Below are positions 1 through 64,000 of a stretch of DNA of 64,000 nt, one piece after another. The stretch spans positions 1-64,000 of the forward strand of contig NCEA01000021.1 of NCBI GenBank assembly GCA_002280515.1. The letters are read 5' to 3'. Made by a program: the position numbers and the translations under genes. Under the pieces are notes generated by a model, which saw only the letters and a list, made by a program, of their open reading frames with translations, ran no database searches and had not been told where the DNA came from. The stretch's first letter is position 1. Every line of letters starts with the position of its first letter. Source of the DNA: Rhodobacterales bacterium 32-67-9 (lineage in GTDB: Bacteria; Pseudomonadota; Alphaproteobacteria; Rhodobacterales; Rhodobacteraceae).

Positions 1-449
1 GTCTCGCCCGGCGGCATCGAGGTGGCGCGACCGGAGGTGCGGGTCAGGATGACCGACTGGGCGATCCCCGGCAGCGTCAGCTCGGTCCCGAGCGCCGCCG
101 CCCCAGCAGCGAAGGACGGCACGCCCGGCGTCACGTCATAGGGGATGCCGAGGGCGCGCAGCCGTCTGAGCTGTTCGCCCATCGCCGACCAGACCGAAAG
201 ATCACCGGAATGCAGGCGCGCCACGTCGAGGCCGGCTTCATGCGCGGCGCTGATCTCGGCGATGATGGCGTCGAGCGCCATCGGCGCCGTGTTCACGATC
301 CTCGCGTCGGGCGGGCAATGCGCGAGGATCGCCTCGGGCACCAGCGAGCCGGCGTAAAGGCAGACCGGCGAGGCCGCGATCAGGTCTCGTCCGCGCAGGG
401 TCAGAAGGTCGGCCGCGCCAGGGCCTGCGCCAATGAAATGTACCGTCAT
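1..449 (-). CDS. cobM: precorrin-4 C11-methyltransferase, 3' part beyond window
   Basis: SAM-dependent methylation of precorrin-4 at C-11 to give precorrin-5 in the aerobic corrin pathway; cytoplasmic. About 149 N-terminal residues are visible of a family length near 255. The SAM-binding loop GAGPG lies at residues 7-11, and SGDLSVWSA at about 81-89 matches the second conserved loop of corrin methyltransferases. The gene runs off the left edge. Two in-frame ATGs exist (452 and 449). The 449 start has AAGGAG seven bases upstream and gives the canonical [11 protein letters not shown] opening, so I prefer it. It overlaps the cobE stop, so cobL-cobE-cobM are translationally linked. Confidence 0.93.
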
Positions 450-823
450 CATCCGTCTCCTTCCGCGATGGCTGCGGTGGCCATGCCATCGGTTGAAATC
501 TGCCGTTCGCAGCAAAGCCGTGCGCCCGGCCCGGCCGCGACAAGCGCCACCGCTTCGGCCACGCTTCCGGTTCCGAACCGCGCCTCGATCCGGGCGGATC
601 GGGTGCGCGTCGGGCAACCTCTCAACGCGACTGCCTCAAGCCCGAAAAGGGGCAGGCCTTCGTGCGCTGCGAAGGCCAGAACAGTGTCTGTTCCGGCCCG
701 TTCCTCCAGCGTCGCCAGCCTGTCGAGCGGTCCCGGCGCGGACGCCAGTGCTTTGCCGGCAGCCTCGCGCAGCGCCGCTTCGCTCACCTCGCCCCGGCAA
801 CCGATACCGAGAACGCGGATCAT
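449..823 (-). CDS. cobE: cobalamin biosynthesis protein CobE (CbiG C-terminal-like)
   Basis: Small 124-residue protein starting [11 protein letters not shown] and matching the CobE/CbiG C-terminal family. CobE is needed for cobalamin synthesis in aerobic producers, but its exact reaction is not settled as far as I know. The start ATG (823-821) overlaps the cobL stop TGA (822-820) in an ATGA, and its own stop overlaps the cobM start, so it is clearly in the cobL-cobE-cobM unit. A longer open frame continues upstream to 1015 but is antisense-like sequence inside cobL and is not used. Identity rests on the sequence pattern and on position between cobL and cobM, as in other aerobic cob clusters. 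Confidence 0.85.
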
Positions 824-2001
824 CTGACGACACTCCACTGTACCACCGGCCGCGCCGCTGCCCAGCCGCGCATGCGGCCAAGCGGCGCCGCCTCCGCGAT
901 GTCGATCCGCATCAGCGCTCCGCCCCGCGCCGCATGTTCGGATGCCAGAAGTGCCTCGGTCTCGAGCGTGACGCCGTTGACGACGATGCGCACGCCGGGG
1001 GCCAGCATCGACCACAGGTCTGCAATCAGCTCATTCGAGGCGCCGCCGCCGACGAACACTGCATCGGGCGCGTCCAGCCCATCGACCGCCTCGCGCGCAC
1101 TGCCGACGACGACCTGCAACAGACCGTCGATTCCGAAGCGAGCGGCATTCTCGGTTATATTCGCTGCCCGGTCCGCACGGGCCTCGACGGCAATCGCCCG
1201 CCCGCCTGCAAGGCACCATTCGACCGAGATCGACCCCGACCCGGCCCCGAGATCCCACAAGAGCGCGCCGGGGCGCGGCGCAAGAGTGGAGAGCGTGATC
1301 GCCCGCACCGTCCGCTTGGTGATCTGCCCGTCCGTGGCGAACAGGTCATCGGCAAGACCAAAACCCCGCATCAGGCCCGGCCCCCCTGTGATGTCGAGTG
1401 CCACCGCGACCGGGGCGTCGATATCCGCAAGGTCGAAGGCATCGGCACGGCACGTGCGGACGCGTTGACGTGGGCCGCCCATCCGCTCCAGGACATGCAG
1501 TCGCGTGGCGCCAAAGCCCCGCCCGACAAGCCAGGCGGCGAGCGCGGCGGGCGCGGCCCCGTCGCGGACGGTCGCGATGATCCGGGCGCCGGGATGCAGC
1601 ACGGGGACCAGACGCCCGAACGGTGCTGCATGAAGGCCAAGGCAGGTGATGTGCTGGATCGACCAGCCAAGCTGCGCGGCCGCCAGCGAAAAGACCGACG
1701 GCGCAGGGAAGGTGCGGTACTCCGCGGTCGGCAGGTGATCGGCGATGCGCCCGCCTGCGCCGAACCAGAACGGATCGCCGGAGGTCAGAACGACGACATT
1801 TCTGCCCTTTTCGGCAAGGACAGGCTCGATATCGAACGGAATCGGCCAAGGCCGCCCCCGCCCCCCGGCGCCTGCCAGTTCCAGATGCCGAGGCCCGCCG
1901 AAGATGATTTCGGCATGGGCGAGCGCCTCGCGGCTTGCATCCGACAGCCCGGCGTGACCATCTTCGCCGATACCGATGATGGTGAGCCAGGGATCAGACA
2001 T
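820..2001 (-). CDS. cobL: precorrin-6B C5,15-methyltransferase (decarboxylating)
   Basis: Bifunctional 393-residue enzyme that methylates precorrin-6B at C-5 and C-15 and decarboxylates the C-12 acetate, giving precorrin-8X. The N-terminal half is a CbiE-type tetrapyrrole methylase (TIIGIGEDG near residue 7; LTSGDPFWFG around 72-81). The C-terminal half is a CbiT-type methyltransferase with the SAM loop LWDLGAGSGSISVEW near residue 250. The start ATG at 2001-1999 shares the palindrome CATG with the start of cobK on the other strand. AAGGA lies about ten bases upstream of the cobL ATG, inside cobK. A longer frame to 2082 would run deep into cobK and is less likely. Confidence 0.95.
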   Translation of the reverse strand: MSDPWLTIIGIGEDGHAGLSDASREALAHAEIIFGGPRHLELAGAGGRGRPWPIPFDIEPVLAEKGRNVVVLTSGDPFWFGAGGRIADHLPTAEYRTFPAPSVFSLAAAQLGWSIQHITCLGLHAAPFGRLVPVLHPGARIIATVRDGAAPAALAAWLVGRGFGATRLHVLERMGGPRQRVRTCRADAFDLADIDAPVAVALDITGGPGLMRGFGLADDLFATDGQITKRTVRAITLSTLAPRPGALLWDLGAGSGSISVEWCLAGGRAIAVEARADRAANITENAARFGIDGLLQVVVGSAREAVDGLDAPDAVFVGGGASNELIADLWSMLAPGVRIVVNGVTLETEALLASEHAARGGALMRIDIAEAAPLGRMRGWAAARPVVQWSVVR

Positions 2002-2749
2002 GACGCGCGTCCTTCTTCTGGGCGGAACGGCGGAAGCCACTGTGATCGCACGACATTTCGCGAGCCACGGGGTCGATGCCATCTATTCCTACGCCGGCCG
2101 GACGGATTCGCCGGTGGCGCAGCCATTGCCGACGCGGGTCGGCGGGTTCGGTGGCGCCGCAGGGCTCGCGGCCTGGCTCACGGCGGAGGGGATGACCCAT
2201 ATTGTCGACGCGACCCATCCCTTCGCTGCCGGGATGAGCCGCAATGCGATCGCCGCTGCGGCCGCAACCGGCCTGCCGCTCTGCGCCTTCGAACGCGCGC
2301 CGTGGGAAGCGGGCGACGGCGACGACTGGACCCATGTCGCCGATATCGCCGCCGCTGTGGACGCGCTGCCGGAAGAGCCCTGCCGCATCTTCCTTGCCAT
2401 CGGTCGCCAGACCCTCTCCGCCTTCGCGGTCAAACCCTGGCACCAGTACCTCTTGCGCCTCGTCGATCCGCCGGAAGGGCGTCTGCCGCTGCCCGACGCG
2501 GAGGTCGTGGTGGCGCGTGGCCCCTTTACCGAGGCCGGCGACCTGAAGCTTCTGAAATCCCGCCGCGTCAACCTGATCGTCACCAAGAATTCCGGCGGCG
2601 ACGGCGCGCGCGCGAAACTCGACGCCGCCCGCGCCTTGCGGATTCCGGTGATCATGGTCGACCGGCCGGTCCTGCCGACCCGCCGCGTCGCGCGGAATGT
2701 CGCGGAGGTGATGGCGTTCCTCGGTCATCCCGCCGACCTCGGCGTGTAG
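2000..2749 (+). CDS. cobK: precorrin-6A reductase
   Basis: NAD(P)H-dependent reduction of precorrin-6A to precorrin-6B; 249 residues, the usual length. The N-terminal Rossmann loop LLLGGTAEA is at residues 5-13, and VTKNSGGDGARAKLDAA near residue 195 is typical of CobK/CbiJ. The gene is inverted relative to all neighbouring corrin-ring genes. Its start ATG overlaps the cobL start on the other strand, and its 3' end overlaps the 3' end of cobJ by 25 bp. AGGG nine bases upstream of the ATG is a plausible ribosome site inside the antisense of cobL. There is no intergenic DNA for a promoter, so any promoter lies within cobL. Confidence 0.95.
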   Translation: MTRVLLLGGTAEATVIARHFASHGVDAIYSYAGRTDSPVAQPLPTRVGGFGGAAGLAAWLTAEGMTHIVDATHPFAAGMSRNAIAAAAATGLPLCAFERAPWEAGDGDDWTHVADIAAAVDALPEEPCRIFLAIGRQTLSAFAVKPWHQYLLRLVDPPEGRLPLPDAEVVVARGPFTEAGDLKLLKSRRVNLIVTKNSGGDGARAKLDAARALRIPVIMVDRPVLPTRRVARNVAEVMAFLGHPADLGV

Positions 2750-3459
2750 ACGAAGCGACCGACCCGGCGCGTGTCGGGATTGCCGACGATCACCACGGTG
2801 CGCATGTCGGCCATCTCTGGCGTCGCCTCGGCCAGCGTCACGGTGCTCAGCCGTTCCTCTGGCGTCGTCACGGCACGGGCGAAGGAAATCAGCCGGTCTG
2901 GCCCGCATTCCTCGCGCAGGATATCAAGCGCGCGGGCGAACTGGTGCGGGCGGCTTTTCGAGCGTGGATTGTAGAACGCCATCGCGAAGCCGGCTTGGGC
3001 GGCAAGCCGCAGGCGGTGTTCGATCAGATCCCAGGGCTTGAGGTTGTCGGACAGGTTGATCGCGCAGAAATCGTGACCGAGCGGCGCGCCAAGCCGCGCG
3101 GCAGCCGCCAGCATCGCGGTGATGCCGGGCAGGATCCGGATATCGAAACGTGCCGGGTCCGGCTGCGCCTCAAGCGCCTCGAAAAGGGCCGACGCCATTG
3201 CGAAGACACCGGGATCGCCCGAAGAGACTATGACGACACGCCGGCCCGCCGCTGCCATATCGAGCGCATGGCCGGCCCGGTCCAGTTCCACCCGGTTGTC
3301 GGATGGATGCAGCGTCAGACCCGGACGTGGGGCGACGCGGGCCACGTAAGGGATGTAACCGACGACATCGGTCGCCTCAGCAAGTGCCGCGCGAACCTCG
3401 TCCGTCACCAGAACCTCATCCCCCGGCCCAAGGCCGGCAACCGCGATCCAGCCGGTCAT
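2725..3459 (-). CDS. cobJ: precorrin-3B C17-methyltransferase
   Basis: SAM-dependent methyltransferase that adds the C-17 methyl and contracts the ring, turning precorrin-3B into precorrin-4. It has 244 residues, with GLGPGD at residues 9-14 and the central loop VIVSSGDPGVFAMAS typical of CobJ/CbiH. NPRSKSRP near residue 170 is also characteristic of the family. The start MTGWIAVAG at 3459 forms an ATGA overlap with the cobI stop. The long upstream frame to 3573 lies in cobI and is not used. It is the last gene of the leftward riboswitch unit before the inverted cobK. Confidence 0.95.
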   Translation of the reverse strand: MTGWIAVAGLGPGDEVLVTDEVRAALAEATDVVGYIPYVARVAPRPGLTLHPSDNRVELDRAGHALDMAAAGRRVVIVSSGDPGVFAMASALFEALEAQPDPARFDIRILPGITAMLAAAARLGAPLGHDFCAINLSDNLKPWDLIEHRLRLAAQAGFAMAFYNPRSKSRPHQFARALDILREECGPDRLISFARAVTTPEERLSTVTLAEATPEMADMRTVVIVGNPDTRRVGRFVYTPRSAG

Positions 3460-4172
3460 GGCCGCCGCCCCTGCCCGTGCACGACGACGATGGAGAAATA
3501 GGGCGTGACCTCGTCCGCCTCCGACAGCCGCTGCACCCGCTGCCCCTCCATCGTGCCGCGCTCCACGATCCACGCGGCGCCGAGCCGCCCCGCCGTGGCG
3601 AGCGCGCGGCGCAGCTTCGGCAGGTTGCGGCCAATCTTCATGACGACCAACGCATCGGCATCGCGAGCCCGATTGGCGAGTTCTTCCTCCGGCAGCGTCG
3701 CCATGAGGACGGTCAGAACATCGTCGCCCCAGGTGATCGGCACCCCGGTCGCGGTCCAGCAGCCGGACATGCCTGTGATGCCCGGCACCACCTCCACCTC
3801 GGCCCGGCCCTGAAGCCGCGAATGGAGATGCATGAACGAGCCGTAGAAGAAGGGATCGCCCTCACAGAGGACGATAACAGTCTCTGTTTCGGCCAGTTTG
3901 GCCAGTTTCTTCGCCCAGTCCTCGTAGAATTCGGAGAGCTGGCGGTTGTATTCCGGGTCGGAGAAATGGATCTCGGTCGTGACGGGGTATTCCATCGGAT
4001 ACTCGTGCACATCCGGCCCGATCATTCCGTTGACGATCTGCCGCGCCTGCCCGGCGCGCCCGGCTTTCCGGAAATAGGCGACATGTGCGGCACCCCGCAC
4101 CAGCCTATCGGCCCTGACGCTCATCAGTTCGGGATCGCCGGGGCCGAGGCCGACACAGATGACCTTTCCCAT
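3456..4172 (-). CDS. cobI: precorrin-2 C20-methyltransferase
   Basis: Methylates precorrin-2 at C-20 to precorrin-3A using SAM; 238 residues. GLGPGDPELMSVRA at residues 8-21 and VIVLCEGDPFFYGSFMHL in the middle are diagnostic of CobI/CbiL. Two start codons are possible: 4178 overlaps the cobH stop, but the GGAAGGA site sits six bases before the ATG at 4172, so 4172 is preferred. It lies between cobH and cobJ in a run of overlapping genes downstream of the cobalamin riboswitch. Confidence 0.94.
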   Translation of the reverse strand: MGKVICVGLGPGDPELMSVRADRLVRGAAHVAYFRKAGRAGQARQIVNGMIGPDVHEYPMEYPVTTEIHFSDPEYNRQLSEFYEDWAKKLAKLAETETVIVLCEGDPFFYGSFMHLHSRLQGRAEVEVVPGITGMSGCWTATGVPITWGDDVLTVLMATLPEEELANRARDADALVVMKIGRNLPKLRRALATAGRLGAAWIVERGTMEGQRVQRLSEADEVTPYFSIVVVHGQGRRP

Positions 4173-4174
4173 CG

Positions 4175-4804
4175 TCATTCCTTCCGGCTTGCAAGCGCGT
4201 TGACGGCCGCGACGGTGATCGCCGAGCCGCCCAGCCGGCCCTGCACGATCAGCGACGGCGCCGGCAGATCGGCCATCAGAGCTTCCTTGGATTCGGCGGC
4301 CCCGACGAAGCCGACCGGGCAGCCGATGATCGCGGCCGGGCGCGGGCAAGCCGGGTCTTCGAGCATGTTGAGAAGGTGGAAGAGCGCGGTCGGCGCGTTG
4401 CCGATCGCCACCACCGCACCCGCCAGATGCGGCCGCCACAGTTCCAGCGCGGCGGCAGAGCGGGTGTTGCCCATCGCCGCCGCCATCTCGGGCACACGCG
4501 GGTCCTGCAAGGTGCAGATCACCTCGTTCTTCGCCGGAAGGCGCGGCCGAGTGATGCCCTCGCTCACCATCCGCGCGTCGCAGAGGATCGGCGCGCCAGC
4601 CTCCAAGGCGGTTCGCGCCGCGATGGCCATGCCGGGCGAAAAGCGGACGTGGCGTTCGAGCCCGACCATCCCGGCGGCGTGGATCATCCGGACGACGACC
4701 ACCTCTTCCTCTGGCGTGAAGCCGCCAAGATCGGCCTCGGCCCGGATCGTGGCGAAACTCTCGCGGTATATGGCGGCGCCATCGGTCTGGTAGCTATGAG
4801 GCAT
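4175..4804 (-). CDS. cobH: precorrin-8X methylmutase
   Basis: Moves a methyl group from C-11 to C-12 to form hydrogenobyrinic acid; 209 residues, normal for the family. IHAAGM places the expected catalytic histidine at residue 42, and the SEGITRPRLPAKNEV stretch matches the substrate loop of CobH/CbiC. The start at 4804 overlaps the end of cobG by 11 bp and the stop overlaps the alternative cobI start. It is part of the contiguous cobG-cobH-cobI-cobJ block. Confidence 0.95.
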   Translation of the reverse strand: MPHSYQTDGAAIYRESFATIRAEADLGGFTPEEEVVVVRMIHAAGMVGLERHVRFSPGMAIAARTALEAGAPILCDARMVSEGITRPRLPAKNEVICTLQDPRVPEMAAAMGNTRSAAALELWRPHLAGAVVAIGNAPTALFHLLNMLEDPACPRPAAIIGCPVGFVGAAESKEALMADLPAPSLIVQGRLGGSAITVAAVNALASRKE

Positions 4805-5963
4805 GTGCGGTCTCGGTCAGGGTGTGAAAGGTCAGCGTTTCGGGGTCAAGCCCTGTCTGGCAGGGCGAATCCGTGGCGGTGCCACCCCGGATCAGGTCGA
4901 CGGTGCCACCGACCCGCCCGACAAGCGTCAGGGGCGCCGCGCCGCGATGGGCGCAGCCCTTGGCGCAACCGGAAACGTGGAGTAGATTACCGGGAGCGAG
5001 CGCGGAACACAGTCTCCGCGCAAGGGTCCGCGTGGCGATCAGCCCCTGCGGGCAACCCGGCGCACCGGTGCAGGCGACGACCCGCAGAAGCGGGTTATCG
5101 GGGCCGGTGATCAGACCGGCGATCTCGGGCACGGCTCCCGCGCCCTCGATCAGCAGCATCCGCCAGGGCGTGACGCGCAGCGGCCCAAATCCGGCAAGAA
5201 GAGACAAGCTTTCCGCCCGCATCTGACCAAACTCGAACCCGACGAGGAACCCTTGCGCCACCAAGCCCGGGACAGGGTCTACCGCCGGGTGCGGGCTTGC
5301 GGAGACTTCGGTGAAGACCGGCGGCAAATTGGCGCCCCGGGCCAGATGCGCGGCCATGCGGCCCCGCCGCTCGGGCGCGCCGCCGCTGTCGAGGAACCAG
5401 CGCGCAAGGTCCAGCGCCCGCTCCGCCGCCGCCGCAGCAGTGGCGCGCGCCCCGGTGCCGGCGCCGTCGGCGCGCACGACAAGCCCGCCATCTACCGCCC
5501 GCTCGATCCTGATATCGGCCGACACCGCGGAGAGAACCGGTGCCGCCCCGCAGTCGACCGCATAGCCGAACTTACCCGGCGTATCCGGCGCGTCGGGTCC
5601 CGTCAGAGCCGCTGCCAGCGACCGGACAATGCCCTGAATGCCGTCGCCATCGCTCCAGAACGGCGTGACGACGATATTCCGGTGGCTTTCCGCCTCGGTC
5701 GTCTCGTCGATCAGGCCCAGCGCCGAAAGCCCCTCGATCAGCGGGCGATGCCCGGCCTCGGTCACGCCACGAAGCTGCACGTTCGCGCGGGACGACAGGT
5801 CGATAAGGCCGTTGCCGTGGCGCAGCGAAAGCGTGGCGATACCCGCCGCCTGTTCCGGCGTCAGCCGGCCGCCGCGCGGGCGCACCCGCACCACCAGCCC
5901 GTCACCCGACATCATCGGGCGGAGCGCGCCGGGGCACCAGCCCTGGATGACCGGCGCGCTCAT
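4794..5963 (-). CDS. cobG: precorrin-3B synthase
   Basis: Oxygen-dependent Fe-S monooxygenase that converts precorrin-3A to precorrin-3B, the step that marks the aerobic corrin route. It has 389 residues in a nitrite/sulfite-reductase-like fold with two ferredoxin-like half domains (RANVQLRG near residue 59). Cysteines in ACTGAPGCPQ and VSGCAKGCAH near residues 300-345 are the [4Fe-4S] ligands. The start MSAPVIQGW at 5963 overlaps the cobN stop (ATGA). The presence of cobG together with cobN indicates that this organism makes B12 aerobically. Confidence 0.94.
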   Translation of the reverse strand: MSAPVIQGWCPGALRPMMSGDGLVVRVRPRGGRLTPEQAAGIATLSLRHGNGLIDLSSRANVQLRGVTEAGHRPLIEGLSALGLIDETTEAESHRNIVVTPFWSDGDGIQGIVRSLAAALTGPDAPDTPGKFGYAVDCGAAPVLSAVSADIRIERAVDGGLVVRADGAGTGARATAAAAAERALDLARWFLDSGGAPERRGRMAAHLARGANLPPVFTEVSASPHPAVDPVPGLVAQGFLVGFEFGQMRAESLSLLAGFGPLRVTPWRMLLIEGAGAVPEIAGLITGPDNPLLRVVACTGAPGCPQGLIATRTLARRLCSALAPGNLLHVSGCAKGCAHRGAAPLTLVGRVGGTVDLIRGGTATDSPCQTGLDPETLTFHTLTETAHAS

Positions 5964-8900
5964 CGCTTCGCCCCCGCTACGATGGAGTTCCGGCGCGTGA
6001 CCCAAAGACCGGCCTCCGCCAGCGCCGCGAACCGGTCCCGCATCGCCTGCAAGGCTAAGGGGTTCTCGCGCTCCATGAATGCCACGACATCGTCACGGCC
6101 CAGCGTCGCGTCGTGGTAGAGGTCGAAAAGATGGGCGGGCACGGCGCGCGCCAGATGCGCGAAGGCCGCCATGTGGTCGAGCGTCGCCGCGATTTCGGCC
6201 GCGCCCCGGAAACCGTGGCGCAACATCCCGTCGGCCCAGTTGGGATTGGCCGCACGGGCGCGCACGACACGGCCGATCTCTTCGCCGAGCGTCCGGGCGC
6301 GCGGCGCGTCGGGCCGCGTCGCGTCGAGGTGATAGAGCGCCGGCGCTTCGCCCCCAAGCCGCGCGACGGCGGCCGCAAAGCCGCCTTCGTGCGCGGCATA
6401 GTCGGAGGCGAGGAGGAGGTCGGTCTCTGCCAGGTCCTGCACATGGACAAACCCGTCCGCACCCGTCACCCGTGCCTCGAGTGCGGCGCGCGCCGGCTGC
6501 GCCGCGCCTTTCGCGTCGATTGCCCATTCCGACCCGGCCAACCAAGCCTCGCCCGCGGAATCGCGCCCGTCCGGGCCGTAATCCTCGATCGCCTCCCCCA
6601 TGGCGAGGCCGTAAAGCCCCGGTTTCGGTCCGAAGACCCGGGGCGTGGCGCGGGCGTAGGGGTTGTCCTCCGGTGCCTCGCCGCGTTGGGAAAGCGCCTC
6701 AGCCGCCGCCTCGAAAAGCTGCGCGAGACCGGGAAAAACGTCTCTGAACAGGCCGGAAACGCGCAAGGTCACGTCGATGCGCGGGCGGCCTAGCAAGGCG
6801 AGCGGCACCACCTCGAAACCCGAGACGCGCTCCGACCCCTCGTCCCATTTCGGGGCAAGGCCCGCGAGGTGCAGCGCCATCGCAAACTCCTCACCCGCTG
6901 TGCGCATCGTCGCCGACCCCCAGAGGTCCACAACCAGCGATTTCGGCCAGTCGCCGTGATCCTGAAGGTGGCGGCGGAGGAGTTCCTCGGCCAGCTTCAC
7001 CCCCTGCGCATGGGCGGCACGCGACGGCACGGCGCGCGGGTCGGTGGTGAAGAGGTTCCGCCCTGTCGGCAGCACGTCCGACCGCCCTCGGAACGGCGAG
7101 CCGGACGGACCGCCATCGACCCGCCGGCCGTTCAGCACCGCGAGAAGCCCGGCGCGTTCCTCCGCCCCGCACTGACCGGCGCCGAAGATGTGCAGGCCGT
7201 CGCCGTACTGGCTTTCCTTGATATCGCAGACGAACCGGTCGATCCGGGTGATCGCCTCGGCCGCCGAGGCATCCTCCGGAATGCCGAGATCGTCTTCCAC
7301 GCCGCGCCCCCGCGCCTCGTCGCGGATCGCGGCGATCAGCCGGTCGCGGCGGGCCGGGTCGAGCCCGTCGGCGGTGGAATATTCGTCGAGAAGCCGTTCG
7401 AGCCGGTTCAGATCCTCCGGCACCACACTTTCCGCAAGCGGCGGCGGCAGGTGGCCGATGGTGACGGCGCCGATCCGCCGCTTGGCCTGCGCCGCCTCAC
7501 CGGGATCGTTGACGATGAAGGGATAGACGACCGGCAGATCGCCGGTCAGCGCCTCCGGCCAGCACTCCGCCGAAAGCGCCACCGACTTGCCCGGCAGCCA
7601 TTCCAGCGTGCCATGTGCACCGATATGGACCAGCGCATGGAACCCTTGCGACCGCAGCCAGAGATAGAAGGCGACATAGGCGTGGCGCGGGGTGCGGGAA
7701 AGGTCGTGATACTCGTCGCCGCGCGTCGTCACCTCGCCTCGCTCGGGTTGCAGCGCGACGATGGCGCGACCGCGACGGACCGCATGGAAGCGGAAATGGC
7801 CCTGATGGACCGCCGGGTCCGCCTCGGGCGCTCCCCAGGCGGTGAAGAGCCCCTCACGGAGCATCTCCGGGAGTTCCGAAACAGCGTCATTGTATGCAGA
7901 AACCGGCCATTCGAGAACGTCGGTCGTCAACGCCGCGCCGAGATTTTCGCCCGTCTCGGCCGCGTGGCCGTCGCCTGCCAACGCGTCCAGAATTGCCTCA
8001 GCCGAAGCAAGCGCATCAAGCCCCACCGCATGGGCCAGTTGATGCGCCTTGCCGGGATAGGTCGACAGGACCAGCGCGATTTTCCGCTCTGCCGCCGCCG
8101 TCGCCGCCAGCCGGTGCCATCCCGCCACCCGGTCGGCCACGGCGGCGATCCGGTCCGCATCGGCACGGTGGACGAAGCGGGAATATTGCAGGTCGGGGTC
8201 TTTCCTCGACGGCTGTTTGAAGCTCGCGACACCCGCAAAGATGCGTCCGTCGACCTCAGGCAGGACGACATGCATCGCGAGGTCGGCGGGCGAAAGCCCG
8301 CGTTCGGCACTCGCCCAGTCCTTCTTCCGCGCGGTGGAAAGCGCCACCTGAAAAACCGGGCATCCCGGCGCGTCGAGGGGCGACGGCGCGCCGTCAGCGC
8401 CTTTCGCCGAAAACGCCGTGGTGTTGACGATGGCGGCCGGGGCAAGGCGCGGCAGGTCCGCCCGCAGCCATTCCGCCGCCGAGATATCCTTGAGACTGGC
8501 CGCATAGGCGCCGATGGCCTCGAACCCGCGCGCTTCCAGTGCTGCGATCAGCGCATCCACCGGGTCGGTATCGGCCGAGGTCAGATACGAGCGGTAGAAG
8601 GTCACGACGACGCGCGGCCGGTCCGAAACGGCCGGCGCCGGCACCACGCCCCGGCCCGGCAGATACCAGCCGAAGGCGGGCACCGTCTTGTCGCCCGCCA
8701 CCGGACCGGCATAAAGCCCGGCCGCCAGCGCCAGTTGCTGCAAGGCCGCTTGGGCGGCCACAGCCCCCCCGGCGTCGCAAAGCGTTTGCAGCCTGCGCAG
8801 GGTCGATTTCGGCAGGGTGGACAGCGCGTCGAGGCGCGCATCCTCGCGCCCGTCGGCGGGCAGAACGGCGAGGGCGATGCCCCGGCGCCGGGCAAGGTCC

Positions 8901-9202
8901 TGCACCTGCGCGAGACCGTAGGGCCAATAGCTTTCGCCACCGATCAGCCGAATCAGGATGCCTTTCGCGCCCGTCAGCGTCCGTTCGGCGTAGGTATCGA
9001 CCGACAGGGGATGCCGGAGCGCCACGACATTCGCCAGCCGTAGCGTCGGCAACCCACCATTCGCGCGATGCCAGCCCGCCGCGAAGGCGCCAAGGTCACT
9101 GTCGGAAAACGACAGCACCACCAGATCGGCCGGGTCCTGGCCGAGATCGGTGGGCGTATCGGTTTCCTCCAGCCCGTGACTTTCGCGGAAGACGACATGC
9201 AT
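5960..9202 (-). CDS. cobN: cobaltochelatase subunit CobN
   Basis: Large subunit (1080 residues) of the ATP-dependent aerobic cobaltochelatase CobNST, which inserts cobalt into hydrogenobyrinic acid a,c-diamide. It is related to the magnesium chelatase subunit BchH/ChlH. Conserved CobN blocks include HIGAHGTLEWLPGKSVALS near residue 530, LPTGRNLFTTDPRAVPSRAA around 700, and a C-terminal WVTRRNSIVAGAKR. It starts seven bases after the cobW stop and its stop overlaps cobG. Its partners cobS and cobT of the chelatase are not in this window; the cobS and cobT found here are the unrelated lower-ligand genes. Confidence 0.96.
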   Translation of the reverse strand: MHVVFRESHGLEETDTPTDLGQDPADLVVLSFSDSDLGAFAAGWHRANGGLPTLRLANVVALRHPLSVDTYAERTLTGAKGILIRLIGGESYWPYGLAQVQDLARRRGIALAVLPADGREDARLDALSTLPKSTLRRLQTLCDAGGAVAAQAALQQLALAAGLYAGPVAGDKTVPAFGWYLPGRGVVPAPAVSDRPRVVVTFYRSYLTSADTDPVDALIAALEARGFEAIGAYAASLKDISAAEWLRADLPRLAPAAIVNTTAFSAKGADGAPSPLDAPGCPVFQVALSTARKKDWASAERGLSPADLAMHVVLPEVDGRIFAGVASFKQPSRKDPDLQYSRFVHRADADRIAAVADRVAGWHRLAATAAAERKIALVLSTYPGKAHQLAHAVGLDALASAEAILDALAGDGHAAETGENLGAALTTDVLEWPVSAYNDAVSELPEMLREGLFTAWGAPEADPAVHQGHFRFHAVRRGRAIVALQPERGEVTTRGDEYHDLSRTPRHAYVAFYLWLRSQGFHALVHIGAHGTLEWLPGKSVALSAECWPEALTGDLPVVYPFIVNDPGEAAQAKRRIGAVTIGHLPPPLAESVVPEDLNRLERLLDEYSTADGLDPARRDRLIAAIRDEARGRGVEDDLGIPEDASAAEAITRIDRFVCDIKESQYGDGLHIFGAGQCGAEERAGLLAVLNGRRVDGGPSGSPFRGRSDVLPTGRNLFTTDPRAVPSRAAHAQGVKLAEELLRRHLQDHGDWPKSLVVDLWGSATMRTAGEEFAMALHLAGLAPKWDEGSERVSGFEVVPLALLGRPRIDVTLRVSGLFRDVFPGLAQLFEAAAEALSQRGEAPEDNPYARATPRVFGPKPGLYGLAMGEAIEDYGPDGRDSAGEAWLAGSEWAIDAKGAAQPARAALEARVTGADGFVHVQDLAETDLLLASDYAAHEGGFAAAVARLGGEAPALYHLDATRPDAPRARTLGEEIGRVVRARAANPNWADGMLRHGFRGAAEIAATLDHMAAFAHLARAVPAHLFDLYHDATLGRDDVVAFMERENPLALQAMRDRFAALAEAGLWVTRRNSIVAGAKR

Positions 9203-9209
9203 CGCGGCG

Positions 9210-10259
9210 TCAGGCCTCCCGCTTTTCGGGGATCAAGACAGCGCGGATGGCGGCCGGATCGACATCGTCATGCTCGCCGATGACAACGAGACGCGACAGA
9301 CGAGGGCTTGCCCCCCAGGGCCGGTCATACTGGGCGCGGATGCGTTCGCCGACCGCCTGGACCAGAAGTCGCATCGGCCTGCCGGTGACCGCGACATAGC
9401 CCTTCACGCGCAGGATGCGCTGCTCCCTGGCCAGCCGGACAATGGCAGCGTTCAACGCTTCGGGGTCCGGGACTTCGGGCAGGTCGATGACCACGGTATC
9501 GAAATCGTCATGTTCATGGTCGTCGGCACCGTCGTGATGCGACGGACGCGCGGCAAGGTCGTCTTCGGCCGCTGCATTGAGGCCGAGGATGAGTTTCGGG
9601 TCGATGCGGCCCTCCTCCATAGCTAGAATCGGCAACGGGCGCGGCGCCTCGGCCTCGATCACCGCCCTTGCGGCGGCCAGACCCGTCGCCCCGGCGAGGT
9701 CGGCCTTGGAAAGCAGCACGATGTCGGCGCAGGAGATCTGGTCTTCGAAGACCTCCGACAGCGGCGTCTCGTGATCGAGCGAGTCGTCGGCCAGCCGCTG
9801 CGCCTCGACCGCATCGACATCAGGCGCGAAGCGGCCCGCCGCCACCGCCTCCGCATCGGCGAGCGCGATGACCCCGTCCACCGTGATCCGTGAACGGATC
9901 GCCGGCCAGTCGAAGGCCTTCAGGAGCGGCTTCGGCAGCGCCAGTCCCGACGTCTCGATCAGGATGTGGTCGGGCCGCTGCGGCAGGGACATCAGCGCCT
10001 CGATCGTCGGGATGAAATCGTCGGCGACAGTGCAGCAGATGCAGCCATTCGCCAGTTCGACGATATTCTCGGCCGGGCAACTCTCGTCCGCGCAGCTTTT
10101 CAGGATGTCGCCATCGACCCCGACGCTGCCGAATTCGTTGACCAGCACGGCAAGCCTCTTACCCTGCGGGTTGGCCATCAGATGGCGGATCAGGGTCGTC
10201 TTCCCCGATCCGAGAAAGCCGGTGATGACGGTGACGGGGATCTTGGCGAGGTCGGACAT
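9210..10259 (-). CDS. cobW: cobalt-associated G3E GTPase CobW
   Basis: Metallochaperone-type G3E GTPase thought to deliver cobalt for the chelatase encoded next door; cytoplasmic. It has 349 residues with the Walker A GFLGSGKTTL at 14-23, the CxCC metal motif GCICCT at 72-77, and SKADLAG as the G4-like motif. A histidine/aspartate-rich loop HHDGADDHEHDD lies between the GTPase and C-terminal CobW domains. It directly follows the DUF1636 gene with no gap and precedes cobN by seven bases, all downstream of the B12 riboswitch. Confidence 0.95.
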   Translation of the reverse strand: MSDLAKIPVTVITGFLGSGKTTLIRHLMANPQGKRLAVLVNEFGSVGVDGDILKSCADESCPAENIVELANGCICCTVADDFIPTIEALMSLPQRPDHILIETSGLALPKPLLKAFDWPAIRSRITVDGVIALADAEAVAAGRFAPDVDAVEAQRLADDSLDHETPLSEVFEDQISCADIVLLSKADLAGATGLAAARAVIEAEAPRPLPILAMEEGRIDPKLILGLNAAAEDDLAARPSHHDGADDHEHDDFDTVVIDLPEVPDPEALNAAIVRLAREQRILRVKGYVAVTGRPMRLLVQAVGERIRAQYDRPWGASPRLSRLVVIGEHDDVDPAAIRAVLIPEKREA

Positions 10260-10619
10260 TCAGCTCTCCATCGGGGGGATGCGGGCAAGAGATTGCTTGC
10301 GGAAGATCACCGGGCGCTCGCGCCACGGCACGAGGCCATCCTCGGTCTGCGCATAGGCGGCGGCACCGGCGAGAATATCGGCGACATGCTCTTCGGGATC
10401 CATGCGGCCGTAGACATAGGACCAGCGGCCGGGCCCCGTCATCGCGATGTTGCAGCCGTGATCGCAGGCAGAGAGGCATTCGACAGGTACTATCCGCACG
10501 CCATCGGGCGCACCGGCCGCCTGAAGCGCCGCCAAGAGCCGGGCACCGGGGCGCGGCGCGTCCTCCGGAACGGGCTGGCCCATCCGGCAGGTGGTGCAGA
10601 CATGCAGCGTCACGGTCAC
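10260..10619 (-). CDS. DUF1636 ferredoxin-like metal-binding protein
   Basis: 119-residue protein with cysteines in HVCTTCRMG (N-terminus) and VECLSACDHGCNIAM (middle), the pattern of DUF1636, a thioredoxin-like [2Fe-2S] family often found next to cobW/cobN. Its function is not established; a role in cobalt handling or in electron supply for cobalamin synthesis is only inferred from the neighbours. I choose the GTG at 10619 because AAGGA lies nine bases upstream; the frame stays open to 10871 but that part is the riboswitch leader. It is the first gene translated after the cobalamin riboswitch and abuts cobW. Confidence 0.82.
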   Translation of the reverse strand: MTVTLHVCTTCRMGQPVPEDAPRPGARLLAALQAAGAPDGVRIVPVECLSACDHGCNIAMTGPGRWSYVYGRMDPEEHVADILAGAAAYAQTEDGLVPWRERPVIFRKQSLARIPPMES

Positions 10620-10723
10620 CGGCAACGATCCTTGTCCAAGCGCGGAACGGGGCGGGCCTGCGGGGGCACCTGCCGATGCCCGAGCCGGTCGCGGAACCCC
10701 CCGTCCGCCGTCACGTCTTCGCG

Positions 10724-10920
10724 CTGGCAGGTCTCCCGGCTTGCGGATGTCGGGGCTTTCGCCCCGGCGGCCCGCCCGCCTTCCCGGCAGCTGCCAGTGG
10801 CTTCGGGGGACCTCTCCGGTCACGGTCGCGGGGGCGGCTGCGCTTCGGGTTCGGGCGACCGTCGGTCGCATTCCCCCTGTCGCATTCCCTCTTCGCCTGC
10901 CTATAAGACAGGAACCAGCG
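10724..10920 (-). promoter_or_regulatory. cobalamin riboswitch upstream of DUF1636-cobW-cobN
   Basis: On the minus strand the leader shows the class features in order: GGTTCC near 10911-10916, GAAGAGGGAATGCGACAG, a second GGGAATGCGAC, the conserved GCCCCCGCGACCGTGA core, GCCACTGGCAG, GGGAAGGC, and the 3' box CCGCAAGCCGGGAGACCTGCC split here as GCAAGCCGGGAG plus ACCTGCC. It ends about 105 bases before the GTG of the first gene. It should lower expression of the leftward cob operon when adenosylcobalamin is plentiful. It lies in the 352-bp gap between the divergent DUF1636 and cobO genes. Confidence 0.93.
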
Positions 10921-10971
10921 CCGCCTCACCTGAGGCATGAGGCGCCCCCTTGTCAAGCAACGGAAGGGACC

Positions 10972-11604
10972 ATGGCCGCACCGAAACCGACCGATCCGGC
11001 AGAAGACGCCGCCCGGCACGCGCAGAAGATGGCGAAGAAGAAGGCCGCGCGCGACAAGATCATGGCAACGAAGGAAGGCGAGAAGGGGCTGATCATCGTC
11101 CTGACCGGGGCGGGGAAGGGCAAGTCTTCGTCCGGATTCGGAATGATTCTGCGCTGCATCGCGCATGGGATGCCCTCGGCCGTCGTGCAGTTCATCAAGG
11201 GCGCCTGGCAGACCGGCGAGCGGACGCTGATCGAGACGCATTTCCCCGACCTCTGCCAGTTCCACGCGATGGGCGAAGGCTTCACCTGGGAGACGCAGGA
11301 CAAGACCCGCGACATCGCCGCCGCCCGCGCCGGCTGGGAAAAGGCCAGGGAGCTGATCCGCGACGAGCGCAACCGCATGGTGCTGCTCGACGAGATCAAC
11401 ATCGCGCTGCGCTACGATTATCTCGACATCGTCGAGGTGGTGGAGTTCCTCAAGACCGAGAAACCGGCGATGACCCATGTCGTGCTGACCGGGCGCAACG
11501 CCAAGGAGGAGTTGATCGAAATCGCCGACCTGGTGACCGAGATGACGCTGGTCAAGCATCCGTTCCGGTCCGGGATCAAGGGCCAGAAGGGCGTCGAGTT
11601 CTGA
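10972..11604 (+). CDS. cobO: cob(I)yrinic acid a,c-diamide adenosyltransferase
   Basis: Transfers the adenosyl group of ATP to the cobalt of corrinoids (CobA/CobO/BtuR family); 210 residues. The P-loop GAGKGKSS is at 46-53, and VVQFIKGAWQTGE and LLDEINIALRYDYL are family signatures. The start ATG at 10972 has GGAAGGG five bases upstream. An in-frame extension to 10591 crosses the riboswitch region and is not real. It is transcribed divergently from the riboswitch operon and is followed by a GC-rich hairpin at 11614-11630. Confidence 0.95.
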   Translation: MAAPKPTDPAEDAARHAQKMAKKKAARDKIMATKEGEKGLIIVLTGAGKGKSSSGFGMILRCIAHGMPSAVVQFIKGAWQTGERTLIETHFPDLCQFHAMGEGFTWETQDKTRDIAAARAGWEKARELIRDERNRMVLLDEINIALRYDYLDIVEVVEFLKTEKPAMTHVVLTGRNAKEELIEIADLVTEMTLVKHPFRSGIKGQKGVEF

Positions 11605-11613
11605 GAGCGCGGT

Positions 11614-11630
11614 CGGGGGCGCCGCCCCCG
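11614..11630 (+). terminator. GC-rich hairpin after cobO
   Basis: A perfect 7-bp stem CGGGGGC/GCCCCCG with a 3-base loop lies ten bases after the cobO stop. There is no clean T run, only GTATTTTG some ten bases on, which belongs to the dispersed repeat, so it may be a weak or Rho-assisted terminator. Confidence 0.4.
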
Positions 11631-11633
11631 GAC

Positions 11634-11664
11634 CCCCGAGGTATTTTGAGCAAGATGAACAGGA
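11634..11664 (+). repeat. dispersed palindromic repeat, copy 1
   Basis: Contains CCCGAGGTATTTTGAGCAAG followed by ATGAACAGG. It is the inverted counterpart of copy 2 at 11801-11840 (GGTATTTTgAGCAAGATGAA against GGTATTTTTcAGCAAGATGAA), so the two copies frame about 140 bp of otherwise featureless DNA between cobO and cobQ. Further copies lie at 26497, 30581 and 30629. Confidence 0.6.
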
Positions 11665-11800
11665 AAAACGGTTTCTTAACCATGCGTGACGATGCTCGGG
11701 GCACGGTACAGGGAGAGGTCCCGTTGACCGTGCAAGGTGAAAGCGCCGCGCCTTCCCCGGTTGACCGGCCCAAGGCGCGGCGCCGCCTGGCCATCCCGTC

Positions 11801-11840
11801 TTTCATCTTGCTGAAAAATACCTCCGCCGGAGGCTCCCGC
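11801..11840 (-). repeat. dispersed palindromic repeat, copy 2
   Basis: TTTCATCTTGCTGAAAAATA followed by CCTCCGCCGGAGGCTCCCGC. The 12-bp palindrome CCTCCGCCGGAGG joined to an AT-rich arm is shared with the copies at 26497-26532, 30581-30616 and 30629-30664. It lies 33 bases before the GTG of cobQ. Confidence 0.65.
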
Positions 11841-11872
11841 ATTCACCGCCCATACGCCGTTGGAGGCTGTGC

Positions 11873-13315
11873 GTGACAGCGTTGATGATCCAGGGCTGCG
11901 GTTCTAACGTCGGCAAGTCGCTGCTCGTCGCCGGGCTTTGCCGGGCGGCGCGGCGACGGGGGTTGTCGGTGGCGCCGTTCAAGCCGCAGAACATGTCGAA
12001 CAATGCCGCCGTGACGGTCGACGGCGGCGAAATCGGGCGGGCACAGGCCTTGCAGGCGCTCGCTTGCGGGCTCGAGCCGCATACCGACATGAACCCCATC
12101 CTCCTGAAGCCAGAGACCGACACCGGCGCACAGGTCGTGGTGCAGGGCAAACGGCACTCGACAGTCCGGGCAAGAGACTATTCTGCCCTGAAACCACAAC
12201 TTCTCGCCCCGGTTCTGGAGAGCTTCAATCGTCTCAGGTCGGCGCATGACCTCGTCATAGTCGAGGGCGCGGGCAGTCCGGCTGAGGTCAACCTGCGCAA
12301 GGGCGACATCGCCAACATGGGGTTTGCCCGCGCCGCCGGCGTGCCGGTGGTGCTTGTCGGGGATATCGACCGGGGCGGAGTGATTGCCCAGATCGTCGGG
12401 ACACAAGCGGTTCTCGACCCTGAGGACGCCGGCATGGTCGCGGGGTTCATCGTCAACAAGTTTCGCGGCGATCCTTCGCTTTTCGACGAAGGTTACGAAC
12501 TGATCGCGGCGCACACTGGCTGGCGTGGGTTCGGGGTCGTCCCGTATTTCGGGGAGGCATCGAAACTCCCGGCCGAGGACGCACTCGACCTTGGCGGGGC
12601 ATCCGGCGGCGGTCCATTGAAGATCGCCTGCCTCGCGCTGTCGCGCATCGCCAATTTCGACGATCTCGATCCGCTGAAACTGGAGCCCTCGGTCAGCCTG
12701 ACCATGGTCCGCGCCGGTGAGGCGATCCCCGGCGATACGACGCTGGTCATCCTTCCCGGCTCGAAATCCACTCGCGGCGATCTTGCCTATCTGCGCGAGC
12801 AGGACTGGGACGTCGATATTGCCGCGCATGTCCGGCGCGGCGGGCATGTCCTCGGGATCTGCGGCGGGTACCAGATGCTTGGCGCGCGCATCGCCGACCC
12901 GGATGGCCTTGAGGGCGCACCGGGCGAGACGGCGGGTCTCGGCCTTCTCGACGTGGCGACCGTGATGAGCGCCGACAAGCGGCTGACCCGGACGGAGGCG
13001 ACACATGTCGCGACCGGCGCCGCGATGCAGGGCTACGAGATCCATATCGGCCGCACCGACGGCCCGGACCGGGTGCGCCCGTTTGCGCGGGTCGCGGGCC
13101 AGCCGGAAGGCGCGGTGTCGCGCGACGGCCGGATCATGGGCAGCTACCTGCACGGGATGTTTGCGGGCGATGTATTCCGCGCCGCGTTCCTCGACCGCCT
13201 CGGCGCGCCCTCGGCCACCGCCTACGGCACCACCGTGGACGACACGCTCGACGCCCTCGCCGATCATCTCGAGGCGCATCTCGACGTCAGCGGGCTTCTG
13301 GCTCTTGCGCGGTGA
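11873..13315 (+). CDS. cobQ: cobyric acid synthase (glutamine-hydrolysing)
   Basis: Amidates four side chains of adenosylcobyrinic acid a,c-diamide to give adenosylcobyric acid; 480 residues. The N-terminal dethiobiotin-synthetase-like domain carries GCGSNVGKS at residues 8-16. The C-terminal class I glutamine amidotransferase has its nucleophile Cys330 in [11 protein letters not shown] and a C-terminal histidine in SYLHGMF near residue 425. The start is GTG with GGAGG seven bases upstream. It converges on bluB with a 47-bp gap. Confidence 0.95.
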
Positions 13316-13362
13316 GTCCCCGGCATATTTGAAACACGGTGTGCGACGGGCGGTGGTGCCCG

Positions 13363-13986
13363 CTATCTCTCCTGCCATTCGGTCGGCTGATCTTCCTGCC
13401 AGCCGACCCGGTGCAGAAGCGGCGTGTCGTCGGTGAATTCGGGCCAGCCAAGGCACAGGTAGGCGCTGAACTCCCATGCTTCGGGCGCGTCGAACAAGCG
13501 CTCGATCCTTGCCGGGTCGAGAATCGACACCATGCCGAGCCCGAGGTTCTCGGCCCGCGCCGCAAGCCAAAGCGCGAGAATCGCCATCGCTGTCGATTGC
13601 CGCAATGTCGCTGGCATGGTCTGGCGGCCGAGGCCGCGCCCCTCGGTCGGATCGGTCACGGTGAAGATGGCGAGGTGCACCGGCGCCGCGTCCAGCCCGG
13701 CGAGTTTCAATCGCCGGTATTCGGCCGCCGTCGCGTCGTCATACTGGTCCGCCGCGCGCTGGTTGCAGCGCTCAAACTCATCGCGGACCGCCAAGCGCAG
13801 GCTGGCGTCGCGCACCCGGATCACCCGCCAGGGCCGGGCGTTGCCGACCGAGGGGGCGAAATCCATGGACCGGCGGAGCCGCTCCAGCACATCTTCCGGC
13901 ACCGGATCGGTGCGGAAGTGTCGGACGTCGCGACGCCAGCGCAGGATCTGTTGCAGCACCTCCGCGCTTTCGGGACCGAATTCCAT
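13363..13986 (-). CDS. bluB: 5,6-dimethylbenzimidazole synthase
   Basis: FMN-dependent, oxygen-using enzyme of the nitroreductase fold that fragments FMNH2 to 5,6-dimethylbenzimidazole, the lower ligand of B12. It has 207 residues, with RRDVRHFRTDPVP near the N-terminus, MDFAPSVGNARPWR and the C-terminal LCLGWPEF. The start MEFGPESAEVL at 13986 overlaps the stop of the upstream decarboxylase gene (ATGA). The longer frame to 14052 lies inside that gene. Together with cobT and cobU here it completes local lower-ligand synthesis and activation. Confidence 0.93.
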   Translation of the reverse strand: MEFGPESAEVLQQILRWRRDVRHFRTDPVPEDVLERLRRSMDFAPSVGNARPWRVIRVRDASLRLAVRDEFERCNQRAADQYDDATAAEYRRLKLAGLDAAPVHLAIFTVTDPTEGRGLGRQTMPATLRQSTAMAILALWLAARAENLGLGMVSILDPARIERLFDAPEAWEFSAYLCLGWPEFTDDTPLLHRVGWQEDQPTEWQER

Positions 13987-14948
13987 CAGCTCAACGCCCG
14001 AGCGAGCTGCGTCCACTCCGTCTCGGCACCCGGCAGGCCGAGGCGCAGCCAACGATCCGAATAGGGGAAGATCCGCGACCAGATCCGGTTGCGGGCCAGC
14101 CTGTCCTGCGCCGCGACCGCATCGCCGGTGTCGTAGAGCCGAAAAAGCTCGCAGCCGCCGACGAGGGACCAGCCCGCGCGCCGGGTCAGATCGTCAATCC
14201 GGACGGTTTCCGCCCGAAGGCGGGCGATGGTCGCATCGGCCCAGGCACGATCCGACAGTGCCACCCGGCCGACCTTGATCGCAGCCCCGGATACCGGCCA
14301 GGGCCCGGCCATCTCTGCAAGCGCGGCGATCTCGGCCTCGGCGCCCAGAACGAACCCGAGACGCAGCCCGGCAAGGCCGTAGAACTTGCCGAAGGAGCGG
14401 AGCACGAAAAGCCCCGGCCGCCGGGCCACTCCGGTCAGCGACTGGCCCGGCGCCGCATCGGCGAAGCTTTCGTCGATGACAAGGCGGCCGACCTGTCCGG
14501 CAAGCTCCAGCAGTGCCTCCCGCCCGTGCCGCCGCCCGTCGGGATTGTTCGGATTGACCACCACGGCGAGATCGGCGCCCACGAGGGCGGCAGGGTCGGA
14601 TACCTCCGTCACCTGCCATCCGGCCGCGACAAGCGATCCTGCGTGTTCATTGTAGGTCGGCCCCAGCACCCGCGCCTGTCCCGGTGGCCCGAGGCGCGGG
14701 ATCATCTGGATTGCCGCCTGCGCCCCCGCGACCGGCAGGATCGCGGCCGGTGTCGCGTAGGCCGCGCGCGCCGCCGCGACGAGCGCAGCGGTTGCCGCCC
14801 GCGTCGGCAGTGCGGTCCAGGCTTCGGGCGGCAGCGGCGGCACCGGGTAGGGCACCCGGTTGATTCCGGTCGAGAGATCCACCCAATCTCGGGTACGGCC
14901 GCCATGACGCGCCATCGCGCCGTCGATATTGCCGCCGTGATCGCGCAT
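13986..14948 (-). CDS. cobC: L-threonine-O-3-phosphate decarboxylase (PLP)
   Basis: Aminotransferase-fold PLP enzyme that decarboxylates threonine phosphate to (R)-1-aminopropan-2-yl phosphate, the linker of the nucleotide loop (called CobC in Pseudomonas naming, CobD in Salmonella). It has 320 residues, with the PLP lysine in SFGKFYGLAGLRLGF and VVVNPNNPDGR as the substrate loop. Its stop overlaps bluB, and cbiB lies 12 bases upstream. The PduX-like kinase two genes upstream could supply the threonine phosphate. Confidence 0.92.
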   Translation of the reverse strand: MRDHGGNIDGAMARHGGRTRDWVDLSTGINRVPYPVPPLPPEAWTALPTRAATAALVAAARAAYATPAAILPVAGAQAAIQMIPRLGPPGQARVLGPTYNEHAGSLVAAGWQVTEVSDPAALVGADLAVVVNPNNPDGRRHGREALLELAGQVGRLVIDESFADAAPGQSLTGVARRPGLFVLRSFGKFYGLAGLRLGFVLGAEAEIAALAEMAGPWPVSGAAIKVGRVALSDRAWADATIARLRAETVRIDDLTRRAGWSLVGGCELFRLYDTGDAVAAQDRLARNRIWSRIFPYSDRWLRLGLPGAETEWTQLARALS

Positions 14949-14960
14949 TCACTCTCTCCG

Positions 14961-15902
14961 TCAGATCAGCGCGCATACCGCGACGACCAGCGCCAGAGCA
15001 AGCATCACGAACTGGAAGAGCCTGAGCGCCCGTCCAATATCCTCGGGAACCGGATCGGCGGCGTGTGGATTGACCCAGGGCTCCTTCTCCTCACGCGCGC
15101 CGTAGCTGCGCGGGCCGGAAAGACGGATGTCGAGTGCGCCGGCAAGTGCGGCTTCCGGCCAGCCGGCATTCGGCGAACGGTGCTGGCGCGCATCGCGCCA
15201 CATCGTCGCCATCGCCGCACGCGGCCGGGTCGAGACGATGGCGAAGAAGAGGCCGGTCAGCCGCGCCGGGATCAGGTTTACCACATCGTCGATCCGCGCA
15301 GAGGCCCAGCCGAAGGCCGCATAACGCTCGTTCCTGTGACCGATCATCGAATCGAGCGTATTGATCGCCTTGTAGGCGGCAATGCCGGGCAGCCCGAAAA
15401 TCGCACCCCAGAAGACCGGCGCCACGATCCCGTCCGAGGTGTTTTCCGCAAGGCTCTCGATCGCCGCACGCGCCACACCCTCCCGGTCAAGCTGGTTCGG
15501 ATCCCGCCCGACGATCATCGCCACTTTGCGCCGCGCCGCGCCAAGATCGCCCGCGACCAGAGGTTTCGCAACGGCCTCCACGTGTTCACGCAGGGACCGC
15601 ATCGCGATCAGCGGCCAGGCCAGGATACCGCCGAGGATCGCCCCGCGCCAGCCGCCGGGCAACTGGGCCTCCGCCAGCCAGGCGAAGGTGGTGACGATCC
15701 CGATCACGACGAAGGCGGTTATCACGCCGGCAATGCGGCGCGCCCGCTCGTCCCCCCCATCGAGGTTGATCCAGCGGTCGAACGCTCCGATCAGGGCACC
15801 GATCCAGGTCACGGGATGGCCGATCAGGGCGTAGAGCCGCGGCGGCCAGCCGATCAGCGCGTCCATCCCGAGCGCTACAATCATGATTGCGGCGCCTGTC
15901 AT
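14961..15902 (-). CDS. cbiB: adenosylcobinamide-phosphate synthase (CbiB/CobD)
   Basis: Integral membrane protein that attaches aminopropanol or its phosphate to adenosylcobyric acid. It has 313 residues, with conserved HPVTWIGALI near the N-terminus, ENTSDGIVAPVFWGAIFGLPG in the middle, and several hydrophobic segments including a C-terminal helix. I choose ATG 15902, which overlaps the stop of the kinase gene, over the GTG at 15908. It is placed between the decarboxylase and the kinase, as expected for assembly of the aminopropanol arm. Confidence 0.93.
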   Translation of the reverse strand: MTGAAIMIVALGMDALIGWPPRLYALIGHPVTWIGALIGAFDRWINLDGGDERARRIAGVITAFVVIGIVTTFAWLAEAQLPGGWRGAILGGILAWPLIAMRSLREHVEAVAKPLVAGDLGAARRKVAMIVGRDPNQLDREGVARAAIESLAENTSDGIVAPVFWGAIFGLPGIAAYKAINTLDSMIGHRNERYAAFGWASARIDDVVNLIPARLTGLFFAIVSTRPRAAMATMWRDARQHRSPNAGWPEAALAGALDIRLSGPRSYGAREEKEPWVNPHAADPVPEDIGRALRLFQFVMLALALVVAVCALI

Positions 15903-16720
15903 TCGCACCCCCCTACCCGAAATCGCACAACACCGCGAATCCCGGACTCGCGCAGAACCGGCGCGGCAGTTTCGGGGATTCGACCAGGCAGGAATAGCAG
16001 TCCGCGTGCCGATCCGGTATGGCCAATTACCATTCCGGCCGCCCCAAGCTGCCGTGCCAATAGGGCTATGGGGTCGCTTTCCGGCCCTCTCAGCGCCATT
16101 GTCCGCGTGGCCGAAACAGTGGCGAGTTCGGCCAGGGCCGCCGTCCGGCCAGCCGATGCCGCCTGCTCCCAGGGGCCGATGAGGTCGGCAATATCGGGAA
16201 AAGCCATGTCCCGCGCCTCGGTCCGGCGCGGCGGACCATAGAACCCGCCGATGACGTCGAAACTGGGCAAAGGCGGCATTCGGCTGATCACCCGCCCCTC
16301 GCGCGATGCCCAGAGAAGACGCTCGGCTGCCGGGAACATCAGCGGATCGCTGGCGCCCTCACTGCCGATCGCGGCACGCGCAAGGGCTTCGGGCGCCATC
16401 GACGCGCCGGCAAGCCGTGCCAGCGCAACAAGTGCGGCGGTCGACGCCCCGGCCCCGCCGCCCGCAGGCATCGCCGCCCGCATCGTCACCTGCCCGGACA
16501 GCGATAGGCCGAGAGTGCCGAGAAATCGCCGCGCCCGTTCCGGCGTCAGCAACCTCTGCCCGGCGCCGTGGATCGAAAGCCCCGGCCCCGGTCGGAGACG
16601 CGCCTCAAGCTCCAGCACCGGGCAGGGCAGCGATATCAGCGCTACTGGGCCGTCCGGCCCTATCCGGCCTTGCATAAGCTCGCCGAAGTGCCCCGCGACG
16701 CGGACGACCTGCCCGGTCAT
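15899..16720 (-). CDS. GHMP kinase, probable L-threonine kinase (PduX-like)
   Basis: 273-residue GHMP-superfamily kinase with the glycine-rich ATP loop PAGGGAGASTAA near residue 88 and GHTGSARGLLF near the C-terminus. PduX phosphorylates L-threonine to feed the threonine-phosphate decarboxylase; here the gene sits between cbiB and an alpha-ribazole phosphatase in the same unit as that decarboxylase, which supports this role. The start MTGQVVRVAGHFGE at 16720 overlaps the upstream stop (ATGA). The longer frame to 16990 is inside the phosphatase gene. Substrate is inferred from context, not from diagnostic residues. Confidence 0.8.
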   Translation of the reverse strand: MTGQVVRVAGHFGELMQGRIGPDGPVALISLPCPVLELEARLRPGPGLSIHGAGQRLLTPERARRFLGTLGLSLSGQVTMRAAMPAGGGAGASTAALVALARLAGASMAPEALARAAIGSEGASDPLMFPAAERLLWASREGRVISRMPPLPSFDVIGGFYGPPRRTEARDMAFPDIADLIGPWEQAASAGRTAALAELATVSATRTMALRGPESDPIALLARQLGAAGMVIGHTGSARGLLFLPGRIPETAAPVLRESGIRGVVRFRVGGCE

Positions 16721-17295
16721 GCCGGGGTCCAGTTGACCGAGCCGATCGCCCAGCCGCTGCCCGGCAGGGCGCTGATCCGGGTCAGCGACAGCGGCGCCAC
16801 GTCGAACGCCAGGGCCTGCGGCACCGATCCAAGCGCCAGCGCAAGGCCGGCGCGGACGGTTCCGGCATGGGCGACAATAGCGATACGCCCGCCCGTCGCC
16901 GCCCGGATCAGCGCCGGTGCCACCCGCGCGCAGAGATCGGCGAAGCTCTCTCCCCCCGGGGGCCGGTGCTGCGCCAGCGCTTCCGAACAAAGCGGGCCGA
17001 GATTGGGAAGCGCGTCATAGGCCTGCCCTTCCCAGGCGCCGAAATCCTGTTCCCACAGCGCCGGGTCCAACGAAGGTTCCGCCTCGCCCGGCCAGAGCGC
17101 GGCCGCCGTCTGGCGACACCGCAGGGCCGGACTCGTCACGATCCGGTCGGGCCTCCCGACGGCGGCAAGAAGGACGGCGATCCGCGCGAGATCGGTGCAA
17201 TCGGCGGCAACGTCGGTCCGGCCGCACAGCCGACCGCCGGTCAGCGCGGGCGCGTGACGGATCAGGATCAACTCTGTCGCGGCGACGACACCCAC
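16717..17295 (-). CDS. histidine phosphatase, probable alpha-ribazole phosphatase
   Basis: 192-residue phosphoglycerate-mutase-like phosphatase. The catalytic RHAP motif has His14, and a second histidine lies in IVAHAG near residue 143. Given its neighbours it most likely dephosphorylates alpha-ribazole-5'-phosphate or cobalamin phosphate late in the pathway. The start is GTG at 17295 with GGGAG nine bases upstream; an ATG eight bases earlier is out of frame. It is divergent from cobU with a 51-bp gap. Confidence 0.85.
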   Translation of the reverse strand: MGVVAATELILIRHAPALTGGRLCGRTDVAADCTDLARIAVLLAAVGRPDRIVTSPALRCRQTAAALWPGEAEPSLDPALWEQDFGAWEGQAYDALPNLGPLCSEALAQHRPPGGESFADLCARVAPALIRAATGGRIAIVAHAGTVRAGLALALGSVPQALAFDVAPLSLTRISALPGSGWAIGSVNWTPA

Positions 17296-17346
17296 GGTCG
17301 CATTCTCCCTTCCACGTTCGGGCCGTTTCTGCTTTGAGAGCGGACC

Positions 17347-17853
17347 ATGGGCAAGACGATACTTATCACCGGCGGGGCGCGGTCAGGCAAAAGCGGCATC
17401 GCAGAGACGATGGCGCTGTCCTTTGGCAGGCCCGCCGTTTACATCGCCACGGCCGAGGCGCACGATGCCGAGATGGCAGCGCGCATCGCCGAGCACCAGT
17501 CGCGGCGCGGGGCGGAATGGGTGACCCATACCGAATCGCGCGACCTTGTCGGAGCGCTGGCCGCAACCGACGGGCAAGGGCCAAGGCTGGTCGATTGCCT
17601 CACGCTCTGGCTGACGAACATCATGCTGGCCGGAAGCGACTGGCGCACCGCCGGCAAGGCTCTGACCGCGGCACTTCCCCTGCAGCGCGACCCGGTCGTC
17701 ATCGTCACCAACGAAGTCGGGTCGGGCATCGTCCCCGACAATGCCCTCGCCCGCGAATTCCGCGACGCGGCTGGGCTTCTCAACCAATGGGTCGCGACGG
17801 TGGCGGACGAAGTCCACCTTGCCGTCGCCGGCCTTCCCTTGAAAGTGAAATGA
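17347..17853 (+). CDS. cobU: adenosylcobinamide kinase / GMP-transferase
   Basis: Bifunctional enzyme (CobU/CobP) that phosphorylates adenosylcobinamide and then attaches GMP. It has 168 residues, with P-loop GGARSGKS at 9-16, AEAHDAEMAARIAEHQSRRG carrying the guanylylated histidine, and TNEVGSGIVP. The start is ATG at 17347 and the next gene, cobT, begins two bases after the stop, so cobU-cobT-cobS form one rightward unit. Confidence 0.94.
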   Translation: MGKTILITGGARSGKSGIAETMALSFGRPAVYIATAEAHDAEMAARIAEHQSRRGAEWVTHTESRDLVGALAATDGQGPRLVDCLTLWLTNIMLAGSDWRTAGKALTAALPLQRDPVVIVTNEVGSGIVPDNALAREFRDAAGLLNQWVATVADEVHLAVAGLPLKVK

Positions 17854-17854
17854 C

Positions 17855-18874
17855 ATGAGCCTGCCGCGCCTCTCCTCGCTCTCCCAGATCCCGCTTCTTG
17901 CAGACAGGTTGCCGGTCGCGGACGACCAGGCGGCCGAAGCCGCGCGGATGCGGCAGAACTCGCTGACCAAGCCGCCGGGGTCGCTCGGCCGGCTCGAACA
18001 GATCGCCGAGTTCATGGCCGCCTGGCGCGGCACCGCGCGGCCCGAAATCCGGAAGGCGCAGGCGCTGGTCTTCGCCGGGAACCACGGTGTCTGCGCGCAG
18101 GGCGTGAACCCCTATCCGCAGGAAGTGACCGCCCAGATGGTGGCGAACTTCCGCAGCGGCGGGGCGGCGATCAACCAGCTTTGTGCACTGAACGGGGCAG
18201 AGCTGGAGGTCATCGCGCTGGAACTGGACCGGCCGACCGCGGATTTCACCAAAGGTCCGGCGATGACGGAAACCGACTGCCTCGACGCCTTCTGGCAGGG
18301 CGCCTCGGCGGTGGACGAGGGCGCCGATATCCTCGTCCTCGGGGAAATGGGCATCGGAAATTCGACCGTCGCGGCCGCTCTCGCGGCGGCCTGCTTCGGT
18401 GGACCCGTGGCCGAGTGGGTCGGGCCGGGAACAGGGTCCGACAAGGCCGGAATCGCGCGGAAGGTTGAGGTGATCGAGCGCGGGCTGAAGCGCCACTCGA
18501 ACCTTGCCGGCGATGCTCCCGCGATTATTTCTGCCCTCGGCGGGCGCGAACAGGCGGCGATCTGCGGCGCGGTTCTTGCGGCGCGCTCGGCGCGGATCCC
18601 TGTGATCCTCGACGGGTTCATCTGCACCGCCGCCGCCGCCGTCCTCTATGCCGCCGACAAGCGTCTGCTTGACCATTGCCTCATCGGCCATACCTCGGCC
18701 GAGCCCGGCCACCGGAAGCTTCTGGCAGCGATCCACAAGCGCCCGGTTCTCGAATTCGACATGCGGCTTGGCGAGGGGTCGGGCGCGGCACTGGCGCTTG
18801 GCATCGTCCGGGCGGCACTGGCTTGCCACAACGGCATGGCGACCTTCGGCGAGGCGGGGGTGTCCGAGGCATGA
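17855..18874 (+). CDS. cobT: nicotinate-nucleotide--dimethylbenzimidazole phosphoribosyltransferase
   Basis: Makes alpha-ribazole-5'-phosphate from dimethylbenzimidazole and nicotinate mononucleotide; 339 residues. Family signatures are LTKPPGSLGRLE near residue 39, VFAGNHGVCAQGVNPYPQEVT, LGEMGIGNSTVAAAL, and the C-terminal RLGEGSGAALAL containing the catalytic glutamate. It lies between cobU and cobS and its stop overlaps the cobS start (ATGA). Confidence 0.95.
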   Translation: MSLPRLSSLSQIPLLADRLPVADDQAAEAARMRQNSLTKPPGSLGRLEQIAEFMAAWRGTARPEIRKAQALVFAGNHGVCAQGVNPYPQEVTAQMVANFRSGGAAINQLCALNGAELEVIALELDRPTADFTKGPAMTETDCLDAFWQGASAVDEGADILVLGEMGIGNSTVAAALAAACFGGPVAEWVGPGTGSDKAGIARKVEVIERGLKRHSNLAGDAPAIISALGGREQAAICGAVLAARSARIPVILDGFICTAAAAVLYAADKRLLDHCLIGHTSAEPGHRKLLAAIHKRPVLEFDMRLGEGSGAALALGIVRAALACHNGMATFGEAGVSEA

Positions 18875-19620
18875 GTGCGGGCCGGGTTGAGGAGCTGAGG
18901 CTGGCGTTCCTCCTGCTGACCCGGCTCCCCGTCGGCGCGATCCGGGGCGCGGCGCCCGACATGGCTTCGTCTTCCTGGGCCTGGCCTGTCGTCGGCGTCG
19001 CGGTCGGGGTGATCGCGGCGCTTGGCGCGGGGATCGGCCACTGGCTTGGCCTGCCGCCGGCCATGGCCGCGATTCTGGCGCTGACGGCATCGGTCCTCGC
19101 GACCGGCGGCATGCACGAGGACGGGCTTGCCGACGTTGCCGACGGGTTCGGCGGCGGCCATGACCGGGCGCGGAAACTGGAAATCATGCGCGACAGCCGG
19201 ATCGGCTCCTACGGTGTTCTGGCGCTGGTTCTCGTCACCGGGTTTCGCGGTCTCGGCATCGCCGAACCGGTGGCGGGCGGTACCGCCACCGCCGCGCTGA
19301 TCGGGATTGCCGCCGCCTCCCGCGCGGTGCTGCCGGCGGCGCTGCTCATAGTGCCGCCCGCCCGTGCCGACGGTCTTGGCCGATCCGCCGCCGGTTCCGA
19401 CCCGCGCCCCGCCTTGATCGCCGCGGCAATCGGGGCCTTATGCCTCCTGCCACTCGGCTTCGGCACCGCGCTGGCCATTGCATTCGCGGTGGCGCTGGCG
19501 GCGACCGCGATCGCCGCCCTTGCGATGCGCCAGATCGGCGGGCAGACCGGCGACGTGATGGGCGCGATTCAACAGCTTGCGGAATGTGCCGGCTGGGCGG
19601 TTCTGGTTGTCGCGCTATGA
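18871..19620 (+). CDS. cobS: adenosylcobinamide-GDP ribazoletransferase
   Basis: Membrane enzyme (CobS/CobV) that joins alpha-ribazole to adenosylcobinamide-GDP, the last assembly step. It has 249 residues, with several hydrophobic helices and the metal-binding HEDGLADVADGFGGG near residues 79-93, followed by RKLEIMRDSRIGSYG. The ATG at 18871 overlaps the cobT stop. A longer frame from 18676 lies in cobT. Downstream lies the first TTTGATCAAA palindrome. Confidence 0.94.
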   Translation: MSAGRVEELRLAFLLLTRLPVGAIRGAAPDMASSSWAWPVVGVAVGVIAALGAGIGHWLGLPPAMAAILALTASVLATGGMHEDGLADVADGFGGGHDRARKLEIMRDSRIGSYGVLALVLVTGFRGLGIAEPVAGGTATAALIGIAAASRAVLPAALLIVPPARADGLGRSAAGSDPRPALIAAAIGALCLLPLGFGTALAIAFAVALAATAIAALAMRQIGGQTGDVMGAIQQLAECAGWAVLVVAL

Positions 19621-19695
19621 TTTGATCAAAATCTGCAGATCCGGTGTGGCCCGGGGATTCTAAAAACTGTTTCTGCCACTTCCAATTTGATCAAA
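19621..19695. promoter_or_regulatory. paired TTTGATCAAA palindromes upstream of aminotransferase gene
   Basis: Two identical 10-bp palindromes TTTGATCAAA at 19621-19630 and 19686-19695, spaced 65 bp centre to centre (about six helical turns), in the 112-bp gap between cobS and the class III aminotransferase gene. The gap is AT-rich compared with its surroundings. It looks like a looped or paired operator for the following two-gene unit; the binding protein is unknown. Confidence 0.5.
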
Positions 19696-19732
19696 AAACG
19701 GGGATAAGGCATCGTCCCGAAGGAGCGACGCG

Positions 19733-21106
19733 ATGCCCAACGCAACCGAGATGATCGCCGGCATTCCCCTGAGCCGCCTGAAGAAGATCGCCGCGCGCGA
19801 GAGCAAGCGTTTCGCCGCCTCGCGTCCAAAGACGAAGGCGGCGCTTGATGCTGGGGCCGGGAGCTACCTCGATTCGGTGCCGATGCACTGGATGAAGGAT
19901 TGGCCAATGCCGTTCCCGATGCTGGTCGCCAAGGCGAAAGGCGCGCGGCTGACCGACCTCGACGGCTACGGGATCGACGATTTCTGCCTTGGCGATACCG
20001 GCTCCATGTTCGGCCATTCGCCCGGACCCGTCGCGAAAGCGATCCGGAAACAGGCGAAGAACGGCCTGACCTATATGCTGCCGACCGAGGCGGCGCTGCA
20101 GGCGGGCGCGCTTCTGACCGAGCTTTTCGGCGATTTCAAATGGCAGATCGCGACCACCGCGACTGACGCCAACCGCTTTGCCTTGCGGGTGGCGCGGGCG
20201 GTGACAGGCAAGCCGAAGGTTCTGGTCTTCAACGGCTGCTACCACGGCACCGTCGATGACGCGATGGTGGAGCGGCACAATGGCAAGACCGTAACCCGCC
20301 CCGGCCTGACCGGGCAGGTGACTGACCTGACCGAAGTCGCCGCCTGCGCCGAGTTCAACGACCTTGCCAGCGTCGAGGCCGAGTTGAAGACCGGCCAGAT
20401 CGCCGCGATCCTGACCGAACCGGTGATGACCAATTCCTGCATGGTCCTGCCGGAGCCGGGGTTCCACGCCGGCCTGCGCGACCTTGCCACCCGCTACGAT
20501 GCGCTTCTGATCATCGACGAGACGCACACGATTTCCTCCGGTCTTGGCGGCTATACCGCCGTTCACGGTCTCGATCCCGACATCTTCGTCGTCGGCAAAT
20601 GCGTGGCGGGCGGGATGCCGACCGCCGTCTGGGGGCTGAGGCCGAAACTGGCGAGGGACTACCTCGCCTACAATGCCGGCCGCGCATCGGGCCATTCCGG
20701 GATGGGCACGACACTGTCGGCCAATCCGATGCAGTTCGCCTGCCTCCGCGCGACCCTTGCCGAGGTCATGACGAAGGATGCCTATGCGCATATGGAAAAG
20801 GGTGCGGAAAGGCTCAGTTCAGGCTTTTCTGAGGTCATCGACAGGCACAAGGCACCCTGGCATGTCGTCCGCGTCGGCGCGCGGGTGGAGTTCATCTGCG
20901 CCCCCGGCCCCCTGAAGAACGGCACCGAAGCCGCGATGGCGCACATGCCCGAGGTGGAGGCGACGCTGCACACCGCGCTGCTCAATCGCGGCTGCCTGAT
21001 CGCGCCCTTCCACAACATGATGCTGATCAGCCCCGCGACCAGGAAACGCCAGATCGACCGCCTGATCGCGGCCTTCGACGAAATCCTGACCGAACTCTTT
21101 GCCTGA
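19733..21106 (+). CDS. class III (GSA-type) PLP aminotransferase
   Basis: 457-residue fold-type I aminotransferase of the class III group. The PLP-aspartate is in LLIIDETHTISSG near residue 260, the likely PLP-lysine in VVGKCVAGG near 290, and GHSGMGTTLSANPMQ is the glycine-rich loop. It is not the heme-pathway glutamate-1-semialdehyde mutase: the N-terminus is extended and it is coupled to a glutamine-synthetase-like ligase seven bases downstream. The pair suggests amine or polyamine catabolism, but the substrate cannot be read from the sequence. The start has GAAGGAG seven bases upstream. Confidence 0.8.
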   Translation: MPNATEMIAGIPLSRLKKIAARESKRFAASRPKTKAALDAGAGSYLDSVPMHWMKDWPMPFPMLVAKAKGARLTDLDGYGIDDFCLGDTGSMFGHSPGPVAKAIRKQAKNGLTYMLPTEAALQAGALLTELFGDFKWQIATTATDANRFALRVARAVTGKPKVLVFNGCYHGTVDDAMVERHNGKTVTRPGLTGQVTDLTEVAACAEFNDLASVEAELKTGQIAAILTEPVMTNSCMVLPEPGFHAGLRDLATRYDALLIIDETHTISSGLGGYTAVHGLDPDIFVVGKCVAGGMPTAVWGLRPKLARDYLAYNAGRASGHSGMGTTLSANPMQFACLRATLAEVMTKDAYAHMEKGAERLSSGFSEVIDRHKAPWHVVRVGARVEFICAPGPLKNGTEAAMAHMPEVEATLHTALLNRGCLIAPFHNMMLISPATRKRQIDRLIAAFDEILTELFA

Positions 21107-21113
21107 GGATACC

Positions 21114-22505
21114 ATGACCCAGACCTGCCCCTCGGGCGCCACGCTTGCCGAGGCCGAAGCCTTCCTCGCCGCCCATCCCGAAATTGAGGCCATCGACATC
21201 GTGCTGCACGATTCGAACGGCATCGGCCGCGGCAAGATCATCCGCCGGCACGAACTCTCCAGCCTCTACAAATCGGGTCGGCACATGCCGATTTCGATCC
21301 TCGGCCTCGATATCTGTGGCGAGGATGTGCATGAGACCGGCCTGATCTGGGATCAGGGCGACGGGGATCTGCGCGCCTGGCCGATCCCCGGCACGCTGAA
21401 GCCCCTGCACAACACCACGCCACCGCGGGCGGAGGTCTTCCTGTCGCTCTACGAACTTGACGGCAGGGTCATGACCTCCGACCCGCGCCACGCGTTGCAA
21501 CGGCAGGTCGATGCCTTCGCAAAGCGCGGACTGAAGCCCGCCGGCGCGTTCGAGCTGGAATTCTTCCTGCTGGCGAAGGATCGCGGCCCCGACGGCAAGG
21601 TGCGCCCTGCCGCCGACGTCCTCGACGGCCGGCCGAGCCACAAGACCGAGGTTTATTCTGTCGATCACCTGCACGGGATGCTGCCGCTTTTCTCGGACAT
21701 CTATGCCGGGGCCGAGAAGGCCGGGATCAAGGCCGAGACGATGATCTCGGAATACGCGCCGGGCCAGTACGAACTGACGCTGCACTATAGGGAAGACGTG
21801 ATGCAGGCCGCCGACGACCTCGTGCGGCTGAAACGGATCGTGCGAAGCCAGGCCCGCGCGCACGGCGTGACGGCCTGTTTCATGGCGAAGCCGGTCGAGG
21901 AATATGCCGGCTCCGGCATGCATTTTCACGTCTCGATGATGAACGAGGCGGGGATGAACGTCTTCGCCGAAAAGCCCGGATCTGGCTGGACAGAGCCGCT
22001 TTTGCACGCGCTCGGCGGCCTTCGGGCGACGATGGGCGAGTCGATGCTGGTCTTCGCCCCGCATCTGAATTCCTGGCGCCGCTTCGCCAATCAGTCTTAT
22101 GCGCCGGTCTCGACGAACTGGGGGGTCAACAACCGCTCCGTGGCGTTGCGTGTTCCGGAAGGCGATGTGAAGGCGCGGCGGATCGAGCATCGCCCTTCGG
22201 GCGTCGATGCCAACCCATATCTCGTCGCCGCGACGGTGCTTGCGGGGATCCTTCACGGGCTCGACAACCGGCTCGATCCCGGGCCGGAGACCACCGGCAA
22301 CGGTTATACCGAGGACGAGAGCGGCCCGGCGATCCCGCGCGACTGGCGCGCGGCGATCGAGGCGGCGCAAGACTCGGCCTTCCTCAAGGAGGCGCTTGGC
22401 GAGGGCATGCACCGCACCTTCACTGCCGTAAAGGCGGCCGAATACGCGCGCGTGGCCCGCACGATCTCGGAAGTCGATTACGACCTTTACCTGCACACTG
22501 TCTGA
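21114..22505 (+). CDS. glutamine synthetase family ligase, probable gamma-glutamyl-amine synthetase
   Basis: 463-residue glutamine-synthetase-fold enzyme. FELEFFLLAK near residue 145 and GSGMHFHVSMMN near 270 carry the metal-binding Glu and His residues, and WGVNNRSVALRVPEG and EHRPSGVDANPYLVAATVLAG are the ATP-binding C-terminal part. The divergent N-terminus and pairing with a class III aminotransferase fit the PuuA/GlnA-like group that gamma-glutamylates amines rather than the housekeeping GlnA. The start ATG at 21114 follows GAGG by five bases. A strong hairpin follows the stop at 22510-22539. Confidence 0.8.
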   Translation: MTQTCPSGATLAEAEAFLAAHPEIEAIDIVLHDSNGIGRGKIIRRHELSSLYKSGRHMPISILGLDICGEDVHETGLIWDQGDGDLRAWPIPGTLKPLHNTTPPRAEVFLSLYELDGRVMTSDPRHALQRQVDAFAKRGLKPAGAFELEFFLLAKDRGPDGKVRPAADVLDGRPSHKTEVYSVDHLHGMLPLFSDIYAGAEKAGIKAETMISEYAPGQYELTLHYREDVMQAADDLVRLKRIVRSQARAHGVTACFMAKPVEEYAGSGMHFHVSMMNEAGMNVFAEKPGSGWTEPLLHALGGLRATMGESMLVFAPHLNSWRRFANQSYAPVSTNWGVNNRSVALRVPEGDVKARRIEHRPSGVDANPYLVAATVLAGILHGLDNRLDPGPETTGNGYTEDESGPAIPRDWRAAIEAAQDSAFLKEALGEGMHRTFTAVKAAEYARVARTISEVDYDLYLHTV

Positions 22506-22509
22506 GGGC

Positions 22510-22539
22510 CAGCGCCCCGGGTGGCAGCTCGGGGCGCTG
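22510..22539 (+). terminator. hairpin after glutamine-synthetase-like gene
   Basis: Perfect 10-bp stem CAGCGCCCCG/CGGGGCGCTG with a 10-base loop, starting five bases after the stop. No T run follows, so intrinsic termination is uncertain. Confidence 0.5.
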
Positions 22540-22551
22540 CGGCTCCCGCCG

Positions 22552-23096
22552 TCAGTCCCGTTCGTCTGCCCGCATCCGCCGTTCGAGCCAGCGGACGCCG
22601 GCCGAGACGATCAGGATCAGAACGAGATATTCGAGGACCAGAACCGAGTGGATCTCCAGCGGCCGGTACTCGGTCACTACCAGTTCGCTCGCCTTGCGGG
22701 TCAGGCCCTGCATGCCGGTGACCGAGACCAGCGACGACATCTTCAGCATATAGACCAGTTGGTTGCCGAGCGCCGGAATGATACGCTGTACCGCCTGCGG
22801 CAGGATCACTCAACCCATCATATCGAAATAGCTGAGCGAGACGGATAGGCGGCATCGTATTGCCCGCGCGCGATGGCTTGTATCCCGGCGCGGAATATCT
22901 CGGCCTCGAACGCGCTGTCTGAAAGGGCGAGCAAGAGGACCCCGGCCCAGAACACGCTGATCGACATCCCGGAAAGCTGCGGCAGGCCGTAATAGACCCA
23001 GAGGATCATCACCAGGAGCGGCACGGAACGGACCAGTTCGACGTAGATCCGGCTTACCCGGTTTACCGACACTGTCCGACAGACCCAACGCTCTGG
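22552..23096 (-). pseudogene. polar amino acid ABC transporter permease remnant
   Basis: Two adjacent frames on the minus strand together spell a HisM/GlnP-type permease: YVELVRSVPLLVMILWVYYG, EIFRAGIQAIARGQYDAA, then after a frame change LSYFDMMG, a TGA where tryptophan is expected, and ILPQAVQRIIPALGNQLVYM. The EAA loop is therefore broken both by a frameshift near 22845-22860 and by a nonsense codon near 22809-22811. The N-terminal helices are absent, because the sequence runs straight into the 3' end of the next gene at 23096. No binding protein or ATPase gene is nearby. Confidence 0.85.
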
Positions 23097-24115
23097 TCAA
23101 GACAGATCGAGAAGCGCGTGCAGGGCGGACAGGAGCTTTCGGCCATCCTCCGGCAGGTTATAACCTTGGATCGAAAGCCGCAGGAAACACCGGCAACCCC
23201 AGCGGAGCGCCGGGATCTCGATCCCGAAGCACGACAGCAAATTGGCATGCAAGTGGCCAGTGTCGCATGCCGGGATCGGCATTGCCACCATCTGCGGCGC
23301 CGAAAATTCGGGCTCTGAAATCGCCGGCAGGCCGGTCATCCCGGCAAGCTCCGCCGCGATTTCCTGCGCGAGCGCGTGGCACCGCGCCACAACGGCGGGC
23401 CAGTCATGTTCCGCCCTAAACTGCAACGCCGCCGGCACGGACAGCCATGCGGAAGCGTCACGAGTGCCCTGGAACTGGAACCGGTCGAGGAACGCCGACC
23501 CGCCGAACGGGCCGGGATCTTCGCCCGCCTCGGTCCAGCCGTGGCTGATCACCGGCGGGACCAGCCGGTCCTGCATCTCTGGGCAGGCATGAAGGAATGC
23601 CGTCCCCTTCGGCGCCATCAGCCATTTGTGGCAATTGCCGACATAATAGTCCGCCCCGAGCGCGGTCAGGTCGAGCGGGATGTGGCCGGGCGCATGGGCG
23701 CCATCGATGATCGTGACGATCCCGCGCCTCCGCACTTCGGCGACGATGGTCGCGACCGGAAAGACCAGCGCGGTCGGCGAGGTGATGTGGCTGAGAAGTG
23801 ATCGGTCGTCAGCACCTCGTCACCGGGACCAAGATCAAGCGAGCGGGCAACGATGTTCAAACCGGCGGTGGCGTTCGTCACCCAGACGAGGTCATCAGGA
23901 TCGGCGCCGATCCCGGCCCCGAGCGCGCGGCGCACCTCCCCGAACCGGTCCGCGAGATGGGCGGGATCCATGAAGGCGACCGGCTGCGCCTCCAGCCGTT
24001 CCTGCCAGCGACGATACTCCTCCATCACCGGGCGCGGGCAGGCGCCGTAGGAGCCGTGGTTGAGAAAGGCGACAGACGGATCGAGAAGGAAGTGGCGCGC
24101 AAGATCGTCGGGCAA
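23097..24115 (-). pseudogene. class V aminotransferase (isopenicillin-N-epimerase-like), broken
   Basis: The N-terminal part (AFLNHGSYGACPRPVMEEY, WVTNATAGLNIVARSL, GDEVLTTDH) and the C-terminal part (HITSPTALVFPVA, IIDGAHAPGHIPLDL, YVGNCHKWLMAPKG with the PLP-lysine) lie in different frames. At about 23797 the sequence jumps from LTTDH to LLSHITSPTALVF. The family normally has roughly 50 residues there, so an internal deletion also shifted the frame. Length as it stands is about 340 codons against roughly 390 expected. A sequencing or assembly error is less likely because a whole segment is missing. Confidence 0.82.
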
Positions 24116-24178
24116 GGCGGGCTCCGCATGAGGTCCGGGCGCAACCCTAGCACGGACCCCGCGACCGGAAAGCCCCGA

Positions 24179-25216
24179 TCATGTCCAGTCGAGAACGACC
24201 TTGCCGCTCTTGCCCGATCGCATCACCTCGAAACCGTCGGCGAAGCGATCGACCGGGAAGCGGTGGGTGATGACCCGGCGGATATCGAGGCCGTTTTCCA
24301 GCATCGCGATCATCTTGTACCAGGTCTCGAAGATCTCGCGGCCATAGACACCCTTGATGGTGATCGCCTTGAAGACGAAGCGGCTCCAGTCCACCGGCGA
24401 CTTGCCCGGCGGGATGCCCAGCATGGCGATGCGCCCGCCCATCACCATGTTTTCGACCATCTGGTCGAGCGCGGCCTGGTTGCCGGACATCTCCATCCCG
24501 ACATCGAAGCCCTCCTTCATCCGCAAGGCACCCTCGACATCCTTGAGATCCTGTTTCGCGACATTGACCGGCACCACGTCCGTCACATTCGCGGCCAGGT
24601 CAAGACGGTCCTGGTTGACGTCGGTGATCACCACGTGCCGCGCCCCGACATGGCGGGCGACGGCGGCGGCCATGATGCCGATGGGGCCGGCGCCGGTGAT
24701 CAGCACATCCTCGCCCACGAGGTCGAAGGACAGCGCGGTATGGACGGCGTTGCCCAAGGGATCGAGGATCGCCCCGATCTCGTCGTCGATCTCGTCGGGA
24801 AGCGGCACGACGTTGAATGCGGGCAGGCGCAGGTATTCCGCGAAAGCGCCCTGTTCGTTGACGCCAATCCCCCGCGTCGCGGGGTCGAGGTGGAACTTTC
24901 CCGCCCGGCTCTGCCGCGACTGCTTGCCGATCAGATGGCCTTCGCCGGAACAGCGCTGGCCGATGCTCAGCCCCTCGACGTTCCGCCCGACCTCGACGAT
25001 CTCGCCCGCGAATTCATGGCCGGTGACCAGTCCGACAGGTACGGTCCGCGCCGCCCACTCGTCCCAGTTCCAGATATGGATGTCGGTGCCGCAGATACCG
25101 GTCTTTCGGATGCGGATCAGCACGTCGTCCGGTCCGATCTCCGGCACCGGCCGGTTCTCCATCCAGAGCCCGACCTGCGGCTTCACCTTTGCCAAAGCTT
25201 TCATGTCATTGCGCAT
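24179..25216 (-). CDS. tdh: L-threonine 3-dehydrogenase
   Basis: NAD-dependent oxidation of L-threonine to 2-amino-3-ketobutyrate; 345 residues, medium-chain dehydrogenase family. The catalytic zinc ligands Cys42 (GICGTD) and His67/Glu68 (GHEFAG) are present, as is the Rossmann loop [10 protein letters not shown] near residue 175. The four structural-zinc cysteines of the E. coli enzyme are replaced by Gly97, Ser100, Ser103 and Asp111 in [15 protein letters not shown]. The start at 25216 overlaps the kbl stop (ATGA); an internal ATG at 25204 is an alternative. The pair kbl-tdh degrades threonine to glycine and acetyl-CoA. Confidence 0.93.
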
Positions 25217-26406
25217 CAGATTGCCCCCACGGCCTTGCCCGCACCCCTGAAGGCGTCGAGCGCAAAATCAAGGTCTGCCCGTGTCAGCCGCGCATTCATC
25301 TGGGTGCGAATGCGCGCCTGCCCCTTGGGCACGACCGGGAAGAAGAAGCCCGCGACATAGACGCCCCGGTCATAAAGCGCCGTCGCCATGGCCTGCGCCA
25401 GCTTCGCATCGCCAAGCATGACGGGAATGATCGGGTGTTCGCCGGGCAGCAGGCGGAAGCCGGCCTCCTCAAGCCCCGCGCGCCAGTAGCGTGCATTGTC
25501 GAAAAGCGCAGCACGCAGATCGTCCGCCGCCTCGACAAGGTCGAGCGCGGCGATGCCGGCGGCGACCACGGCGGGCGGCAGCGCGTTCGAGAAGAGATAG
25601 GGCCGCGCCCGTTGGCGCAAGAGGTCGATCACCGGCTGCGGGCCTGCGATATAGCCGCCGAGCGCACCGCCCAGCGCCTTGCCGAGTGTGCCAGTCAGGA
25701 TATCGACCTCAACCCCGGCATGGGCCGGCGTGCCACGGCCCTTTGGCCCCATGAACCCGGTCGCATGGCAATCGTCGACCATAACCAGTGCGCCGTATTT
25801 CCCGGCCAACGCCACGATCTCGGGCAGTTTCGCCAGGTAGCCATCCATCGAGAAGACGCCGTCCGTCGCGACCATCACGAAGCGGGCACCATCGGCGCGG
25901 GCGGCCTTCAGCTGCTCTTCGAGGTCCGTAATGTCGGAATTGGCGTAGCGATAGCGCTTTGCCTTGCACAGCCGGATGCCATCGATGATCGAGGCATGGT
26001 TGAGCGCGTCGGATATGACGGCATCCTCGGGACCAAGCAAAGGCTCGAACAAGCCGCCATTCGCGTCGAAACAGGCAGCGAAGAGAATAGAATCGTCCTT
26101 GCCGAGAAACCGCGCGATCCGCGTCTCCAGTTCCCGGTGCAGATCCTGGGTGCCGCAGATGAAGCGGACCGAGGCCATCCCGTAACCGTGTCCGTCCATC
26201 GCCGCCTTGGCCGCCGCGATCAGCTTCGGATGATCTGCAAGACCGAGATAATTGTTGGCGCAGAGATTGAGCATGTCGCGCCCCGCCACCGTCACATGCG
26301 CGCCCTGCGCCGAGGTGATGAGCCGCTCGCGCTTCGTCAAACCCTCGGCTTCGATCGCCGCAAGAGTATCAACGACATGGGCGATAAAGGCAGTCTTTTC
26401 CGACAT
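25216..26406 (-). CDS. kbl: 2-amino-3-ketobutyrate CoA ligase
   Basis: PLP enzyme (alpha-oxoamine synthase family) that cleaves 2-amino-3-ketobutyrate with CoA to glycine and acetyl-CoA; 396 residues. Signatures are [40 protein letters not shown] and the PLP-lysine in [14 protein letters not shown]. The start MSEKTAFI at 26406 has GGAGG ten bases upstream; the open frame to 26475 crosses the promoter and is not used. A promoter with a perfect TTGACA box precedes it at 26432-26459. Confidence 0.94.
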
Positions 26407-26410
26407 GACA

Positions 26411-26490
26411 GAACATCCTCCAATATGGCGGAATACACCCGCCGCCACACGAATGTCAACATAAAGGACGAACATCCTAAATAACGGAAT
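26411..26490 (-). promoter_or_regulatory. direct repeats flanking the kbl promoter
   Basis: GAACATCCT plus a downstream CGGAAT occurs twice on the plus strand: 26411-26434 (9-base spacer, overlapping the -10) and 26470-26490 (6-base spacer, 11 bases upstream of the -35). The repeats are 59 bp apart. Their flanking of the promoter suggests a regulator site; the neighbouring XRE-cupin protein is one candidate. Confidence 0.45.
26432..26459 (-). promoter_or_regulatory. kbl-tdh promoter, -35 TTGACA / -10 TGTATT
   Basis: On the minus strand TTGACA (26454-26459) is followed after 16 bases by TGTATT (26432-26437), about 25 bases before the kbl start. The -10 box overlaps one copy of a direct repeat. 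Confidence 0.6.
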
Positions 26491-26496
26491 CTGCCC

Positions 26497-26532
26497 TCTT
26501 CTGTTTCAAAATACCTCCGCCGGAGGCTCCCC
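26497..26532 (-). repeat. dispersed palindromic repeat, copy 3
   Basis: CTCTTCTGTTTCAAAATA then CCTCCGCCGGAGGCTCCC, lying between the XRE-cupin stop and the kbl promoter. It shares arm and palindrome with copies 2, 4 and 5. Confidence 0.7.
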
Positions 26533-26551
26533 CGCCGCCGCAAGCGGGACG

Positions 26552-27112
26552 TCAGGAGTTCTGCACGATCAGAATCGCCCGCGCCGGCCCGCCCTTGGCC
26601 TCGATCCGGTGTGGACGGTCGGCAAAATACCGCGCCGTGTCGCCAACGCCGAGGCGCTGCCTCTCGTCGCCTGACACGACGATCACCGCCCCCTCCAGCA
26701 CCGTCAGATGCTCGCGGCAGCCCGGCCCGTGCGGGTCGCTCACAAGCGTGCCGCCTGCGTCGAACCCCAGATCGTAGACCTCATGTTCCCCGGCCGCCTC
26801 AGCCGGCGACAGGATGCGGATGCGCACCCCCTTTCCGCGGCCGCCGATGACCGGCGCGGCCTCGGCGCGGATCACCTCGATCCCCGGCGCCGAACGACCT
26901 TCGAGAAGTCCGGCAAAATCCACCTGCAAGGCTTGCGTGAGGTTCCAGAGCGTCGAGACAGTCGGGCTGCTTTCCCCCCGTTCGATCTGGCTGACCATCG
27001 AGCGCGAGACGCCGGAGAGCTTCGCCACCGCGTCAAGACTCAGCCCCTTCGACTTTCGCGCCTCCTTCAGCGAGGCGGCGAGGCGGTCATGGATGTCGGG
27101 GCGCGTGTTCAT
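26552..27112 (-). CDS. XRE-family regulator with C-terminal cupin
   Basis: 186-residue transcription factor: helix-turn-helix at about residues 13-60 (LSLDAVAKLSGVSRSMVSQIERGESSPTVSTLW) shown here only by its ends LSLDAVAKLSG and SQIERGESSPTV, and a cupin domain at about 110-186 (GPGCREHLTVLEGAV, DTARYFADRPHRIEA). Regulators of this build (PuuR/SutR-like) usually sense small amines or amino-acid derivatives. The start MNTRPDIHD at 27112 is chosen because the longer frame runs into the LysR gene. It points towards kbl-tdh and is separated from it by repeat copy 3. Confidence 0.85.
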   Translation of the reverse strand: MNTRPDIHDRLAASLKEARKSKGLSLDAVAKLSGVSRSMVSQIERGESSPTVSTLWNLTQALQVDFAGLLEGRSAPGIEVIRAEAAPVIGGRGKGVRIRILSPAEAAGEHEVYDLGFDAGGTLVSDPHGPGCREHLTVLEGAVIVVSGDERQRLGVGDTARYFADRPHRIEAKGGPARAILIVQNS

Positions 27113-27143
27113 GCCGTGAAGGTGGTCCCGCGACGGAAAAAGG

Positions 27144-28061
27144 TCAACGGGGCAGCATCGCCTCGCCGTCCGGGTCGGCCGCTTCCGCCGCCAGCCAGTC
27201 GCGAAAGGCCTGAAGCGGCGGGTACCAGGCGCCGACCGAGGGCCAGACGAGGTAATAGCTGCCCTCTGTCGGCACCGGCCCGCCGAACGCCTCGACCAGA
27301 CGTCCGTCCGCAAGTTCCGGCCGCGCGAGGAACTCCGGCAGCAACGCCACGCCAAGCCCGTGGATCACCGCCTCGATCATCGGCGCGAACTGGTCGAAGA
27401 GCATCCCCTGCGGCACCCGGCCGGCCACGCAGTGATGGGCAAACCACGCCGCCCAGGCATTCGGCCGGGTTTCGAGTTGCAAAAGCGGCAGGCCGATCAT
27501 GTCGCGCGCCACGCTGACCGGGTGGCGCGCCAGAAAACCGGGGGCGCAGCACGCCACCAGCCGTTCGTCGAAAAGCTTGATCGCCCCGGCGCCGGACCAG
27601 TCCTCGGTGCCAAAGTGGATCGCGGCGTCGAACCCTTCCTCCTCGAAATCGAAGGGCTTCAGCCGGGTGCCAAGGTTGATCGTGACACCCGGATGGCTGG
27701 CGAGAAAACGCGGCAGGCGCGGGGCCAGCCAGCGGGTACCGAAGGTCGGCAGGATCGCCAGCGACAGCGTGCCGCCGCCGGTATTCGACCTGACCCGCAT
27801 AGACCCGCGCGAGATGAGGTCGAGCGCCTTGACCACGTCGCGCGCGTAGGCCAGCGCCGGGTCGGTCGGCACCAGCCGGCGGCGCTCGCGCAGGAAAAGC
27901 GTGACGCCGAGCTGCGCCTCGAGCGCCTGGATCAGCCGGCTGACCGCGCCCTGTGTCAGATCGAGATCGCGCGCCGCGGCGAGCGTCGATCCGGTGCGCA
28001 CCACCGATTCGTACGCCGCAAGCAGCGAGATTGACGGGAGAAGCCTGCGCGGCGTGGCCAT
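27144..28061 (-). CDS. LysR-family regulator (GcvA-like)
   Basis: 305-residue LysR regulator with N-terminal winged helix (AAYESVVRTGSTLAAARDLDL region, then TQGAVSRLIQALEAQLGVTLF) and a substrate-binding domain beginning near residue 90 (LSLAILPTFGTRWLAPRLP). These are typical of GcvA-type members. ATG 28061 has GGAGAG eight bases upstream and is preferred to the ATG at 28079. It is divergent from the aminotransferase operon across a 93-bp AT-rich gap, the usual layout for a LysR protein controlling its neighbour. Confidence 0.9.
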   Translation of the reverse strand: MATPRRLLPSISLLAAYESVVRTGSTLAAARDLDLTQGAVSRLIQALEAQLGVTLFLRERRRLVPTDPALAYARDVVKALDLISRGSMRVRSNTGGGTLSLAILPTFGTRWLAPRLPRFLASHPGVTINLGTRLKPFDFEEEGFDAAIHFGTEDWSGAGAIKLFDERLVACCAPGFLARHPVSVARDMIGLPLLQLETRPNAWAAWFAHHCVAGRVPQGMLFDQFAPMIEAVIHGLGVALLPEFLARPELADGRLVEAFGGPVPTEGSYYLVWPSVGAWYPPLQAFRDWLAAEAADPDGEAMLPR

Positions 28062-28154
28062 ACTATGCTCTCCATGCATATTACACGGTCAGAATATCGC
28101 TATTCCCCCCCGCATTAATAGCCCATAGTGCATAAGACCCTGCGCGAGGCCATC

Positions 28155-29360
28155 ATGTCAGACCCTTTCCGTCGCTCAGCCCGGATCGACGCCGTCGAAC
28201 TCTCGGAAATCCTGAGGATTTCCGAACTGGCTGCCGCGTTGAAACGAGAAGGACGCGACATCATCACCCTGGGCACCGGGGAGCCGGATTTCCCGACGCC
28301 GGCGCCGGTGATCGAAGCCGCCCACCGCGCGGCGCTGGCCGGTGAGACAACCTATACCCCGACCGCCGGCACGCTCGCACTGCGCGACGCCATCGCGGCG
28401 GCCTGCGAGCGCGAGAACGGCCACCTTCCGGCAAACAGCGAAATCATAGTCTCCACCGGCGCAAAGCAGGTGCTCTACAATGCCTTCGCCGCCACGCTCG
28501 ATGCTGGCGACGAGGTGCTGATCGGGGCGCCTTACTGGACGAGTTATCCCGACATCGTCACGGTCTGCGACGGTCGCCCGGTGATCCTGCAGACCTCTGC
28601 CGCGACCGGTTTCCGCATCACGCCCGACCAGCTTCGGGCGGCGATCGGCCCGAAAACCCGGTGGCTCTTGCTGAACTCGCCCTCGAATCCGTCCGGCGCG
28701 GTCTATTCGGCCGAGGATCTCGAGGCGCTGGCCGCCGTGCTGCGCGACGCACCGCATGTCGGGATCATGGTCGACGAGATCTACCAGCACATTTCCTACG
28801 TGCCGTTCCGGTCCTTCCGTATGGTGGCGCCCGACCTTGCCGACCGCACCCTGATCATCAACGGCGTGTCGAAAAGCTATGCGATGACCGGATGGCGGAT
28901 CGGCTGGGGCATCGGGCCGAAGCGTCTGATCTCGGCGATGATCGCGGTACAGAGCCAGATCACCTCCGGCGCGTCCTCGGTCAGCCAGGCAGCGGCGACA
29001 GCGGCGCTGGCGGGCAACCAGCAGCTTCTGGCCGAGCGCTGCGACGATTTCCGCGAGCGGCGCGACATGCTGGTGGCAGCACTGAACGCGACGGGAATCC
29101 TCGACTGCCCCTCGGCCGACGGCGCCTTCTACCTCTTCCCGGGTTGCACCGGGGCCTTCGGCAGGCGCACGCGCGACGGGCGCGTGATCGCCACCGACGC
29201 CGACTTCTGCGAGGCACTTCTTGCCGCCGAGGGCGTCGCCCTCATCCCCGGCCGCGCCTTTGGCACGCCCGGACATATCCGGCTATCCTACGCCTATTCC
29301 CGCGCCTCGCTTGGCGAGGCTTCAACCTGCATCGCGCGTTTCTGCGCATCGCTTGAGTGA
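28155..29360 (+). CDS. class I PLP aminotransferase, possibly 2-aminoadipate or aromatic/aspartate type
   Basis: 401-residue aspartate-aminotransferase-like enzyme. [10 protein letters not shown] binds substrate, [12 protein letters not shown] holds the conserved Asn, [10 protein letters not shown] the PLP-Asp, and [16 protein letters not shown] the PLP-lysine. It is the first gene of a rightward unit with glutaryl-CoA dehydrogenase, a fused E1, a malonyltransferase-like protein and an ALDH7-type dehydrogenase, so transamination of 2-aminoadipate to 2-oxoadipate is a reasonable inference. ATG 28155 follows GAGG by six bases; the GTG at 28128 is less likely. Confidence 0.85.
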
Positions 29361-29368
29361 GGATCCCG

Positions 29369-30577
29369 ATGGCCCTGAAACCCAAGGACGCCCCCGACCT
29401 GTCCCGCTTCGACTGGGAGGATGCCTTCCGGCTCGAAGATCAGTTGTCCGAAGAGGAGCGGATGCTCCGCGACGGCGCCCGCGCCTATGCGCAGGAAAAG
29501 CTGCAAAGCCGGGTGATCGCCGCCTACCGCGAGGAGGCAACCGATCCCGCAATCTTCCGCGAGATGGGGGAAATGGGGCTTCTGGGCGTGACCGTGCCGG
29601 AGGAATACGGCGGGTTAGGGTCTTCCTACGTCGCCTACGGCCTTGTCGCGCGCGAGGTAGAGCGGGTCGATTCCGGTTATCGCTCGATGATGTCGGTGCA
29701 GTCCTCACTCGTCATGTATCCGATCTATGCCTATGGCTCGGAGGAGCAGCGCAGGAAATACCTGCCGAAACTCGCCTCCGGTGAATTCATCGGCTGCTTC
29801 GGCCTGACCGAGCCCGACGCCGGCTCCGACCCGGCCGGCATGAAGACCCGCGCGACGAAGACCGCGAACGGCTATGTCCTGAACGGCTCGAAGATGTGGA
29901 TCTCGAACGCGCCGATCGCCGATGTCTTCATCGTCTGGGCGAAGTCCGAGGCGCACGGCGGCAAGATCCGCGGCTTCGTGCTGGAGAAGGGCATGAAGGG
30001 TCTGTCGGCGCCGAAGATCGGCGGCAAGCTCAGCTTGCGCGCCTCGATCACCGGCGAGATCGTGATGGACAATGTCGAGGTCGGCGAAGACGCGCTTCTC
30101 CCGAACGTCGAGGGGCTGAAGGGTCCCTTCGGCTGCCTAAACCGTGCCCGCTACGGCATTTCCTGGGGCGTGCTCGGTGCTGCCGAGTTCTGCTGGCACG
30201 CCGCGCGGCAATACGGGCTTGACCGCAAGCAGTTCAACCGGCCGCTGGCGCAGACCCAGCTTTACCAGAAGAAACTCGCCGACATGATGACGGAAATCAC
30301 GCTCGGCCTTCAGGCCAGCTTGCGCGTCGGCCGGCTGATGGACGAGGCGAAGGCCGCGCCCGAGATGATTTCGCTCATCAAGCGCAACAACTGCGGCAAG
30401 GCGCTGGATATCGCGCGCGCCGCGCGCGACATGCATGGCGGCAACGGAATTCAGGAGGATTTCCAGATCATGCGCCATATGGTCAACCTCGAGACGGTGA
30501 ACACCTACGAGGGTACGCATGACGTCCATGCGCTGATCCTCGGGCGCGCGATCACCGGACTGCAGGCATTCTTCTGA
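29369..30577 (+). CDS. gcdH: glutaryl-CoA dehydrogenase
   Basis: FAD acyl-CoA dehydrogenase that oxidises and decarboxylates glutaryl-CoA to crotonyl-CoA in lysine/tryptophan catabolism; 402 residues. It closely follows the GCDH pattern: [54 protein letters not shown], and [20 protein letters not shown] with the catalytic glutamate near residue 378. The start ATG at 29369 follows a GAGTGAGGA site eight bases after the aminotransferase stop. Repeat copies 4 and 5 lie immediately downstream. Confidence 0.93.
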
Positions 30578-30580
30578 GAT

Positions 30581-30616
30581 CTTCTGTTCGAAAATACCTC
30601 CGCCGGAGGCTCCCGG
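30581..30616 (-). repeat. dispersed palindromic repeat, copy 4 (left arm of inverted pair)
   Basis: CTTCTGTTCGAAAATA then CCTCCGCCGGAGGCTCCCGG. With copy 5 at 30629-30664 it forms an inverted pair of about 30 bp arms that could fold into a long hairpin between gcdH and the E1 gene. Confidence 0.75.
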
Positions 30617-30628
30617 CCCCGCCGTCAG

Positions 30629-30664
30629 ACGCCTCCGGCGGAGGTATTTGGAAACAGAAGAAAG
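30629..30664 (+). repeat. dispersed palindromic repeat, copy 5 (right arm of inverted pair)
   Basis: ACGCCTCCGGCGGAGGTATT then TGGAAACAGAAGAAAG, the inverse of copies 3 and 4. It ends 15 bases before the start of the E1 gene, so the hairpin may influence transcript stability or read-through there. Confidence 0.75.
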
Positions 30665-30679
30665 CCGGGTGAGAGAGAC

Positions 30680-32869
30680 ATGGACCGCGCCGATATCGTT
30701 CACGAGAATTTTCTGCGGCGGGTCGCTGCAGGCGACCTTCCCAGCGGCGCCGAGCCCTCGGGGCCGCTCACGGCACCGGACGCGGTGGCGATCTATCGCG
30801 CCGGCTGCTTGTCCCGCGCGCTCGACCGGCAGAGCCGGGCGATGCAGAAGGCCGGTCAGGGCTTCTACACGATCGGGTCGTCCGGCCACGAGGGGATGGC
30901 GGCGGTGGCGGCGGCGCTGAGGACGACCGACATGGCGTTCCTGCACTACCGCGACGCGGCCTTCCAGATCGCGCGCGCCGGGCAGGTGCCGGGGCAGTCC
31001 ATCGCCTGGGACATGCTTCTGAGCTTCGCCGCCTCGTCCGAGGATCCGATTTCGGGCGGGCGGCACAAGGTGCTGGGCTCGAAGGCGTTGAACATCCCGC
31101 CGCAGACCTCGACCATCGCCTCGCATCTGCCGAAGGCGGTCGGCGCGGCCTATGCGGTCGGCGCGGCCCGGCGGCACGCGCCGGAGCACAAGCAGTTGCC
31201 GGACGACGCCTTAGTCTGTTGCTCGTTCGGCGATGCCTCCGTCAACCACTCGACCGCGCAGGGCGCGTTCAACACGGCGGGCTGGACCTCATATCAGTCG
31301 ATCCCACTGCCGCTCCTGTTCGTCTGCGAGGATAACGGCATCGGCATTTCGACCAAGACCCCGGCCGGATGGATCGCGGCAAACTTCCGCGAGCGGCCAG
31401 GTCTGAAATACTTCGCCTGCGACGGTCTCGATCTCTACGAGACGTTCCGGGTCGCGGCCGAGGCTGCGCACTACGTCCGGACGCGCAAGAAACCTGCATT
31501 CCTGCATCTCCGGACGGTTCGCCTTTACGGTCACGCGGGGGCGGACGTGCCGACAACTTATCTCAGCCGCGAGGAGGTCGAGGCCGAGGAGGCGATGGAC
31601 CCGCTTCTGCATTCGGTGCGGCTTCTTGCCGAGGCGGGCGCGCTCGACCGCGCGGATGCGCTCGCGATCTACGAAGAGACGAATGCCCGCGTCCGCCGCG
31701 CGGCCGGCGAGGCCGTGACCCGGCCGCGGCTGAAGACCGCGCGCGATGTGATGGCGAGTCTCATTCCCCCTAAGCGCGCTTGCCGCCCGACGAACGGCCC
31801 CTCGGTCGAGGCGCGGGCGGCGGCGTTCGGCGGCGACCTGAAGGCGATGGACGAGCCACAGATCATGTCGCGCCTGATCAACTGGGCGCTGACCGACCTG
31901 ATGCTCGAACACCGCGAGATCGTCCTGATGGGCGAAGATGTCGGCCGCAAGGGCGGTGTCTATGGCGTGACGCAAAAGCTGACCCAGCGGTTCGGACCGG
32001 ACCGGATGATCGACACGCTGCTTGACGAGCAATCCATCCTCGGCCTCGCCATCGGCATGGCGCAGAACGGCTTCCTGCCGATGCCGGAAATCCAGTTCCT
32101 CGCCTACCTGCACAATGCCGAGGACCAGATCCGCGGCGAGGCGGCGACGCTCCCGTTCTTCTCGAACGGGCAATACACCAATCCGATGGTGTTGCGCATT
32201 GCCGGGCTTGGTTACCAGAAGGGTTTCGGCGGGCATTTCCACAACGACAACTCGGTCGCCGTGCTGCGCGACATTCCGGGCGTGATCCTCGCTTGCCCCT
32301 CGAACGGCGCGGACGCGGCGAAGATGCTGCGCGAATGCGTGCGGCTGGCGCGCGAGGAGCAACGTGTCGTGGTCTTCCTCGAACCCATCGCACTTTACCC
32401 GATGCGCGACCTTCTGGCCGAGAAGGATGGCGGTTGGATGAGGCTCTATCCCGCCCGGAACGAGGTCATTCCGCTGGGCGAGGTTGGCGTTCACGGCGAC
32501 GGGACGGACCTTGCCATCGTGAGTTTCGGCAACGGATACTACCTCTCGCGGCAGGCCGAAACGCGGCTGGCGGCGCAAGGTGTGAAGGCACGGGTCATCG
32601 ACATGCGCTGGCTCTCGCCCTTGCCGTCGGACGCGCTGATCGAGGCGGTGAAAGGCGCGAAGCGGATTCTCGTCGTCGACGAGACGCGCCGCTCGGGCGG
32701 GATCGCCGAGGCGCTGATGGCGCTTTTCACCGAGCGCACCGCAGTGCCACACGCACGGCTGACCGCCGAGGACAGTTTCATCGCCACCGGCCCCGCTTAC
32801 GCGGCTACAATGCCGTCAGCCGAGAGCATATTCGACGCAGCGATGGCACTGATCGGGGGGGCGGCATGA
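30680..32869 (+). CDS. fused 2-oxoacid dehydrogenase E1 (alpha+beta), ThDP-dependent
   Basis: 729-residue fusion of the E1 alpha and beta chains of branched-chain-type 2-oxoacid dehydrogenases. The alpha part (about 40-360) has the ThDP motif FGDASVNHSTAQ ... CEDNGIGIS and a HYRDAAFQIA region. The beta part starts near 395 (MSRLINWALTDLMLEHREIVLMGEDV region) with YGVTQKLTQRFGPDR, PMPEIQFLAYLHNAEDQI and ILVVDETRRSGGIAEAL. It decarboxylates a 2-oxoacid and passes the acyl group to a lipoyl E2, which is not encoded here. Context with gcdH and ALDH7 suggests 2-oxoadipate, but the family also uses branched-chain 2-oxoacids. The stop overlaps the next start (ATGA). Confidence 0.87.
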   Translation: MDRADIVHENFLRRVAAGDLPSGAEPSGPLTAPDAVAIYRAGCLSRALDRQSRAMQKAGQGFYTIGSSGHEGMAAVAAALRTTDMAFLHYRDAAFQIARAGQVPGQSIAWDMLLSFAASSEDPISGGRHKVLGSKALNIPPQTSTIASHLPKAVGAAYAVGAARRHAPEHKQLPDDALVCCSFGDASVNHSTAQGAFNTAGWTSYQSIPLPLLFVCEDNGIGISTKTPAGWIAANFRERPGLKYFACDGLDLYETFRVAAEAAHYVRTRKKPAFLHLRTVRLYGHAGADVPTTYLSREEVEAEEAMDPLLHSVRLLAEAGALDRADALAIYEETNARVRRAAGEAVTRPRLKTARDVMASLIPPKRACRPTNGPSVEARAAAFGGDLKAMDEPQIMSRLINWALTDLMLEHREIVLMGEDVGRKGGVYGVTQKLTQRFGPDRMIDTLLDEQSILGLAIGMAQNGFLPMPEIQFLAYLHNAEDQIRGEAATLPFFSNGQYTNPMVLRIAGLGYQKGFGGHFHNDNSVAVLRDIPGVILACPSNGADAAKMLRECVRLAREEQRVVVFLEPIALYPMRDLLAEKDGGWMRLYPARNEVIPLGEVGVHGDGTDLAIVSFGNGYYLSRQAETRLAAQGVKARVIDMRWLSPLPSDALIEAVKGAKRILVVDETRRSGGIAEALMALFTERTAVPHARLTAEDSFIATGPAYAATMPSAESIFDAAMALIGGAA

Positions 32870-33903
32870 AAACGGCGGTCGTCATCTGCCCCGGACGCGG
32901 CACCTACACCAAGACCGAGCTTGGCTACCTGAAGCGGCATTTCCCCGACCGCGCGCTTCTTGGCGCCTTCGACCGGACCCGCGAGGCGCTGGGGCAGGAG
33001 ACCCTCTCGGCGCTCGACGGTGCCGCGAGCTATTCGGTCGCCCGCCACACGCGCGGCGACAATGCCTCGGCGCTGATCTATGCCGCGACGCTCGGCGATT
33101 TCCGCGCCATCGACGGGGTCGAGGTCGTCGCCGTCACCGGAAATTCGATGGGCTGGTATTCCACGCTGGCCTGCGGTGGCGCGCTGACCGCCGAGGCCGG
33201 ATTCGAGGTGGTCAACACCATGGGCACGCTGATGCAGGACGCGCTGATCGGCGGCCAGCTCATCTATCCATTCATGGGCGAGGACTGGGCACCCGATGCT
33301 GTGCGCAAGGCCGAACTCCTGGCCCTGGTTGCAAAGATCTCGGGCCGCCCGGACCATGAGCTGACGCTCTCCATAGATCTCGGTGGGATGCTGGTCCTCG
33401 CCGGGAACGAGACGGGTTTGAGCGCCTTCGAGGCGGCCGTTCCGCCGGTGCAGGGTCGATTCCCGATGCGGCTTGTCAATCACGCGGCCTTCCATTCCTC
33501 GCTGCAAGCGCCCGTCGCCGAACGCGGGCGGGCCCAGCTTTCAGCTGCGCTTTTCGGCCAGCCGACACTGCCGATGATCGACGGGCGCGGGGCGATCTGG
33601 TGGCCCGGCGCCACGGATACCCATGCGCTCTGGGACTACACGCTCGGCCACCAGGTGACAGATACCTACGATTTCAGCCATGCGATCCGCATCGCGGCGC
33701 GCGAATTCGCGCCCGATCTCTTCATCGTCACCGGGCCGGGCACCACGCTCGGCGGTGCGGTGGCGCAATCGCTGATCCTTGCCGACTGGCGCGGCATGGG
33801 ATCGAAGACAGATTTTCAGACACGGCAACAGGCGGAGCCGCTGCTGGTCTCCATGGGCATGGACGATCAGCGCACAACCGTCACCAAGGGAGACCCAGAA
33901 TGA
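32866..33903 (+). CDS. malonyl-CoA:ACP transacylase-like acyltransferase domain protein
   Basis: 345-residue protein of the FabD-like fold. The nucleophile elbow GNSMGW is near residue 100 (GxSxG), the catalytic histidine pair region NHAAFHSSLQ is near 205, and GPGTTLGGAVAQS near the C-terminus. It is not the housekeeping fabD: the N-terminus VVICPGRGTYTKTELGYL is unlike FabD, and it is embedded between a 2-oxoacid dehydrogenase E1 and an aldehyde dehydrogenase with start/stop overlaps on both sides. It may move or hydrolyse an acyl-CoA or acyl group of the pathway; substrate unknown. Confidence 0.72.
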   Translation: MKTAVVICPGRGTYTKTELGYLKRHFPDRALLGAFDRTREALGQETLSALDGAASYSVARHTRGDNASALIYAATLGDFRAIDGVEVVAVTGNSMGWYSTLACGGALTAEAGFEVVNTMGTLMQDALIGGQLIYPFMGEDWAPDAVRKAELLALVAKISGRPDHELTLSIDLGGMLVLAGNETGLSAFEAAVPPVQGRFPMRLVNHAAFHSSLQAPVAERGRAQLSAALFGQPTLPMIDGRGAIWWPGATDTHALWDYTLGHQVTDTYDFSHAIRIAAREFAPDLFIVTGPGTTLGGAVAQSLILADWRGMGSKTDFQTRQQAEPLLVSMGMDDQRTTVTKGDPE

Positions 33904-35399
33904 CCCATGACGAGATCCTGAAGGCCGCAGGCCTGACCAATGCAGACCTGACCGGCGGCACCCTGGCGGTACATTCGCCGATCGACGGGGCCGAGATCGC
34001 AAAGGTGCGCGAAACCGATGCGGCCGACATGGCCAGCATCATGGCCCGCGCTCAGCAGGCGTTCAAGGCATGGCGGCAGGTGCCAGCGCCGCGCCGGGGC
34101 GAGCTTGTGCGGCTTTTGGGTGAGGAACTGCGGGCCGCCAAGGATGAGCTTGGCGCCGTGGTGACGCTGGAGGCGGGCAAGATCACCTCCGAAGGCCTCG
34201 GCGAAGTGCAGGAGATGATCGACATCTGCGACTTCGCCGTCGGTCTCTCTCGCCAGATCTACGGGCTGACCATCGCGTCTGAGCGCCCCGGCCACCGGAT
34301 GATGGAGACCTGGCACCCCCTCGGCCCCTGCGCCGTCATCACCGCCTTCAACTTCCCCGTTGCGGTCTGGTCATGGAACACTGCCCTTGCGCTCGTCTGC
34401 GGCGATCCGGTGATCTGGAAACCCTCGGAGAAGACGCCGCTCACGGCCATGGCCTCGATGAAGATCATGGAACGGGCGCTGAAGCGGTTTGGCGATGCGC
34501 CCGAGGGCCTCGTGCAACTGGTCATCGGCGGGCCAGCCGTCGGCGAGGCGCTGGTGAATTCGAAGGACGTGCCGATCGTCTCGGCCACCGGCTCGACCCG
34601 GATGGGCGGCATCGTCGGGCCGAAGGTTTCCGCGCGTTGGGGTCGGCCGATCCTCGAACTTGGCGGCAACAACGCGATGATCGTGGCGCCTTCGGCCGAC
34701 CTCGACATGGCGGTGCGCGCCATCGTCTTTTCCGCCGTCGGCACCGCGGGGCAGCGCTGCACCTCGCTCCGCCGACTGATCGCCCATAACTCGATCAAGG
34801 ACGATCTGGTGGCGAAGCTGGCCAAGGCCTATGCCAGTCTTCCCGTCGGCGATCCGCGAAAGTCGACGACGCTCGTCGGCCCGCTGATCGACCACGCGGC
34901 GCGCGACCGGATGCAGGCGGCGCTGGAACAGGCGAAGTCCGAAGGCGGCACCGTCCACGGCGGCAAGACCGTAACCTCGGGCGTGCCGCAGGGCGGTGCC
35001 TATGTCGAACCCGCCATCGCCGAAATGCCGAAGCAGACCGAGACCGTCCGGACCGAGACCTTCGCGCCGATCCTTTACGTCATGGGCTACGAGACGCTGG
35101 AGGAGGCCATCGCGATCCAGAACGACGTGCCTCAGGGCCTGTCGTCGTGCATCTTCACCCTGAACCTGCGCGAGGCAGAAGCGTTCCTGTCCGCCGCTGG
35201 CTCCGACTGCGGCATTGCAAACGTCAACATCGGCCCCTCGGGTGCCGAGATCGGCGGCGCCTTCGGTGGCGAGAAGGAGACGGGCGGCGGCCGCGAAAGC
35301 GGATCGGACGCCTGGAAGGGCTACATGCGGCGGCAGACGAATACGATCAACTATTCGGCCCAACTACCGCTCGCGCAGGGGGTGAAGTTCGACTTCTGA
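33900..35399 (+). CDS. aldehyde dehydrogenase, ALDH7 (2-aminoadipate-semialdehyde) type
   Basis: 499-residue NAD(P)-dependent aldehyde dehydrogenase. ITAFNFPVAVWSWN and VIWKPSEKTPL bind cofactor, LELGGNNAMIV contains the general-base glutamate, and GTAGQRCTSLRRL the catalytic cysteine near residue 285. GGNNAMIV and the C-terminal NTINYSAQLPLAQGVKFDF are typical of the ALDH7/AmaB group that oxidises 2-aminoadipate 6-semialdehyde from lysine. This is strong support for reading the operon as lysine catabolism. It overlaps the upstream stop and is followed by an intrinsic terminator. Confidence 0.88.
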   Translation: MTHDEILKAAGLTNADLTGGTLAVHSPIDGAEIAKVRETDAADMASIMARAQQAFKAWRQVPAPRRGELVRLLGEELRAAKDELGAVVTLEAGKITSEGLGEVQEMIDICDFAVGLSRQIYGLTIASERPGHRMMETWHPLGPCAVITAFNFPVAVWSWNTALALVCGDPVIWKPSEKTPLTAMASMKIMERALKRFGDAPEGLVQLVIGGPAVGEALVNSKDVPIVSATGSTRMGGIVGPKVSARWGRPILELGGNNAMIVAPSADLDMAVRAIVFSAVGTAGQRCTSLRRLIAHNSIKDDLVAKLAKAYASLPVGDPRKSTTLVGPLIDHAARDRMQAALEQAKSEGGTVHGGKTVTSGVPQGGAYVEPAIAEMPKQTETVRTETFAPILYVMGYETLEEAIAIQNDVPQGLSSCIFTLNLREAEAFLSAAGSDCGIANVNIGPSGAEIGGAFGGEKETGGGRESGSDAWKGYMRRQTNTINYSAQLPLAQGVKFDF

Positions 35400-35817
35400 G
35401 GAGGTGCGTCCCGGACCCGACCCGGGACGGTTGTCAGATCGAGGTGGCCCCGGATGGCATCCGGGGCCTGTTGTTCTTCATTCAGCGATTGTATCGCCAT
35501 GCCCTGTGCAGAAAGCGTCCGGGACGGTACGTCTTCGCGACTCCGTGCATAAACGCCGTCTCGACGATCATCCGCTCTTGCACGGCAACTCCCCAATCAA
35601 GGAAACCACAATCGAAATCGGCCGATCCCGGGTTCTGCCGGCAAACGTGACGTTGATCGAGGTGGATTTGGGTAACATGGGGCCAGGGTGCGGTTTCCAC
35701 GCCGGGCGGATGGAAACGCCATTGCCGGTTCCGGCGTTTGGATGCTCAATACGCGCGTGGTGAAGGGGCCGTGCGACAGGCGTTCACCGGGGCGCAAATC
35801 GGACGGAGGAAGATGGC
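35400..35817. other. 418-bp intergenic region
   Basis: It holds the terminator at 35446-35478, preceded by a second palindrome GTCCCGG-N7-CCGGGAC. The rest, about 35480-35815, has no reading frame with recognisable protein features; the short frames on both strands look like chance. GGAGGAAG near 35807 is the ribosome site of the next gene. No repeat or RNA gene was seen. Confidence 0.6.
35446..35478 (+). terminator. intrinsic terminator after ALDH7 gene
   Basis: Perfect 10-bp stem GGCCCCGGAT/ATCCGGGGCC with a 3-base loop (35446-35468), followed by TGTTGTTCTT. It ends the aminotransferase-gcdH-E1-acyltransferase-ALDH unit. Confidence 0.85.
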
Positions 35818-36612
35818 ATGACGGCGCGTGACGACATTCGCAGGACGATCCGCGAAGGACGGTATTCGGGTCCGACATCGGGGCTCTACCCGGGATACCT
35901 GCAAGCCAACATCGTGATCCTTCCGCAGTCCGTGGCCGAGGATTTCCTGACCTTCTGCCTCGCGAATCCGCGCCCCTGCCCGCTTGTCGGCCTGGGTGAG
36001 GCCGGCAATCCCGGGTTGCCGGACCTCGGCGCCGATATCGACATTCGCACCGATGTGTCGCGCTACATCGTCCACCGGGACGGGGTGGCCGTAGAAGAGC
36101 ATACCGACATAAGGGACCTTTGGCAGCCAGACTTCGTGACCTTTGCGCTTGGCTGTTCCTTCACCTTCGAAAACGCGCTGATGGCCGCCGGGATTCCGAT
36201 GCGGCATATCGAAACACGGACGACCGTTCCGATGTTTTCCACCAATGTCTCGACCCTGCCCAACGCGGTCTTCGGGGCCGACCTTGTTGTCAGCATGCGC
36301 CCGATCCCCGAGGACCGGGTCGCAGACGTGACGGAAATCTGCGATCGTTATCCGTTTGCGCATGGCGCCCCTGTTCACGTCGGCGATCCCGGCGAGATCG
36401 GGATCCGCGATGTTACGAGTCCCGATTGGGGCGATCCGGCAAACATACGTCCCGGCGAAACCTGCGCCTTCTGGGCCTGCGGGGTGACATCGCAAGTGGC
36501 TCTGGCAGAGGCCCGCATACCCTACGCCATCACCCACAAGCCCGGCGCGATGCTGATTACGGACGTGCCCGAAACCGAGGCGCGGATCCTCGGCGGCGGG
36601 CATATGGTTTGA
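35818..36612 (+). CDS. DUF1445 / D-glutamate cyclase-like putative hydro-lyase
   Basis: 264-residue cytoplasmic protein of the family long annotated as 'putative hydro-lyase' (DUF1445), related to D-glutamate cyclase. Signatures are YPGYLQANIVILP near residue 24, FALGCSFTFENALM near 105, HIETRTTVPMFSTN near 127, PVHVGDPGEIGI near 190, and the C-terminal AITHKPGAMLITDVP. It precedes a complete TRAP transporter by 88 bp in the same direction, so it probably acts on the transporter's substrate, perhaps a hydroxy- or oxo-acid or a D-glutamate-like compound. The start has GGAGGAAG six bases upstream. Confidence 0.82.
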   Translation: MTARDDIRRTIREGRYSGPTSGLYPGYLQANIVILPQSVAEDFLTFCLANPRPCPLVGLGEAGNPGLPDLGADIDIRTDVSRYIVHRDGVAVEEHTDIRDLWQPDFVTFALGCSFTFENALMAAGIPMRHIETRTTVPMFSTNVSTLPNAVFGADLVVSMRPIPEDRVADVTEICDRYPFAHGAPVHVGDPGEIGIRDVTSPDWGDPANIRPGETCAFWACGVTSQVALAEARIPYAITHKPGAMLITDVPETEARILGGGHMV

Positions 36613-36700
36613 CAGGCTGAAAATAGAGGCGCATACTCCCTAACTTACATCCTGAGAAGATCGAGCGCTATGGAAACAGCGCCGCACGGGGGAGATTGAA

Positions 36701-37762
36701 ATGCCGGGAATAGCCACGAAGATCATGCGCCTTGCCGCAACTTGCGCCACCATCGGCCTCGTTCACGGGGCGGCAGCGCAGGACCTGCCGAAGACCGAGT
36801 TCAACTATGTCGGCACCTGGGGCAACCTGTCGCTCTACAACAAGGTCGAAAAGCCGTTCTTCGAGAATACGATCCCCGAGAAATCCGGCGGCGCCGTCAC
36901 CGTGACGGTCCAGCCGTTTACCGAGATGGGCCTCAAGGGGACCGAGATCCTGCGGCTTCTGCGCAGTGGCGTGCTCGACATGAGCGCGACGCTCCTTTCC
37001 TATATCGGCGGTGACATTCCCGAGGCGGAGGCCGTCGACCTTGCCGGCATTACCCGCGACATCGATGAGGCCCACCGCATGACCGATGCCTACAAGCCGG
37101 TCCTGGCCGAGGTGTTCGAGCAGAAATACGGTGTCAAGCTGCTGGCCGTCATCCCCTACCACGCGCAGATCGTCTACTGCCGCCAGCCGATCAGCAGCCT
37201 TGACGATTTCAAGGGGCTCAAGATCCGGTCCTCAGGCCGTTCGCAGGGCGACCTGATTGAGGCGCTCGGCGGGACACCGGTCGGCATGGCCTTCGGCGAG
37301 GTCGTTCCCGCGCTCGAAAAGGGGGTCATCGACTGCGGCATCACCGGGGCCCTCAGCGGGAACCTGGCGAAGTGGGACCAGACCACAACCCATCTTTATC
37401 CTCTGCCGATCAGTTGGGCGACGACCTTCGTGGCGGCGGGGAGCGAGTTCTGGAACAAGCTCGACCCCGCGGTGCAGACCTTTCTGGAAGAGCAGATGGC
37501 CGAGTGGGAAGACCTTGCCTGGGAATCGGGGCGCTCCGAGACCGATGACGGTATCTCCTGCAATACCGGCGGCGCCTGCGTTGACGGACATGTCTCGGAC
37601 ATGACGTTGATCCCGGTGAACGATGCGGACTATGCGAAACTGCGCGACCTCCTTTCCTCGGTCGTCGTACCCCGCTGGGCCGAGCGTTGCGGCAGCGACT
37701 GCGCCGCGCGCTGGAACGAAACGATCGGGAAAGAGCTGAACCTGACGGCGCCGACCGAATAG
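36701..37762 (+). CDS. TRAP transporter substrate-binding protein (DctP type)
   Basis: 353-residue periplasmic binding protein. A signal peptide is visible (positive KIMR start, hydrophobic ATCATIGLVHGAAAQD, cleavage probably after AAA or AAQ near residue 26). The DctP/YiaO pattern follows, including GLKIRSSGRSQGDLIEALGG and FGEVVPALEKGVIDCG near residues 165-215. Extra cysteine pairs in ISCNTGGACVDG and ERCGSDCAARW near the C-terminus may form disulfides. The small and large membrane subunits follow directly. The ligand is unknown, probably an organic acid processed by the upstream DUF1445 protein. Confidence 0.88.
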   Translation: MPGIATKIMRLAATCATIGLVHGAAAQDLPKTEFNYVGTWGNLSLYNKVEKPFFENTIPEKSGGAVTVTVQPFTEMGLKGTEILRLLRSGVLDMSATLLSYIGGDIPEAEAVDLAGITRDIDEAHRMTDAYKPVLAEVFEQKYGVKLLAVIPYHAQIVYCRQPISSLDDFKGLKIRSSGRSQGDLIEALGGTPVGMAFGEVVPALEKGVIDCGITGALSGNLAKWDQTTTHLYPLPISWATTFVAAGSEFWNKLDPAVQTFLEEQMAEWEDLAWESGRSETDDGISCNTGGACVDGHVSDMTLIPVNDADYAKLRDLLSSVVVPRWAERCGSDCAARWNETIGKELNLTAPTE

Positions 37763-37765
37763 GCG

Positions 37766-38362
37766 ATGGCCATCCCGCAGTCCCCTGTTCTGGCGCTCGG
37801 CGAGCGGATCTGTCTTGTCGCCGTGTGGATCGGCGGACTCATTATCGTCGTGACCGCAGGGCTGATCACGGTCGAGGTTCTGCTCAGGAAGATCGCCGAC
37901 ATATCGACGGGCGGCGCGGACGAGCTTTCGGGCTGCGCGCTCGCCATCGGGTCGAGCTGGTCGATGGGCTTCGCGCTGCTGCGCCGGGCGCATGTGCGGG
38001 TCGACGCGCTCTACGCGCGGTTCCCGGGCACGCCTCGCGCGTGGCTCGATTGCCTCGCGATCCTGTCGATGACGGGGTTCGCGCTCGTGCTGACCTGGTT
38101 CTGCGCCGGGGTGCTGGTGGAATCGATCACGCTCGACGCGCGGTCGACGACGACCCTGTCGATTCCGCTCTGGATTCCCCAAGGCCTGTGGGTCGTCGGC
38201 CTGATGATCTTCAGCGCCGTGAGCCTCATCCTGTCGTTCCACGCGATCCGGTCGCTGATCGCTGGCGATAGTGACAGCGTGCGACGCCTCGTTGGCAGCC
38301 GGACGGCGGACGAAGAGCTTGCCGACGAACTCGGCAGACCCGCAACGGATGGGGGTCGGTGA
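37766..38362 (+). CDS. TRAP transporter small permease (DctQ type)
   Basis: 198-residue membrane protein with four hydrophobic segments (about 14-38, 52-72, 93-118, 135-160), the usual DctQ topology. It starts three bases after the binding-protein stop and its stop overlaps the large permease start (TGATG). A charged C-terminal tail of about 35 residues follows the last helix. Confidence 0.88.
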   Translation: MAIPQSPVLALGERICLVAVWIGGLIIVVTAGLITVEVLLRKIADISTGGADELSGCALAIGSSWSMGFALLRRAHVRVDALYARFPGTPRAWLDCLAILSMTGFALVLTWFCAGVLVESITLDARSTTTLSIPLWIPQGLWVVGLMIFSAVSLILSFHAIRSLIAGDSDSVRRLVGSRTADEELADELGRPATDGGR

Positions 38363-39645
38363 TGCTGACATTCGCGCTGGTGTTGCTGTTTCTGTTGATC
38401 GGGCTGTCGATTCCGGTGGCCGCTGCGTTGGGTCTGCTCGGGCTTGCCCTCGATCAGCTTTTCACCGTGATGCCGCTTTACCGGGCGATGGGAGATATCG
38501 CGTGGTCGGCCTCGACCGATTTCCTGCTTGTCGCCATCCCGCTCTTCGTGCTGATGGGCGAAATCCTGCTGCGGTCGGGCATCGCGGACAAGGTCTATCG
38601 CGCGGTATCGACCTGGATCACCTGGCTGCCGGGCGGGATCATGCACGCCAATATCGCCGCCTGCACCGCTTTCGCCGCGATCTCCGGTTCGACCGTGGCC
38701 ACCGCCGCGACGATCGGGACGGTCGCAATCCCGCAGATGGAAAAGCGCGGATACAGTCCGCGCCTGTTTCTCGGCACCCTCGCGTCGGGCGGAACGCTCG
38801 GCATCCTGATCCCGCCTTCCATCAACATCATCATCTACGGCGCCCTGACCGACACTTCGATCCCCGAGCTTTATCTTGCCGGGATCATTCCCGGTCTCGT
38901 CCTCGCGGCGCTTTTCTCGCTGACCGTCGTCGTCGTCTGTCTCGTCCGCCCGGCCCTCGGCGGCGAGCGCGAAAGCTACAGTTGGGGTGAGCGGCTGAGA
39001 TCGCTTCTTGATATGGTCCCGCCCGCGATCATCTTCGTCATCGTCATCGGTTCGATATACGCCGGCCTTGCGACCCCGACGGAATCGGCCGCCCTCGGTG
39101 TTGTCAGTTCCCTGATCCTGGCCGGCGTCTATGGCAGGCTCACACCTGCCATGCTGAAGGCGTCGATAGAGGGCGCGATGCAGACGACAGCAATGATCAT
39201 GCTCATCATCGTAGCCGCGTTCTTCCTGAACTTGGTGCTGTCCGCGATCGGGCTACCGCAAGCGGTCAGCGGCTTCGTGACCGGCCTCGACTATTCTCCC
39301 GCTGTCACGCTTTTGGTGATCGTTGGGCTCTATGTCATTCTCGGGCTGTTTCTGGAGACGCTGACCTTGATGATCACAACGATCCCGATCATCGCGCCGG
39401 TGGTGTTCTCGCTTGGCTACGATCCGGTCTGGTTCGGCATCGTGCTGATGCTGCTGATCGAAACCGCGCTGATAACGCCGCCGGTCGGGCTGAATCTCTA
39501 TGTGATCCAGGGAGTAAGGGGCCACGGGCCCGTCGGCGACGTCATCTACGGTGCGCTACCCTTCGTCCTTGCGCTACTGGTCATGATACTGCTTCTCATG
39601 GCCGCGCCGCAGATTGCACTCTGGCTGCCGAACGCGGTCTACTAG
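38362..39645 (+). CDS. TRAP transporter large permease (DctM type)
   Basis: 427-residue membrane protein with about 12 hydrophobic helices. Typical DctM motifs are FAAISGSTVATAATIG, GTLASGGTLGILIPPSINIIIYG split here as SGGTLGILIPPS and INIIIYG, PTESAALGVV, and ETALITPPVGLNLYVIQG near the C-terminus. I choose the ATG at 38362; a GTG three bases earlier is possible. It is the last gene of the DUF1445-TRAP group and converges on the EamA gene with a 4-bp overlap at 39642-39645. Confidence 0.92.
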   Translation: MLTFALVLLFLLIGLSIPVAAALGLLGLALDQLFTVMPLYRAMGDIAWSASTDFLLVAIPLFVLMGEILLRSGIADKVYRAVSTWITWLPGGIMHANIAACTAFAAISGSTVATAATIGTVAIPQMEKRGYSPRLFLGTLASGGTLGILIPPSINIIIYGALTDTSIPELYLAGIIPGLVLAALFSLTVVVVCLVRPALGGERESYSWGERLRSLLDMVPPAIIFVIVIGSIYAGLATPTESAALGVVSSLILAGVYGRLTPAMLKASIEGAMQTTAMIMLIIVAAFFLNLVLSAIGLPQAVSGFVTGLDYSPAVTLLVIVGLYVILGLFLETLTLMITTIPIIAPVVFSLGYDPVWFGIVLMLLIETALITPPVGLNLYVIQGVRGHGPVGDVIYGALPFVLALLVMILLLMAAPQIALWLPNAVY

Positions 39646-40550
39646 GCCGTTTGGCGCCGCGGGTTCCTGCCGTCTTCGCCGAGCATTGCGACAAGCGCCA
39701 CAACGATTAGGGCGATGCCGGGCAGGATCATCGCAGGCGGGCCTCCTGCCCCAAGTGCGAGTTCCCAGACAATGACCCAGGCCGGTACGAGATAGGTGTA
39801 GGCCATGACATTCGCCGCCGGAAGCCGGAGACTGGCGAACTGCGTCAGCGCAAAGCTTGCGGCGGTGGCGAAGATGGCGGTGTAGGCGATCGTGATCCAG
39901 ACTACGGATGGAAGCGCAGCCCAGTCAGTCGAGAGCAGCGCCGGCATGCCCGCCATGAACAGTCCGACCATCGCGCCAATCACCGTCCCGAGGGTGAAGA
40001 CCAGGGCGCTTTCACCTCGGTTGAGGATGCGGATCAGCGGTATGTAGAGTGAATGCGCGACGCAGCCGAGGAAATAGATGGCCTCGACCCGGCCAAGCTG
40101 GAAAGCCAGCAAGGCGGCGAGATCCGGGCGGAATATCACCCAGATGGCGCCGATCCCGGCTATGGACATCGCGACCGACATACGCCGCGTTGGCCGCTGT
40201 TTTAACAGCATGAACCCAAACCCGGCTGTGATCAGGGGCGTCGTTGCATAGACTGCGGCGGCAGAGACCGGGGCGGCGGTATTGAGCCCCTCGAACATCA
40301 GGACGAAGTAGAGTGAGAAAAGACTGCCGAGCGCCACATAACGCCAGAGACCCCGGTAGGCGCCGAGCGGAACCTGTTCACGTCGGATCAGAAGAAACAC
40401 CCACAGCGCGATCGCGGCAATCGCAAAACGCACCGCCGTCAGCGCGAGCGGCGCGATATGCGGCGCGGCCATCGCACCGAGGCTGAAAGATCCGGCAACG
40501 AAGGCCGAGACGATCAGCATCGCGGCGTGGCTTGATGCGGCCGGGCTCAT
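39642..40550 (-). CDS. EamA/DMT-family transporter
   Basis: 302-residue inner-membrane protein with ten predicted helices in two EamA repeats (AAMLIVSAFVAGSFSLG ... ; FLGCVAHSLYIPLIRIL ...). This is the drug/metabolite transporter architecture of small-solute exporters. The start MSPAASSHAAM at 40550 is preferred; the upstream frame to 40688 crosses a terminator and the end of the Liv binding-protein gene. Substrate not identifiable. Confidence 0.83.
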   Translation of the reverse strand: MSPAASSHAAMLIVSAFVAGSFSLGAMAAPHIAPLALTAVRFAIAAIALWVFLLIRREQVPLGAYRGLWRYVALGSLFSLYFVLMFEGLNTAAPVSAAAVYATTPLITAGFGFMLLKQRPTRRMSVAMSIAGIGAIWVIFRPDLAALLAFQLGRVEAIYFLGCVAHSLYIPLIRILNRGESALVFTLGTVIGAMVGLFMAGMPALLSTDWAALPSVVWITIAYTAIFATAASFALTQFASLRLPAANVMAYTYLVPAWVIVWELALGAGGPPAMILPGIALIVVALVAMLGEDGRNPRRQTA

Positions 40551-40581
40551 GCCGGAATGTCTTTCTGGATGGGGAGCGCCT

Positions 40582-40616
40582 GAAAGAAACACCCCCCGCA
40601 TAAGCGGCGGGGGGGT
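40582..40616 (-). terminator. intrinsic terminator of the Liv operon
   Basis: On the minus strand CACCCCCC...GGGGGGTG forms a strong stem with a GCCGCTTATGC-type loop (40590-40616), followed by TTTCTTTC (40582-40589), 30 bases after the binding-protein stop. Confidence 0.8.
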
Positions 40617-40645
40617 GCGGTAGACACTAGCTAGGGAGCGGTTGG

Positions 40646-41866
40646 TTACTTGAAGGCGCTGGCGGGGTAGAACTTCACGTTCTCCCACTTGCCGTCCTTG
40701 GCCTGCTGGATCGAATAGGCGCCGTCTGGCGTTCCGCTTTCATCGAACGCGAGCGGGCCGGAGGCGCCTTCGTAGTTGATATCCTTGCCGCCGGCGATCG
40801 CCTCCTTGCCTGCTACGAAACTGCCAACAGCCTCACCACCGTCGGCGACGGCGCGGATCACGCTGTTGATCCCCTCGCCCGTGCAGCTGTCCGCGCTTTC
40901 AAGCGACAACGCGATCAGGTTCGCCATGTCGAACGAGTTCGCCGCGAAGGGGCCCGGCTCGCCGCCCTTCTTCTCCTGGTAGAGCGCATCGAACGCCATG
41001 TATTCCGGCAGCGAATTGTCGGCGTCCGCAAATTCGACATAGGCCCGGTCATTCAGGTATTGTGCGCCGACCGCATCGAAGATCTCGGGCACCGCCAGGT
41101 CAGCGGTGAAGAGCCATTCGCCCTCGAACCCGCCAGACGTCGCCTCCTTGATGACGGTCACGCCGGATTCCTGTCCGCCCGCCAGATAGATCGCGTCAGG
41201 TTCATTTGCCAGGACCGCGACCAGCTCGGCCTGATAGGAAGGCTGGCCGGGGTTGTAGACAACATAGTCCGTCAGTTCGATACCGGAGGCTTCCAGCTTC
41301 TCACGCGCGACCTGGGCCGGCGAGATCGTGGATTCCTCGTTCTGCACCATGAGGGCCACCCGCTTGTAGCCCTTGTCGGTCAGCCACAGGCCCGAGGCCG
41401 CCCCATCGCCAAGGTCGGAGGATACCGTCCGGTAAACATAATCGCCGCCGAGTTCGTTCAGGGTGATGGTCCCGGCATAGGGCGACATGATCACCGTCTT
41501 GGTCCGCTTGGCGAGGTCGACCAGCGCCACCATCACGCCCGAAGTCGGGCCGACGACGGCGACCGCCCCATCGGATTCGATCATTTTCGTCGCTTCGCGA
41601 ATGCCGACCTCCGGATCCCCCCCGGTGTCTGCGACCACGGTGCGCAGGTTGCCGCATTTGGTGCCGCCGGCGGCGTTGACCTCGGCCACGCCAAGCTCGA
41701 CCGCACCGGCGACGATCTTGCCGAATTCGCCAAGCTCACCGGTCAAGGGGACGAGAACCCCGATGGTCACATCCTCGGCCCGCGCCGCGACTGTCGAGGC
41801 CGCGAAGGCCCCGGCAAGCAGGGTGGATTTCAGAAGGGCACCCTTGATAGACACTGTAGTCTTCAT
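40646..41866 (-). CDS. branched-chain-type ABC transporter substrate-binding protein
   Basis: 406-residue periplasmic binding protein of the LivK/AmiC fold. The signal peptide MKTTVSIKG... has a hydrophobic core LLAGAFAAST and likely cleavage after ARA near residue 30. VTIGVLVPLTGELGEFG, AVVGPTSGVMVAL, and RVALMVQNEESTISPAQ are family landmarks. Two cysteines (near 72 and 323) may form a disulfide. It is the last gene of a livH-livM-livG-livF unit and is followed by a strong terminator. Given the catabolic genes next door, the ligand is likely their substrate rather than leucine. Confidence 0.88.
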   Translation of the reverse strand: MKTTVSIKGALLKSTLLAGAFAASTVAARAEDVTIGVLVPLTGELGEFGKIVAGAVELGVAEVNAAGGTKCGNLRTVVADTGGDPEVGIREATKMIESDGAVAVVGPTSGVMVALVDLAKRTKTVIMSPYAGTITLNELGGDYVYRTVSSDLGDGAASGLWLTDKGYKRVALMVQNEESTISPAQVAREKLEASGIELTDYVVYNPGQPSYQAELVAVLANEPDAIYLAGGQESGVTVIKEATSGGFEGEWLFTADLAVPEIFDAVGAQYLNDRAYVEFADADNSLPEYMAFDALYQEKKGGEPGPFAANSFDMANLIALSLESADSCTGEGINSVIRAVADGGEAVGSFVAGKEAIAGGKDINYEGASGPLAFDESGTPDGAYSIQQAKDGKWENVKFYPASAFK

Positions 41867-41886
41867 TTCACTTCTCCCTGTTATCG

Positions 41887-42594
41887 TCAGTTATGGACTT
41901 GAAGCAGAACCTCTTCGAGCCGGCCCGGTTCGAGTAGGCTTCTTGCCGCGACCGTGTCGGAGTTGCGGCCCGCGTCGATCACATAGGCAGTGCCTGAAAT
42001 GGCCAGGATCTTCTCGGGGTTCTGTTCGACAACCCAGATCACGCCCATGCCGTCCTGGACCAGTTCCCGCACCCAGGAGACGATCCGGTCGACGAAGATC
42101 GGGGCTAGGCCCGCCGTAGGCTCATCGAGGATCAGCAAGTCCGGGCCGGCGACAAGGGCTAACGCGATGGAAAGGGTCTGGCGTTCACCGCCCGAGAGCG
42201 TGGACGCAAGCTGGTTCGAACGCTCTGCGAGGATGGGGAAGCGCCGGAGCACCTCGTCGATGCGTTCCCCCGCCCCCTCGAAGGCGAGGGCGGAAGCCGA
42301 GAGGTTATCGCGCACCGTCAGTTCGGAAAAGACATTGCGTTCCTGCGGGACATAGGCGATGCCCTCCTTGCAGATGGACAGGGCGGTATGCCCGACGAGC
42401 GAATTTCCGCGATAGCGGATTTCGCCCGCCATCACCGGCAGGTGCCCAGCAATGGTTTTCATAAGCGTGCTTTTTCCCGCGCCGTTCGGGCCGAGGACGG
42501 CGGTGATCTCCCCCGCCGGGGCGATCAGGTCGATCCCGTGCAGGATCTGGACCTTGCCGTACCCGGATTTCAGCCCCTTGACCTCAAGCTGCAT
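41887..42594 (-). CDS. ABC transporter ATP-binding protein (LivF type)
   Basis: 235-residue ATPase: Walker A GPNGAGKST near residue 35, the LivF-type YVPQERNVFSELTV, signature LSGGERQTLSIALAL and Walker B LLILDEPTAGLAP. The start MQLEVKGLKSGYG at 42594 overlaps livG by 11 bp. The long upstream frame to 43038 is the antisense-like shadow inside livG. Confidence 0.9.
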   Translation of the reverse strand: MQLEVKGLKSGYGKVQILHGIDLIAPAGEITAVLGPNGAGKSTLMKTIAGHLPVMAGEIRYRGNSLVGHTALSICKEGIAYVPQERNVFSELTVRDNLSASALAFEGAGERIDEVLRRFPILAERSNQLASTLSGGERQTLSIALALVAGPDLLILDEPTAGLAPIFVDRIVSWVRELVQDGMGVIWVVEQNPEKILAISGTAYVIDAGRNSDTVAARSLLEPGRLEEVLLQVHN

Positions 42595-43357
42595 GATCGG
42601 CCCCCAGATAGGCCGCGATGACCTTCTCATCCGACTTGATTTCGCCGGGCGTGCCGTTCGACAGCAGTTCCCCGTTCTGAAGGACGACGACGGAATCGGC
42701 GATCTGCAACAGGAAGTGGAGGTTGTGTTCGACCACCACCAATGTGCGGCCCTCTCCGTGCAGATCGACGAGGAAGCGGCTGAGTTTCGCCTGGAGACTG
42801 GGATCGACCCCGGCGGTCGGCTCGTCCAGCAGCAGGATCTTTGGGTCGCGCACAAGCTGGCGCGCCACTTCGAGCATTCTGAGTTCGCCCCCCGACAGAT
42901 TGGCGACGACGTCATTGATACGCTCGGTGAGGCCGACTCGCTCCAGCACCTCTTTGGCCTTGTCGCGCAAGGCACGTTCGCGCGGCCGCCAGCTGCCGCG
43001 AAAGACTGAAAGAAGTGTCTCGCCCTCGTTGTCCGCACCCACCATGACGTTCTCCAGAACCGTCAGCGATGGAAACGCCCGCGGGGTCTGGAAGGTCCGG
43101 CCAAGTCCGAAAGACGCGATGTCCGAAGCGCGGGCGGTCGACAGATCCTTGCCGTCAAGGATCACCGACCCCGAGGTCGGTTTCAGAACGCCGGAGATCA
43201 GGTTGAAGGTCGTCGACTTGCCGGCCCCATTCGGTCCGATCAGCCCGAGGAACGTCCCTTCAGGGACAGAAAAGCTTAGGCCTGCGTCGCCGCCGACGGC
43301 CTTAAGACCGCCAAAACGTTTGGTGACCTTGTCGACGACGAGAAGATCGCGCGTCAT
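42584..43357 (-). CDS. ABC transporter ATP-binding protein (LivG type)
   Basis: 257-residue ATPase: VTKRFGGLKAVGG at the start, Walker A GPNGAGKST near 41, GLGRTFQTPRAFPSLTVLEN as expected for LivG, signature LSGGELRMLEVARQL, Walker B LLLDEPTAGVDP. The start overlaps the livM stop (ATGA). It partners with LivF to power the importer. Confidence 0.9.
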   Translation of the reverse strand: MTRDLLVVDKVTKRFGGLKAVGGDAGLSFSVPEGTFLGLIGPNGAGKSTTFNLISGVLKPTSGSVILDGKDLSTARASDIASFGLGRTFQTPRAFPSLTVLENVMVGADNEGETLLSVFRGSWRPRERALRDKAKEVLERVGLTERINDVVANLSGGELRMLEVARQLVRDPKILLLDEPTAGVDPSLQAKLSRFLVDLHGEGRTLVVVEHNLHFLLQIADSVVVLQNGELLSNGTPGEIKSDEKVIAAYLGADHAA

Positions 43358-44283
43358 GCCGGTTGCCTCCGTCTTGCGAAGGCGGCGAAGGGCTGCCAGC
43401 GCAGGATCACGATAAAGAGGATGCCGGTCACGATATCCTCGGCAGAGGCGGCGATTTCCGCCGCCCGCACGGATTCGAACGGGATGGCGCGGATGGCCTC
43501 CTGGAACCCGACAAGCGCCATCGTTCCGACAACCGCGCCGAGGATCGTGCGTTCGCCGCCGAGAACCAGCGCGATCCAGACGAAGAACGTAACTTCGGCA
43601 GAGAAGAGGTTGGGGTTCACCAGCGTGGTGATCATCGCATAAAGCGCGCCGGCGAACCCGATCGGGATCGAGGACAGGACGAAGACTTGGAACCGCAACC
43701 GGGCGATGTCCTTGCCGATCGCCTGAGCGGCCACCTCGTCATCCCGGACCGCATCGATCGCCCGGCCATAGGGCGAGGCCAGAAGGCGGCTGAACGCATA
43801 GGCCGTCGCCAGCATCAGCAGAAACGCCGCACCCGCATAGACGATGTTTTCGGACAGCCCCAGAATGTTGGCATCCGGCCGCTCGACATTCGCGAGGCCC
43901 ACGGTTCCGTTGCCGATCCGGCGTTCGTTGACCAGAAGCGAGCTCAGCATTTCGGCGAAGGCGAAAGTCGTCAGGGCAAGGTATTCGCCGCGCAGCCGCA
44001 GCGTCGGCCAGCCGGTCAGGATCGCGAAGGCCATGGCGGCAATTCCGGCGGCGATGAACCCGGCCCACCAGGGCGCGTCCAGCCCGACGAGGTACTGGTC
44101 GAGACCATGCGGCGGTTCCTGCGTGACGATCGCATAGGCATAGGCGCCGGCCGCGAAATAGGCGACGGTGCCGAAATTGATCATGCCGCCCCGGGCATAC
44201 TGCAGGTTCAGCGACAGCGTCAGGACCGAAAAGAGGCTGCCGAACATGACGATGGTCAGGGCGGTCTGGGCAAGGGTATTCAT
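43354..44283 (-). CDS. ABC transporter permease (LivM type)
   Basis: 309-residue membrane permease with about nine hydrophobic segments. TLSLNLQYARGGMINFG near residue 22, TLRLRGEYLALTTFAF near 91, and RAIDAVRDDEVAAQAIGKDIARL split as AIDAVRDDEVAAQAIG (the EAA-like loop near 176) are typical of LivM. Its start overlaps the livH stop. Confidence 0.9.
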   Translation of the reverse strand: MNTLAQTALTIVMFGSLFSVLTLSLNLQYARGGMINFGTVAYFAAGAYAYAIVTQEPPHGLDQYLVGLDAPWWAGFIAAGIAAMAFAILTGWPTLRLRGEYLALTTFAFAEMLSSLLVNERRIGNGTVGLANVERPDANILGLSENIVYAGAAFLLMLATAYAFSRLLASPYGRAIDAVRDDEVAAQAIGKDIARLRFQVFVLSSIPIGFAGALYAMITTLVNPNLFSAEVTFFVWIALVLGGERTILGAVVGTMALVGFQEAIRAIPFESVRAAEIAASAEDIVTGILFIVILRWQPFAAFARRRQPA

Positions 44284-45143
44284 GAGCTTCTTTTCATCGA
44301 CAGGCCCTCGGGGCGCACCAGGAGTGCGATGATGACGACGGCGAATGCGATCAGGGGGCGATAGCCCGCCGGTATCCAGAAGACCGAGACATCCATGGCA
44401 ATCCCGACGATCAGCCCGGCGGCGATCACGCTGTAGAGCGACCCCAGGCCGGCAAGGATCGCAACGGCGAGGATCTGGAGGATCTGGTGAAAGGCGATAT
44501 CCGTCGACAGCGTCGCGATCAGAGCGAGCATGACACCGGCAAGACCGGCGAGGCCCGAGGACAGAAGCCAGGTCGCGCGCGAGGTCTGGCGCACATCAAT
44601 GCCGCGCGACGCCGCAAGCTCGGGGTTCGTCGACATGGCGCGGATCGCAAGTCCGGTCTTGGTGCGGTTGAGGAAAAGCGCCAGAGAGATGCCAGTCAAC
44701 GCGGCAAGCGCGACCACGATCATCTGGTAGTTGGTGATCCTGAGGCCGAAGAACTTGTAGGTAGTCGCAAGCGGAACGTCGAGCGTCCGGATCCCCGTGC
44801 CGATGATCGCGTGCATGATACCGGCGATCACAAGGGCCACCCCGACCGAGGATATCAGCACCACGGCCGGTCCGAGTTTCCGGATCGGATCGTAGACGAC
44901 GCGCCCGATGAACAAGCCAACGAACGCGGTCGCGACGATGGCGACCACGGCGGCCGGAATGAACGGCCAGCCGGCTGCCGCGTTCAGCCCCCAGGTGATG
45001 AAGGCAGAGACGCCCAGCATCTCGGCATGTGCGATGTTGAGGAACCCCTCGACCTGCCGCGTCAGCGAGAACCCGATTGTCGCGAGGATCAGAAAGCACC
45101 CGGTCACCACTCCGGTCAGGGCGTATTGCGCCAGTAGGTTCAA
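44280..45143 (-). CDS. ABC transporter permease (LivH type)
   Basis: 287-residue membrane permease, first gene of the Liv unit. LTRQVEGFLNIAHAEMLGV near residue 27 is the LivH signature region, and GLAIRAMSTNPELAASRGID near 165 the cytoplasmic coupling loop. The promoter region upstream carries operator site A (45247-45273) of the MarR-associated palindrome family. Confidence 0.9.
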   Translation of the reverse strand: MNLLAQYALTGVVTGCFLILATIGFSLTRQVEGFLNIAHAEMLGVSAFITWGLNAAAGWPFIPAAVVAIVATAFVGLFIGRVVYDPIRKLGPAVVLISSVGVALVIAGIMHAIIGTGIRTLDVPLATTYKFFGLRITNYQMIVVALAALTGISLALFLNRTKTGLAIRAMSTNPELAASRGIDVRQTSRATWLLSSGLAGLAGVMLALIATLSTDIAFHQILQILAVAILAGLGSLYSVIAAGLIVGIAMDVSVFWIPAGYRPLIAFAVVIIALLVRPEGLSMKRSS

Positions 45144-45246
45144 TCGGTTCTCCCTCGGTCCCGCAGGGCATTGCCCTACTGGTGTCTGTTGGTGTCGCGA
45201 CCCGCTCCACTGTCCGGCCGGGGCCGGTTCGGGGGGTGCGATCAGC

Positions 45247-45273
45247 TTTATATACGAAGTATGCTCCTCTTTC
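45247..45273 (-). promoter_or_regulatory. palindromic operator site A, upstream of livH
   Basis: Minus strand reads GAGGAGCATACTTCGTATATAA: the shared palindrome (one base off consensus AAGGAGTATACTTCCT) directly followed by a TATATA-like -10 box, about 110 bases before livH. It lies between the MarR gene and livH. Confidence 0.65.
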
Positions 45274-45372
45274 GTGCAAACGCAACGATTTTCTTGCGCA
45301 GCCGAATTGCCTCACCCTGGAAAGGTTTGGTGGCGTCGCGCGATCAACAGGGGCGTGATTGCGGAATCGGCG

Positions 45373-45879
45373 TCAGATCGTTCCCATCGGGGCGCGGCTC
45401 GCCTCGTTGTTGGCATCGACCAGCTTGTTGATCAGGCGGAAGAATTCCTCGCGCTCATCATCGTCGAGGGGGGCGATCAGCCGGTCCTGGGCCCTGACCA
45501 TCCGCGGTCGGACCCGCTTGATGTAGGCTTTGCCCGCTTCCGTGATCTTCACGATCTTCGCACGCCGGTCGAATTCCGACGGTATCCTGGTCAAGAGCCC
45601 GCGCCGTTCAAGCCGCCGGATGACATCGGCACCGCTGGTCCGGTCGATTCCAACCGAGGTCGACAGCGTCAGCTGATCCATCTCCTCACCGCCTTGCAGG
45701 ACGGACAGGATCGCCGACTGGACCGGGGTAAGATCCTCGCTGCCACACTCCTCCGCGAAGAGGCCCACATGGATTTGGTGCAGGCGCCGGATCAGGTATC
45801 CCGGCCGGGTCCAAAGTTCTTCATAGGTCCGGCTTTTGACTTTTCCCGGCCGCGCCGCTTTCTTAGATGTGTTTTCCAT
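45373..45879 (-). CDS. MarR-family transcriptional regulator
   Basis: 168-residue winged-helix regulator. LTPVQSAILSVLQGGEEMDQ near residue 55, the recognition region TSVGIDRTSGADVIRRLERR near 78, and the wing LLTRIPSEFDRRAKIVKIT show the MarR pattern. The N-terminal 20 residues are basic (TSKKAARPGKVKSR). It sits between the Liv importer and the molybdenum hydroxylase, with copies of one palindrome at its own promoter and at the other units of the region, so it is the likely regulator of all of them. MarR proteins are often inactivated by an aromatic or heterocyclic ligand. Start ATG 45879 fits homologue length; its ribosome site is weak. Confidence 0.9.
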   Translation of the reverse strand: MENTSKKAARPGKVKSRTYEELWTRPGYLIRRLHQIHVGLFAEECGSEDLTPVQSAILSVLQGGEEMDQLTLSTSVGIDRTSGADVIRRLERRGLLTRIPSEFDRRAKIVKITEAGKAYIKRVRPRMVRAQDRLIAPLDDDEREEFFRLINKLVDANNEASRAPMGTI

Positions 45880-45997
45880 ATCCCTGATCACAGCTATGTT
45901 GCAGACTATAGATGCGTGCGGGTGGCGCTTGCACGTGCGACCCGCGCTTATTGCCCACTTTGACCATTCGAGACAAGCCCGGGCGTGGCTTGGGGTG

Positions 45998-46032
45998 TTG
46001 CATCGGAAATAATACACAGTATACTTCTTTTA
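45998..46032. promoter_or_regulatory. palindromic operator site B and divergent MarR / hydroxylase promoters
   Basis: Core CAGTATACTTCTT at 46017-46029. On the plus strand TTGCAT (45998-46003) and TATACT (46020-46025) with a 16-base spacer form a promoter for the hydroxylase gene, with its -10 inside the palindrome. On the minus strand the palindrome is followed by TATTAT, a -10 towards marR. The site can therefore control both directions. Confidence 0.6.
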
Positions 46033-46115
46033 TCGCCCAATCGCCATGGGTTCGGCAACGCCTTTGACGTTCGTGGTGCGATTGACGGCATGGCCGGCGC
46101 TGGAGGGAACAGGTC

Positions 46116-48461
46116 TTGACCACCGGAATTGGCGCTCGCATCGAACGCAAGGAAGACCGGCGGCTCTTGACCGGGCAGGCGAAATTCGTCGGCGACATCA
46201 AGTTGCCTAGGCAATGGGAAGCCGCCTTCGTCCGCAGCCCCGTCGCCCATGGGCGCATCTGCGCCATCCGCAAGCCCGACGGTCTGTCGGGCTGGGTCTT
46301 CACCGCCGCCGACCTGTCCGACGTGCGCCCGATCCGGGCCGAATCGTCGCTGCCAAGCTACAACGCCTCTGACCAGTATCCGCTTGCCAAGGACAAGGTC
46401 CGGTTCGTCGGTGAATGCGTAGCGATCTGCATCGCCCCCACCCGTGCCGAGGCCGAGGATCTTGCCGAAGCGGTGGAGATCGAGATTGACCCCCTGCCCC
46501 CGGTCATCGACGCCCTGAAGGCGCGCGAGCCGGGCGCGCCGCTCCTGCATGAGGAATGGGGCAACAATCTTTTCCTGACGACCTTCTTCGACGGCGATAT
46601 CGAGACGCTGCGCAAGACCGCGCCGGTGGTGATCGAGCGGGAATATTCGACCGCGCGCCAGGCCATGAACCCGATGGAGGGCAAGGGCACGCTGGCCTAC
46701 TGGGACGAGAAGGCGGGACAGCTCGTCGTCTATACCTCGACCCAGGTACCACACCTGATCCGCACCGGGATTTCGGAGCTTCTTGGTATCGACCAGGGCC
46801 AGGTCCGGGTCATCGCGCCAGATGTCGGCGGCGGTTTCGGTTACAAATGCGTGCTTCAGCCCGAGGAGCTTTCCGTCTCATGGGTCGCGCGCAAGACCGG
46901 CCGCCCGATCCGCTGGACCGAGGATCGCCGCGAACATCTTGTCGCCGGTGCGAACACCCGCCAGCACCACTACAAGCTGACCGCCTTTGCCGACGAACGC
47001 GGGCGGCTTCTGGGGCTGGACGCAGAGATCACCGTCGACGTGGGCGCCTATTCCGTCTGGCCCTTCACCGCCTGCCTCGAAGCGGCGCAGGCCGGTGGCA
47101 ACCTGCCCGGGCCTTACGATTTCGGCACCTACCGCTGTCGCACCTTTTCGGTCGCGACGAACAAGCCTGCCTTCACCCCCTATCGCGGCGTCGCCCGCCC
47201 CGGCGTCTGTTTCGCGATGGAATTGACCATCGACGCCATTGCCCGCGCTGTGGGGCGCGAGCCTTCCGAGGTGCGCAAGGAAAACCTCGTGGCGGCAGGC
47301 AAGATGCCCTTCACCAATGTTACCAAGAAGTTCTACGACAGCGGCGACTACCCCGCGAGCGTCGTGCAGGCGGAAGAGCACATCGGGCTTGCCGGCTTCC
47401 GTGCGCGCCAGGGAAAGGCGCGCGAAGAGGGCCGTTATCTCGGTATCGGATTCTCGACATTCACCGAACAGTCGGCGCATGGCACCAAGGTGTTCGCCGC
47501 CTGGGGCCTGCCGCTGGTGCCCGGATACGAACAGGCGATGGTGAAGATCACGCCCTCCGGCTCGGTCGAGGTACGGTCGGGGAACCACAGTTTCGGACAA
47601 GGGCTAGAGACCACGCTCGCGCAGGTGGCGAGCGAATGGCTGACCGTCGATGTCAGCCGGATCAGCGTCACGATGGGCGATACCGGAGTGACCCCCTATT
47701 CGACCGGCGCCTATGCCTCGCGCGGGATGGTCATGGCGGGCGGCGCCGTGTCGAAGGCGGCGGAGGTTCTTGCGGGCCGGGTCAAGGCACATGCCGCGCA
47801 TCTGTTGCAGTGCAAGCCGGAGGATATTCGCCTCTCCGACGGAAAGGCCTGGTTCGGCGAGGCGCATGTCGGGTTCGAGGACATCGCCCGCGCCTGGTAT
47901 CTGCGCCCCGACCAGCTTCCCGACGATGTCGAGACCGCCGGCCTTGAGGTGACCGAAGGCTACAAGCCCGACATCGACACCGGCGTCTTCACCTACGCGA
48001 CCCACGCGGCCATCGTCGAGGTCGACCCGGATACCGGCGAGACCGCCATCGAGGACTATTACATCTTCGAGGATTGCGGCCGCCGGGTGAATCCCCTGAT
48101 CCTCGAAGGGCAGGCCTATGGGGGCGCGACGCAGGGTATCGGCACCGCGCTCTTCGAAGAGGCGCTTTATGACGCCAACGGGCAGCCGCTGACCTCGACG
48201 CTCGCCGACTATATCCTGCCCGGCCCGGCGGAGCTGCCGCATTTCCGCCTCGGCCATACCGAGACGCTGTCGCCCTATACAAGGCACGGGATCAAGGGCG
48301 TCGGTGAAGGCGCGGCCATCGCGCCAGCAGGGGCCATCGTCAACGCAATCAATGATGCGCTTTCGCCCTTCGCGGTGGAGATCAACGCCATCCCGGCGAC
48401 GCCCGAAAAGGTGCTGGGCGAGATTCTTCGGGCCCGCGCTGCTCGGGAGGCCGCCGAATGA
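46116..48461 (+). CDS. molybdenum hydroxylase large subunit (xanthine dehydrogenase/CoxL family)
   Basis: 781-residue molybdopterin-binding subunit of a three-subunit hydroxylase. The N-terminal a/b hammerhead domain runs to about residue 130 (ERKEDRRLLTGQAKFVGDI). GGGFGYKCVLQPEE near 235 and GEGAAIAPAGAIVNAINDAL near 733, with the active-site glutamate in GEG, are present. The loop at about 355 reads PYRGVARPG, not the AYRCSFR of form I CO dehydrogenase, so this is a hydroxylase of an organic, probably N-heterocyclic or aldehyde, substrate. The start is TTG with GGAGG nine bases upstream. The stop overlaps the next gene (ATGA). Confidence 0.88.
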   Translation: MTTGIGARIERKEDRRLLTGQAKFVGDIKLPRQWEAAFVRSPVAHGRICAIRKPDGLSGWVFTAADLSDVRPIRAESSLPSYNASDQYPLAKDKVRFVGECVAICIAPTRAEAEDLAEAVEIEIDPLPPVIDALKAREPGAPLLHEEWGNNLFLTTFFDGDIETLRKTAPVVIEREYSTARQAMNPMEGKGTLAYWDEKAGQLVVYTSTQVPHLIRTGISELLGIDQGQVRVIAPDVGGGFGYKCVLQPEELSVSWVARKTGRPIRWTEDRREHLVAGANTRQHHYKLTAFADERGRLLGLDAEITVDVGAYSVWPFTACLEAAQAGGNLPGPYDFGTYRCRTFSVATNKPAFTPYRGVARPGVCFAMELTIDAIARAVGREPSEVRKENLVAAGKMPFTNVTKKFYDSGDYPASVVQAEEHIGLAGFRARQGKAREEGRYLGIGFSTFTEQSAHGTKVFAAWGLPLVPGYEQAMVKITPSGSVEVRSGNHSFGQGLETTLAQVASEWLTVDVSRISVTMGDTGVTPYSTGAYASRGMVMAGGAVSKAAEVLAGRVKAHAAHLLQCKPEDIRLSDGKAWFGEAHVGFEDIARAWYLRPDQLPDDVETAGLEVTEGYKPDIDTGVFTYATHAAIVEVDPDTGETAIEDYYIFEDCGRRVNPLILEGQAYGGATQGIGTALFEEALYDANGQPLTSTLADYILPGPAELPHFRLGHTETLSPYTRHGIKGVGEGAAIAPAGAIVNAINDALSPFAVEINAIPATPEKVLGEILRARAAREAAE

Positions 48462-49288
48462 AGCCGTCTCCGTTCGAGATTTCACGCCCCGGAACATTGG
48501 ACGCAGCGCGCGAGGCGCTTCGCGACGAAGCCCATGGCACCAAAGTCATCAGTGGCGGCCAATCGCTCGGCCCGATGCTGAACCTGCGGCTTGCCCGGCC
48601 GTCGCGGTTGGTGGATGTGACCGGCTTGCCGGGCCTGGCCGAGATCCGCAAAACCGAAACCCATGTCGAGATTGGCGCGGCCGTCACCCATGCGCGCATC
48701 GAAGATGGCGAGGTGCCCGATCCGATACCGGGCATGTTGCGCCATGTTGCCGCTGGCATCGCCTATCGGGCCGTGCGCAATCGGGGCACCATCGGCGGCA
48801 GTCTCTGCCACGCCGATCCCGCCGCCGACTGGGTCACGGCGATGATCGCGCTCGACGCGGTGCTTGTGGTACGGGGCGGTGGCGGCGCACGGGAAATCCC
48901 TATGTCGGGCTTCATGCTCGGTGCCTACCGAACGGCAATGAAGGACGACGAGATCCTGACCACGGTGCGCATCCCGCGCTATTCGGATCAGGCGCGCTGG
49001 GGCTATTACAAGATCTGCCGCAAGGTGGGCGAATTCGCCGACGCGATAGCGGCCTTCGTCGCCGACCCGGAACGCCGCACCTGCCGGGTCGTCTTCGGAT
49101 CGACCAGCGGCGCGCCATTTGTCAGCACGGAGCTAGCCCGGCAAATCGCGACGACCGGTGCCGCCGTGCCACTTGACGCGGTGAAGTCGGTGCTGCGGGA
49201 CAGCGGCCTCAACCTCTCGGAGGTCAAGATCCATCAACTTGCCATCGCCCATTCCCGCGCCGTGACAGAGGCCCTTTCGGATGCCTGA
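48458..49288 (+). CDS. molybdenum hydroxylase FAD subunit (CoxM family)
   Basis: 276-residue FAD-binding medium subunit that takes electrons from the [2Fe-2S] clusters. KVISGGQSLGPMLNLRLARP near residue 29 and RNRGTIGGSLCHADPAADW near 108 are the two FAD-binding loops of the family. It overlaps the large subunit by 4 bp and the small subunit by 8 bp, giving order L-M-S. Confidence 0.92.
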   Translation: MKPSPFEISRPGTLDAAREALRDEAHGTKVISGGQSLGPMLNLRLARPSRLVDVTGLPGLAEIRKTETHVEIGAAVTHARIEDGEVPDPIPGMLRHVAAGIAYRAVRNRGTIGGSLCHADPAADWVTAMIALDAVLVVRGGGGAREIPMSGFMLGAYRTAMKDDEILTTVRIPRYSDQARWGYYKICRKVGEFADAIAAFVADPERRTCRVVFGSTSGAPFVSTELARQIATTGAAVPLDAVKSVLRDSGLNLSEVKIHQLAIAHSRAVTEALSDA

Positions 49289-50399
49289 GACACTCATTCT
49301 GACCGTCAATGGCGAGGCCTGCACCGTCACTGTCGCGCCCCGCACCCAACTGGCCGAGGTGCTGCGCGACCATCTCGACCTGACGGGAACCCATCTTGGG
49401 TGCGAGCAAGGCGTCTGCGGCGCGTGCACGGTTATCATGAACGGCAAGCCGGTGCGGTCCTGCATCACCTATGCCCATACCTGCGATGGTGCAGTGATCG
49501 AGACGATCGAGGGGCATCGCGGTGACCCGGTCATGGATCAGCTGCGAGATGCCTTCTCGCGTCACCACGCGCTGCAATGCGGCTTCTGCACGCCGGGGAT
49601 GCTGGCCACCGCGCATGACATCGTAACACGCTTCGATGCGGCGGACGAAGCAACGATCCGGCATGAGCTGAGCGGCAACCTCTGCCGCTGCACCGGCTAT
49701 GTCGGCATCGTCGGTGCGATCTCCGAGGTGATCGCGGCGAAGGGTGCGACTTCCGCTCCCCCTGCCCCGCTACGCAACGTAAAGCCCTTCACGCCGTTCG
49801 ATCCCGTCGAAGCCGCTGCGGTGCCAGCCGCGTCGGCAGCCCCAAAGGGCTCCGTTTCAACGGATGGTGGCTGGACCGTCGTCAAGCGCAGCTTCGCCCT
49901 CAATCATGCGCCGGACGCGGTCTGGGCGCTCTTCCGAGACCCCGCGCGCGTGGCCCCCTGCATCCCCGGTGCTACGGTCGACAGCCTTGACGCTGAAAAC
50001 TTCTCTGGTGCCGTGGAAATCCGCTTCGGCCCGATCCGGGCGCGCTTCGGCGGGCGCGGCACCTATGCCAACGACGACAACGCCCGCGCTGGGTCGATCC
50101 GCGGCGAAGGCAACGACAAGCTCGGCAAGTCGACGGTCAGGGGCGAGCTGCGCTATGCCATCGCGGCAGGGACAAACCCTCAGACGAGCCGGGCCGAGGT
50201 GGAGCTTCGCTTCGAGATCGACGGGATGCTGGCGCAGTTCAACCGGCCGGAGCTTGTCACCGGCTTTGTCAACTACATCCTCGCCCAGTTCGCGGCGAAC
50301 TGCGATGCGGTCCTGTCGGGCGGCGAGGCCGGCCCGGCGAAGCGGCTGAGTGTCTTCGCGATGCTCTGGGCCGTCCTGAAGGCGCGCTTCTCGCGCTGA
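49281..50399 (+). CDS. fusion of hydroxylase [2Fe-2S] subunit (CoxS) with CoxG-like SRPBCC domain
   Basis: 372-residue two-part protein. Residues 1-155 are a complete CoxS subunit: plant-type [2Fe-2S] cysteines 41, 46, 49 and 61, then the four-helix cluster domain with QCGFCTPGM and LCRCTGY. A proline/alanine-rich linker (about 158-195) leads to an SRPBCC/CoxG domain from about 197 (VVKRSFALNHAPDAVWALFRDP ... IPGATVDSL) ending in a short hydrophobic-basic tail LSVFAMLWAVLKARFSR. CoxG is normally a separate protein that anchors or matures CO-dehydrogenase-type enzymes, so here it is physically tethered to the electron-transfer subunit. It ends 15 bp from the convergent reductase gene. Confidence 0.88.
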   Translation: MPETLILTVNGEACTVTVAPRTQLAEVLRDHLDLTGTHLGCEQGVCGACTVIMNGKPVRSCITYAHTCDGAVIETIEGHRGDPVMDQLRDAFSRHHALQCGFCTPGMLATAHDIVTRFDAADEATIRHELSGNLCRCTGYVGIVGAISEVIAAKGATSAPPAPLRNVKPFTPFDPVEAAAVPAASAAPKGSVSTDGGWTVVKRSFALNHAPDAVWALFRDPARVAPCIPGATVDSLDAENFSGAVEIRFGPIRARFGGRGTYANDDNARAGSIRGEGNDKLGKSTVRGELRYAIAAGTNPQTSRAEVELRFEIDGMLAQFNRPELVTGFVNYILAQFAANCDAVLSGGEAGPAKRLSVFAMLWAVLKARFSR

Positions 50400-50414
50400 C
50401 CGGCGCTTGCCCGG

Positions 50415-51224
50415 TCAGTCGACGAAGGCGCGTTCGACGACGTATTCGCCGGGCTTGCTGTTCGCCCCTTCGGTGAAACCCCGCGCTTCGAGAATGCGCT
50501 TCATGTCGAGGTTCAGCGCCATCGATCCGCAGATCATCACGCGGTCATAGGCCGGATCGAGTGCGGGGACCCCGAGATCCTCGAACAGCTTGCCGCTTTC
50601 GATCAGGTCGGTGACGCGGCCCATCCTCTCGGAGGTCTCTCGCGTCGTGGAAGCGTAGCGCCGGAACTTGACGGCTGCCTCCTCGCCCACCAGCGGGTCC
50701 TCGGCAAGCCGCCGTTCCAGATCGTCGCCGTAGTCGAGCTCACTCCTCAACCGGCATGTCTGGGTCAGGATGACGCTTTCGAATTTCTCATAGGTCTCGG
50801 GCTCCCGCATCAGGCTGGCGAAGGGCGCGACGCCGGTGCCGGTCGAGATCATCCAGAGCCGTTTGCCCGGCAACAGCGCGTCGATGACAAGTGTACCGGT
50901 CGGCTTGGTCTTGACGATCACCTGATCGCCCACCTCGATCTTCTGAAGACGCGAGGTCAACGGTCCGTCGGGCACCTTGATCGAGTAGAACTCAAGCTCC
51001 TCGTCCCAGAATGGCGAGGCGATGGAATAGGCGCGCAGGATCGGTTTGCCGTTCTCGCCCGGCAGGCCGATCATCACGAACTCGCCCGAGCGGAAGCGGA
51101 AGCTCGCGGGCCGGGTGACGCGGACGGAGAACAGGCGATCGTCCCAGTGCCGGACACTCAGGACGGTCTGGGCGTCTGGCATGGTCTGGGCGGGCGCTGC
51201 GGCCGGCTTGGGGGCGACGTTCAT
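50415..51224 (-). CDS. fpr: ferredoxin--NADP+ reductase
   Basis: 269-residue FAD enzyme of the bacterial FPR type. The FAD motif RAYSIASP is near residue 65, GTGVAPFASLMREPE near 130 binds nucleotide, MICGSMALN near 230, and the C-terminus YVVERAFVD is typical of the bacterial subclass. It is transcribed with the ferredoxin gene 47 bp upstream, so the two likely form a short electron chain from NADPH, either to the PreA-like reductase or from the hydroxylase. Confidence 0.93.
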   Translation of the reverse strand: MNVAPKPAAAPAQTMPDAQTVLSVRHWDDRLFSVRVTRPASFRFRSGEFVMIGLPGENGKPILRAYSIASPFWDEELEFYSIKVPDGPLTSRLQKIEVGDQVIVKTKPTGTLVIDALLPGKRLWMISTGTGVAPFASLMREPETYEKFESVILTQTCRLRSELDYGDDLERRLAEDPLVGEEAAVKFRRYASTTRETSERMGRVTDLIESGKLFEDLGVPALDPAYDRVMICGSMALNLDMKRILEARGFTEGANSKPGEYVVERAFVD

Positions 51225-51271
51225 GGGTGGTCTCCGGTTCGGGGTATGATGGCGCCGTCGGGCGCGGGCGA

Positions 51272-51796
51272 TCAGTTGTTCACGCGCAGCCCGTCCACCT
51301 CGAAGCCGTCAGACTCTTCGGTGTCGAGCGGGTCCAGTCTGACCATCTTTGCCGGGTCCTTGGCCTCGGGGAAGGGAACGGTGGCGCCGTCGACCTCGTA
51401 GTGTTCGACGGCGGCATCGCCGGGCATTTCGCCAGGTTCATAGATCGGCTTTTGCGCATGGGGTTCGGCCGGCGCCGCGCCGGTGATCAACAGCCCCGCC
51501 TTGCCGGGCTTGCCGTTCCATTCCTCGGCATCGGGCGGAACCCTCCCTATCTCGGTGATGTTCGGCCAGATGTCGGCGTATTTGGCGTTGATCGCGAGCC
51601 AGGGCTCAAGCCCCGGTTCTGTATCAGCCCGGATCGCGTCGGCCGGGCATTCGGGTTCGCAGACGCCGCAGTCGATGCATTCCTCGGGGTGAATGACCAG
51701 AAAGTTCTCGCCCTCGTAGAAACAATCCACCGGGCAGACTGTGACGCAGTCCTGGTACTTGCAGTTAATGCAGTTCTCCGTGACGACATAGGTCAT
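51272..51796 (-). CDS. fdxA: 7Fe ferredoxin (FdxA type) with long C-terminal extension
   Basis: 174-residue ferredoxin; FdxA proteins usually have about 106-113. The cluster region is complete: cysteines 9, 12, 17, 21, 25, 40, 43, 46 and 50 ([28 protein letters not shown]) would hold [3Fe-4S] and [4Fe-4S]. After residue 105 there is an acidic, proline-rich tail of about 70 residues ([32 protein letters not shown]) that I do not recognise. The gene lies downstream of operator site C and upstream of fpr. Confidence 0.9.
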
Positions 51797-51810
51797 GATT
51801 CACCTCTCAT

Positions 51811-51834
51811 TTATAGGAAGTATACTCCTTAAAA
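51811..51834 (-). promoter_or_regulatory. palindromic operator site C, upstream of fdxA-fpr
   Basis: Core AGGAAGTATACTCCTT at 51815-51830; minus strand TTAAGGAGTATACTTCCTATA. The TATAAA -10-like box directly follows the palindrome, 20 bases before the fdxA ATG. It is the closest match to the consensus of the four sites. Confidence 0.7.
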
Positions 51835-51850
51835 TTGGAGAAGGCAAACC

Positions 51851-52549
51851 CTATCCAAGAATCGGCACCGGTAGGACGTCATAGGCGTGGGAGATCCGGC
51901 GCTTCAGCACCGGGTCGATCAGTTCGAGCGCGAAGCGCGGGCTGAACCTGACACCACCGATCGCGCCACAGGTGCCGCCGAACATCAGCGTGTGTTCGGC
52001 CAGTTCGCCTCCGTCTTCCTTCAGGTGGGTCAGCAGTTCCGCGGGAGAAAGAAGCCCCGCCACCCCGCCATCCTGGTAGACGACATCCTCGCCGCCTTCG
52101 CGGATGGTGGACCGGATGAGGATCTGGTCCCAGTGCCCCTCGACCTCGTCGAGCGGCCAGAATTCGGTGGCGATCGGCTTGTCGCAAAGTTGCTTGGCGA
52201 CGGTGATCCCCATGTGCTCGACCACCCGGTCGGTGTGGTCCGAGCCGGCGCCGACCCAAATCCGGCCCTTGCGGTTCAAGAGCACATACTCGACCTCGCC
52301 GCTCGACCCGTCGCCGATCACCTCGATCGCGTCGGCCACCGAAAGGCGCGACACCCCGACGCGGTAGAACAGCGGGGTTTTCGCGGGCGGCTTCACGCCG
52401 ATCTTCGCAAGCTCGTCGATATGATGCTGAAGTGCCGCCTTGTCGCGGCCGGTCCAGCCGCCGACGATCACCTTTTCGATGACGACCCTTTCCAGCTCCT
52501 GCCCGGAGCGGGAGGTGAAGGTTGCGTCGAATTCGACCCTGGCAGACAT
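51851..52549 (-). CDS. DUF2848 family protein
   Basis: 232-residue protein matching the DUF2848 pattern: VIVGGWTGRDKAALQHHI near residue 27, TPLFYRVGVSRLS near 58, WVGAGSDHTDRVVEHMGITV near 98 and AKQLCDKPIATEFWPLDEV. The fold is reminiscent of fumarylacetoacetate-hydrolase-like proteins (GGTCGAIGGVRFSPRFALELIDP near the C-terminus). Function is not established. It is the last gene of the preA-cupin-amidase unit, so it probably acts late in that pathway, perhaps as a hydrolase or decarboxylase of an acyclic product. Confidence 0.78.
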   Translation of the reverse strand: MSARVEFDATFTSRSGQELERVVIEKVIVGGWTGRDKAALQHHIDELAKIGVKPPAKTPLFYRVGVSRLSVADAIEVIGDGSSGEVEYVLLNRKGRIWVGAGSDHTDRVVEHMGITVAKQLCDKPIATEFWPLDEVEGHWDQILIRSTIREGGEDVVYQDGGVAGLLSPAELLTHLKEDGGELAEHTLMFGGTCGAIGGVRFSPRFALELIDPVLKRRISHAYDVLPVPILG

Positions 52550-52564
52550 GATGTGACCTTTCGG

Positions 52565-53911
52565 TTAACGGCCCCGGATGGTGCCTTCCAATCCTCGTGC
52601 GATAGACAGCAGATGTCTGTCCCCACCTGTCCGCCCCATCAGCATCGCGCCGACCGGCAGCCCGCCTTCTTCATGGCAAGGGATGGAGATTGCCGGCAGG
52701 TCGAGGAAATTACCGACCGCGGTATTGCGCAGGCACAGCAGGTTCGTCGCCGCGGATTTCGCCGGGTCCGCGAGGCTTTCCATCGTCGGTGCCACGATCT
52801 GCACGGTAGGCAGAATCAGCGCGTCGAAGGCTTCGGTCTTGCGGGCTACGAGCGCGCGTATCCGCGCGCGCGCCTCGACCGTGCGGATGTAGTCGTCCGC
52901 GCTTTGCGACCGGCCCGCGCTGAAGCGTTCCCGGACCCAGGGATCATAGAATTCCGACCGCGTCTCGAGGTACGACTTGTGCCAGGAATAGGCTTCGGCC
53001 CCGACGAGGCCGCCCTTGCTGTTGATCTTCGGAAGTTCGGCAAGCTCTGCGATCGTGAGCGGCATCAGGCGCACGCCCCGGTTCGACAGGCGGGTCAGCA
53101 TCTTCTGGTATGCCGAGCCGACCGCTTCATCCAGATGCTCGGTGACATAGCCGTCAAGCACAGCAAGGCGCAGCCCGCCTTCGGGGAAGGAGTCCACATC
53201 CTCCCCTGTCCCGCCGGAAAGGATGGAATCGAGAACCGCGCAGTCGGAGACCGAATTCGCGAAGGGGCCGATGCAGTCGAGCGATTTTGACAGCGGCACG
53301 GTGCCGTCCTTCGGCACCCGCGTCGATGTCGGCTTGAATCCGACCACGCCGCAGAAGGCCGCCGGGATGCGGCACGACCCGCCGGTATCGGTCCCGATCG
53401 CGGCAGGCACCATCCCCTCGGCCACGGCTACGGCCGCGCCGGAGGAGGAGCCGCCGGGGATGCGATGCGCCGTCTTGTCGTGCGGATTGCGGGGCGTTCC
53501 AAAATGCGCGTTGATGCCAAGCCCGGAATAGGCGAACTCGGTCATGTTGTTCTTGCCGACGATCACGAAACCGGCCGCGCGCAGGCGCTGCACGATCACG
53601 GCGTCCGCCTCGGCCGCGGCCTGTTCGTCCAGAACGCGCGACCCGGCCGTCGTGACTTCGCCCTTGACGTCGAAGAGATCCTTGATCGCCAGCGGCACCC
53701 CGGCAAAGGGCGGCAGCGCGATGCCCTTGGCGCGGGCTGCGTCGATCCAGTCGGCCTGCGCCATTGCGGCCTCGGCATAGGTGCGCAGGAACACAACGCA
53801 GCCCTGCCCTGCCGGATCGGCGATGCGGGCCAGCGTCTCCTGCACGAGGTCGGCGCTTTTCAGGGTGCCCTTGATCAGCTTGCGCGAAAGGTCGGTCAGA
53901 TTCTGGATCAT
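52565..53911 (-). CDS. amidase signature family hydrolase
   Basis: 448-residue amidase with the Ser-cisSer-Lys triad region intact: the lysine in PLAIKDLFDVKG near residue 78, the glycine/serine-rich GGSSSGAAVAVAEG near 150, and the nucleophile serine in GTDTGGSCRIPAAFCGVVG near 173. Fine substrate specificity cannot be read. It is cotranscribed with the cupin and PreA-like genes, so a linear or cyclic amide from ring reduction is a reasonable substrate. ATG 53911 (MIQNLTDLS) is chosen; the frame to 54061 enters the cupin gene. Confidence 0.88.
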   Translation of the reverse strand: MIQNLTDLSRKLIKGTLKSADLVQETLARIADPAGQGCVVFLRTYAEAAMAQADWIDAARAKGIALPPFAGVPLAIKDLFDVKGEVTTAGSRVLDEQAAAEADAVIVQRLRAAGFVIVGKNNMTEFAYSGLGINAHFGTPRNPHDKTAHRIPGGSSSGAAVAVAEGMVPAAIGTDTGGSCRIPAAFCGVVGFKPTSTRVPKDGTVPLSKSLDCIGPFANSVSDCAVLDSILSGGTGEDVDSFPEGGLRLAVLDGYVTEHLDEAVGSAYQKMLTRLSNRGVRLMPLTIAELAELPKINSKGGLVGAEAYSWHKSYLETRSEFYDPWVRERFSAGRSQSADDYIRTVEARARIRALVARKTEAFDALILPTVQIVAPTMESLADPAKSAATNLLCLRNTAVGNFLDLPAISIPCHEEGGLPVGAMLMGRTGGDRHLLSIARGLEGTIRGR

Positions 53912-53970
53912 GTCCGGATATACCGCAAAGGAAGACCGCCCCGGCGGGGCGGTCTGGATAAAGGCATGGA

Positions 53971-54348
53971 TTACTGCGGGTCGTAGTAGTGCTGCTCCAG
54001 CAGCAGGCAGCCTTCCTCGGTGCGGAAGGGACCATGCGCGACATGCGGCGGGCGGACGCAATAGGTGAACTTGCCGAAACGCTCGCCACCCTTAGGCCCG
54101 TCATTGCCGACCCACATGTCGCCCTCGATCACGAAGACCTCTTCCCAGTAGTCATGCTCGAACGGGACAGTGGTGTAGGTGCCCGGCTCGAACTTCAAGA
54201 GCCGCGTCCAGCCACCCTTGCGGTTCTCCATGTCGAGATGACCCGACAGAACCTTTTGCTTGATCCCGGACGGATAGCCCTTGGGCGTTACCCAGCCGCT
54301 GTCCATGTCGAGCTGGTAGAATTCGCGATGTTCCTTGTTGACGGCCAT
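53971..54348 (-). CDS. small cupin protein
   Basis: 125-residue single cupin domain with the conserved metal-ligand pattern VPFEHDYWEEVFVIEGD near residue 61 and PHVAHGPF near 102. It begins ten bases after the PreA-like gene and is separated from the amidase by 59 bp, in the same unit. Small cupins in such operons may be metal-dependent isomerases, dioxygenases or sensors; nothing here fixes which. Confidence 0.82.
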   Translation of the reverse strand: MAVNKEHREFYQLDMDSGWVTPKGYPSGIKQKVLSGHLDMENRKGGWTRLLKFEPGTYTTVPFEHDYWEEVFVIEGDMWVGNDGPKGGERFGKFTYCVRPPHVAHGPFRTEEGCLLLEQHYYDPQ

Positions 54349-54358
54349 GATCGTCTCC

Positions 54359-55699
54359 TTACTCGGCAGGTTCCTTGTTGAACTTCGGGCTGTTGGCGCG
54401 GATGGAGTACATGTTATTGCGCCGGGTCTTGAACTTGTCCTTCTCGTACACTTCCGCCGGGATGTTGAAGAAACCGGAGTCGAGCTGGGCGGGAGAGGTT
54501 TCCTTCATCTCGATCGAGTCGAACGGGCAGGCGTCCATGCACAGCTCGCAGCCGATGCAGTTGTCGGTATGCACCTCCACCGTGCCATCCGGTGTCTGCG
54601 ACAGAGCCTCGTAGAAGCAGACCTGGATGCAGATGTTGCAGGTCGGGTTCTTGCAGGTGTCATCATTGATCACTGCATGGATGCGGTTTTTCGAGAACTG
54701 TTCGGAATAGTCCTTCACCGACCGCTTCGAGGCAATGCCGATCATCTCGTCAACGGTTGCATAGCCGTTTTCATCCATGAACGTTTCGACGCCCTCGATG
54801 ATCTTCGGCAGCCACTTGATGCCCTTGACCATCAGGATCGAACCGACCTGAACGATGGTCGAACCCGCCATGATGAACTCGATCACGTCACGGTGGTCGA
54901 AGATCCCGTTCGAGCCGGAGATCGGCATCCCGAGCTCCTCGTGGATCCGGTGGACCCAGCGCAGCGAGAGGGGCTTGACCCAGGTGCCGCCGATCCCGGC
55001 GGGGCCGCCGATGCGGGGCTGGCCGGTGTCGATATCGACGACAAAGCCGGTATGGCGGTTGATCGCGGTCACACCGGCAGCGCCTGCCTCGCGCACCGCC
55101 TTGGCGATGGCAAGCGGCTTGGACTGATCCGGCGTCAGCTTGACCACGACCGGGATATCCACCGACTCGCAGACCTGGCGCGTGACCTCATAGGCCACCT
55201 CCGGCTCCTGCCCGATCATCGAACCGCCATGCACGCCCGGCATCATCGCCGGATGCGGGCAGCCGAAGTTCAGCTCGACCATTGGCAGACCGCAATCCTC
55301 GATCGTCCGGCAGATATCCTTCCAGCCGTTGATGTCCTTGGCGCCGGCGCTGCCGATCAGGTGCGCCCCTCGCTCCGCCGCGTATTTCTGGATTTCCTTC
55401 AGATCGGGAATCCAGTCCTTGTAATAGGTGCTGGAATAGCCCGAGCGGCTGTAGAAGACGAAGTCCCGCGCCGGCTTGCCACGGATGATGTCGCCTTTGG
55501 AGTTCATCACGCAGTACTTGGAGTTCTGCGTCAACCGGGCCATGTCCTCGATGTCGGTCAGCGTCTTGATGATCGCGCCGGAGGCTCCCCCGTCAAAGCA
55601 TTGACGCATCAGGTCGGGGCTGTTCGTGGTTTCCAGCGAGGCGATGATAACGGGGTTTTTGAACTTCACTCCGCAGAAGTCCACGCTCATGTCCGCCAT
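54359..55699 (-). CDS. PreA-like dihydropyrimidine dehydrogenase (dihydroorotate-dehydrogenase fold plus 2[4Fe-4S])
   Basis: 446-residue protein. Residues 1-325 form a flavin-binding barrel: FKNPVIIASLETTNS near 13, VELNFGCPHPAMMPGVHGG near 135 containing the active-site Cys region, and ISGSNGIFDHRDVIEFIMAGSTIVQVGS split as SGSNGIFDHRDV and AGSTIVQVGS. Residues 340-400 carry two [4Fe-4S] motifs (CKNPTCNICIQVC, CIGCELCMDACP). PreA with its NADH subunit PreT reduces uracil and thymine; no preT is here, but fdxA and fpr are. It probably reduces a pyrimidine-like or other N-heterocyclic ring. Start ATG 55699 has GGAGG six bases upstream. Confidence 0.88.
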   Translation of the reverse strand: MADMSVDFCGVKFKNPVIIASLETTNSPDLMRQCFDGGASGAIIKTLTDIEDMARLTQNSKYCVMNSKGDIIRGKPARDFVFYSRSGYSSTYYKDWIPDLKEIQKYAAERGAHLIGSAGAKDINGWKDICRTIEDCGLPMVELNFGCPHPAMMPGVHGGSMIGQEPEVAYEVTRQVCESVDIPVVVKLTPDQSKPLAIAKAVREAGAAGVTAINRHTGFVVDIDTGQPRIGGPAGIGGTWVKPLSLRWVHRIHEELGMPISGSNGIFDHRDVIEFIMAGSTIVQVGSILMVKGIKWLPKIIEGVETFMDENGYATVDEMIGIASKRSVKDYSEQFSKNRIHAVINDDTCKNPTCNICIQVCFYEALSQTPDGTVEVHTDNCIGCELCMDACPFDSIEMKETSPAQLDSGFFNIPAEVYEKDKFKTRRNNMYSIRANSPKFNKEPAE

Positions 55700-55747
55700 C
55701 TCAATCCTCCAGCACGGTGTCAGAGTCCCGCAGTTCGGTGACGGGAA

Positions 55748-55769
55748 TATTAGGTAGTATACTCCTTTT
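55748..55769 (-). promoter_or_regulatory. palindromic operator site D, upstream of the preA-like unit
   Basis: Core AGGTAGTATACTCCTT at 55752-55767; minus strand AAAAGGAGTATACTACCTAA followed by TAATAT as a -10-like box. It lies about 50 bases before the PreA-like start. Confidence 0.68.
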
Positions 55770-55913
55770 CTATCGTCCGGCAAGTCGTTTGATCCGGCAT
55801 CGAAGGGGGACTGGTGGGCGGTGCCGAAACCCTCGGCTCCGAATTCAAACTGGTTGTCCGACAGTCCCTCGCCGGAAATGACCAAGCCTCAAAGATGCGT
55901 TCCACAACTCATT

Positions 55914-55936
55914 TCTTGTATACAAAAACATTGACA
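55914..55936 (+). promoter_or_regulatory. MatR-like operator and -35 box of the malonate unit
   Basis: Perfect palindrome TTGTATACAA at 55916-55925 in TTCTTGTATACAAAAA, followed by TTGACA at 55931-55936. From memory the operator reported for Rhizobium MatR is TCTTGTATACACGA, so the left ten bases match. No convincing -10 was found. It lies about 80 bases before the binding-protein gene. Confidence 0.6.
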
Positions 55937-56002
55937 TGGAATGCACAACGTGACAACGGAGGTGAATTCATCGAGCATTCGGCATTCATAGGGAGGATAC
56001 CA

Positions 56003-56986
56003 ATGACCGGACGACTCACAGCGGCAGCGCTGACAGCGCTTGCAATAGGAACAGGTGCGGCAAACGCGGAGGAACTCCGCCTGTCACATCAATGGTCCGA
56101 GAACGACGTACGCCACCAGGTGGCGCAGATGGTCGCGGATGAGGTTGCCGCCGCCAATGTTGACCTCGAAATCAAGATCTTCCCCAACCAGACGCTCTTC
56201 AAGGCGCGCGAGCAATATACCCCGCTCAGCCGCGGCCAGCTCGACATGACGGTCCTGCCGCTGAGCTATGCCGGTGGCCAGCAGCCCGCCTACAACCTGA
56301 CCCTGATGCCGGGCCTGGTGCGCAACCACGACCATGCCGCGCGCCTGTCCGCCTCGCCCTTCATGGAAAAGCTCGAGGAGATCATGGCCGGGGACGATGT
56401 GAAGGTCCTCGTTCACGGATATCTTGCCGGAGGCTTCGGCTCGAACAAGGGCTGCATCACCGGCCCCGACGACGTGAAGGGGGTCACGATCCGCGCTGCC
56501 GGCAAGTCGTTCGAGCAGATGTTGGCCGGGGCGGGCGCCTCGATTTCGTCGATGGCGTCGTCGGAGATCTATCCGGCGCTCCAGACGGGCGTCCTCGATG
56601 CCACCAACACCTCGTCGGAAAGTTTCGTCAGCTTCCGTCTCTACGAGCAACTCAAGTGCTTTACCCCGGCCGGGGAGAATGCGCTGTGGTTCATGTATCA
56701 ACCTATGCTGATCAACAAGCGTACCTTCGACGAACTCAGCCCGGAGCAACAAAAGGCGCTGACGGATGCGTCGGCCAAGGCCGAGGCCTTCTATCTGGAA
56801 GAGGCCAAGAAGGGGGACGATGCGGCACGTCAGATCTTTGCCGACAACGGTGTGGAGATCGCCGAGATGGCGCCGGAAGATTTCGATGCCTGGCTCGCCC
56901 TGGCAAAAGAGACCGCGTTCCCGGCCTTCGTTGAGGAAACGCCGAACGGGCAGGAACTCCTCGATCTCGCCCTGGAAGTGAAGTGA
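56003..56986 (+). CDS. TRAP transporter substrate-binding protein, probable malonate
   Basis: 327-residue periplasmic protein with a clear signal peptide (TGRLTAAALTALAIGTGAANA, cleavage after ANA near residue 22, shown here by its end GTGAANAEEL). RGQLDMTVLPLSYAGGQQ near 75, GVTIRAAGKSFEQMLAGAGA near 155 and EIYPALQTGVLDATNTSSES near 180 fit the DctP family. It heads a unit with two permeases and matA-matB, so malonate uptake is the likely role. The start has GGGAGG seven bases upstream. Confidence 0.87.
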   Translation: MTGRLTAAALTALAIGTGAANAEELRLSHQWSENDVRHQVAQMVADEVAAANVDLEIKIFPNQTLFKAREQYTPLSRGQLDMTVLPLSYAGGQQPAYNLTLMPGLVRNHDHAARLSASPFMEKLEEIMAGDDVKVLVHGYLAGGFGSNKGCITGPDDVKGVTIRAAGKSFEQMLAGAGASISSMASSEIYPALQTGVLDATNTSSESFVSFRLYEQLKCFTPAGENALWFMYQPMLINKRTFDELSPEQQKALTDASAKAEAFYLEEAKKGDDAARQIFADNGVEIAEMAPEDFDAWLALAKETAFPAFVEETPNGQELLDLALEVK

Positions 56987-56993
56987 TGCAGTG

Positions 56994-57021
56994 GCCCCCT
57001 GCTCCGTCCGGAGCGGGGGGC
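56994..57021 (+). terminator. intercistronic hairpin between TRAP binding protein and permease genes
   Basis: 13-bp stem GCCCCCTGCTCCG / CGGAGCGGGGGGC with a 2-base loop and one wobble pair, starting eight bases after the binding-protein stop and followed by TGCGGCTTTCG. It is a likely attenuator or 3'-end stabiliser that allows more binding protein than permease. Confidence 0.6.
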
Positions 57022-57050
57022 TGCGGCTTTCGTCATCGATGGAGGGTGTC

Positions 57051-57611
57051 ATGCCGGGCCCTGAACGGAAACCGACGACGCGACTGCAGGACGCTGTTCG
57101 CATCCTGTCCAACGCCTGCGGCGCCGTTGCCGCGGCGCTCATCCTGATCTCGGTTCTCGTGACCTGCCAGATGATATTCGTGCGCGGCGTACTTGGGCAG
57201 TCGACGATCTGGCAGACCGAAGCCGTCATCTACATGATGATTGGCGCGACCATGATCGGCCTTCCCTATGTGCAGCATCAGCGCGGCCACGTCGGGGTCG
57301 ATCTCGTGCCCGGTCTCCTGTCACGGGGGGCACGCAAGGGGCTCGCAATCGTCGTCCTCATCGCCACGCTGCTCATGGTCGCGACAATGACCTATTACGG
57401 GTGGGAGATGTTCCACCTCGCCTGGGAGCGTAACTGGAAGTCGGAATCGGTCTGGGCCTTCCCACTGTGGATTCCCTATCTGACCGTGCCTTTCGGTTTC
57501 GGCGTCTTCGCCCTCCAACTCTTCACCGATCTGTGGCTTGTCGCAACCGACAGCGGTGATGCCTTTGCGGCCAATGCCCACGGTATCAGCCCCGAGGGGG
57601 AGAACCTCTGA
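57051..57611 (+). CDS. TRAP transporter small permease (DctQ type)
   Basis: 186-residue membrane protein with four hydrophobic segments (about 23-45, 58-78, 95-117, 135-160). Start ATG 57051 follows GGAGGG by four bases; the frame from 56991 runs through the hairpin and is not used. The stop shares one base with the large permease start (TGATG). Confidence 0.88.
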   Translation: MPGPERKPTTRLQDAVRILSNACGAVAAALILISVLVTCQMIFVRGVLGQSTIWQTEAVIYMMIGATMIGLPYVQHQRGHVGVDLVPGLLSRGARKGLAIVVLIATLLMVATMTYYGWEMFHLAWERNWKSESVWAFPLWIPYLTVPFGFGVFALQLFTDLWLVATDSGDAFAANAHGISPEGENL

Positions 57612-58930
57612 TGGAACCTCTCACGATTGGCATTCTGGTCGCAGTTGCGACGGTACTTGTCCTGTTCTCGGGCATTTCGGTCGCCGTCGGCCTCCTGGTG
57701 GTCGCGACCCTCTTTCTGCTCGCCTTCGACGGGGCCCGTTCGCTGGAGGCCTTGCCGGAACTCTTCTTTGCAGAACTCAACAGCTTCGCCCTCCTCTCCA
57801 TCCCGATGTTCATCATCATGGGGGCGGCCATCGCCTCGACCCGCGCCGGCCCCGATCTTTATGAAGCGTTGGAGCGCTGGCTGACGCGGGTGCCCGGCGG
57901 GCTTCTGGTGTCCAACCTTGGCGCCTGCGCCTTGTTCGCGGCGATGTCGGGATCGTCTCCGGCGACCTGCGCGGCGATCGGCAAGATGGGCATTCCTGAA
58001 ATGCGCCGCCGCGGCTATCCCGATGAAGTTGCCGCAGGCTCCATCGCCGCCGGCGGGACGCTTGGCATCCTGATCCCGCCCTCGGTGACGATGATCGTCT
58101 ACGGCATCGCGACCGAGACGTCGATCGGGCGGCTGTTTCTGGCCGGCGTCGTCCCGGGCCTGCTTCTGACCATGCTGTTCATCGCCTGGGCGATCTTCGA
58201 CACCTGGCGGCGCGGTGCGGCGGGCGCAGCCCTCACCAGCGCGCGCTACTCCTGGCGGGAGAAACTCGAGATTCTGCCAAGGGTCGTCCCGTTCCTCGTC
58301 ATCATCGCCGGCGTCCTCTACGCGCTTTACGGCGGGATCGCCACGCCGTCCGAGACGGCGGCGGTCGGGGCGCTGCTCTGCATTGTCGCGGCGATCATCA
58401 TCTACCGGATGGTCCGGCCCGCCGATCTTTGGGCCGTGCTGCGGGATTCGACCCGCGAAAGCGTGATGATCCTCTTCATCATCGGGGCGGCGGGGGTGTT
58501 CAGCTTCATGCTGTCGTCGCTCTTTGTCACCCAGTCGGTGGCGCAGGCGATTGCCGAGCTCGAGGTCAACCGCTGGGTGCTGATGGCGATCATCAACCTG
58601 TTCCTGCTGGTCGCGGGCTTCTTCCTGCCACCGGTGGCCGTCATCCTGATGTCTGCGCCGATCCTCCTTCCGATCACCATCGCGGCCGGTTTCGACCCCT
58701 ACTGGTTCGCGGTCATAGTGACGATCAACATGGAGATCGGACTTATCACGCCGCCGGTCGGGTTGAACCTCTACGTCATCAACGGCATTGCCCCGGACAT
58801 ATCGCTCAGGACCGTGCTTGTCGGCTCGTTTCCCTTCGTGCTCTGCATGGTGGCGGCAATCGTGATCCTCTGCGTCTTTCCGGGGCTGGTGACCTGGCTT
58901 CCGAACCTGGTGATGGGAGTGGCGCTGTGA
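57611..58930 (+). CDS. TRAP transporter large permease (DctM type)
   Basis: 439-residue membrane protein with about 12 helices. ALFAAMSGSSPATCAAIGKMG near residue 98, AAGGTLGILIPPSVTMIVYG near 150, PSETAAVGALL near 240 and EIGLITPPVGLNLYVINGIA near 375 are DctM landmarks. The stop overlaps the GTG of malonyl-CoA decarboxylase, so transport and metabolism genes are translationally coupled. In Rhizobium the mat locus uses the unrelated carrier MatC instead. Confidence 0.92.
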   Translation: MEPLTIGILVAVATVLVLFSGISVAVGLLVVATLFLLAFDGARSLEALPELFFAELNSFALLSIPMFIIMGAAIASTRAGPDLYEALERWLTRVPGGLLVSNLGACALFAAMSGSSPATCAAIGKMGIPEMRRRGYPDEVAAGSIAAGGTLGILIPPSVTMIVYGIATETSIGRLFLAGVVPGLLLTMLFIAWAIFDTWRRGAAGAALTSARYSWREKLEILPRVVPFLVIIAGVLYALYGGIATPSETAAVGALLCIVAAIIIYRMVRPADLWAVLRDSTRESVMILFIIGAAGVFSFMLSSLFVTQSVAQAIAELEVNRWVLMAIINLFLLVAGFFLPPVAVILMSAPILLPITIAAGFDPYWFAVIVTINMEIGLITPPVGLNLYVINGIAPDISLRTVLVGSFPFVLCMVAAIVILCVFPGLVTWLPNLVMGVAL

Positions 58931-60177
58931 CCCTGCTGGCAGATCTTCTTTCGACCGTGTTCGAACGGCGAACCCGCTCGCTTCCGAGTACCGATCGGGA
59001 CGAAAGAACCCTCGAGCAACTCTGTGCCGCCCTCGTCGGTTCGACAGGCGAAGTGTCTGGCGTCACGATCGCCAGTCTCATACTCGTCCGTTACGAGGCG
59101 CTCGACGACGGTGGAAAGCTCGGGTTCTTCCGCCATGTCGCGGGGGCCCTCAACATCGACCCGGAGCAGGCGCGCGCCGCGCTTGCCGCCTACGCGACCG
59201 AGGCGACCCGGAAAAGCTATGCCGACTTCATGTCCGCCGTCGAACCAGCGCGGCAAGAGTTGATGCGGCGTCTGAATCAGGCGCCCGGCGCGACCGAACG
59301 GCTGGTCGCGATGCGCGCCGACCTCTTGCGCCTCAGTTCGAGGGAGCCGGCGCTTCAGGCGCTCGACCTCGACTTCCGCCACCTCTTCTCCTCGTGGTTC
59401 AACCGCGGTTTTCTCGTTCTCAGGCCGATCAACTGGGGAAGCCCCGCCCACATCCTGGAAAAGATCATCGCCTACGAGGCGGTGCACACCATCGACAGCT
59501 GGGATGACCTGAGGCGGCGGCTGAAACCGACGGACCGCCGGTGCTTTGCCTTCTTCCATCCCGCCATGCCGGATGAGCCGCTGATCTTCGTTGAAGTCGC
59601 CCTGACCGTCGGCATTCCCGGCTCGATCCAGCAGCTTCTGGCGGAAGATCGCACGCCGCTTGCGTCCGAAAAGGCAGATACCGCCGTGTTCTACTCGATT
59701 TCGAACTGTCAGCCCGGGCTGGCGGGTATCTCGTTCGGCAATTCGCTCATCAAGCAAGTCGCCGCCGACCTGGCCAAGGAGCTTCAGGGCCTGAAGACCT
59801 TTGTCACCCTGTCACCGATTCCCGGCCTTGCCGCATGGATGGAATCGGAGAACCTGACGGTTGCCGTCGAGGATCACGACCGGGTCCGCCAGATTGCCGC
59901 ACGCTATCTGTTGACCGCCAAGCGAGACGACGGATTGCCCCTTGATCCGGTAGAGCGGTTTCACCTCGGCAACGGCGCCATCGTACACGAGGTCCATGCC
60001 GGGGCCGATACCTCGCCGAAGGGGCGGGCCCAATCCGCGGGTGCCATGGTCAATTACCTTTACGATCTGTCGAAGGTCACGCAGAACCACGAGAAGTTCG
60101 CCACGGGGCATGTGATTGCGACATCCAGGGAAATGCGCGCCCTCGCCAAACCCGCCACAGTGCCGATCAAAAAATAA
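58927..60177 (+). CDS. matA: malonyl-CoA decarboxylase
   Basis: Decarboxylates malonyl-CoA to acetyl-CoA; 416 residues. An N-terminal helical domain (to about residue 140) precedes the GNAT-like catalytic domain with CFAFFHPAMPDEPLIFVEVAL near 205, SISNCQPGLAGISFGNSLIK near 258, and the C-terminal FHLGNGAIVHEVHAGAD near 345. The start is GTG in a GTGA overlap with the TRAP permease stop; the longer frame from 58429 lies in the permease gene. With matB it turns imported malonate into acetyl-CoA. Confidence 0.92.
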   Translation: MTLLADLLSTVFERRTRSLPSTDRDERTLEQLCAALVGSTGEVSGVTIASLILVRYEALDDGGKLGFFRHVAGALNIDPEQARAALAAYATEATRKSYADFMSAVEPARQELMRRLNQAPGATERLVAMRADLLRLSSREPALQALDLDFRHLFSSWFNRGFLVLRPINWGSPAHILEKIIAYEAVHTIDSWDDLRRRLKPTDRRCFAFFHPAMPDEPLIFVEVALTVGIPGSIQQLLAEDRTPLASEKADTAVFYSISNCQPGLAGISFGNSLIKQVAADLAKELQGLKTFVTLSPIPGLAAWMESENLTVAVEDHDRVRQIAARYLLTAKRDDGLPLDPVERFHLGNGAIVHEVHAGADTSPKGRAQSAGAMVNYLYDLSKVTQNHEKFATGHVIATSREMRALAKPATVPIKK

Positions 60178-60187
60178 GGAGCAGGTA

Positions 60188-61705
60188 ATGAGCAACCCGC
60201 TTTACGACGAACTCTTTGGCCGCCACGACGGCAGGGCCGCCCCGTTTCTGTATCTGGAAGACGGCTCGGTCGTTTCCTATTCGGACTTCATCATCAGGGC
60301 TGCGCGACTTGCGAACCTGCTGACTCAACTGGGTCTCAAACCCGGCGACCGCGTCGCGGCGCAGATCGGAAAATCGCCGGAGGCACTGGCCCTCTACGCG
60401 GCCTGCGTTCGGGCCGGGCTGGTGTTCCTGCCTCTCAACACCGCCTACACGCCCGACGAAGTCAGCTATTTCGTTGGCGACAGCGGCGCACGACTGCTCG
60501 TTTGCGATGCCGGGTCCGAGGCCCGCCTCGGTGCGGTTGCCCAAGGCGTCGGGGCCATGCTCGAAACAATGAATGACGACGGCACCGGCACCCTTACCCG
60601 TCAGGCCGAGCTGATGTCGCCGGTCTTCGATACGGTTCCGCGCGACAGGGAGGATCTTGCCGCGTTCCTTTACACCTCGGGCACGACCGGGCGGTCGAAA
60701 GGCGCGATGCTGACGCAGGAAAATCTCTTGTCCAACGCGCGCACCCTGGCCGAGCACTGGCGGTTCACGGACAGCGATGTGCTGCTTCATGCCCTGCCGA
60801 TTTTCCACACCCACGGCCTTTTCGTTGCGACCAATGTCACCCTGGTGGCCGGTGGCGCGATGATCTTCCTGCCGAAGTTCGACCTCGAAACCATTCTGAA
60901 GAACCTGCCGCGCGCGACCGCCATGATGGGCGTCCCGACCTTCTACACGCGGCTCTTGGACGAGCCGCGGTTCACGAGGGAGCTGGCCCGTCACATGCGT
61001 CTTTTCATCTCCGGCAGCGCGCCGCTCTTGTCCGAGACGCATGTGGCGTTCGAGAAGCGGACCGGCCACCGCATTCTCGAACGCTACGGGATGACCGAGA
61101 CCAACATGAACACGTCGAACCCCTATGACGGAGAGCGGCGCGCGGGAACGGTCGGGTTTCCACTTCCGGGCGTGGAGATCAAGATCACCGATCCGGCCAC
61201 CGGCGCGACCCTGCCCGATGGCAAGGTCGGGCAGATCGAGGTGCGGGGGCCGAATGTCTTCAAGGGCTACTGGCAGATGCCGGAAAAAACGGCCGCCGAA
61301 CTGCGCGCCGACGGTTTCTTCATTACCGGCGATCTCGGCAAGATCGACGAGGACGGCTATGTCCACATCGTCGGCCGGAACAAGGACCTGATCATTTCGG
61401 GCGGCTACAACATCTACCCGAAGGAGATCGAGCTTGTCCTCGACGACCAGCCCGGTGTGCTGGAAAGCGCCGTGGTCGGAGTGCCGCATCCGGATTTCGG
61501 CGAGACTGTCCTGGGGGTGCTCGTGCCAAAGCCCGGTGAAGTGCCGGACCTCGACGCCATCGGCAAGGCCGTTGCCGCATCGCTTGCGCGCTTCAAGCAT
61601 CCCCGGAAACTCGTTGTGGAGAATGAACTGCCACGGAACACTATGGGCAAGGTGCAGAAGAATGTGCTTAGAGACCGGTATCGCACCCTGTTCGTGCCGG
61701 CCTGA
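60188..61705 (+). CDS. matB: malonyl-CoA synthetase
   Basis: ATP-dependent ligation of malonate to CoA; 505-residue AMP-forming acyl-CoA synthetase. The P-loop-like FLYTSGTTGRSKGAMLTQ is near residue 158, RYGMTETNMNTSNPYDGER near 300 is typical of MatB, GDLGKIDEDGYVHIVGRNKD near 382, and the catalytic lysine is in PRNTMGKVQKN near the C-terminus. The start ATG at 60188 has AAGGAG six bases upstream and ten bases of spacing from matA. The 848-residue antisense frame over this gene is a shadow. Confidence 0.93.
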   Translation: MSNPLYDELFGRHDGRAAPFLYLEDGSVVSYSDFIIRAARLANLLTQLGLKPGDRVAAQIGKSPEALALYAACVRAGLVFLPLNTAYTPDEVSYFVGDSGARLLVCDAGSEARLGAVAQGVGAMLETMNDDGTGTLTRQAELMSPVFDTVPRDREDLAAFLYTSGTTGRSKGAMLTQENLLSNARTLAEHWRFTDSDVLLHALPIFHTHGLFVATNVTLVAGGAMIFLPKFDLETILKNLPRATAMMGVPTFYTRLLDEPRFTRELARHMRLFISGSAPLLSETHVAFEKRTGHRILERYGMTETNMNTSNPYDGERRAGTVGFPLPGVEIKITDPATGATLPDGKVGQIEVRGPNVFKGYWQMPEKTAAELRADGFFITGDLGKIDEDGYVHIVGRNKDLIISGGYNIYPKEIELVLDDQPGVLESAVVGVPHPDFGETVLGVLVPKPGEVPDLDAIGKAVAASLARFKHPRKLVVENELPRNTMGKVQKNVLRDRYRTLFVPA

Positions 61706-61909
61706 CCGTGCCGTGAGGGCGATTTTGCGGCCGCTCCCACACCCGGCCCGCATCAGGGTGAAATCGGCCTTGGCGAAGATCGCTTTTTGTATGCAACACA
61801 CCGGGTTTCGCATAATTTTATGGTGTCTTCCTGTCTTGGCGGCGGCCATGCCCGGGAAAACGCCCCGTGGGTATCCAACGCAGGATGCCTCGCAATGACA
61901 ACGGCTTGA
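61706..61909. other. matB-matR gap with second MatR-like operator
   Basis: TTGTATGCAA at 61787-61796 (one base from the perfect palindrome at 55916-55925). The rest should hold the start and first half of a GntR helix-turn-helix, but I find no frame that encodes it; a TGA lies in the FCD frame at 61907-61909. Confidence 0.55.
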
Positions 61910-62455
61910 GGCCGAAGGGAAAATGGAAAAACGGAAGCCCTGCAGCGGCTGGCCCGAACCAGTCTTGTCGAACTGATTCCGCGCCGCGGAGCCTTTGTGC
62001 GGCAACCGGGCCCGCTCGAGATTGTCGAGATGTTCGAAGCCATGGCCGAATTCGAGGCGAGTTGCGCGCGACTGGCCGCGAAACGGATCACCGACCGCGC
62101 GCTCGATGACCTCCGGGCCGCCAATGAGCGATGCCGGGCAGCCGTCGAGAACGGCAATCCCGACACCTACTATGCCGAGAACGAGGCGTTTCATCTGCTG
62201 ATCTACGAACAGTGCGGCAACGCCTACATCCAGCAGGAAGCCTTGCGGCTGCATCGGCGCCTCAAACCCTACCGGCGCCTGCAATTGCGCGTGCGCGGCC
62301 GGATGAAGCAATCGATGTCGGAACACGAAGCCATCGTGGCGGCCATGGCCGCGGGAGAGGCGGAGGTTGCGGCCTCCACGATCCGCGATCACGTCGCCAT
62401 CCAGGGCGAAAAGTTCCATACCTTGTTGGCAAGCCTGAAAGAGACTGCGGCGTAG
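61910..62455 (+). pseudogene. matR: GntR/FCD regulator with disrupted DNA-binding domain (MatR-like)
   Basis: From 61937 the frame reads EALQRLARTSLVELIPRRGA, the second half of a GntR winged helix, then FVRQPGPLEIVEMFEAMAEFE and a complete FCD ligand domain (ENEAFHLLIYEQCGNAYIQ, MSEHEAIVAAMAAGE, RDHVAIQGEKF). The preceding recognition helix is missing and a TGA closes the frame upstream. The first in-frame start is the GTG at 61997, which would give only a 152-residue FCD protein. An internal deletion with frameshift is likely. FCD proteins of this kind adjoin mat genes as MatR. Alternatively a genuine truncated regulator without DNA binding. Confidence 0.72.
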
Positions 62456-62532
62456 CTTTTGCGGCACACGAATTGCTCTGAACCGCCGAGCCATGCCACC
62501 TTGGCTCGCGAAAGCATACCCATCCGGCCAAC

Positions 62533-62654
62533 TGAACCGCGCCGGGTTTGCCGGAGGCTCCAACTCCTGAGCAAGATGGAGCATCATGAGCAAGACGACG
62601 AACAAGTTTTCCCCCGAAGTGCGCGAGCGGGCGGTGCGGCTGGTCCTCGACCAG
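62533..62654 (+). mobile_element. clipped left end and orfA start of an IS3-type element
   Basis: From TGAACCGCGCCGGGTTTGCC (a terminus style common in IS3-family elements) the sequence leads to an ATG at 62586 that encodes MSKTTNKFSPEVRERAVRLV and LDQ, the standard start of an IS3-family OrfA. After codon 23 similarity stops and the sequence becomes the 3' end of the nucleoside hydrolase remnant. No orfB and no right end are present. Confidence 0.72.
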
Positions 62655-63528
62655 GGAAACCTGCCGGTCGTGATCGACCTCGGTGATGTCAAGGCAACTG
62701 CCTTGCTGTTCACGGGCCGCCAAGGACCGCCCGAACTCCGGCCCGGCCTCGGTTAGGACCCTGACCTGGCTCTGCACGCCGGAAAACAGCGTCGGATCAA
62801 TCAACCAGGCGATTACGCAAGGATCGTGCAGGTGCCGGTCGCCCGCCGCGTAGACATCCAGAAGGTCCGCGGCGATGTCGGAGCAGTCGTTCCGGTTCTG
62901 CCGCAGGCCCTCAAGATGGCTGTCCTCGATCCGGGCCTTGAGCGTCACGTCCAGACCGAACATCACCAGTCGGGCATCCGACTGAAGAACGATTTCCGCA
63001 GCATGCGGATCGAGCATGAAATTGAATTCGGCAAATTCGTTCATGTTGCCGCCGCAATAGGCGGCACCACCCATGAAGGCGACGGACTTCAACTTTTGCC
63101 CGAGCAGCGGGTCAAACAACAGCGCGACCGCGACATTTGTCATCGGCCCGATCGCGCGCAGCACGACTTCGCCGGGATATTTCTCCGTCTGTTGTAAAAT
63201 GAAGTCGACCGCGTTCGGCCCGGTCTCTTGTGCGTGATCTGGCAGCGGAAGGCCGATATCACCAAGCCCGTCCTCACCATGCACCGACGCCGCAAGGCCG
63301 GCCGGCGCGAGGATCGGGCGCGACATACCGCGCAGCACGGGAATGTCGAGCCGACCCGCCGCTGCACAGATCCGCTGGGCGTTCAGGTAGGTCTTGTCGA
63401 CCGAGCCGTTGCCCTTGACGCAGGTCAGACCTAGGTAGGGCCTCGATATCCGCGCGCGAGGCCAGCGCCAGAAAGATGGCAAGGGCGTCATCTATGCCCG
63501 GATCGCAATCGATGATGATCTTTTGCAT
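62655..63528 (-). pseudogene. nucleoside hydrolase (IunH family), frameshifted and 3'-clipped
   Basis: The N-terminus MQKIIIDCDPGIDDALAIFL (aspartate-rich calcium site) and the remainder (LGLTCVKGNGSVDKTYLNA, AIGPMTNVAVALLFDP, FMGGAAYCGGNMNEFAEFN, HDPCVIAWLIDPTLFSG) are in different frames. The break is the tandem TAGGTAGG at 63432-63439: removing one TAGG restores IEALGLTCVKG. The 3' end loses its last residues where IS3-type orfA sequence abuts at 62654/62655. Nucleoside N-ribosidases split purine or pyrimidine ribosides. Confidence 0.85.
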
Positions 63529-64000
63529 GGATCGCTCTCGCTGGTGATTGGAGTATTCGTGCGGCTCCTGCCGAATGTATTGGTATATCGGTCAATAGCC
63601 CTCGGAAACGGAAGAGTGCCGATGCCGGATCAGGGACTTTTTTCAAAGTCGGGCGTAGGTGTTGCCAACATGCAGACTGGTCCTTCGTTTGCATCCTTGC
63701 ATTGGCCGACGCCAGGGGCGCTGACGCGCCACTTGGTTCCGTCGCTGCGTGACCGAAGGATCTGCCCATTCTTCGCATGGTGGTCGGGCCAGCGCCATTC
63801 GGGACCAAGGTGTTCGGGATCACGCCCTATCCTTGGGCCGCGTCGTCGCGCCGGTATCCTAAATGCGGGAAGCGGTGCTGGTTTCCGCCGGCATCATCGA
63901 AACCTATTGCGGCGAACAGGGGCGCATCACGCTGTCTGATTTTCGAAAAGTGCCATGCGGCGCAAACTCATGGAGATGTGATTGCGCCGGATATAGCCAA
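63529..64000. other. 472-bp right end without supported gene
   Basis: Several overlapping frames exist on the plus strand, one reading VGPAPFGTKVFGITPYPWAA (about 63783-63845) and another REAVLVSAGIIETYCGEQG (about 63862-63920). They may be pieces of one decayed gene but I cannot name it. The inverted arms ATTG...CAAT around 63579-63600 (attggtatatcggtcaat) could be an operator of the nucleoside hydrolase gene. Confidence 0.35.

What the first reader, a model, noticed from the sequence alone, without database searches (positions are those of the whole stretch)
40646..55699. Candidate undescribed catabolic island: import, Mo-hydroxylation, ferredoxin-dependent ring reduction and amide hydrolysis
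A Liv-type importer, XDH-family hydroxylase, PreA-like reductase, amidase, DUF2848, cupin, 7Fe ferredoxin and ferredoxin-NADP reductase are grouped under one operator family. The logic (hydroxylate, reduce the ring, open an amide) resembles the fermentative nicotinate route (nicotinate hydroxylase, 6-hydroxynicotinate reductase, enamidase) and reductive pyrimidine degradation, but the enzyme set differs from both: the reductase is PreA-like, the hydrolase is an amidase-signature enzyme, and DUF2848 and the cupin are uncharacterised. I know of no described pathway with exactly this set.
Basis: partly seen in the sequence, partly recalled or inferred. Interest (0 to 1): 0.78.

Follow-up and report, generated by a model that had tools for sequence, protein, structure and literature searches.

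The report
Reductive N-heterocycle catabolic regulon
A self-contained set of bacterial genes, under its own genetic switch, appears to import a nitrogen-ring acid, oxidise it, reduce the ring and cut it open, most likely feeding it into central metabolism by a route I could not find described.

Summary
Window 39642-55699 is a compact catabolic regulon of a Defluviimonas-like rhodobacter: Liv importer, MarR regulator, three-subunit Mo-hydroxylase (closest solved structure quinoline 2-oxidoreductase), PreA-like reductase, 7Fe ferredoxin, FPR-type reductase, amidase, DUF2848, cupin. PreA-like, amidase, DUF2848, cupin and ferredoxin stay together in 13 of 23 related loci. An AGTATACT operator lies at four island promoters; its strict form (three of them) occurs nowhere else in the assembly.

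Additions: (1) in the nine other informative loci HyuA (hydantoinase/oxoprolinase) stands beside PreA instead of the amidase, so the intermediate is probably a cyclic amide; (2) the reductase is not canonical PreA: catalytic Cys kept, Arg at the Thr737 position in 26 of 26 sequences, and the genome has a separate pyrimidine set; (3) in four relatives a glutaryl-CoA-dehydrogenase-like gene and a 2-oxoacid-dehydrogenase E1 run divergent from PreA, and a TPP enzyme lies inside another cluster. I therefore propose picolinate-type acid -> 6-hydroxy acid -> dihydro-lactam -> 2-oxoadipate -> glutaryl-CoA. The substrate is inferred; nicotinate is the main named rival.

The parts
39642..40688 (-). EamA/DMT permease, syntenic edge of the island
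   Evidence: Pfam EamA 1.7e-19; homologue at the same place in D. denitrificans, 79%
40646..41866 (-). Liv-type substrate-binding protein
   Evidence: Pfam Peripla_BP_6 4.2e-42; closest solved chains are Leu/Ile/Val-type binding proteins, best 3.4e-17
41887..42594 (-). LivF ATPase
   Evidence: Pfam ABC_tran; NCBIfam UrtE/LivF-like, below cut-offs
42584..43357 (-). LivG ATPase
   Evidence: Pfam ABC_tran + BCA_ABC_TP_C
43354..44283 (-). LivM permease
   Evidence: Pfam BPD_transp_2 1.6e-40
44280..45143 (-). LivH permease
   Evidence: Pfam BPD_transp_2 9.2e-32
45258..45271 (.). operator site 1 (Liv promoter)
   Evidence: not matched by the strict pattern
45373..45879 (-). MarR-family regulator
   Evidence: Pfam HTH_27/MarR_2; a MarR homologue lies in 18 of the 25 stretches tabulated
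46018..46031 (.). operator site 2 (MarR/MoL divergent promoter)
46116..48461 (+). Mo-hydroxylase large subunit
   Evidence: MoCoBD_1/2, Ald_Xan_dh_C; best solved match quinoline 2-oxidoreductase 1t3q, 1.9e-146, ahead of CO dehydrogenase; PYRGVAR and GVGEGA motifs, no AYRC motif
48458..49288 (+). Mo-hydroxylase FAD subunit
   Evidence: FAD_binding_5 3.2e-48
49281..50399 (+). Mo-hydroxylase 2x[2Fe-2S] subunit fused to a CoxG domain
   Evidence: Fer2_2, Fer2 and COXG on one chain
50415..51224 (-). FPR-type NADPH:ferredoxin reductase
   Evidence: best solved match 2bgi, 7.6e-117; second genomic copy at 64%
51272..51796 (-). 7Fe (FdI-type) ferredoxin
   Evidence: best match 1frh; 1axq (7-Fe ferredoxin I) 1.9e-39; DUF3470; both Cys motifs present
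51819..51830 (.). operator site 3 (upstream of the ferredoxin)
51851..52549 (-). DUF2848; proposed FAH-superfamily tautomerase or hydrolase
   Evidence: PF11010 2.1e-73; 2 of 13 aligned members match FAA_hydrolase below its cut-off; HxxE, GExE and SDHTDR invariant in 13 of 13
52565..53911 (-). amidase-signature hydrolase (proposed lactam hydrolase)
   Evidence: PF01425 1.2e-94; PRK07056 amidase subfamily over cut-off; GGSSSG and GTDTGGSCR motifs
53971..54348 (-). Cupin_7 protein
   Evidence: PF12973 2.2e-9, over cut-off
54359..55699 (-). PreA-like reductase: DHO_dh barrel plus two [4Fe-4S] motifs
   Evidence: PF01180 and Fer4_21; NCBIfam PreA 239.6 bits against cut-off 335; residues
55756..55769 (.). 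operator site 4 (PreA promoter)
28128..35399 (+). possible downstream module elsewhere in the window, no operator site found: aminotransferase, GcdH-like acyl-CoA dehydrogenase, 2-oxoacid dehydrogenase E1, FabD-like protein, L-piperidine-6-carboxylate dehydrogenase
   Evidence: homologues of its GcdH-like, E1 and FabD-like genes run divergent from PreA in L007, L009, L010, L011; aldehyde dehydrogenase over the NF050084 cut-off

Best explanation
A MarR-controlled catabolic regulon for an aromatic N-heterocyclic carboxylate, most likely a pyridine-2-carboxylate such as picolinate. Proposed steps: the Liv transporter imports the acid; the Mo-hydroxylase adds oxygen from water at the carbon next to the ring N (6-hydroxypicolinate, a cyclic amide as its tautomer) and may pass electrons to the membrane through its fused CoxG domain; the PreA-like enzyme, fed by NADPH -> FPR-type reductase -> 7Fe ferredoxin instead of PreT, reduces the C=C next to the amide carbonyl; the amidase hydrolyses the lactam; DUF2848 and the cupin help turn the resulting 2-enamine into 2-oxoadipate and ammonium; E1 and glutaryl-CoA dehydrogenase carry 2-oxoadipate to crotonyl-CoA. 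Shown: gene content, conservation, operator-like sites, a different ring-opening enzyme in the same place in another lineage, change of the uracil-contact residues. Inferred: each reaction, the electron path, binding of MarR to the sites, and above all the substrate.
For: Amidase, DUF2848, cupin and Fd occur together in 13 of 23 PreA-like loci and HyuA in 9 others, never both; L013 (3.3 kb) shows neither (HyuA/B families). Mo-hydroxylase nearest quinoline 2-oxidoreductase. PreA-like: DPD Cys671 equivalent in 26 of 26, Asn736 equivalent in 25 of 26 (Ser in L042), Arg at the Thr737 position in 26 of 26, and a second invariant Arg in FYSRSGYSS; the genome's canonical PreA keeps the DPD residues in its alignment and lies near D-hydantoinase/dihydropyrimidinase and carbamoylase-family genes. 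GcdH-like, E1 and FabD-like genes run divergent from PreA in L007, L009, L010 and L011 (in L011 with a LysR gene between), partial GcdH in L008; operator-like sites lie in or next to the PreA/GcdH intervals of L007, L009, L010. 3-hydroxybutyryl-CoA dehydrogenase over cut-off in L010; ETF-type genes in L009, L010, L012; TPP enzyme between DUF2848 and Fd in L015. All 5 PreA-positive family genomes (one of them with a 48% homologue) have E1, against 91 of 295 overall. Operator-like site upstream of HyuA in L024.
Against: No substrate evidence. The GcdH/E1 genes look like a lysine-type module in this family, and lie beside PreA in only 4 of the 9 amidase-type loci with more than 4 kb upstream; it may be a single event (tree, weakly resolved), and in L011 a LysR gene like that of the lysine module separates them. 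In G010, G064 and G228 E1 is on another contig than PreA; in the window it is 21.5 kb away without an operator site. L024 (18.8 kb seen) has PreA-like without Mo-hydroxylase, and G998 has none above 40% identity. HyuA-type loci show no DUF2848 or cupin. hhalign of DUF2848 against one FAH protein was negative (probability 0.3%). The GcdH-like protein is under every curated cut-off shown. No operator site found in L015-L023.
Confidence: 0.46

Rival explanations
1. Nicotinate version: Mo-hydroxylase makes 6-hydroxynicotinate, PreA-like makes 1,4,5,6-tetrahydro-6-oxonicotinate, the amidase opens it to 2-formylglutarate, which is decarboxylated and oxidised to glutarate and glutaryl-CoA as recalled for Azorhizobium.
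For: Same chemistry; an aerobic reductive nicotinate route with a putative ABC transporter is described for Azorhizobium and Bradyrhizobiaceae (PMC3511419, passages); a glutaryl-CoA dehydrogenase beside PreA would fit.
Against: That route uses a homologue of E. barkeri 6-hydroxynicotinate reductase and, in E. barkeri, an enamidase; no amidohydrolase match among the island genes scanned. A 2-oxoacid dehydrogenase E1 and a TPP enzyme beside the cluster are not needed; no glutarate-activating gene was seen among the few neighbours scanned.
Confidence: 0.17
2. Another N-heterocycle: unsubstituted pyridine, isonicotinate, an N-methylated acid such as homarine, or a five-membered ring, with the same hydroxylate-reduce-open logic.
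For: The enzymes do not fix the substrate; cupin-amidase-DUF2848 also occurs with an HpaB-like flavin monooxygenase (L028, L030), which suggests a related but different ring.
Against: Invariant arginines and a Liv importer suggest a carboxylate; GcdH/E1 linkage suggests a C6 2-oxo diacid.
Confidence: 0.2
3. A variant reductive pyrimidine pathway.
For: PreA is the nearest named family.
Against: Own genome has a separate canonical PreA with GltD-like, D-hydantoinase-family and carbamoylase-family genes; uracil-contact residues changed; no dihydropyrimidinase among the island genes scanned.
Confidence: 0.04
4. The genes are neighbours without one shared pathway (two or more small pathways in one island).
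For: PreA-like occurs in G998 without the other genes in the 20 kb around it; DUF2848 with amidase and/or cupin occurs on plasmids without PreA.
Against: Genes kept together in 13 loci and shared operator-like sites in the promoters of the sub-operons.
Confidence: 0.08

Closest known systems
Reductive nicotinate pathway (Eubacterium barkeri; aerobic in Azorhizobium caulinodans and Bradyrhizobiaceae)
   Same: Mo-hydroxylation, partial ring reduction, hydrolytic C-N opening; putative ABC importer; aerobic alphaproteobacteria (PMC3511419 passages; PMC9304392 passages)
   Different: Reductase there is a 6-hydroxynicotinate reductase homologue and, in E. barkeri, the opener a bifunctional enamidase; here PreA-like and an amidase or HyuA/HyuB
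pic pathway for picolinate (Alcaligenes faecalis, Bordetella)
   Same: Picolinate dehydrogenase (picA1A2A3) giving 6-hydroxypicolinate, and a MarR regulator (PMC10142695 passages; the PicR title was seen in its reference list)
   Different: There a second hydroxylation, decarboxylation and oxidative ring cleavage follow; no such families among the island genes scanned
PreA/PreT dihydropyrimidine dehydrogenase
   Same: DHO_dh barrel plus two [4Fe-4S] motifs, catalytic Cys and (25 of 26) Asn kept
   Different: Below the PreA cut-off; uracil-contact residues changed; no PreT-type gene, a ferredoxin and FPR instead
Anaerobic purine/uric acid cluster with XdhD, YgfK, HyuA (recalled, not tested)
   Same: Mo-hydroxylase family plus PreA/GltD-type reductase plus hydantoinase
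   Different: Different subunit types, anaerobic, no amidase/DUF2848/cupin

Membership tests
NAD-dependent dihydropyrimidine dehydrogenase PreA | score above the NCBIfam PreA cut-off | tested here: not met
   239.6 against 335 bits
NAD-dependent dihydropyrimidine dehydrogenase PreA | uracil-contact residues Asn609, Glu611, Thr737 (pig DPD numbering; roles recalled) | tested here: not met
   Phe, Ser and Arg at the aligned positions (read by eye); Arg in 26 of 26 relatives; the first two positions lie in a poorly aligned stretch
NAD-dependent dihydropyrimidine dehydrogenase PreA | catalytic Cys671 | tested here: met
   Cys in 26 of 26
NAD-dependent dihydropyrimidine dehydrogenase PreA | PreT partner subunit adjacent | tested here: not met
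   no PreT/GltD-type match among the island genes scanned; ferredoxin and FPR instead
Reductive nicotinate pathway | 6-hydroxynicotinate reductase (Hnr) | not testable with these tools
   no Hnr sequence at hand
Reductive nicotinate pathway | enamidase of the amidohydrolase type (type recalled) | tested here: not met
   no amidohydrolase match in the island genes scanned
pic picolinate pathway | 6-hydroxypicolinate monooxygenase, 3,6-dihydroxypicolinate decarboxylase, 2,5-dihydroxypyridine dioxygenase | tested here: not met
   no such families in the island genes scanned; rest of the genome not searched
XDH-family N-heterocycle hydroxylase | large, FAD and 2x[2Fe-2S] subunits with the GxGE motif | tested here: met
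   that its substrate is an N-heterocycle is inferred from the nearest structure
FAH superfamily (for DUF2848) | HxxE dyad, ExE...D metal site, C-terminal Q-D...GT signature (roles recalled) | tested here: inconclusive
   motifs present and conserved; FAA_hydrolase match in 2 of 13, both under the cut-off; hhalign negative; fold not predicted
Amidase-signature family | Gly/Ser-rich signature with Ser-cisSer-Lys residues | tested here: met
   GGSSSG, GTDTGGSCR, KDLFD; PF01425

The most novel reading that the evidence does not exclude
An aerobic, ferredoxin-dependent reductive pathway for picolinate: a new PreA-type subfamily acts as 6-hydroxypicolinate reductase, a lactamase slot is filled by an amidase or HyuA/HyuB, DUF2848 is a divergent FAH-superfamily enzyme acting on the enamine/2-oxo acid, and the carbon leaves as 2-oxoadipate and glutaryl-CoA. 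The cupin-amidase-DUF2848 unit would then be a general opener of alpha-carboxy lactams, used with a flavin monooxygenase for five-membered rings (for example pyrrole-2-carboxylate to 2-oxoglutarate) and with hydroxylase plus reductase for six-membered rings.
Probability: 0.33. Interest if true: 0.78.

Novelty: new variant of a known kind. Interest (0 to 1): 0.64.

Why it matters
If right, it is another way for aerobic bacteria to break a pyridine ring by reduction instead of oxygenases, assigns a function to a PreA-like subfamily and to DUF2848 (no paper in the held library contains that word), and warns that a 'dihydropyrimidine dehydrogenase' label on this subfamily would mislead. It gives a directly testable substrate list and a single operator for regulon mapping.

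Tried and rejected
Considered and rejected: uracil/thymine route; CO dehydrogenase (no AYRC motif, nearest structure quinoline 2-oxidoreductase); the TRAP genes at 55814-58930 as part of the unit (no DctP hit shown in L002, L003, L005, L014, each with 10 kb beyond PreA). Palindromes near LivH other than the AGTATACT site were not pursued. PreA in plasmids: no match at 1e-60. Phylum sample: only the own genome among 398 at 1e-90; class sample 2 of 385.

Literature (titles and abstract starts in search listings unless passages are named): DUF2848 with amidase, 0 papers; DUF2848 alone, 0; six pathway terms, 3 papers, none on this set by title; homarine and operon, 3 papers, none on homarine catabolism by title; 6-hydroxynicotinate reductase with dihydropyrimidine dehydrogenase, 0; picolinate with 2-oxoadipate, 7, unrelated by title; reductive picolinate terms, 2; pyrrole-2-carboxylate terms, 0; nicotinate/enamidase terms, 3; PreA with picolin terms, 1, unrelated by title. 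A homarine operon (homABCDER) is recalled only; its genes could not be compared.

Weak points: the DUF2848 fold could not be predicted. L015 DUF2848 contains undetermined bases, so its C-terminus is unreliable. Gene calls in unannotated loci come from simple scripts of mine and included some wrong-frame calls; I relied on tblastn and Pfam. For the latter, and because the listed odds added up to more than I gave the general reading, I lowered the best explanation from 0.50 to 0.46, the 'other N-heterocycle' rival from 0.22 to 0.20 and the novel case from 0.35 to 0.33, and raised 'no shared pathway' from 0.07 to 0.08.

Full report
What is there. The window lies on contig C20 of a 3.7-Mb assembly in 60 contigs, 94% complete; the closest named relatives by PreA are Defluviimonas and other Rhodobacteraceae. 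Details added: the small Mo-hydroxylase subunit is fused to a CoxG domain; the ferredoxin matches 7-Fe ferredoxin I entries; the ferredoxin-NADP reductase is FPR-type, best 2bgi at 7.6e-117; the genome has one further match to each, at 64% (reductase) and 61% over residues 1-119 (ferredoxin).

One regulon. Four sites with an AGTATACT-like core lie in the promoters of LivH, MarR/MoL, the ferredoxin and PreA. The stricter pattern AGTATRCTYCYT gives four hits at three places in the whole assembly, all in the island, and none for the reversed control; the LivH site does not fit it. The patterns were made from these sites, so only their absence elsewhere is informative. Many relatives of the amidase type show sites at corresponding positions, and L024 has one just upstream of HyuA; L015-L023 have none under my limits. 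That the MarR protein binds them is inference.

Conservation. The scan for PreA relatives gave 25 loci, of which 23 (L002-L024) match over most of the protein at 66-97% identity; the other two (L025, L026) match only short segments and were left out of the counts. By the identity limits set in the script, 13 of the 23 carry amidase, DUF2848, cupin and Fd together (L002-L012, L014, L015); the FPR is in 12 of these 13 (not in L015) and in L017; 17 of 23 carry MoL, and L010 is cut before it; 9 (L016-L024) carry HyuA and none of the amidase set; L013 is too short to tell. Several HyuA-type stretches are short (L016, L018, L022), so absence there is weak. Their solute-binding genes are of the TRAP DctP type where scanned (L016; L021), not Liv. 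The island in D. denitrificans has the same gene set, and genes called beyond its two ends had no match in the window; those called beyond PreA in L003, L005 and L014 did not match one another (at 40% identity or more). The gene is rare: PreA at 1e-60 in 5 of 295 family genomes, 1 of 398 of a phylum sample and 2 of 385 of a class sample at 1e-90, own genome included each time.

Why a cyclic amide. In the betaproteobacterial loci and in L024 the gene next to PreA is hydantoinase/oxoprolinase (HyuA in L017; HyuA and HyuB in L024), with HyuB in L021; by tblastn HyuA is in 9 and HyuB in 6 of the 23. A different enzyme family beside the kept reductase is most simply explained by a lactam or similar cyclic amide. 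L042, with a 45-48% PreA homologue, has a carbon-nitrogen hydrolase and an FPR-type reductase (81%) beside it.

Why not uracil. The PreA-like protein scores 239.6 bits against the PreA cut-off of 335. In the alignment to pig dihydropyrimidine dehydrogenase the catalytic Cys671 is kept and Thr737 is Arg; Arg is found there in 26 of 26 sequences (window, L002-L024, L041, L042), and a second Arg in FYSRSGYSS is invariant. The residues' roles in DPD are recalled. In the MAFFT alignment the canonical sequence is shifted by three columns at this point, so for it I rely on the HMMER alignment, where Asn-Thr is kept. The genome has that canonical PreA on C49, near genes scoring over cut-off as D-hydantoinase/dihydropyrimidinase and as a hydantoinase/carbamoylase-family amidase, and a GltD-like gene under all cut-offs shown.

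Why 2-oxoadipate. In L007, L009, L010 and L011 the genes divergent from PreA encode a glutaryl-CoA-dehydrogenase-like protein, a fused 2-oxoacid dehydrogenase E1 and a FabD-like protein; in L011 a LysR homologue lies between them and PreA; L008 has part of the first gene. L010 has a 3-hydroxybutyryl-CoA dehydrogenase over its cut-off, and ETF-type genes occur in L009, L010 and L012. L015 has a TPP enzyme inside the cluster. Homologues of the three genes are in the window at 29357-33876, between an aminotransferase and an L-piperidine-6-carboxylate dehydrogenase over its cut-off, that is, a lysine/2-aminoadipate-type module. The acyl-CoA dehydrogenase itself is below every curated cut-off shown (its NCBIfam hit to glutaryl-CoA dehydrogenase Acd is 217.6 of 470 bits), so 'GcdH' rests on context and on my reading of the sequence; likewise that this E1 acts on 2-oxoadipate. 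I fetched 12 E1 regions, ten of them from family genomes without a PreA match: piperidine-6-carboxylate dehydrogenase is near E1 in 5 of 12, the aminotransferase in 3 of 12, GcdH in 6 of 12. Beside PreA in L007, L009 and L010 neither of the two lysine-specific genes was found by the same search, while GcdH, E1 and FabD-like are there, which fits release of nitrogen as ammonium. E1 is in 91 of 295 family genomes and in all 5 with PreA; in G227 (the same contig as L011) the two are 2.7 kb apart, in G000 21.5 kb, in the other three on different contigs. The linkage may be one event: a tree of five proteins puts L007, L008, L010 and L009, L011, L012 in one weakly supported group (37), and L012 lacks it in the 4.7 kb seen.

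DUF2848 and cupin. DUF2848 carries HxxE (43-46), GExE (84-87) and SDHTDR (103-108), invariant at the named letters in 13 of 13 members, and a C-terminal stretch like that of the FAH protein of L024 (by eye). Two of 13 members match FAA_hydrolase weakly (3.7e-4 and 0.013, both under the cut-off). Against this, a profile comparison with one FAH sequence was negative, and the search of solved structures gave only chance-level hits, two of five of them FAH enzymes. The cupin is Cupin_7, and homologues at 57-63% sit in three of the plasmid clusters.

A wider module. On plasmids of Thioclava and Caballeronia, cupin, amidase and DUF2848, with Liv genes nearby, follow a flavin reductase and a monooxygenase that is HpaB-like but under the HpaB cut-offs; in Sulfitobacter DUF2848 follows a hydantoinase B/oxoprolinase gene; in Phyllobacterium and Pantoea DUF2848 and amidase sit with an MFS transporter; in Bradyrhizobium DUF2848 and a cupin follow a flavin monooxygenase. 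I looked at 6 of the 52 plasmid records with a DUF2848 match. A five-membered ring would need no reductase; this is inference, and one search found no paper for it.

Literature. Passages of PMC3511419 say that 6-hydroxynicotinate reduction to tetrahydro-6-oxonicotinate is reported in E. barkeri and aerobic A. caulinodans, with an Hnr homologue at 42% in strain SG-6C. Passages of PMC9304392 describe the bifunctional enamidase. Passages of PMC10142695 describe the pic pathway. The searches listed in Tried and rejected found no paper describing this set, but the library lacks most subscription journals.

Verdict. Observation confirmed; logic supported by an independent ring-opening enzyme in another lineage; substrate inferred. 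I put the general hydroxylate-reduce-open reading at about 0.8 (best explanation plus the first two rivals), and picolinate-type specifically at about 0.4 within the best explanation.

Noticed in passing
27147-35399: LysR plus lysine/2-aminoadipate-type module (aminotransferase, GcdH-like, E1, FabD-like, L-piperidine-6-carboxylate dehydrogenase); a FabD-like gene recurs in it without obvious reason.
   Followed up: partly
55814-61705: TRAP DctP and DctM genes followed by a malonyl-CoA synthase over its cut-off: looks like a malonate uptake unit; its DctP was not seen beside the island in four relatives.
   Followed up: partly
35818-39645: Putative hydro-lyase (PRK05463, over cut-off) beside TRAP genes; the same pairing stands beside oxoprolinase and DUF2848 in Sulfitobacter L032.
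   Followed up: no
L021 3988-8171: Next to the betaproteobacterial PreA/HyuA unit: Mo-binding protein, SoxY, SoxZ and SoxA/TsdA-type cytochrome genes in a row; L022 and L023 show genes of similar sizes.
   Followed up: partly
L028 4148-8687; L030 2863-12100: Flavin reductase, HpaB-like monooxygenase, cupin, amidase, DUF2848 and Liv genes: a second pathway type using the same lower module.
   Followed up: partly
L042 6826-16450: 45-48% PreA homologue with a pyrogallol-hydroxytransferase-like Mo enzyme, Fe-S protein, TPP enzyme, carbon-nitrogen hydrolase and FPR-type reductase.
   Followed up: partly
L045 9534-16936: Beside the island in D. denitrificans: carbon-nitrogen hydrolase, DHDPS-family, Asp/Glu/hydantoin racemase and FMN oxidoreductase genes, perhaps another N-compound pathway.
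   Followed up: no
L007 481-4317: A second, distant Mo-hydroxylase set (27, 25 and 39% to MoL, MoM, MoS) just beyond the GcdH/E1 genes.
   Followed up: no
51272-51496: The 7Fe ferredoxin has about 70 residues after the FdI-like part, which the FdI matches do not cover.
   Followed up: no
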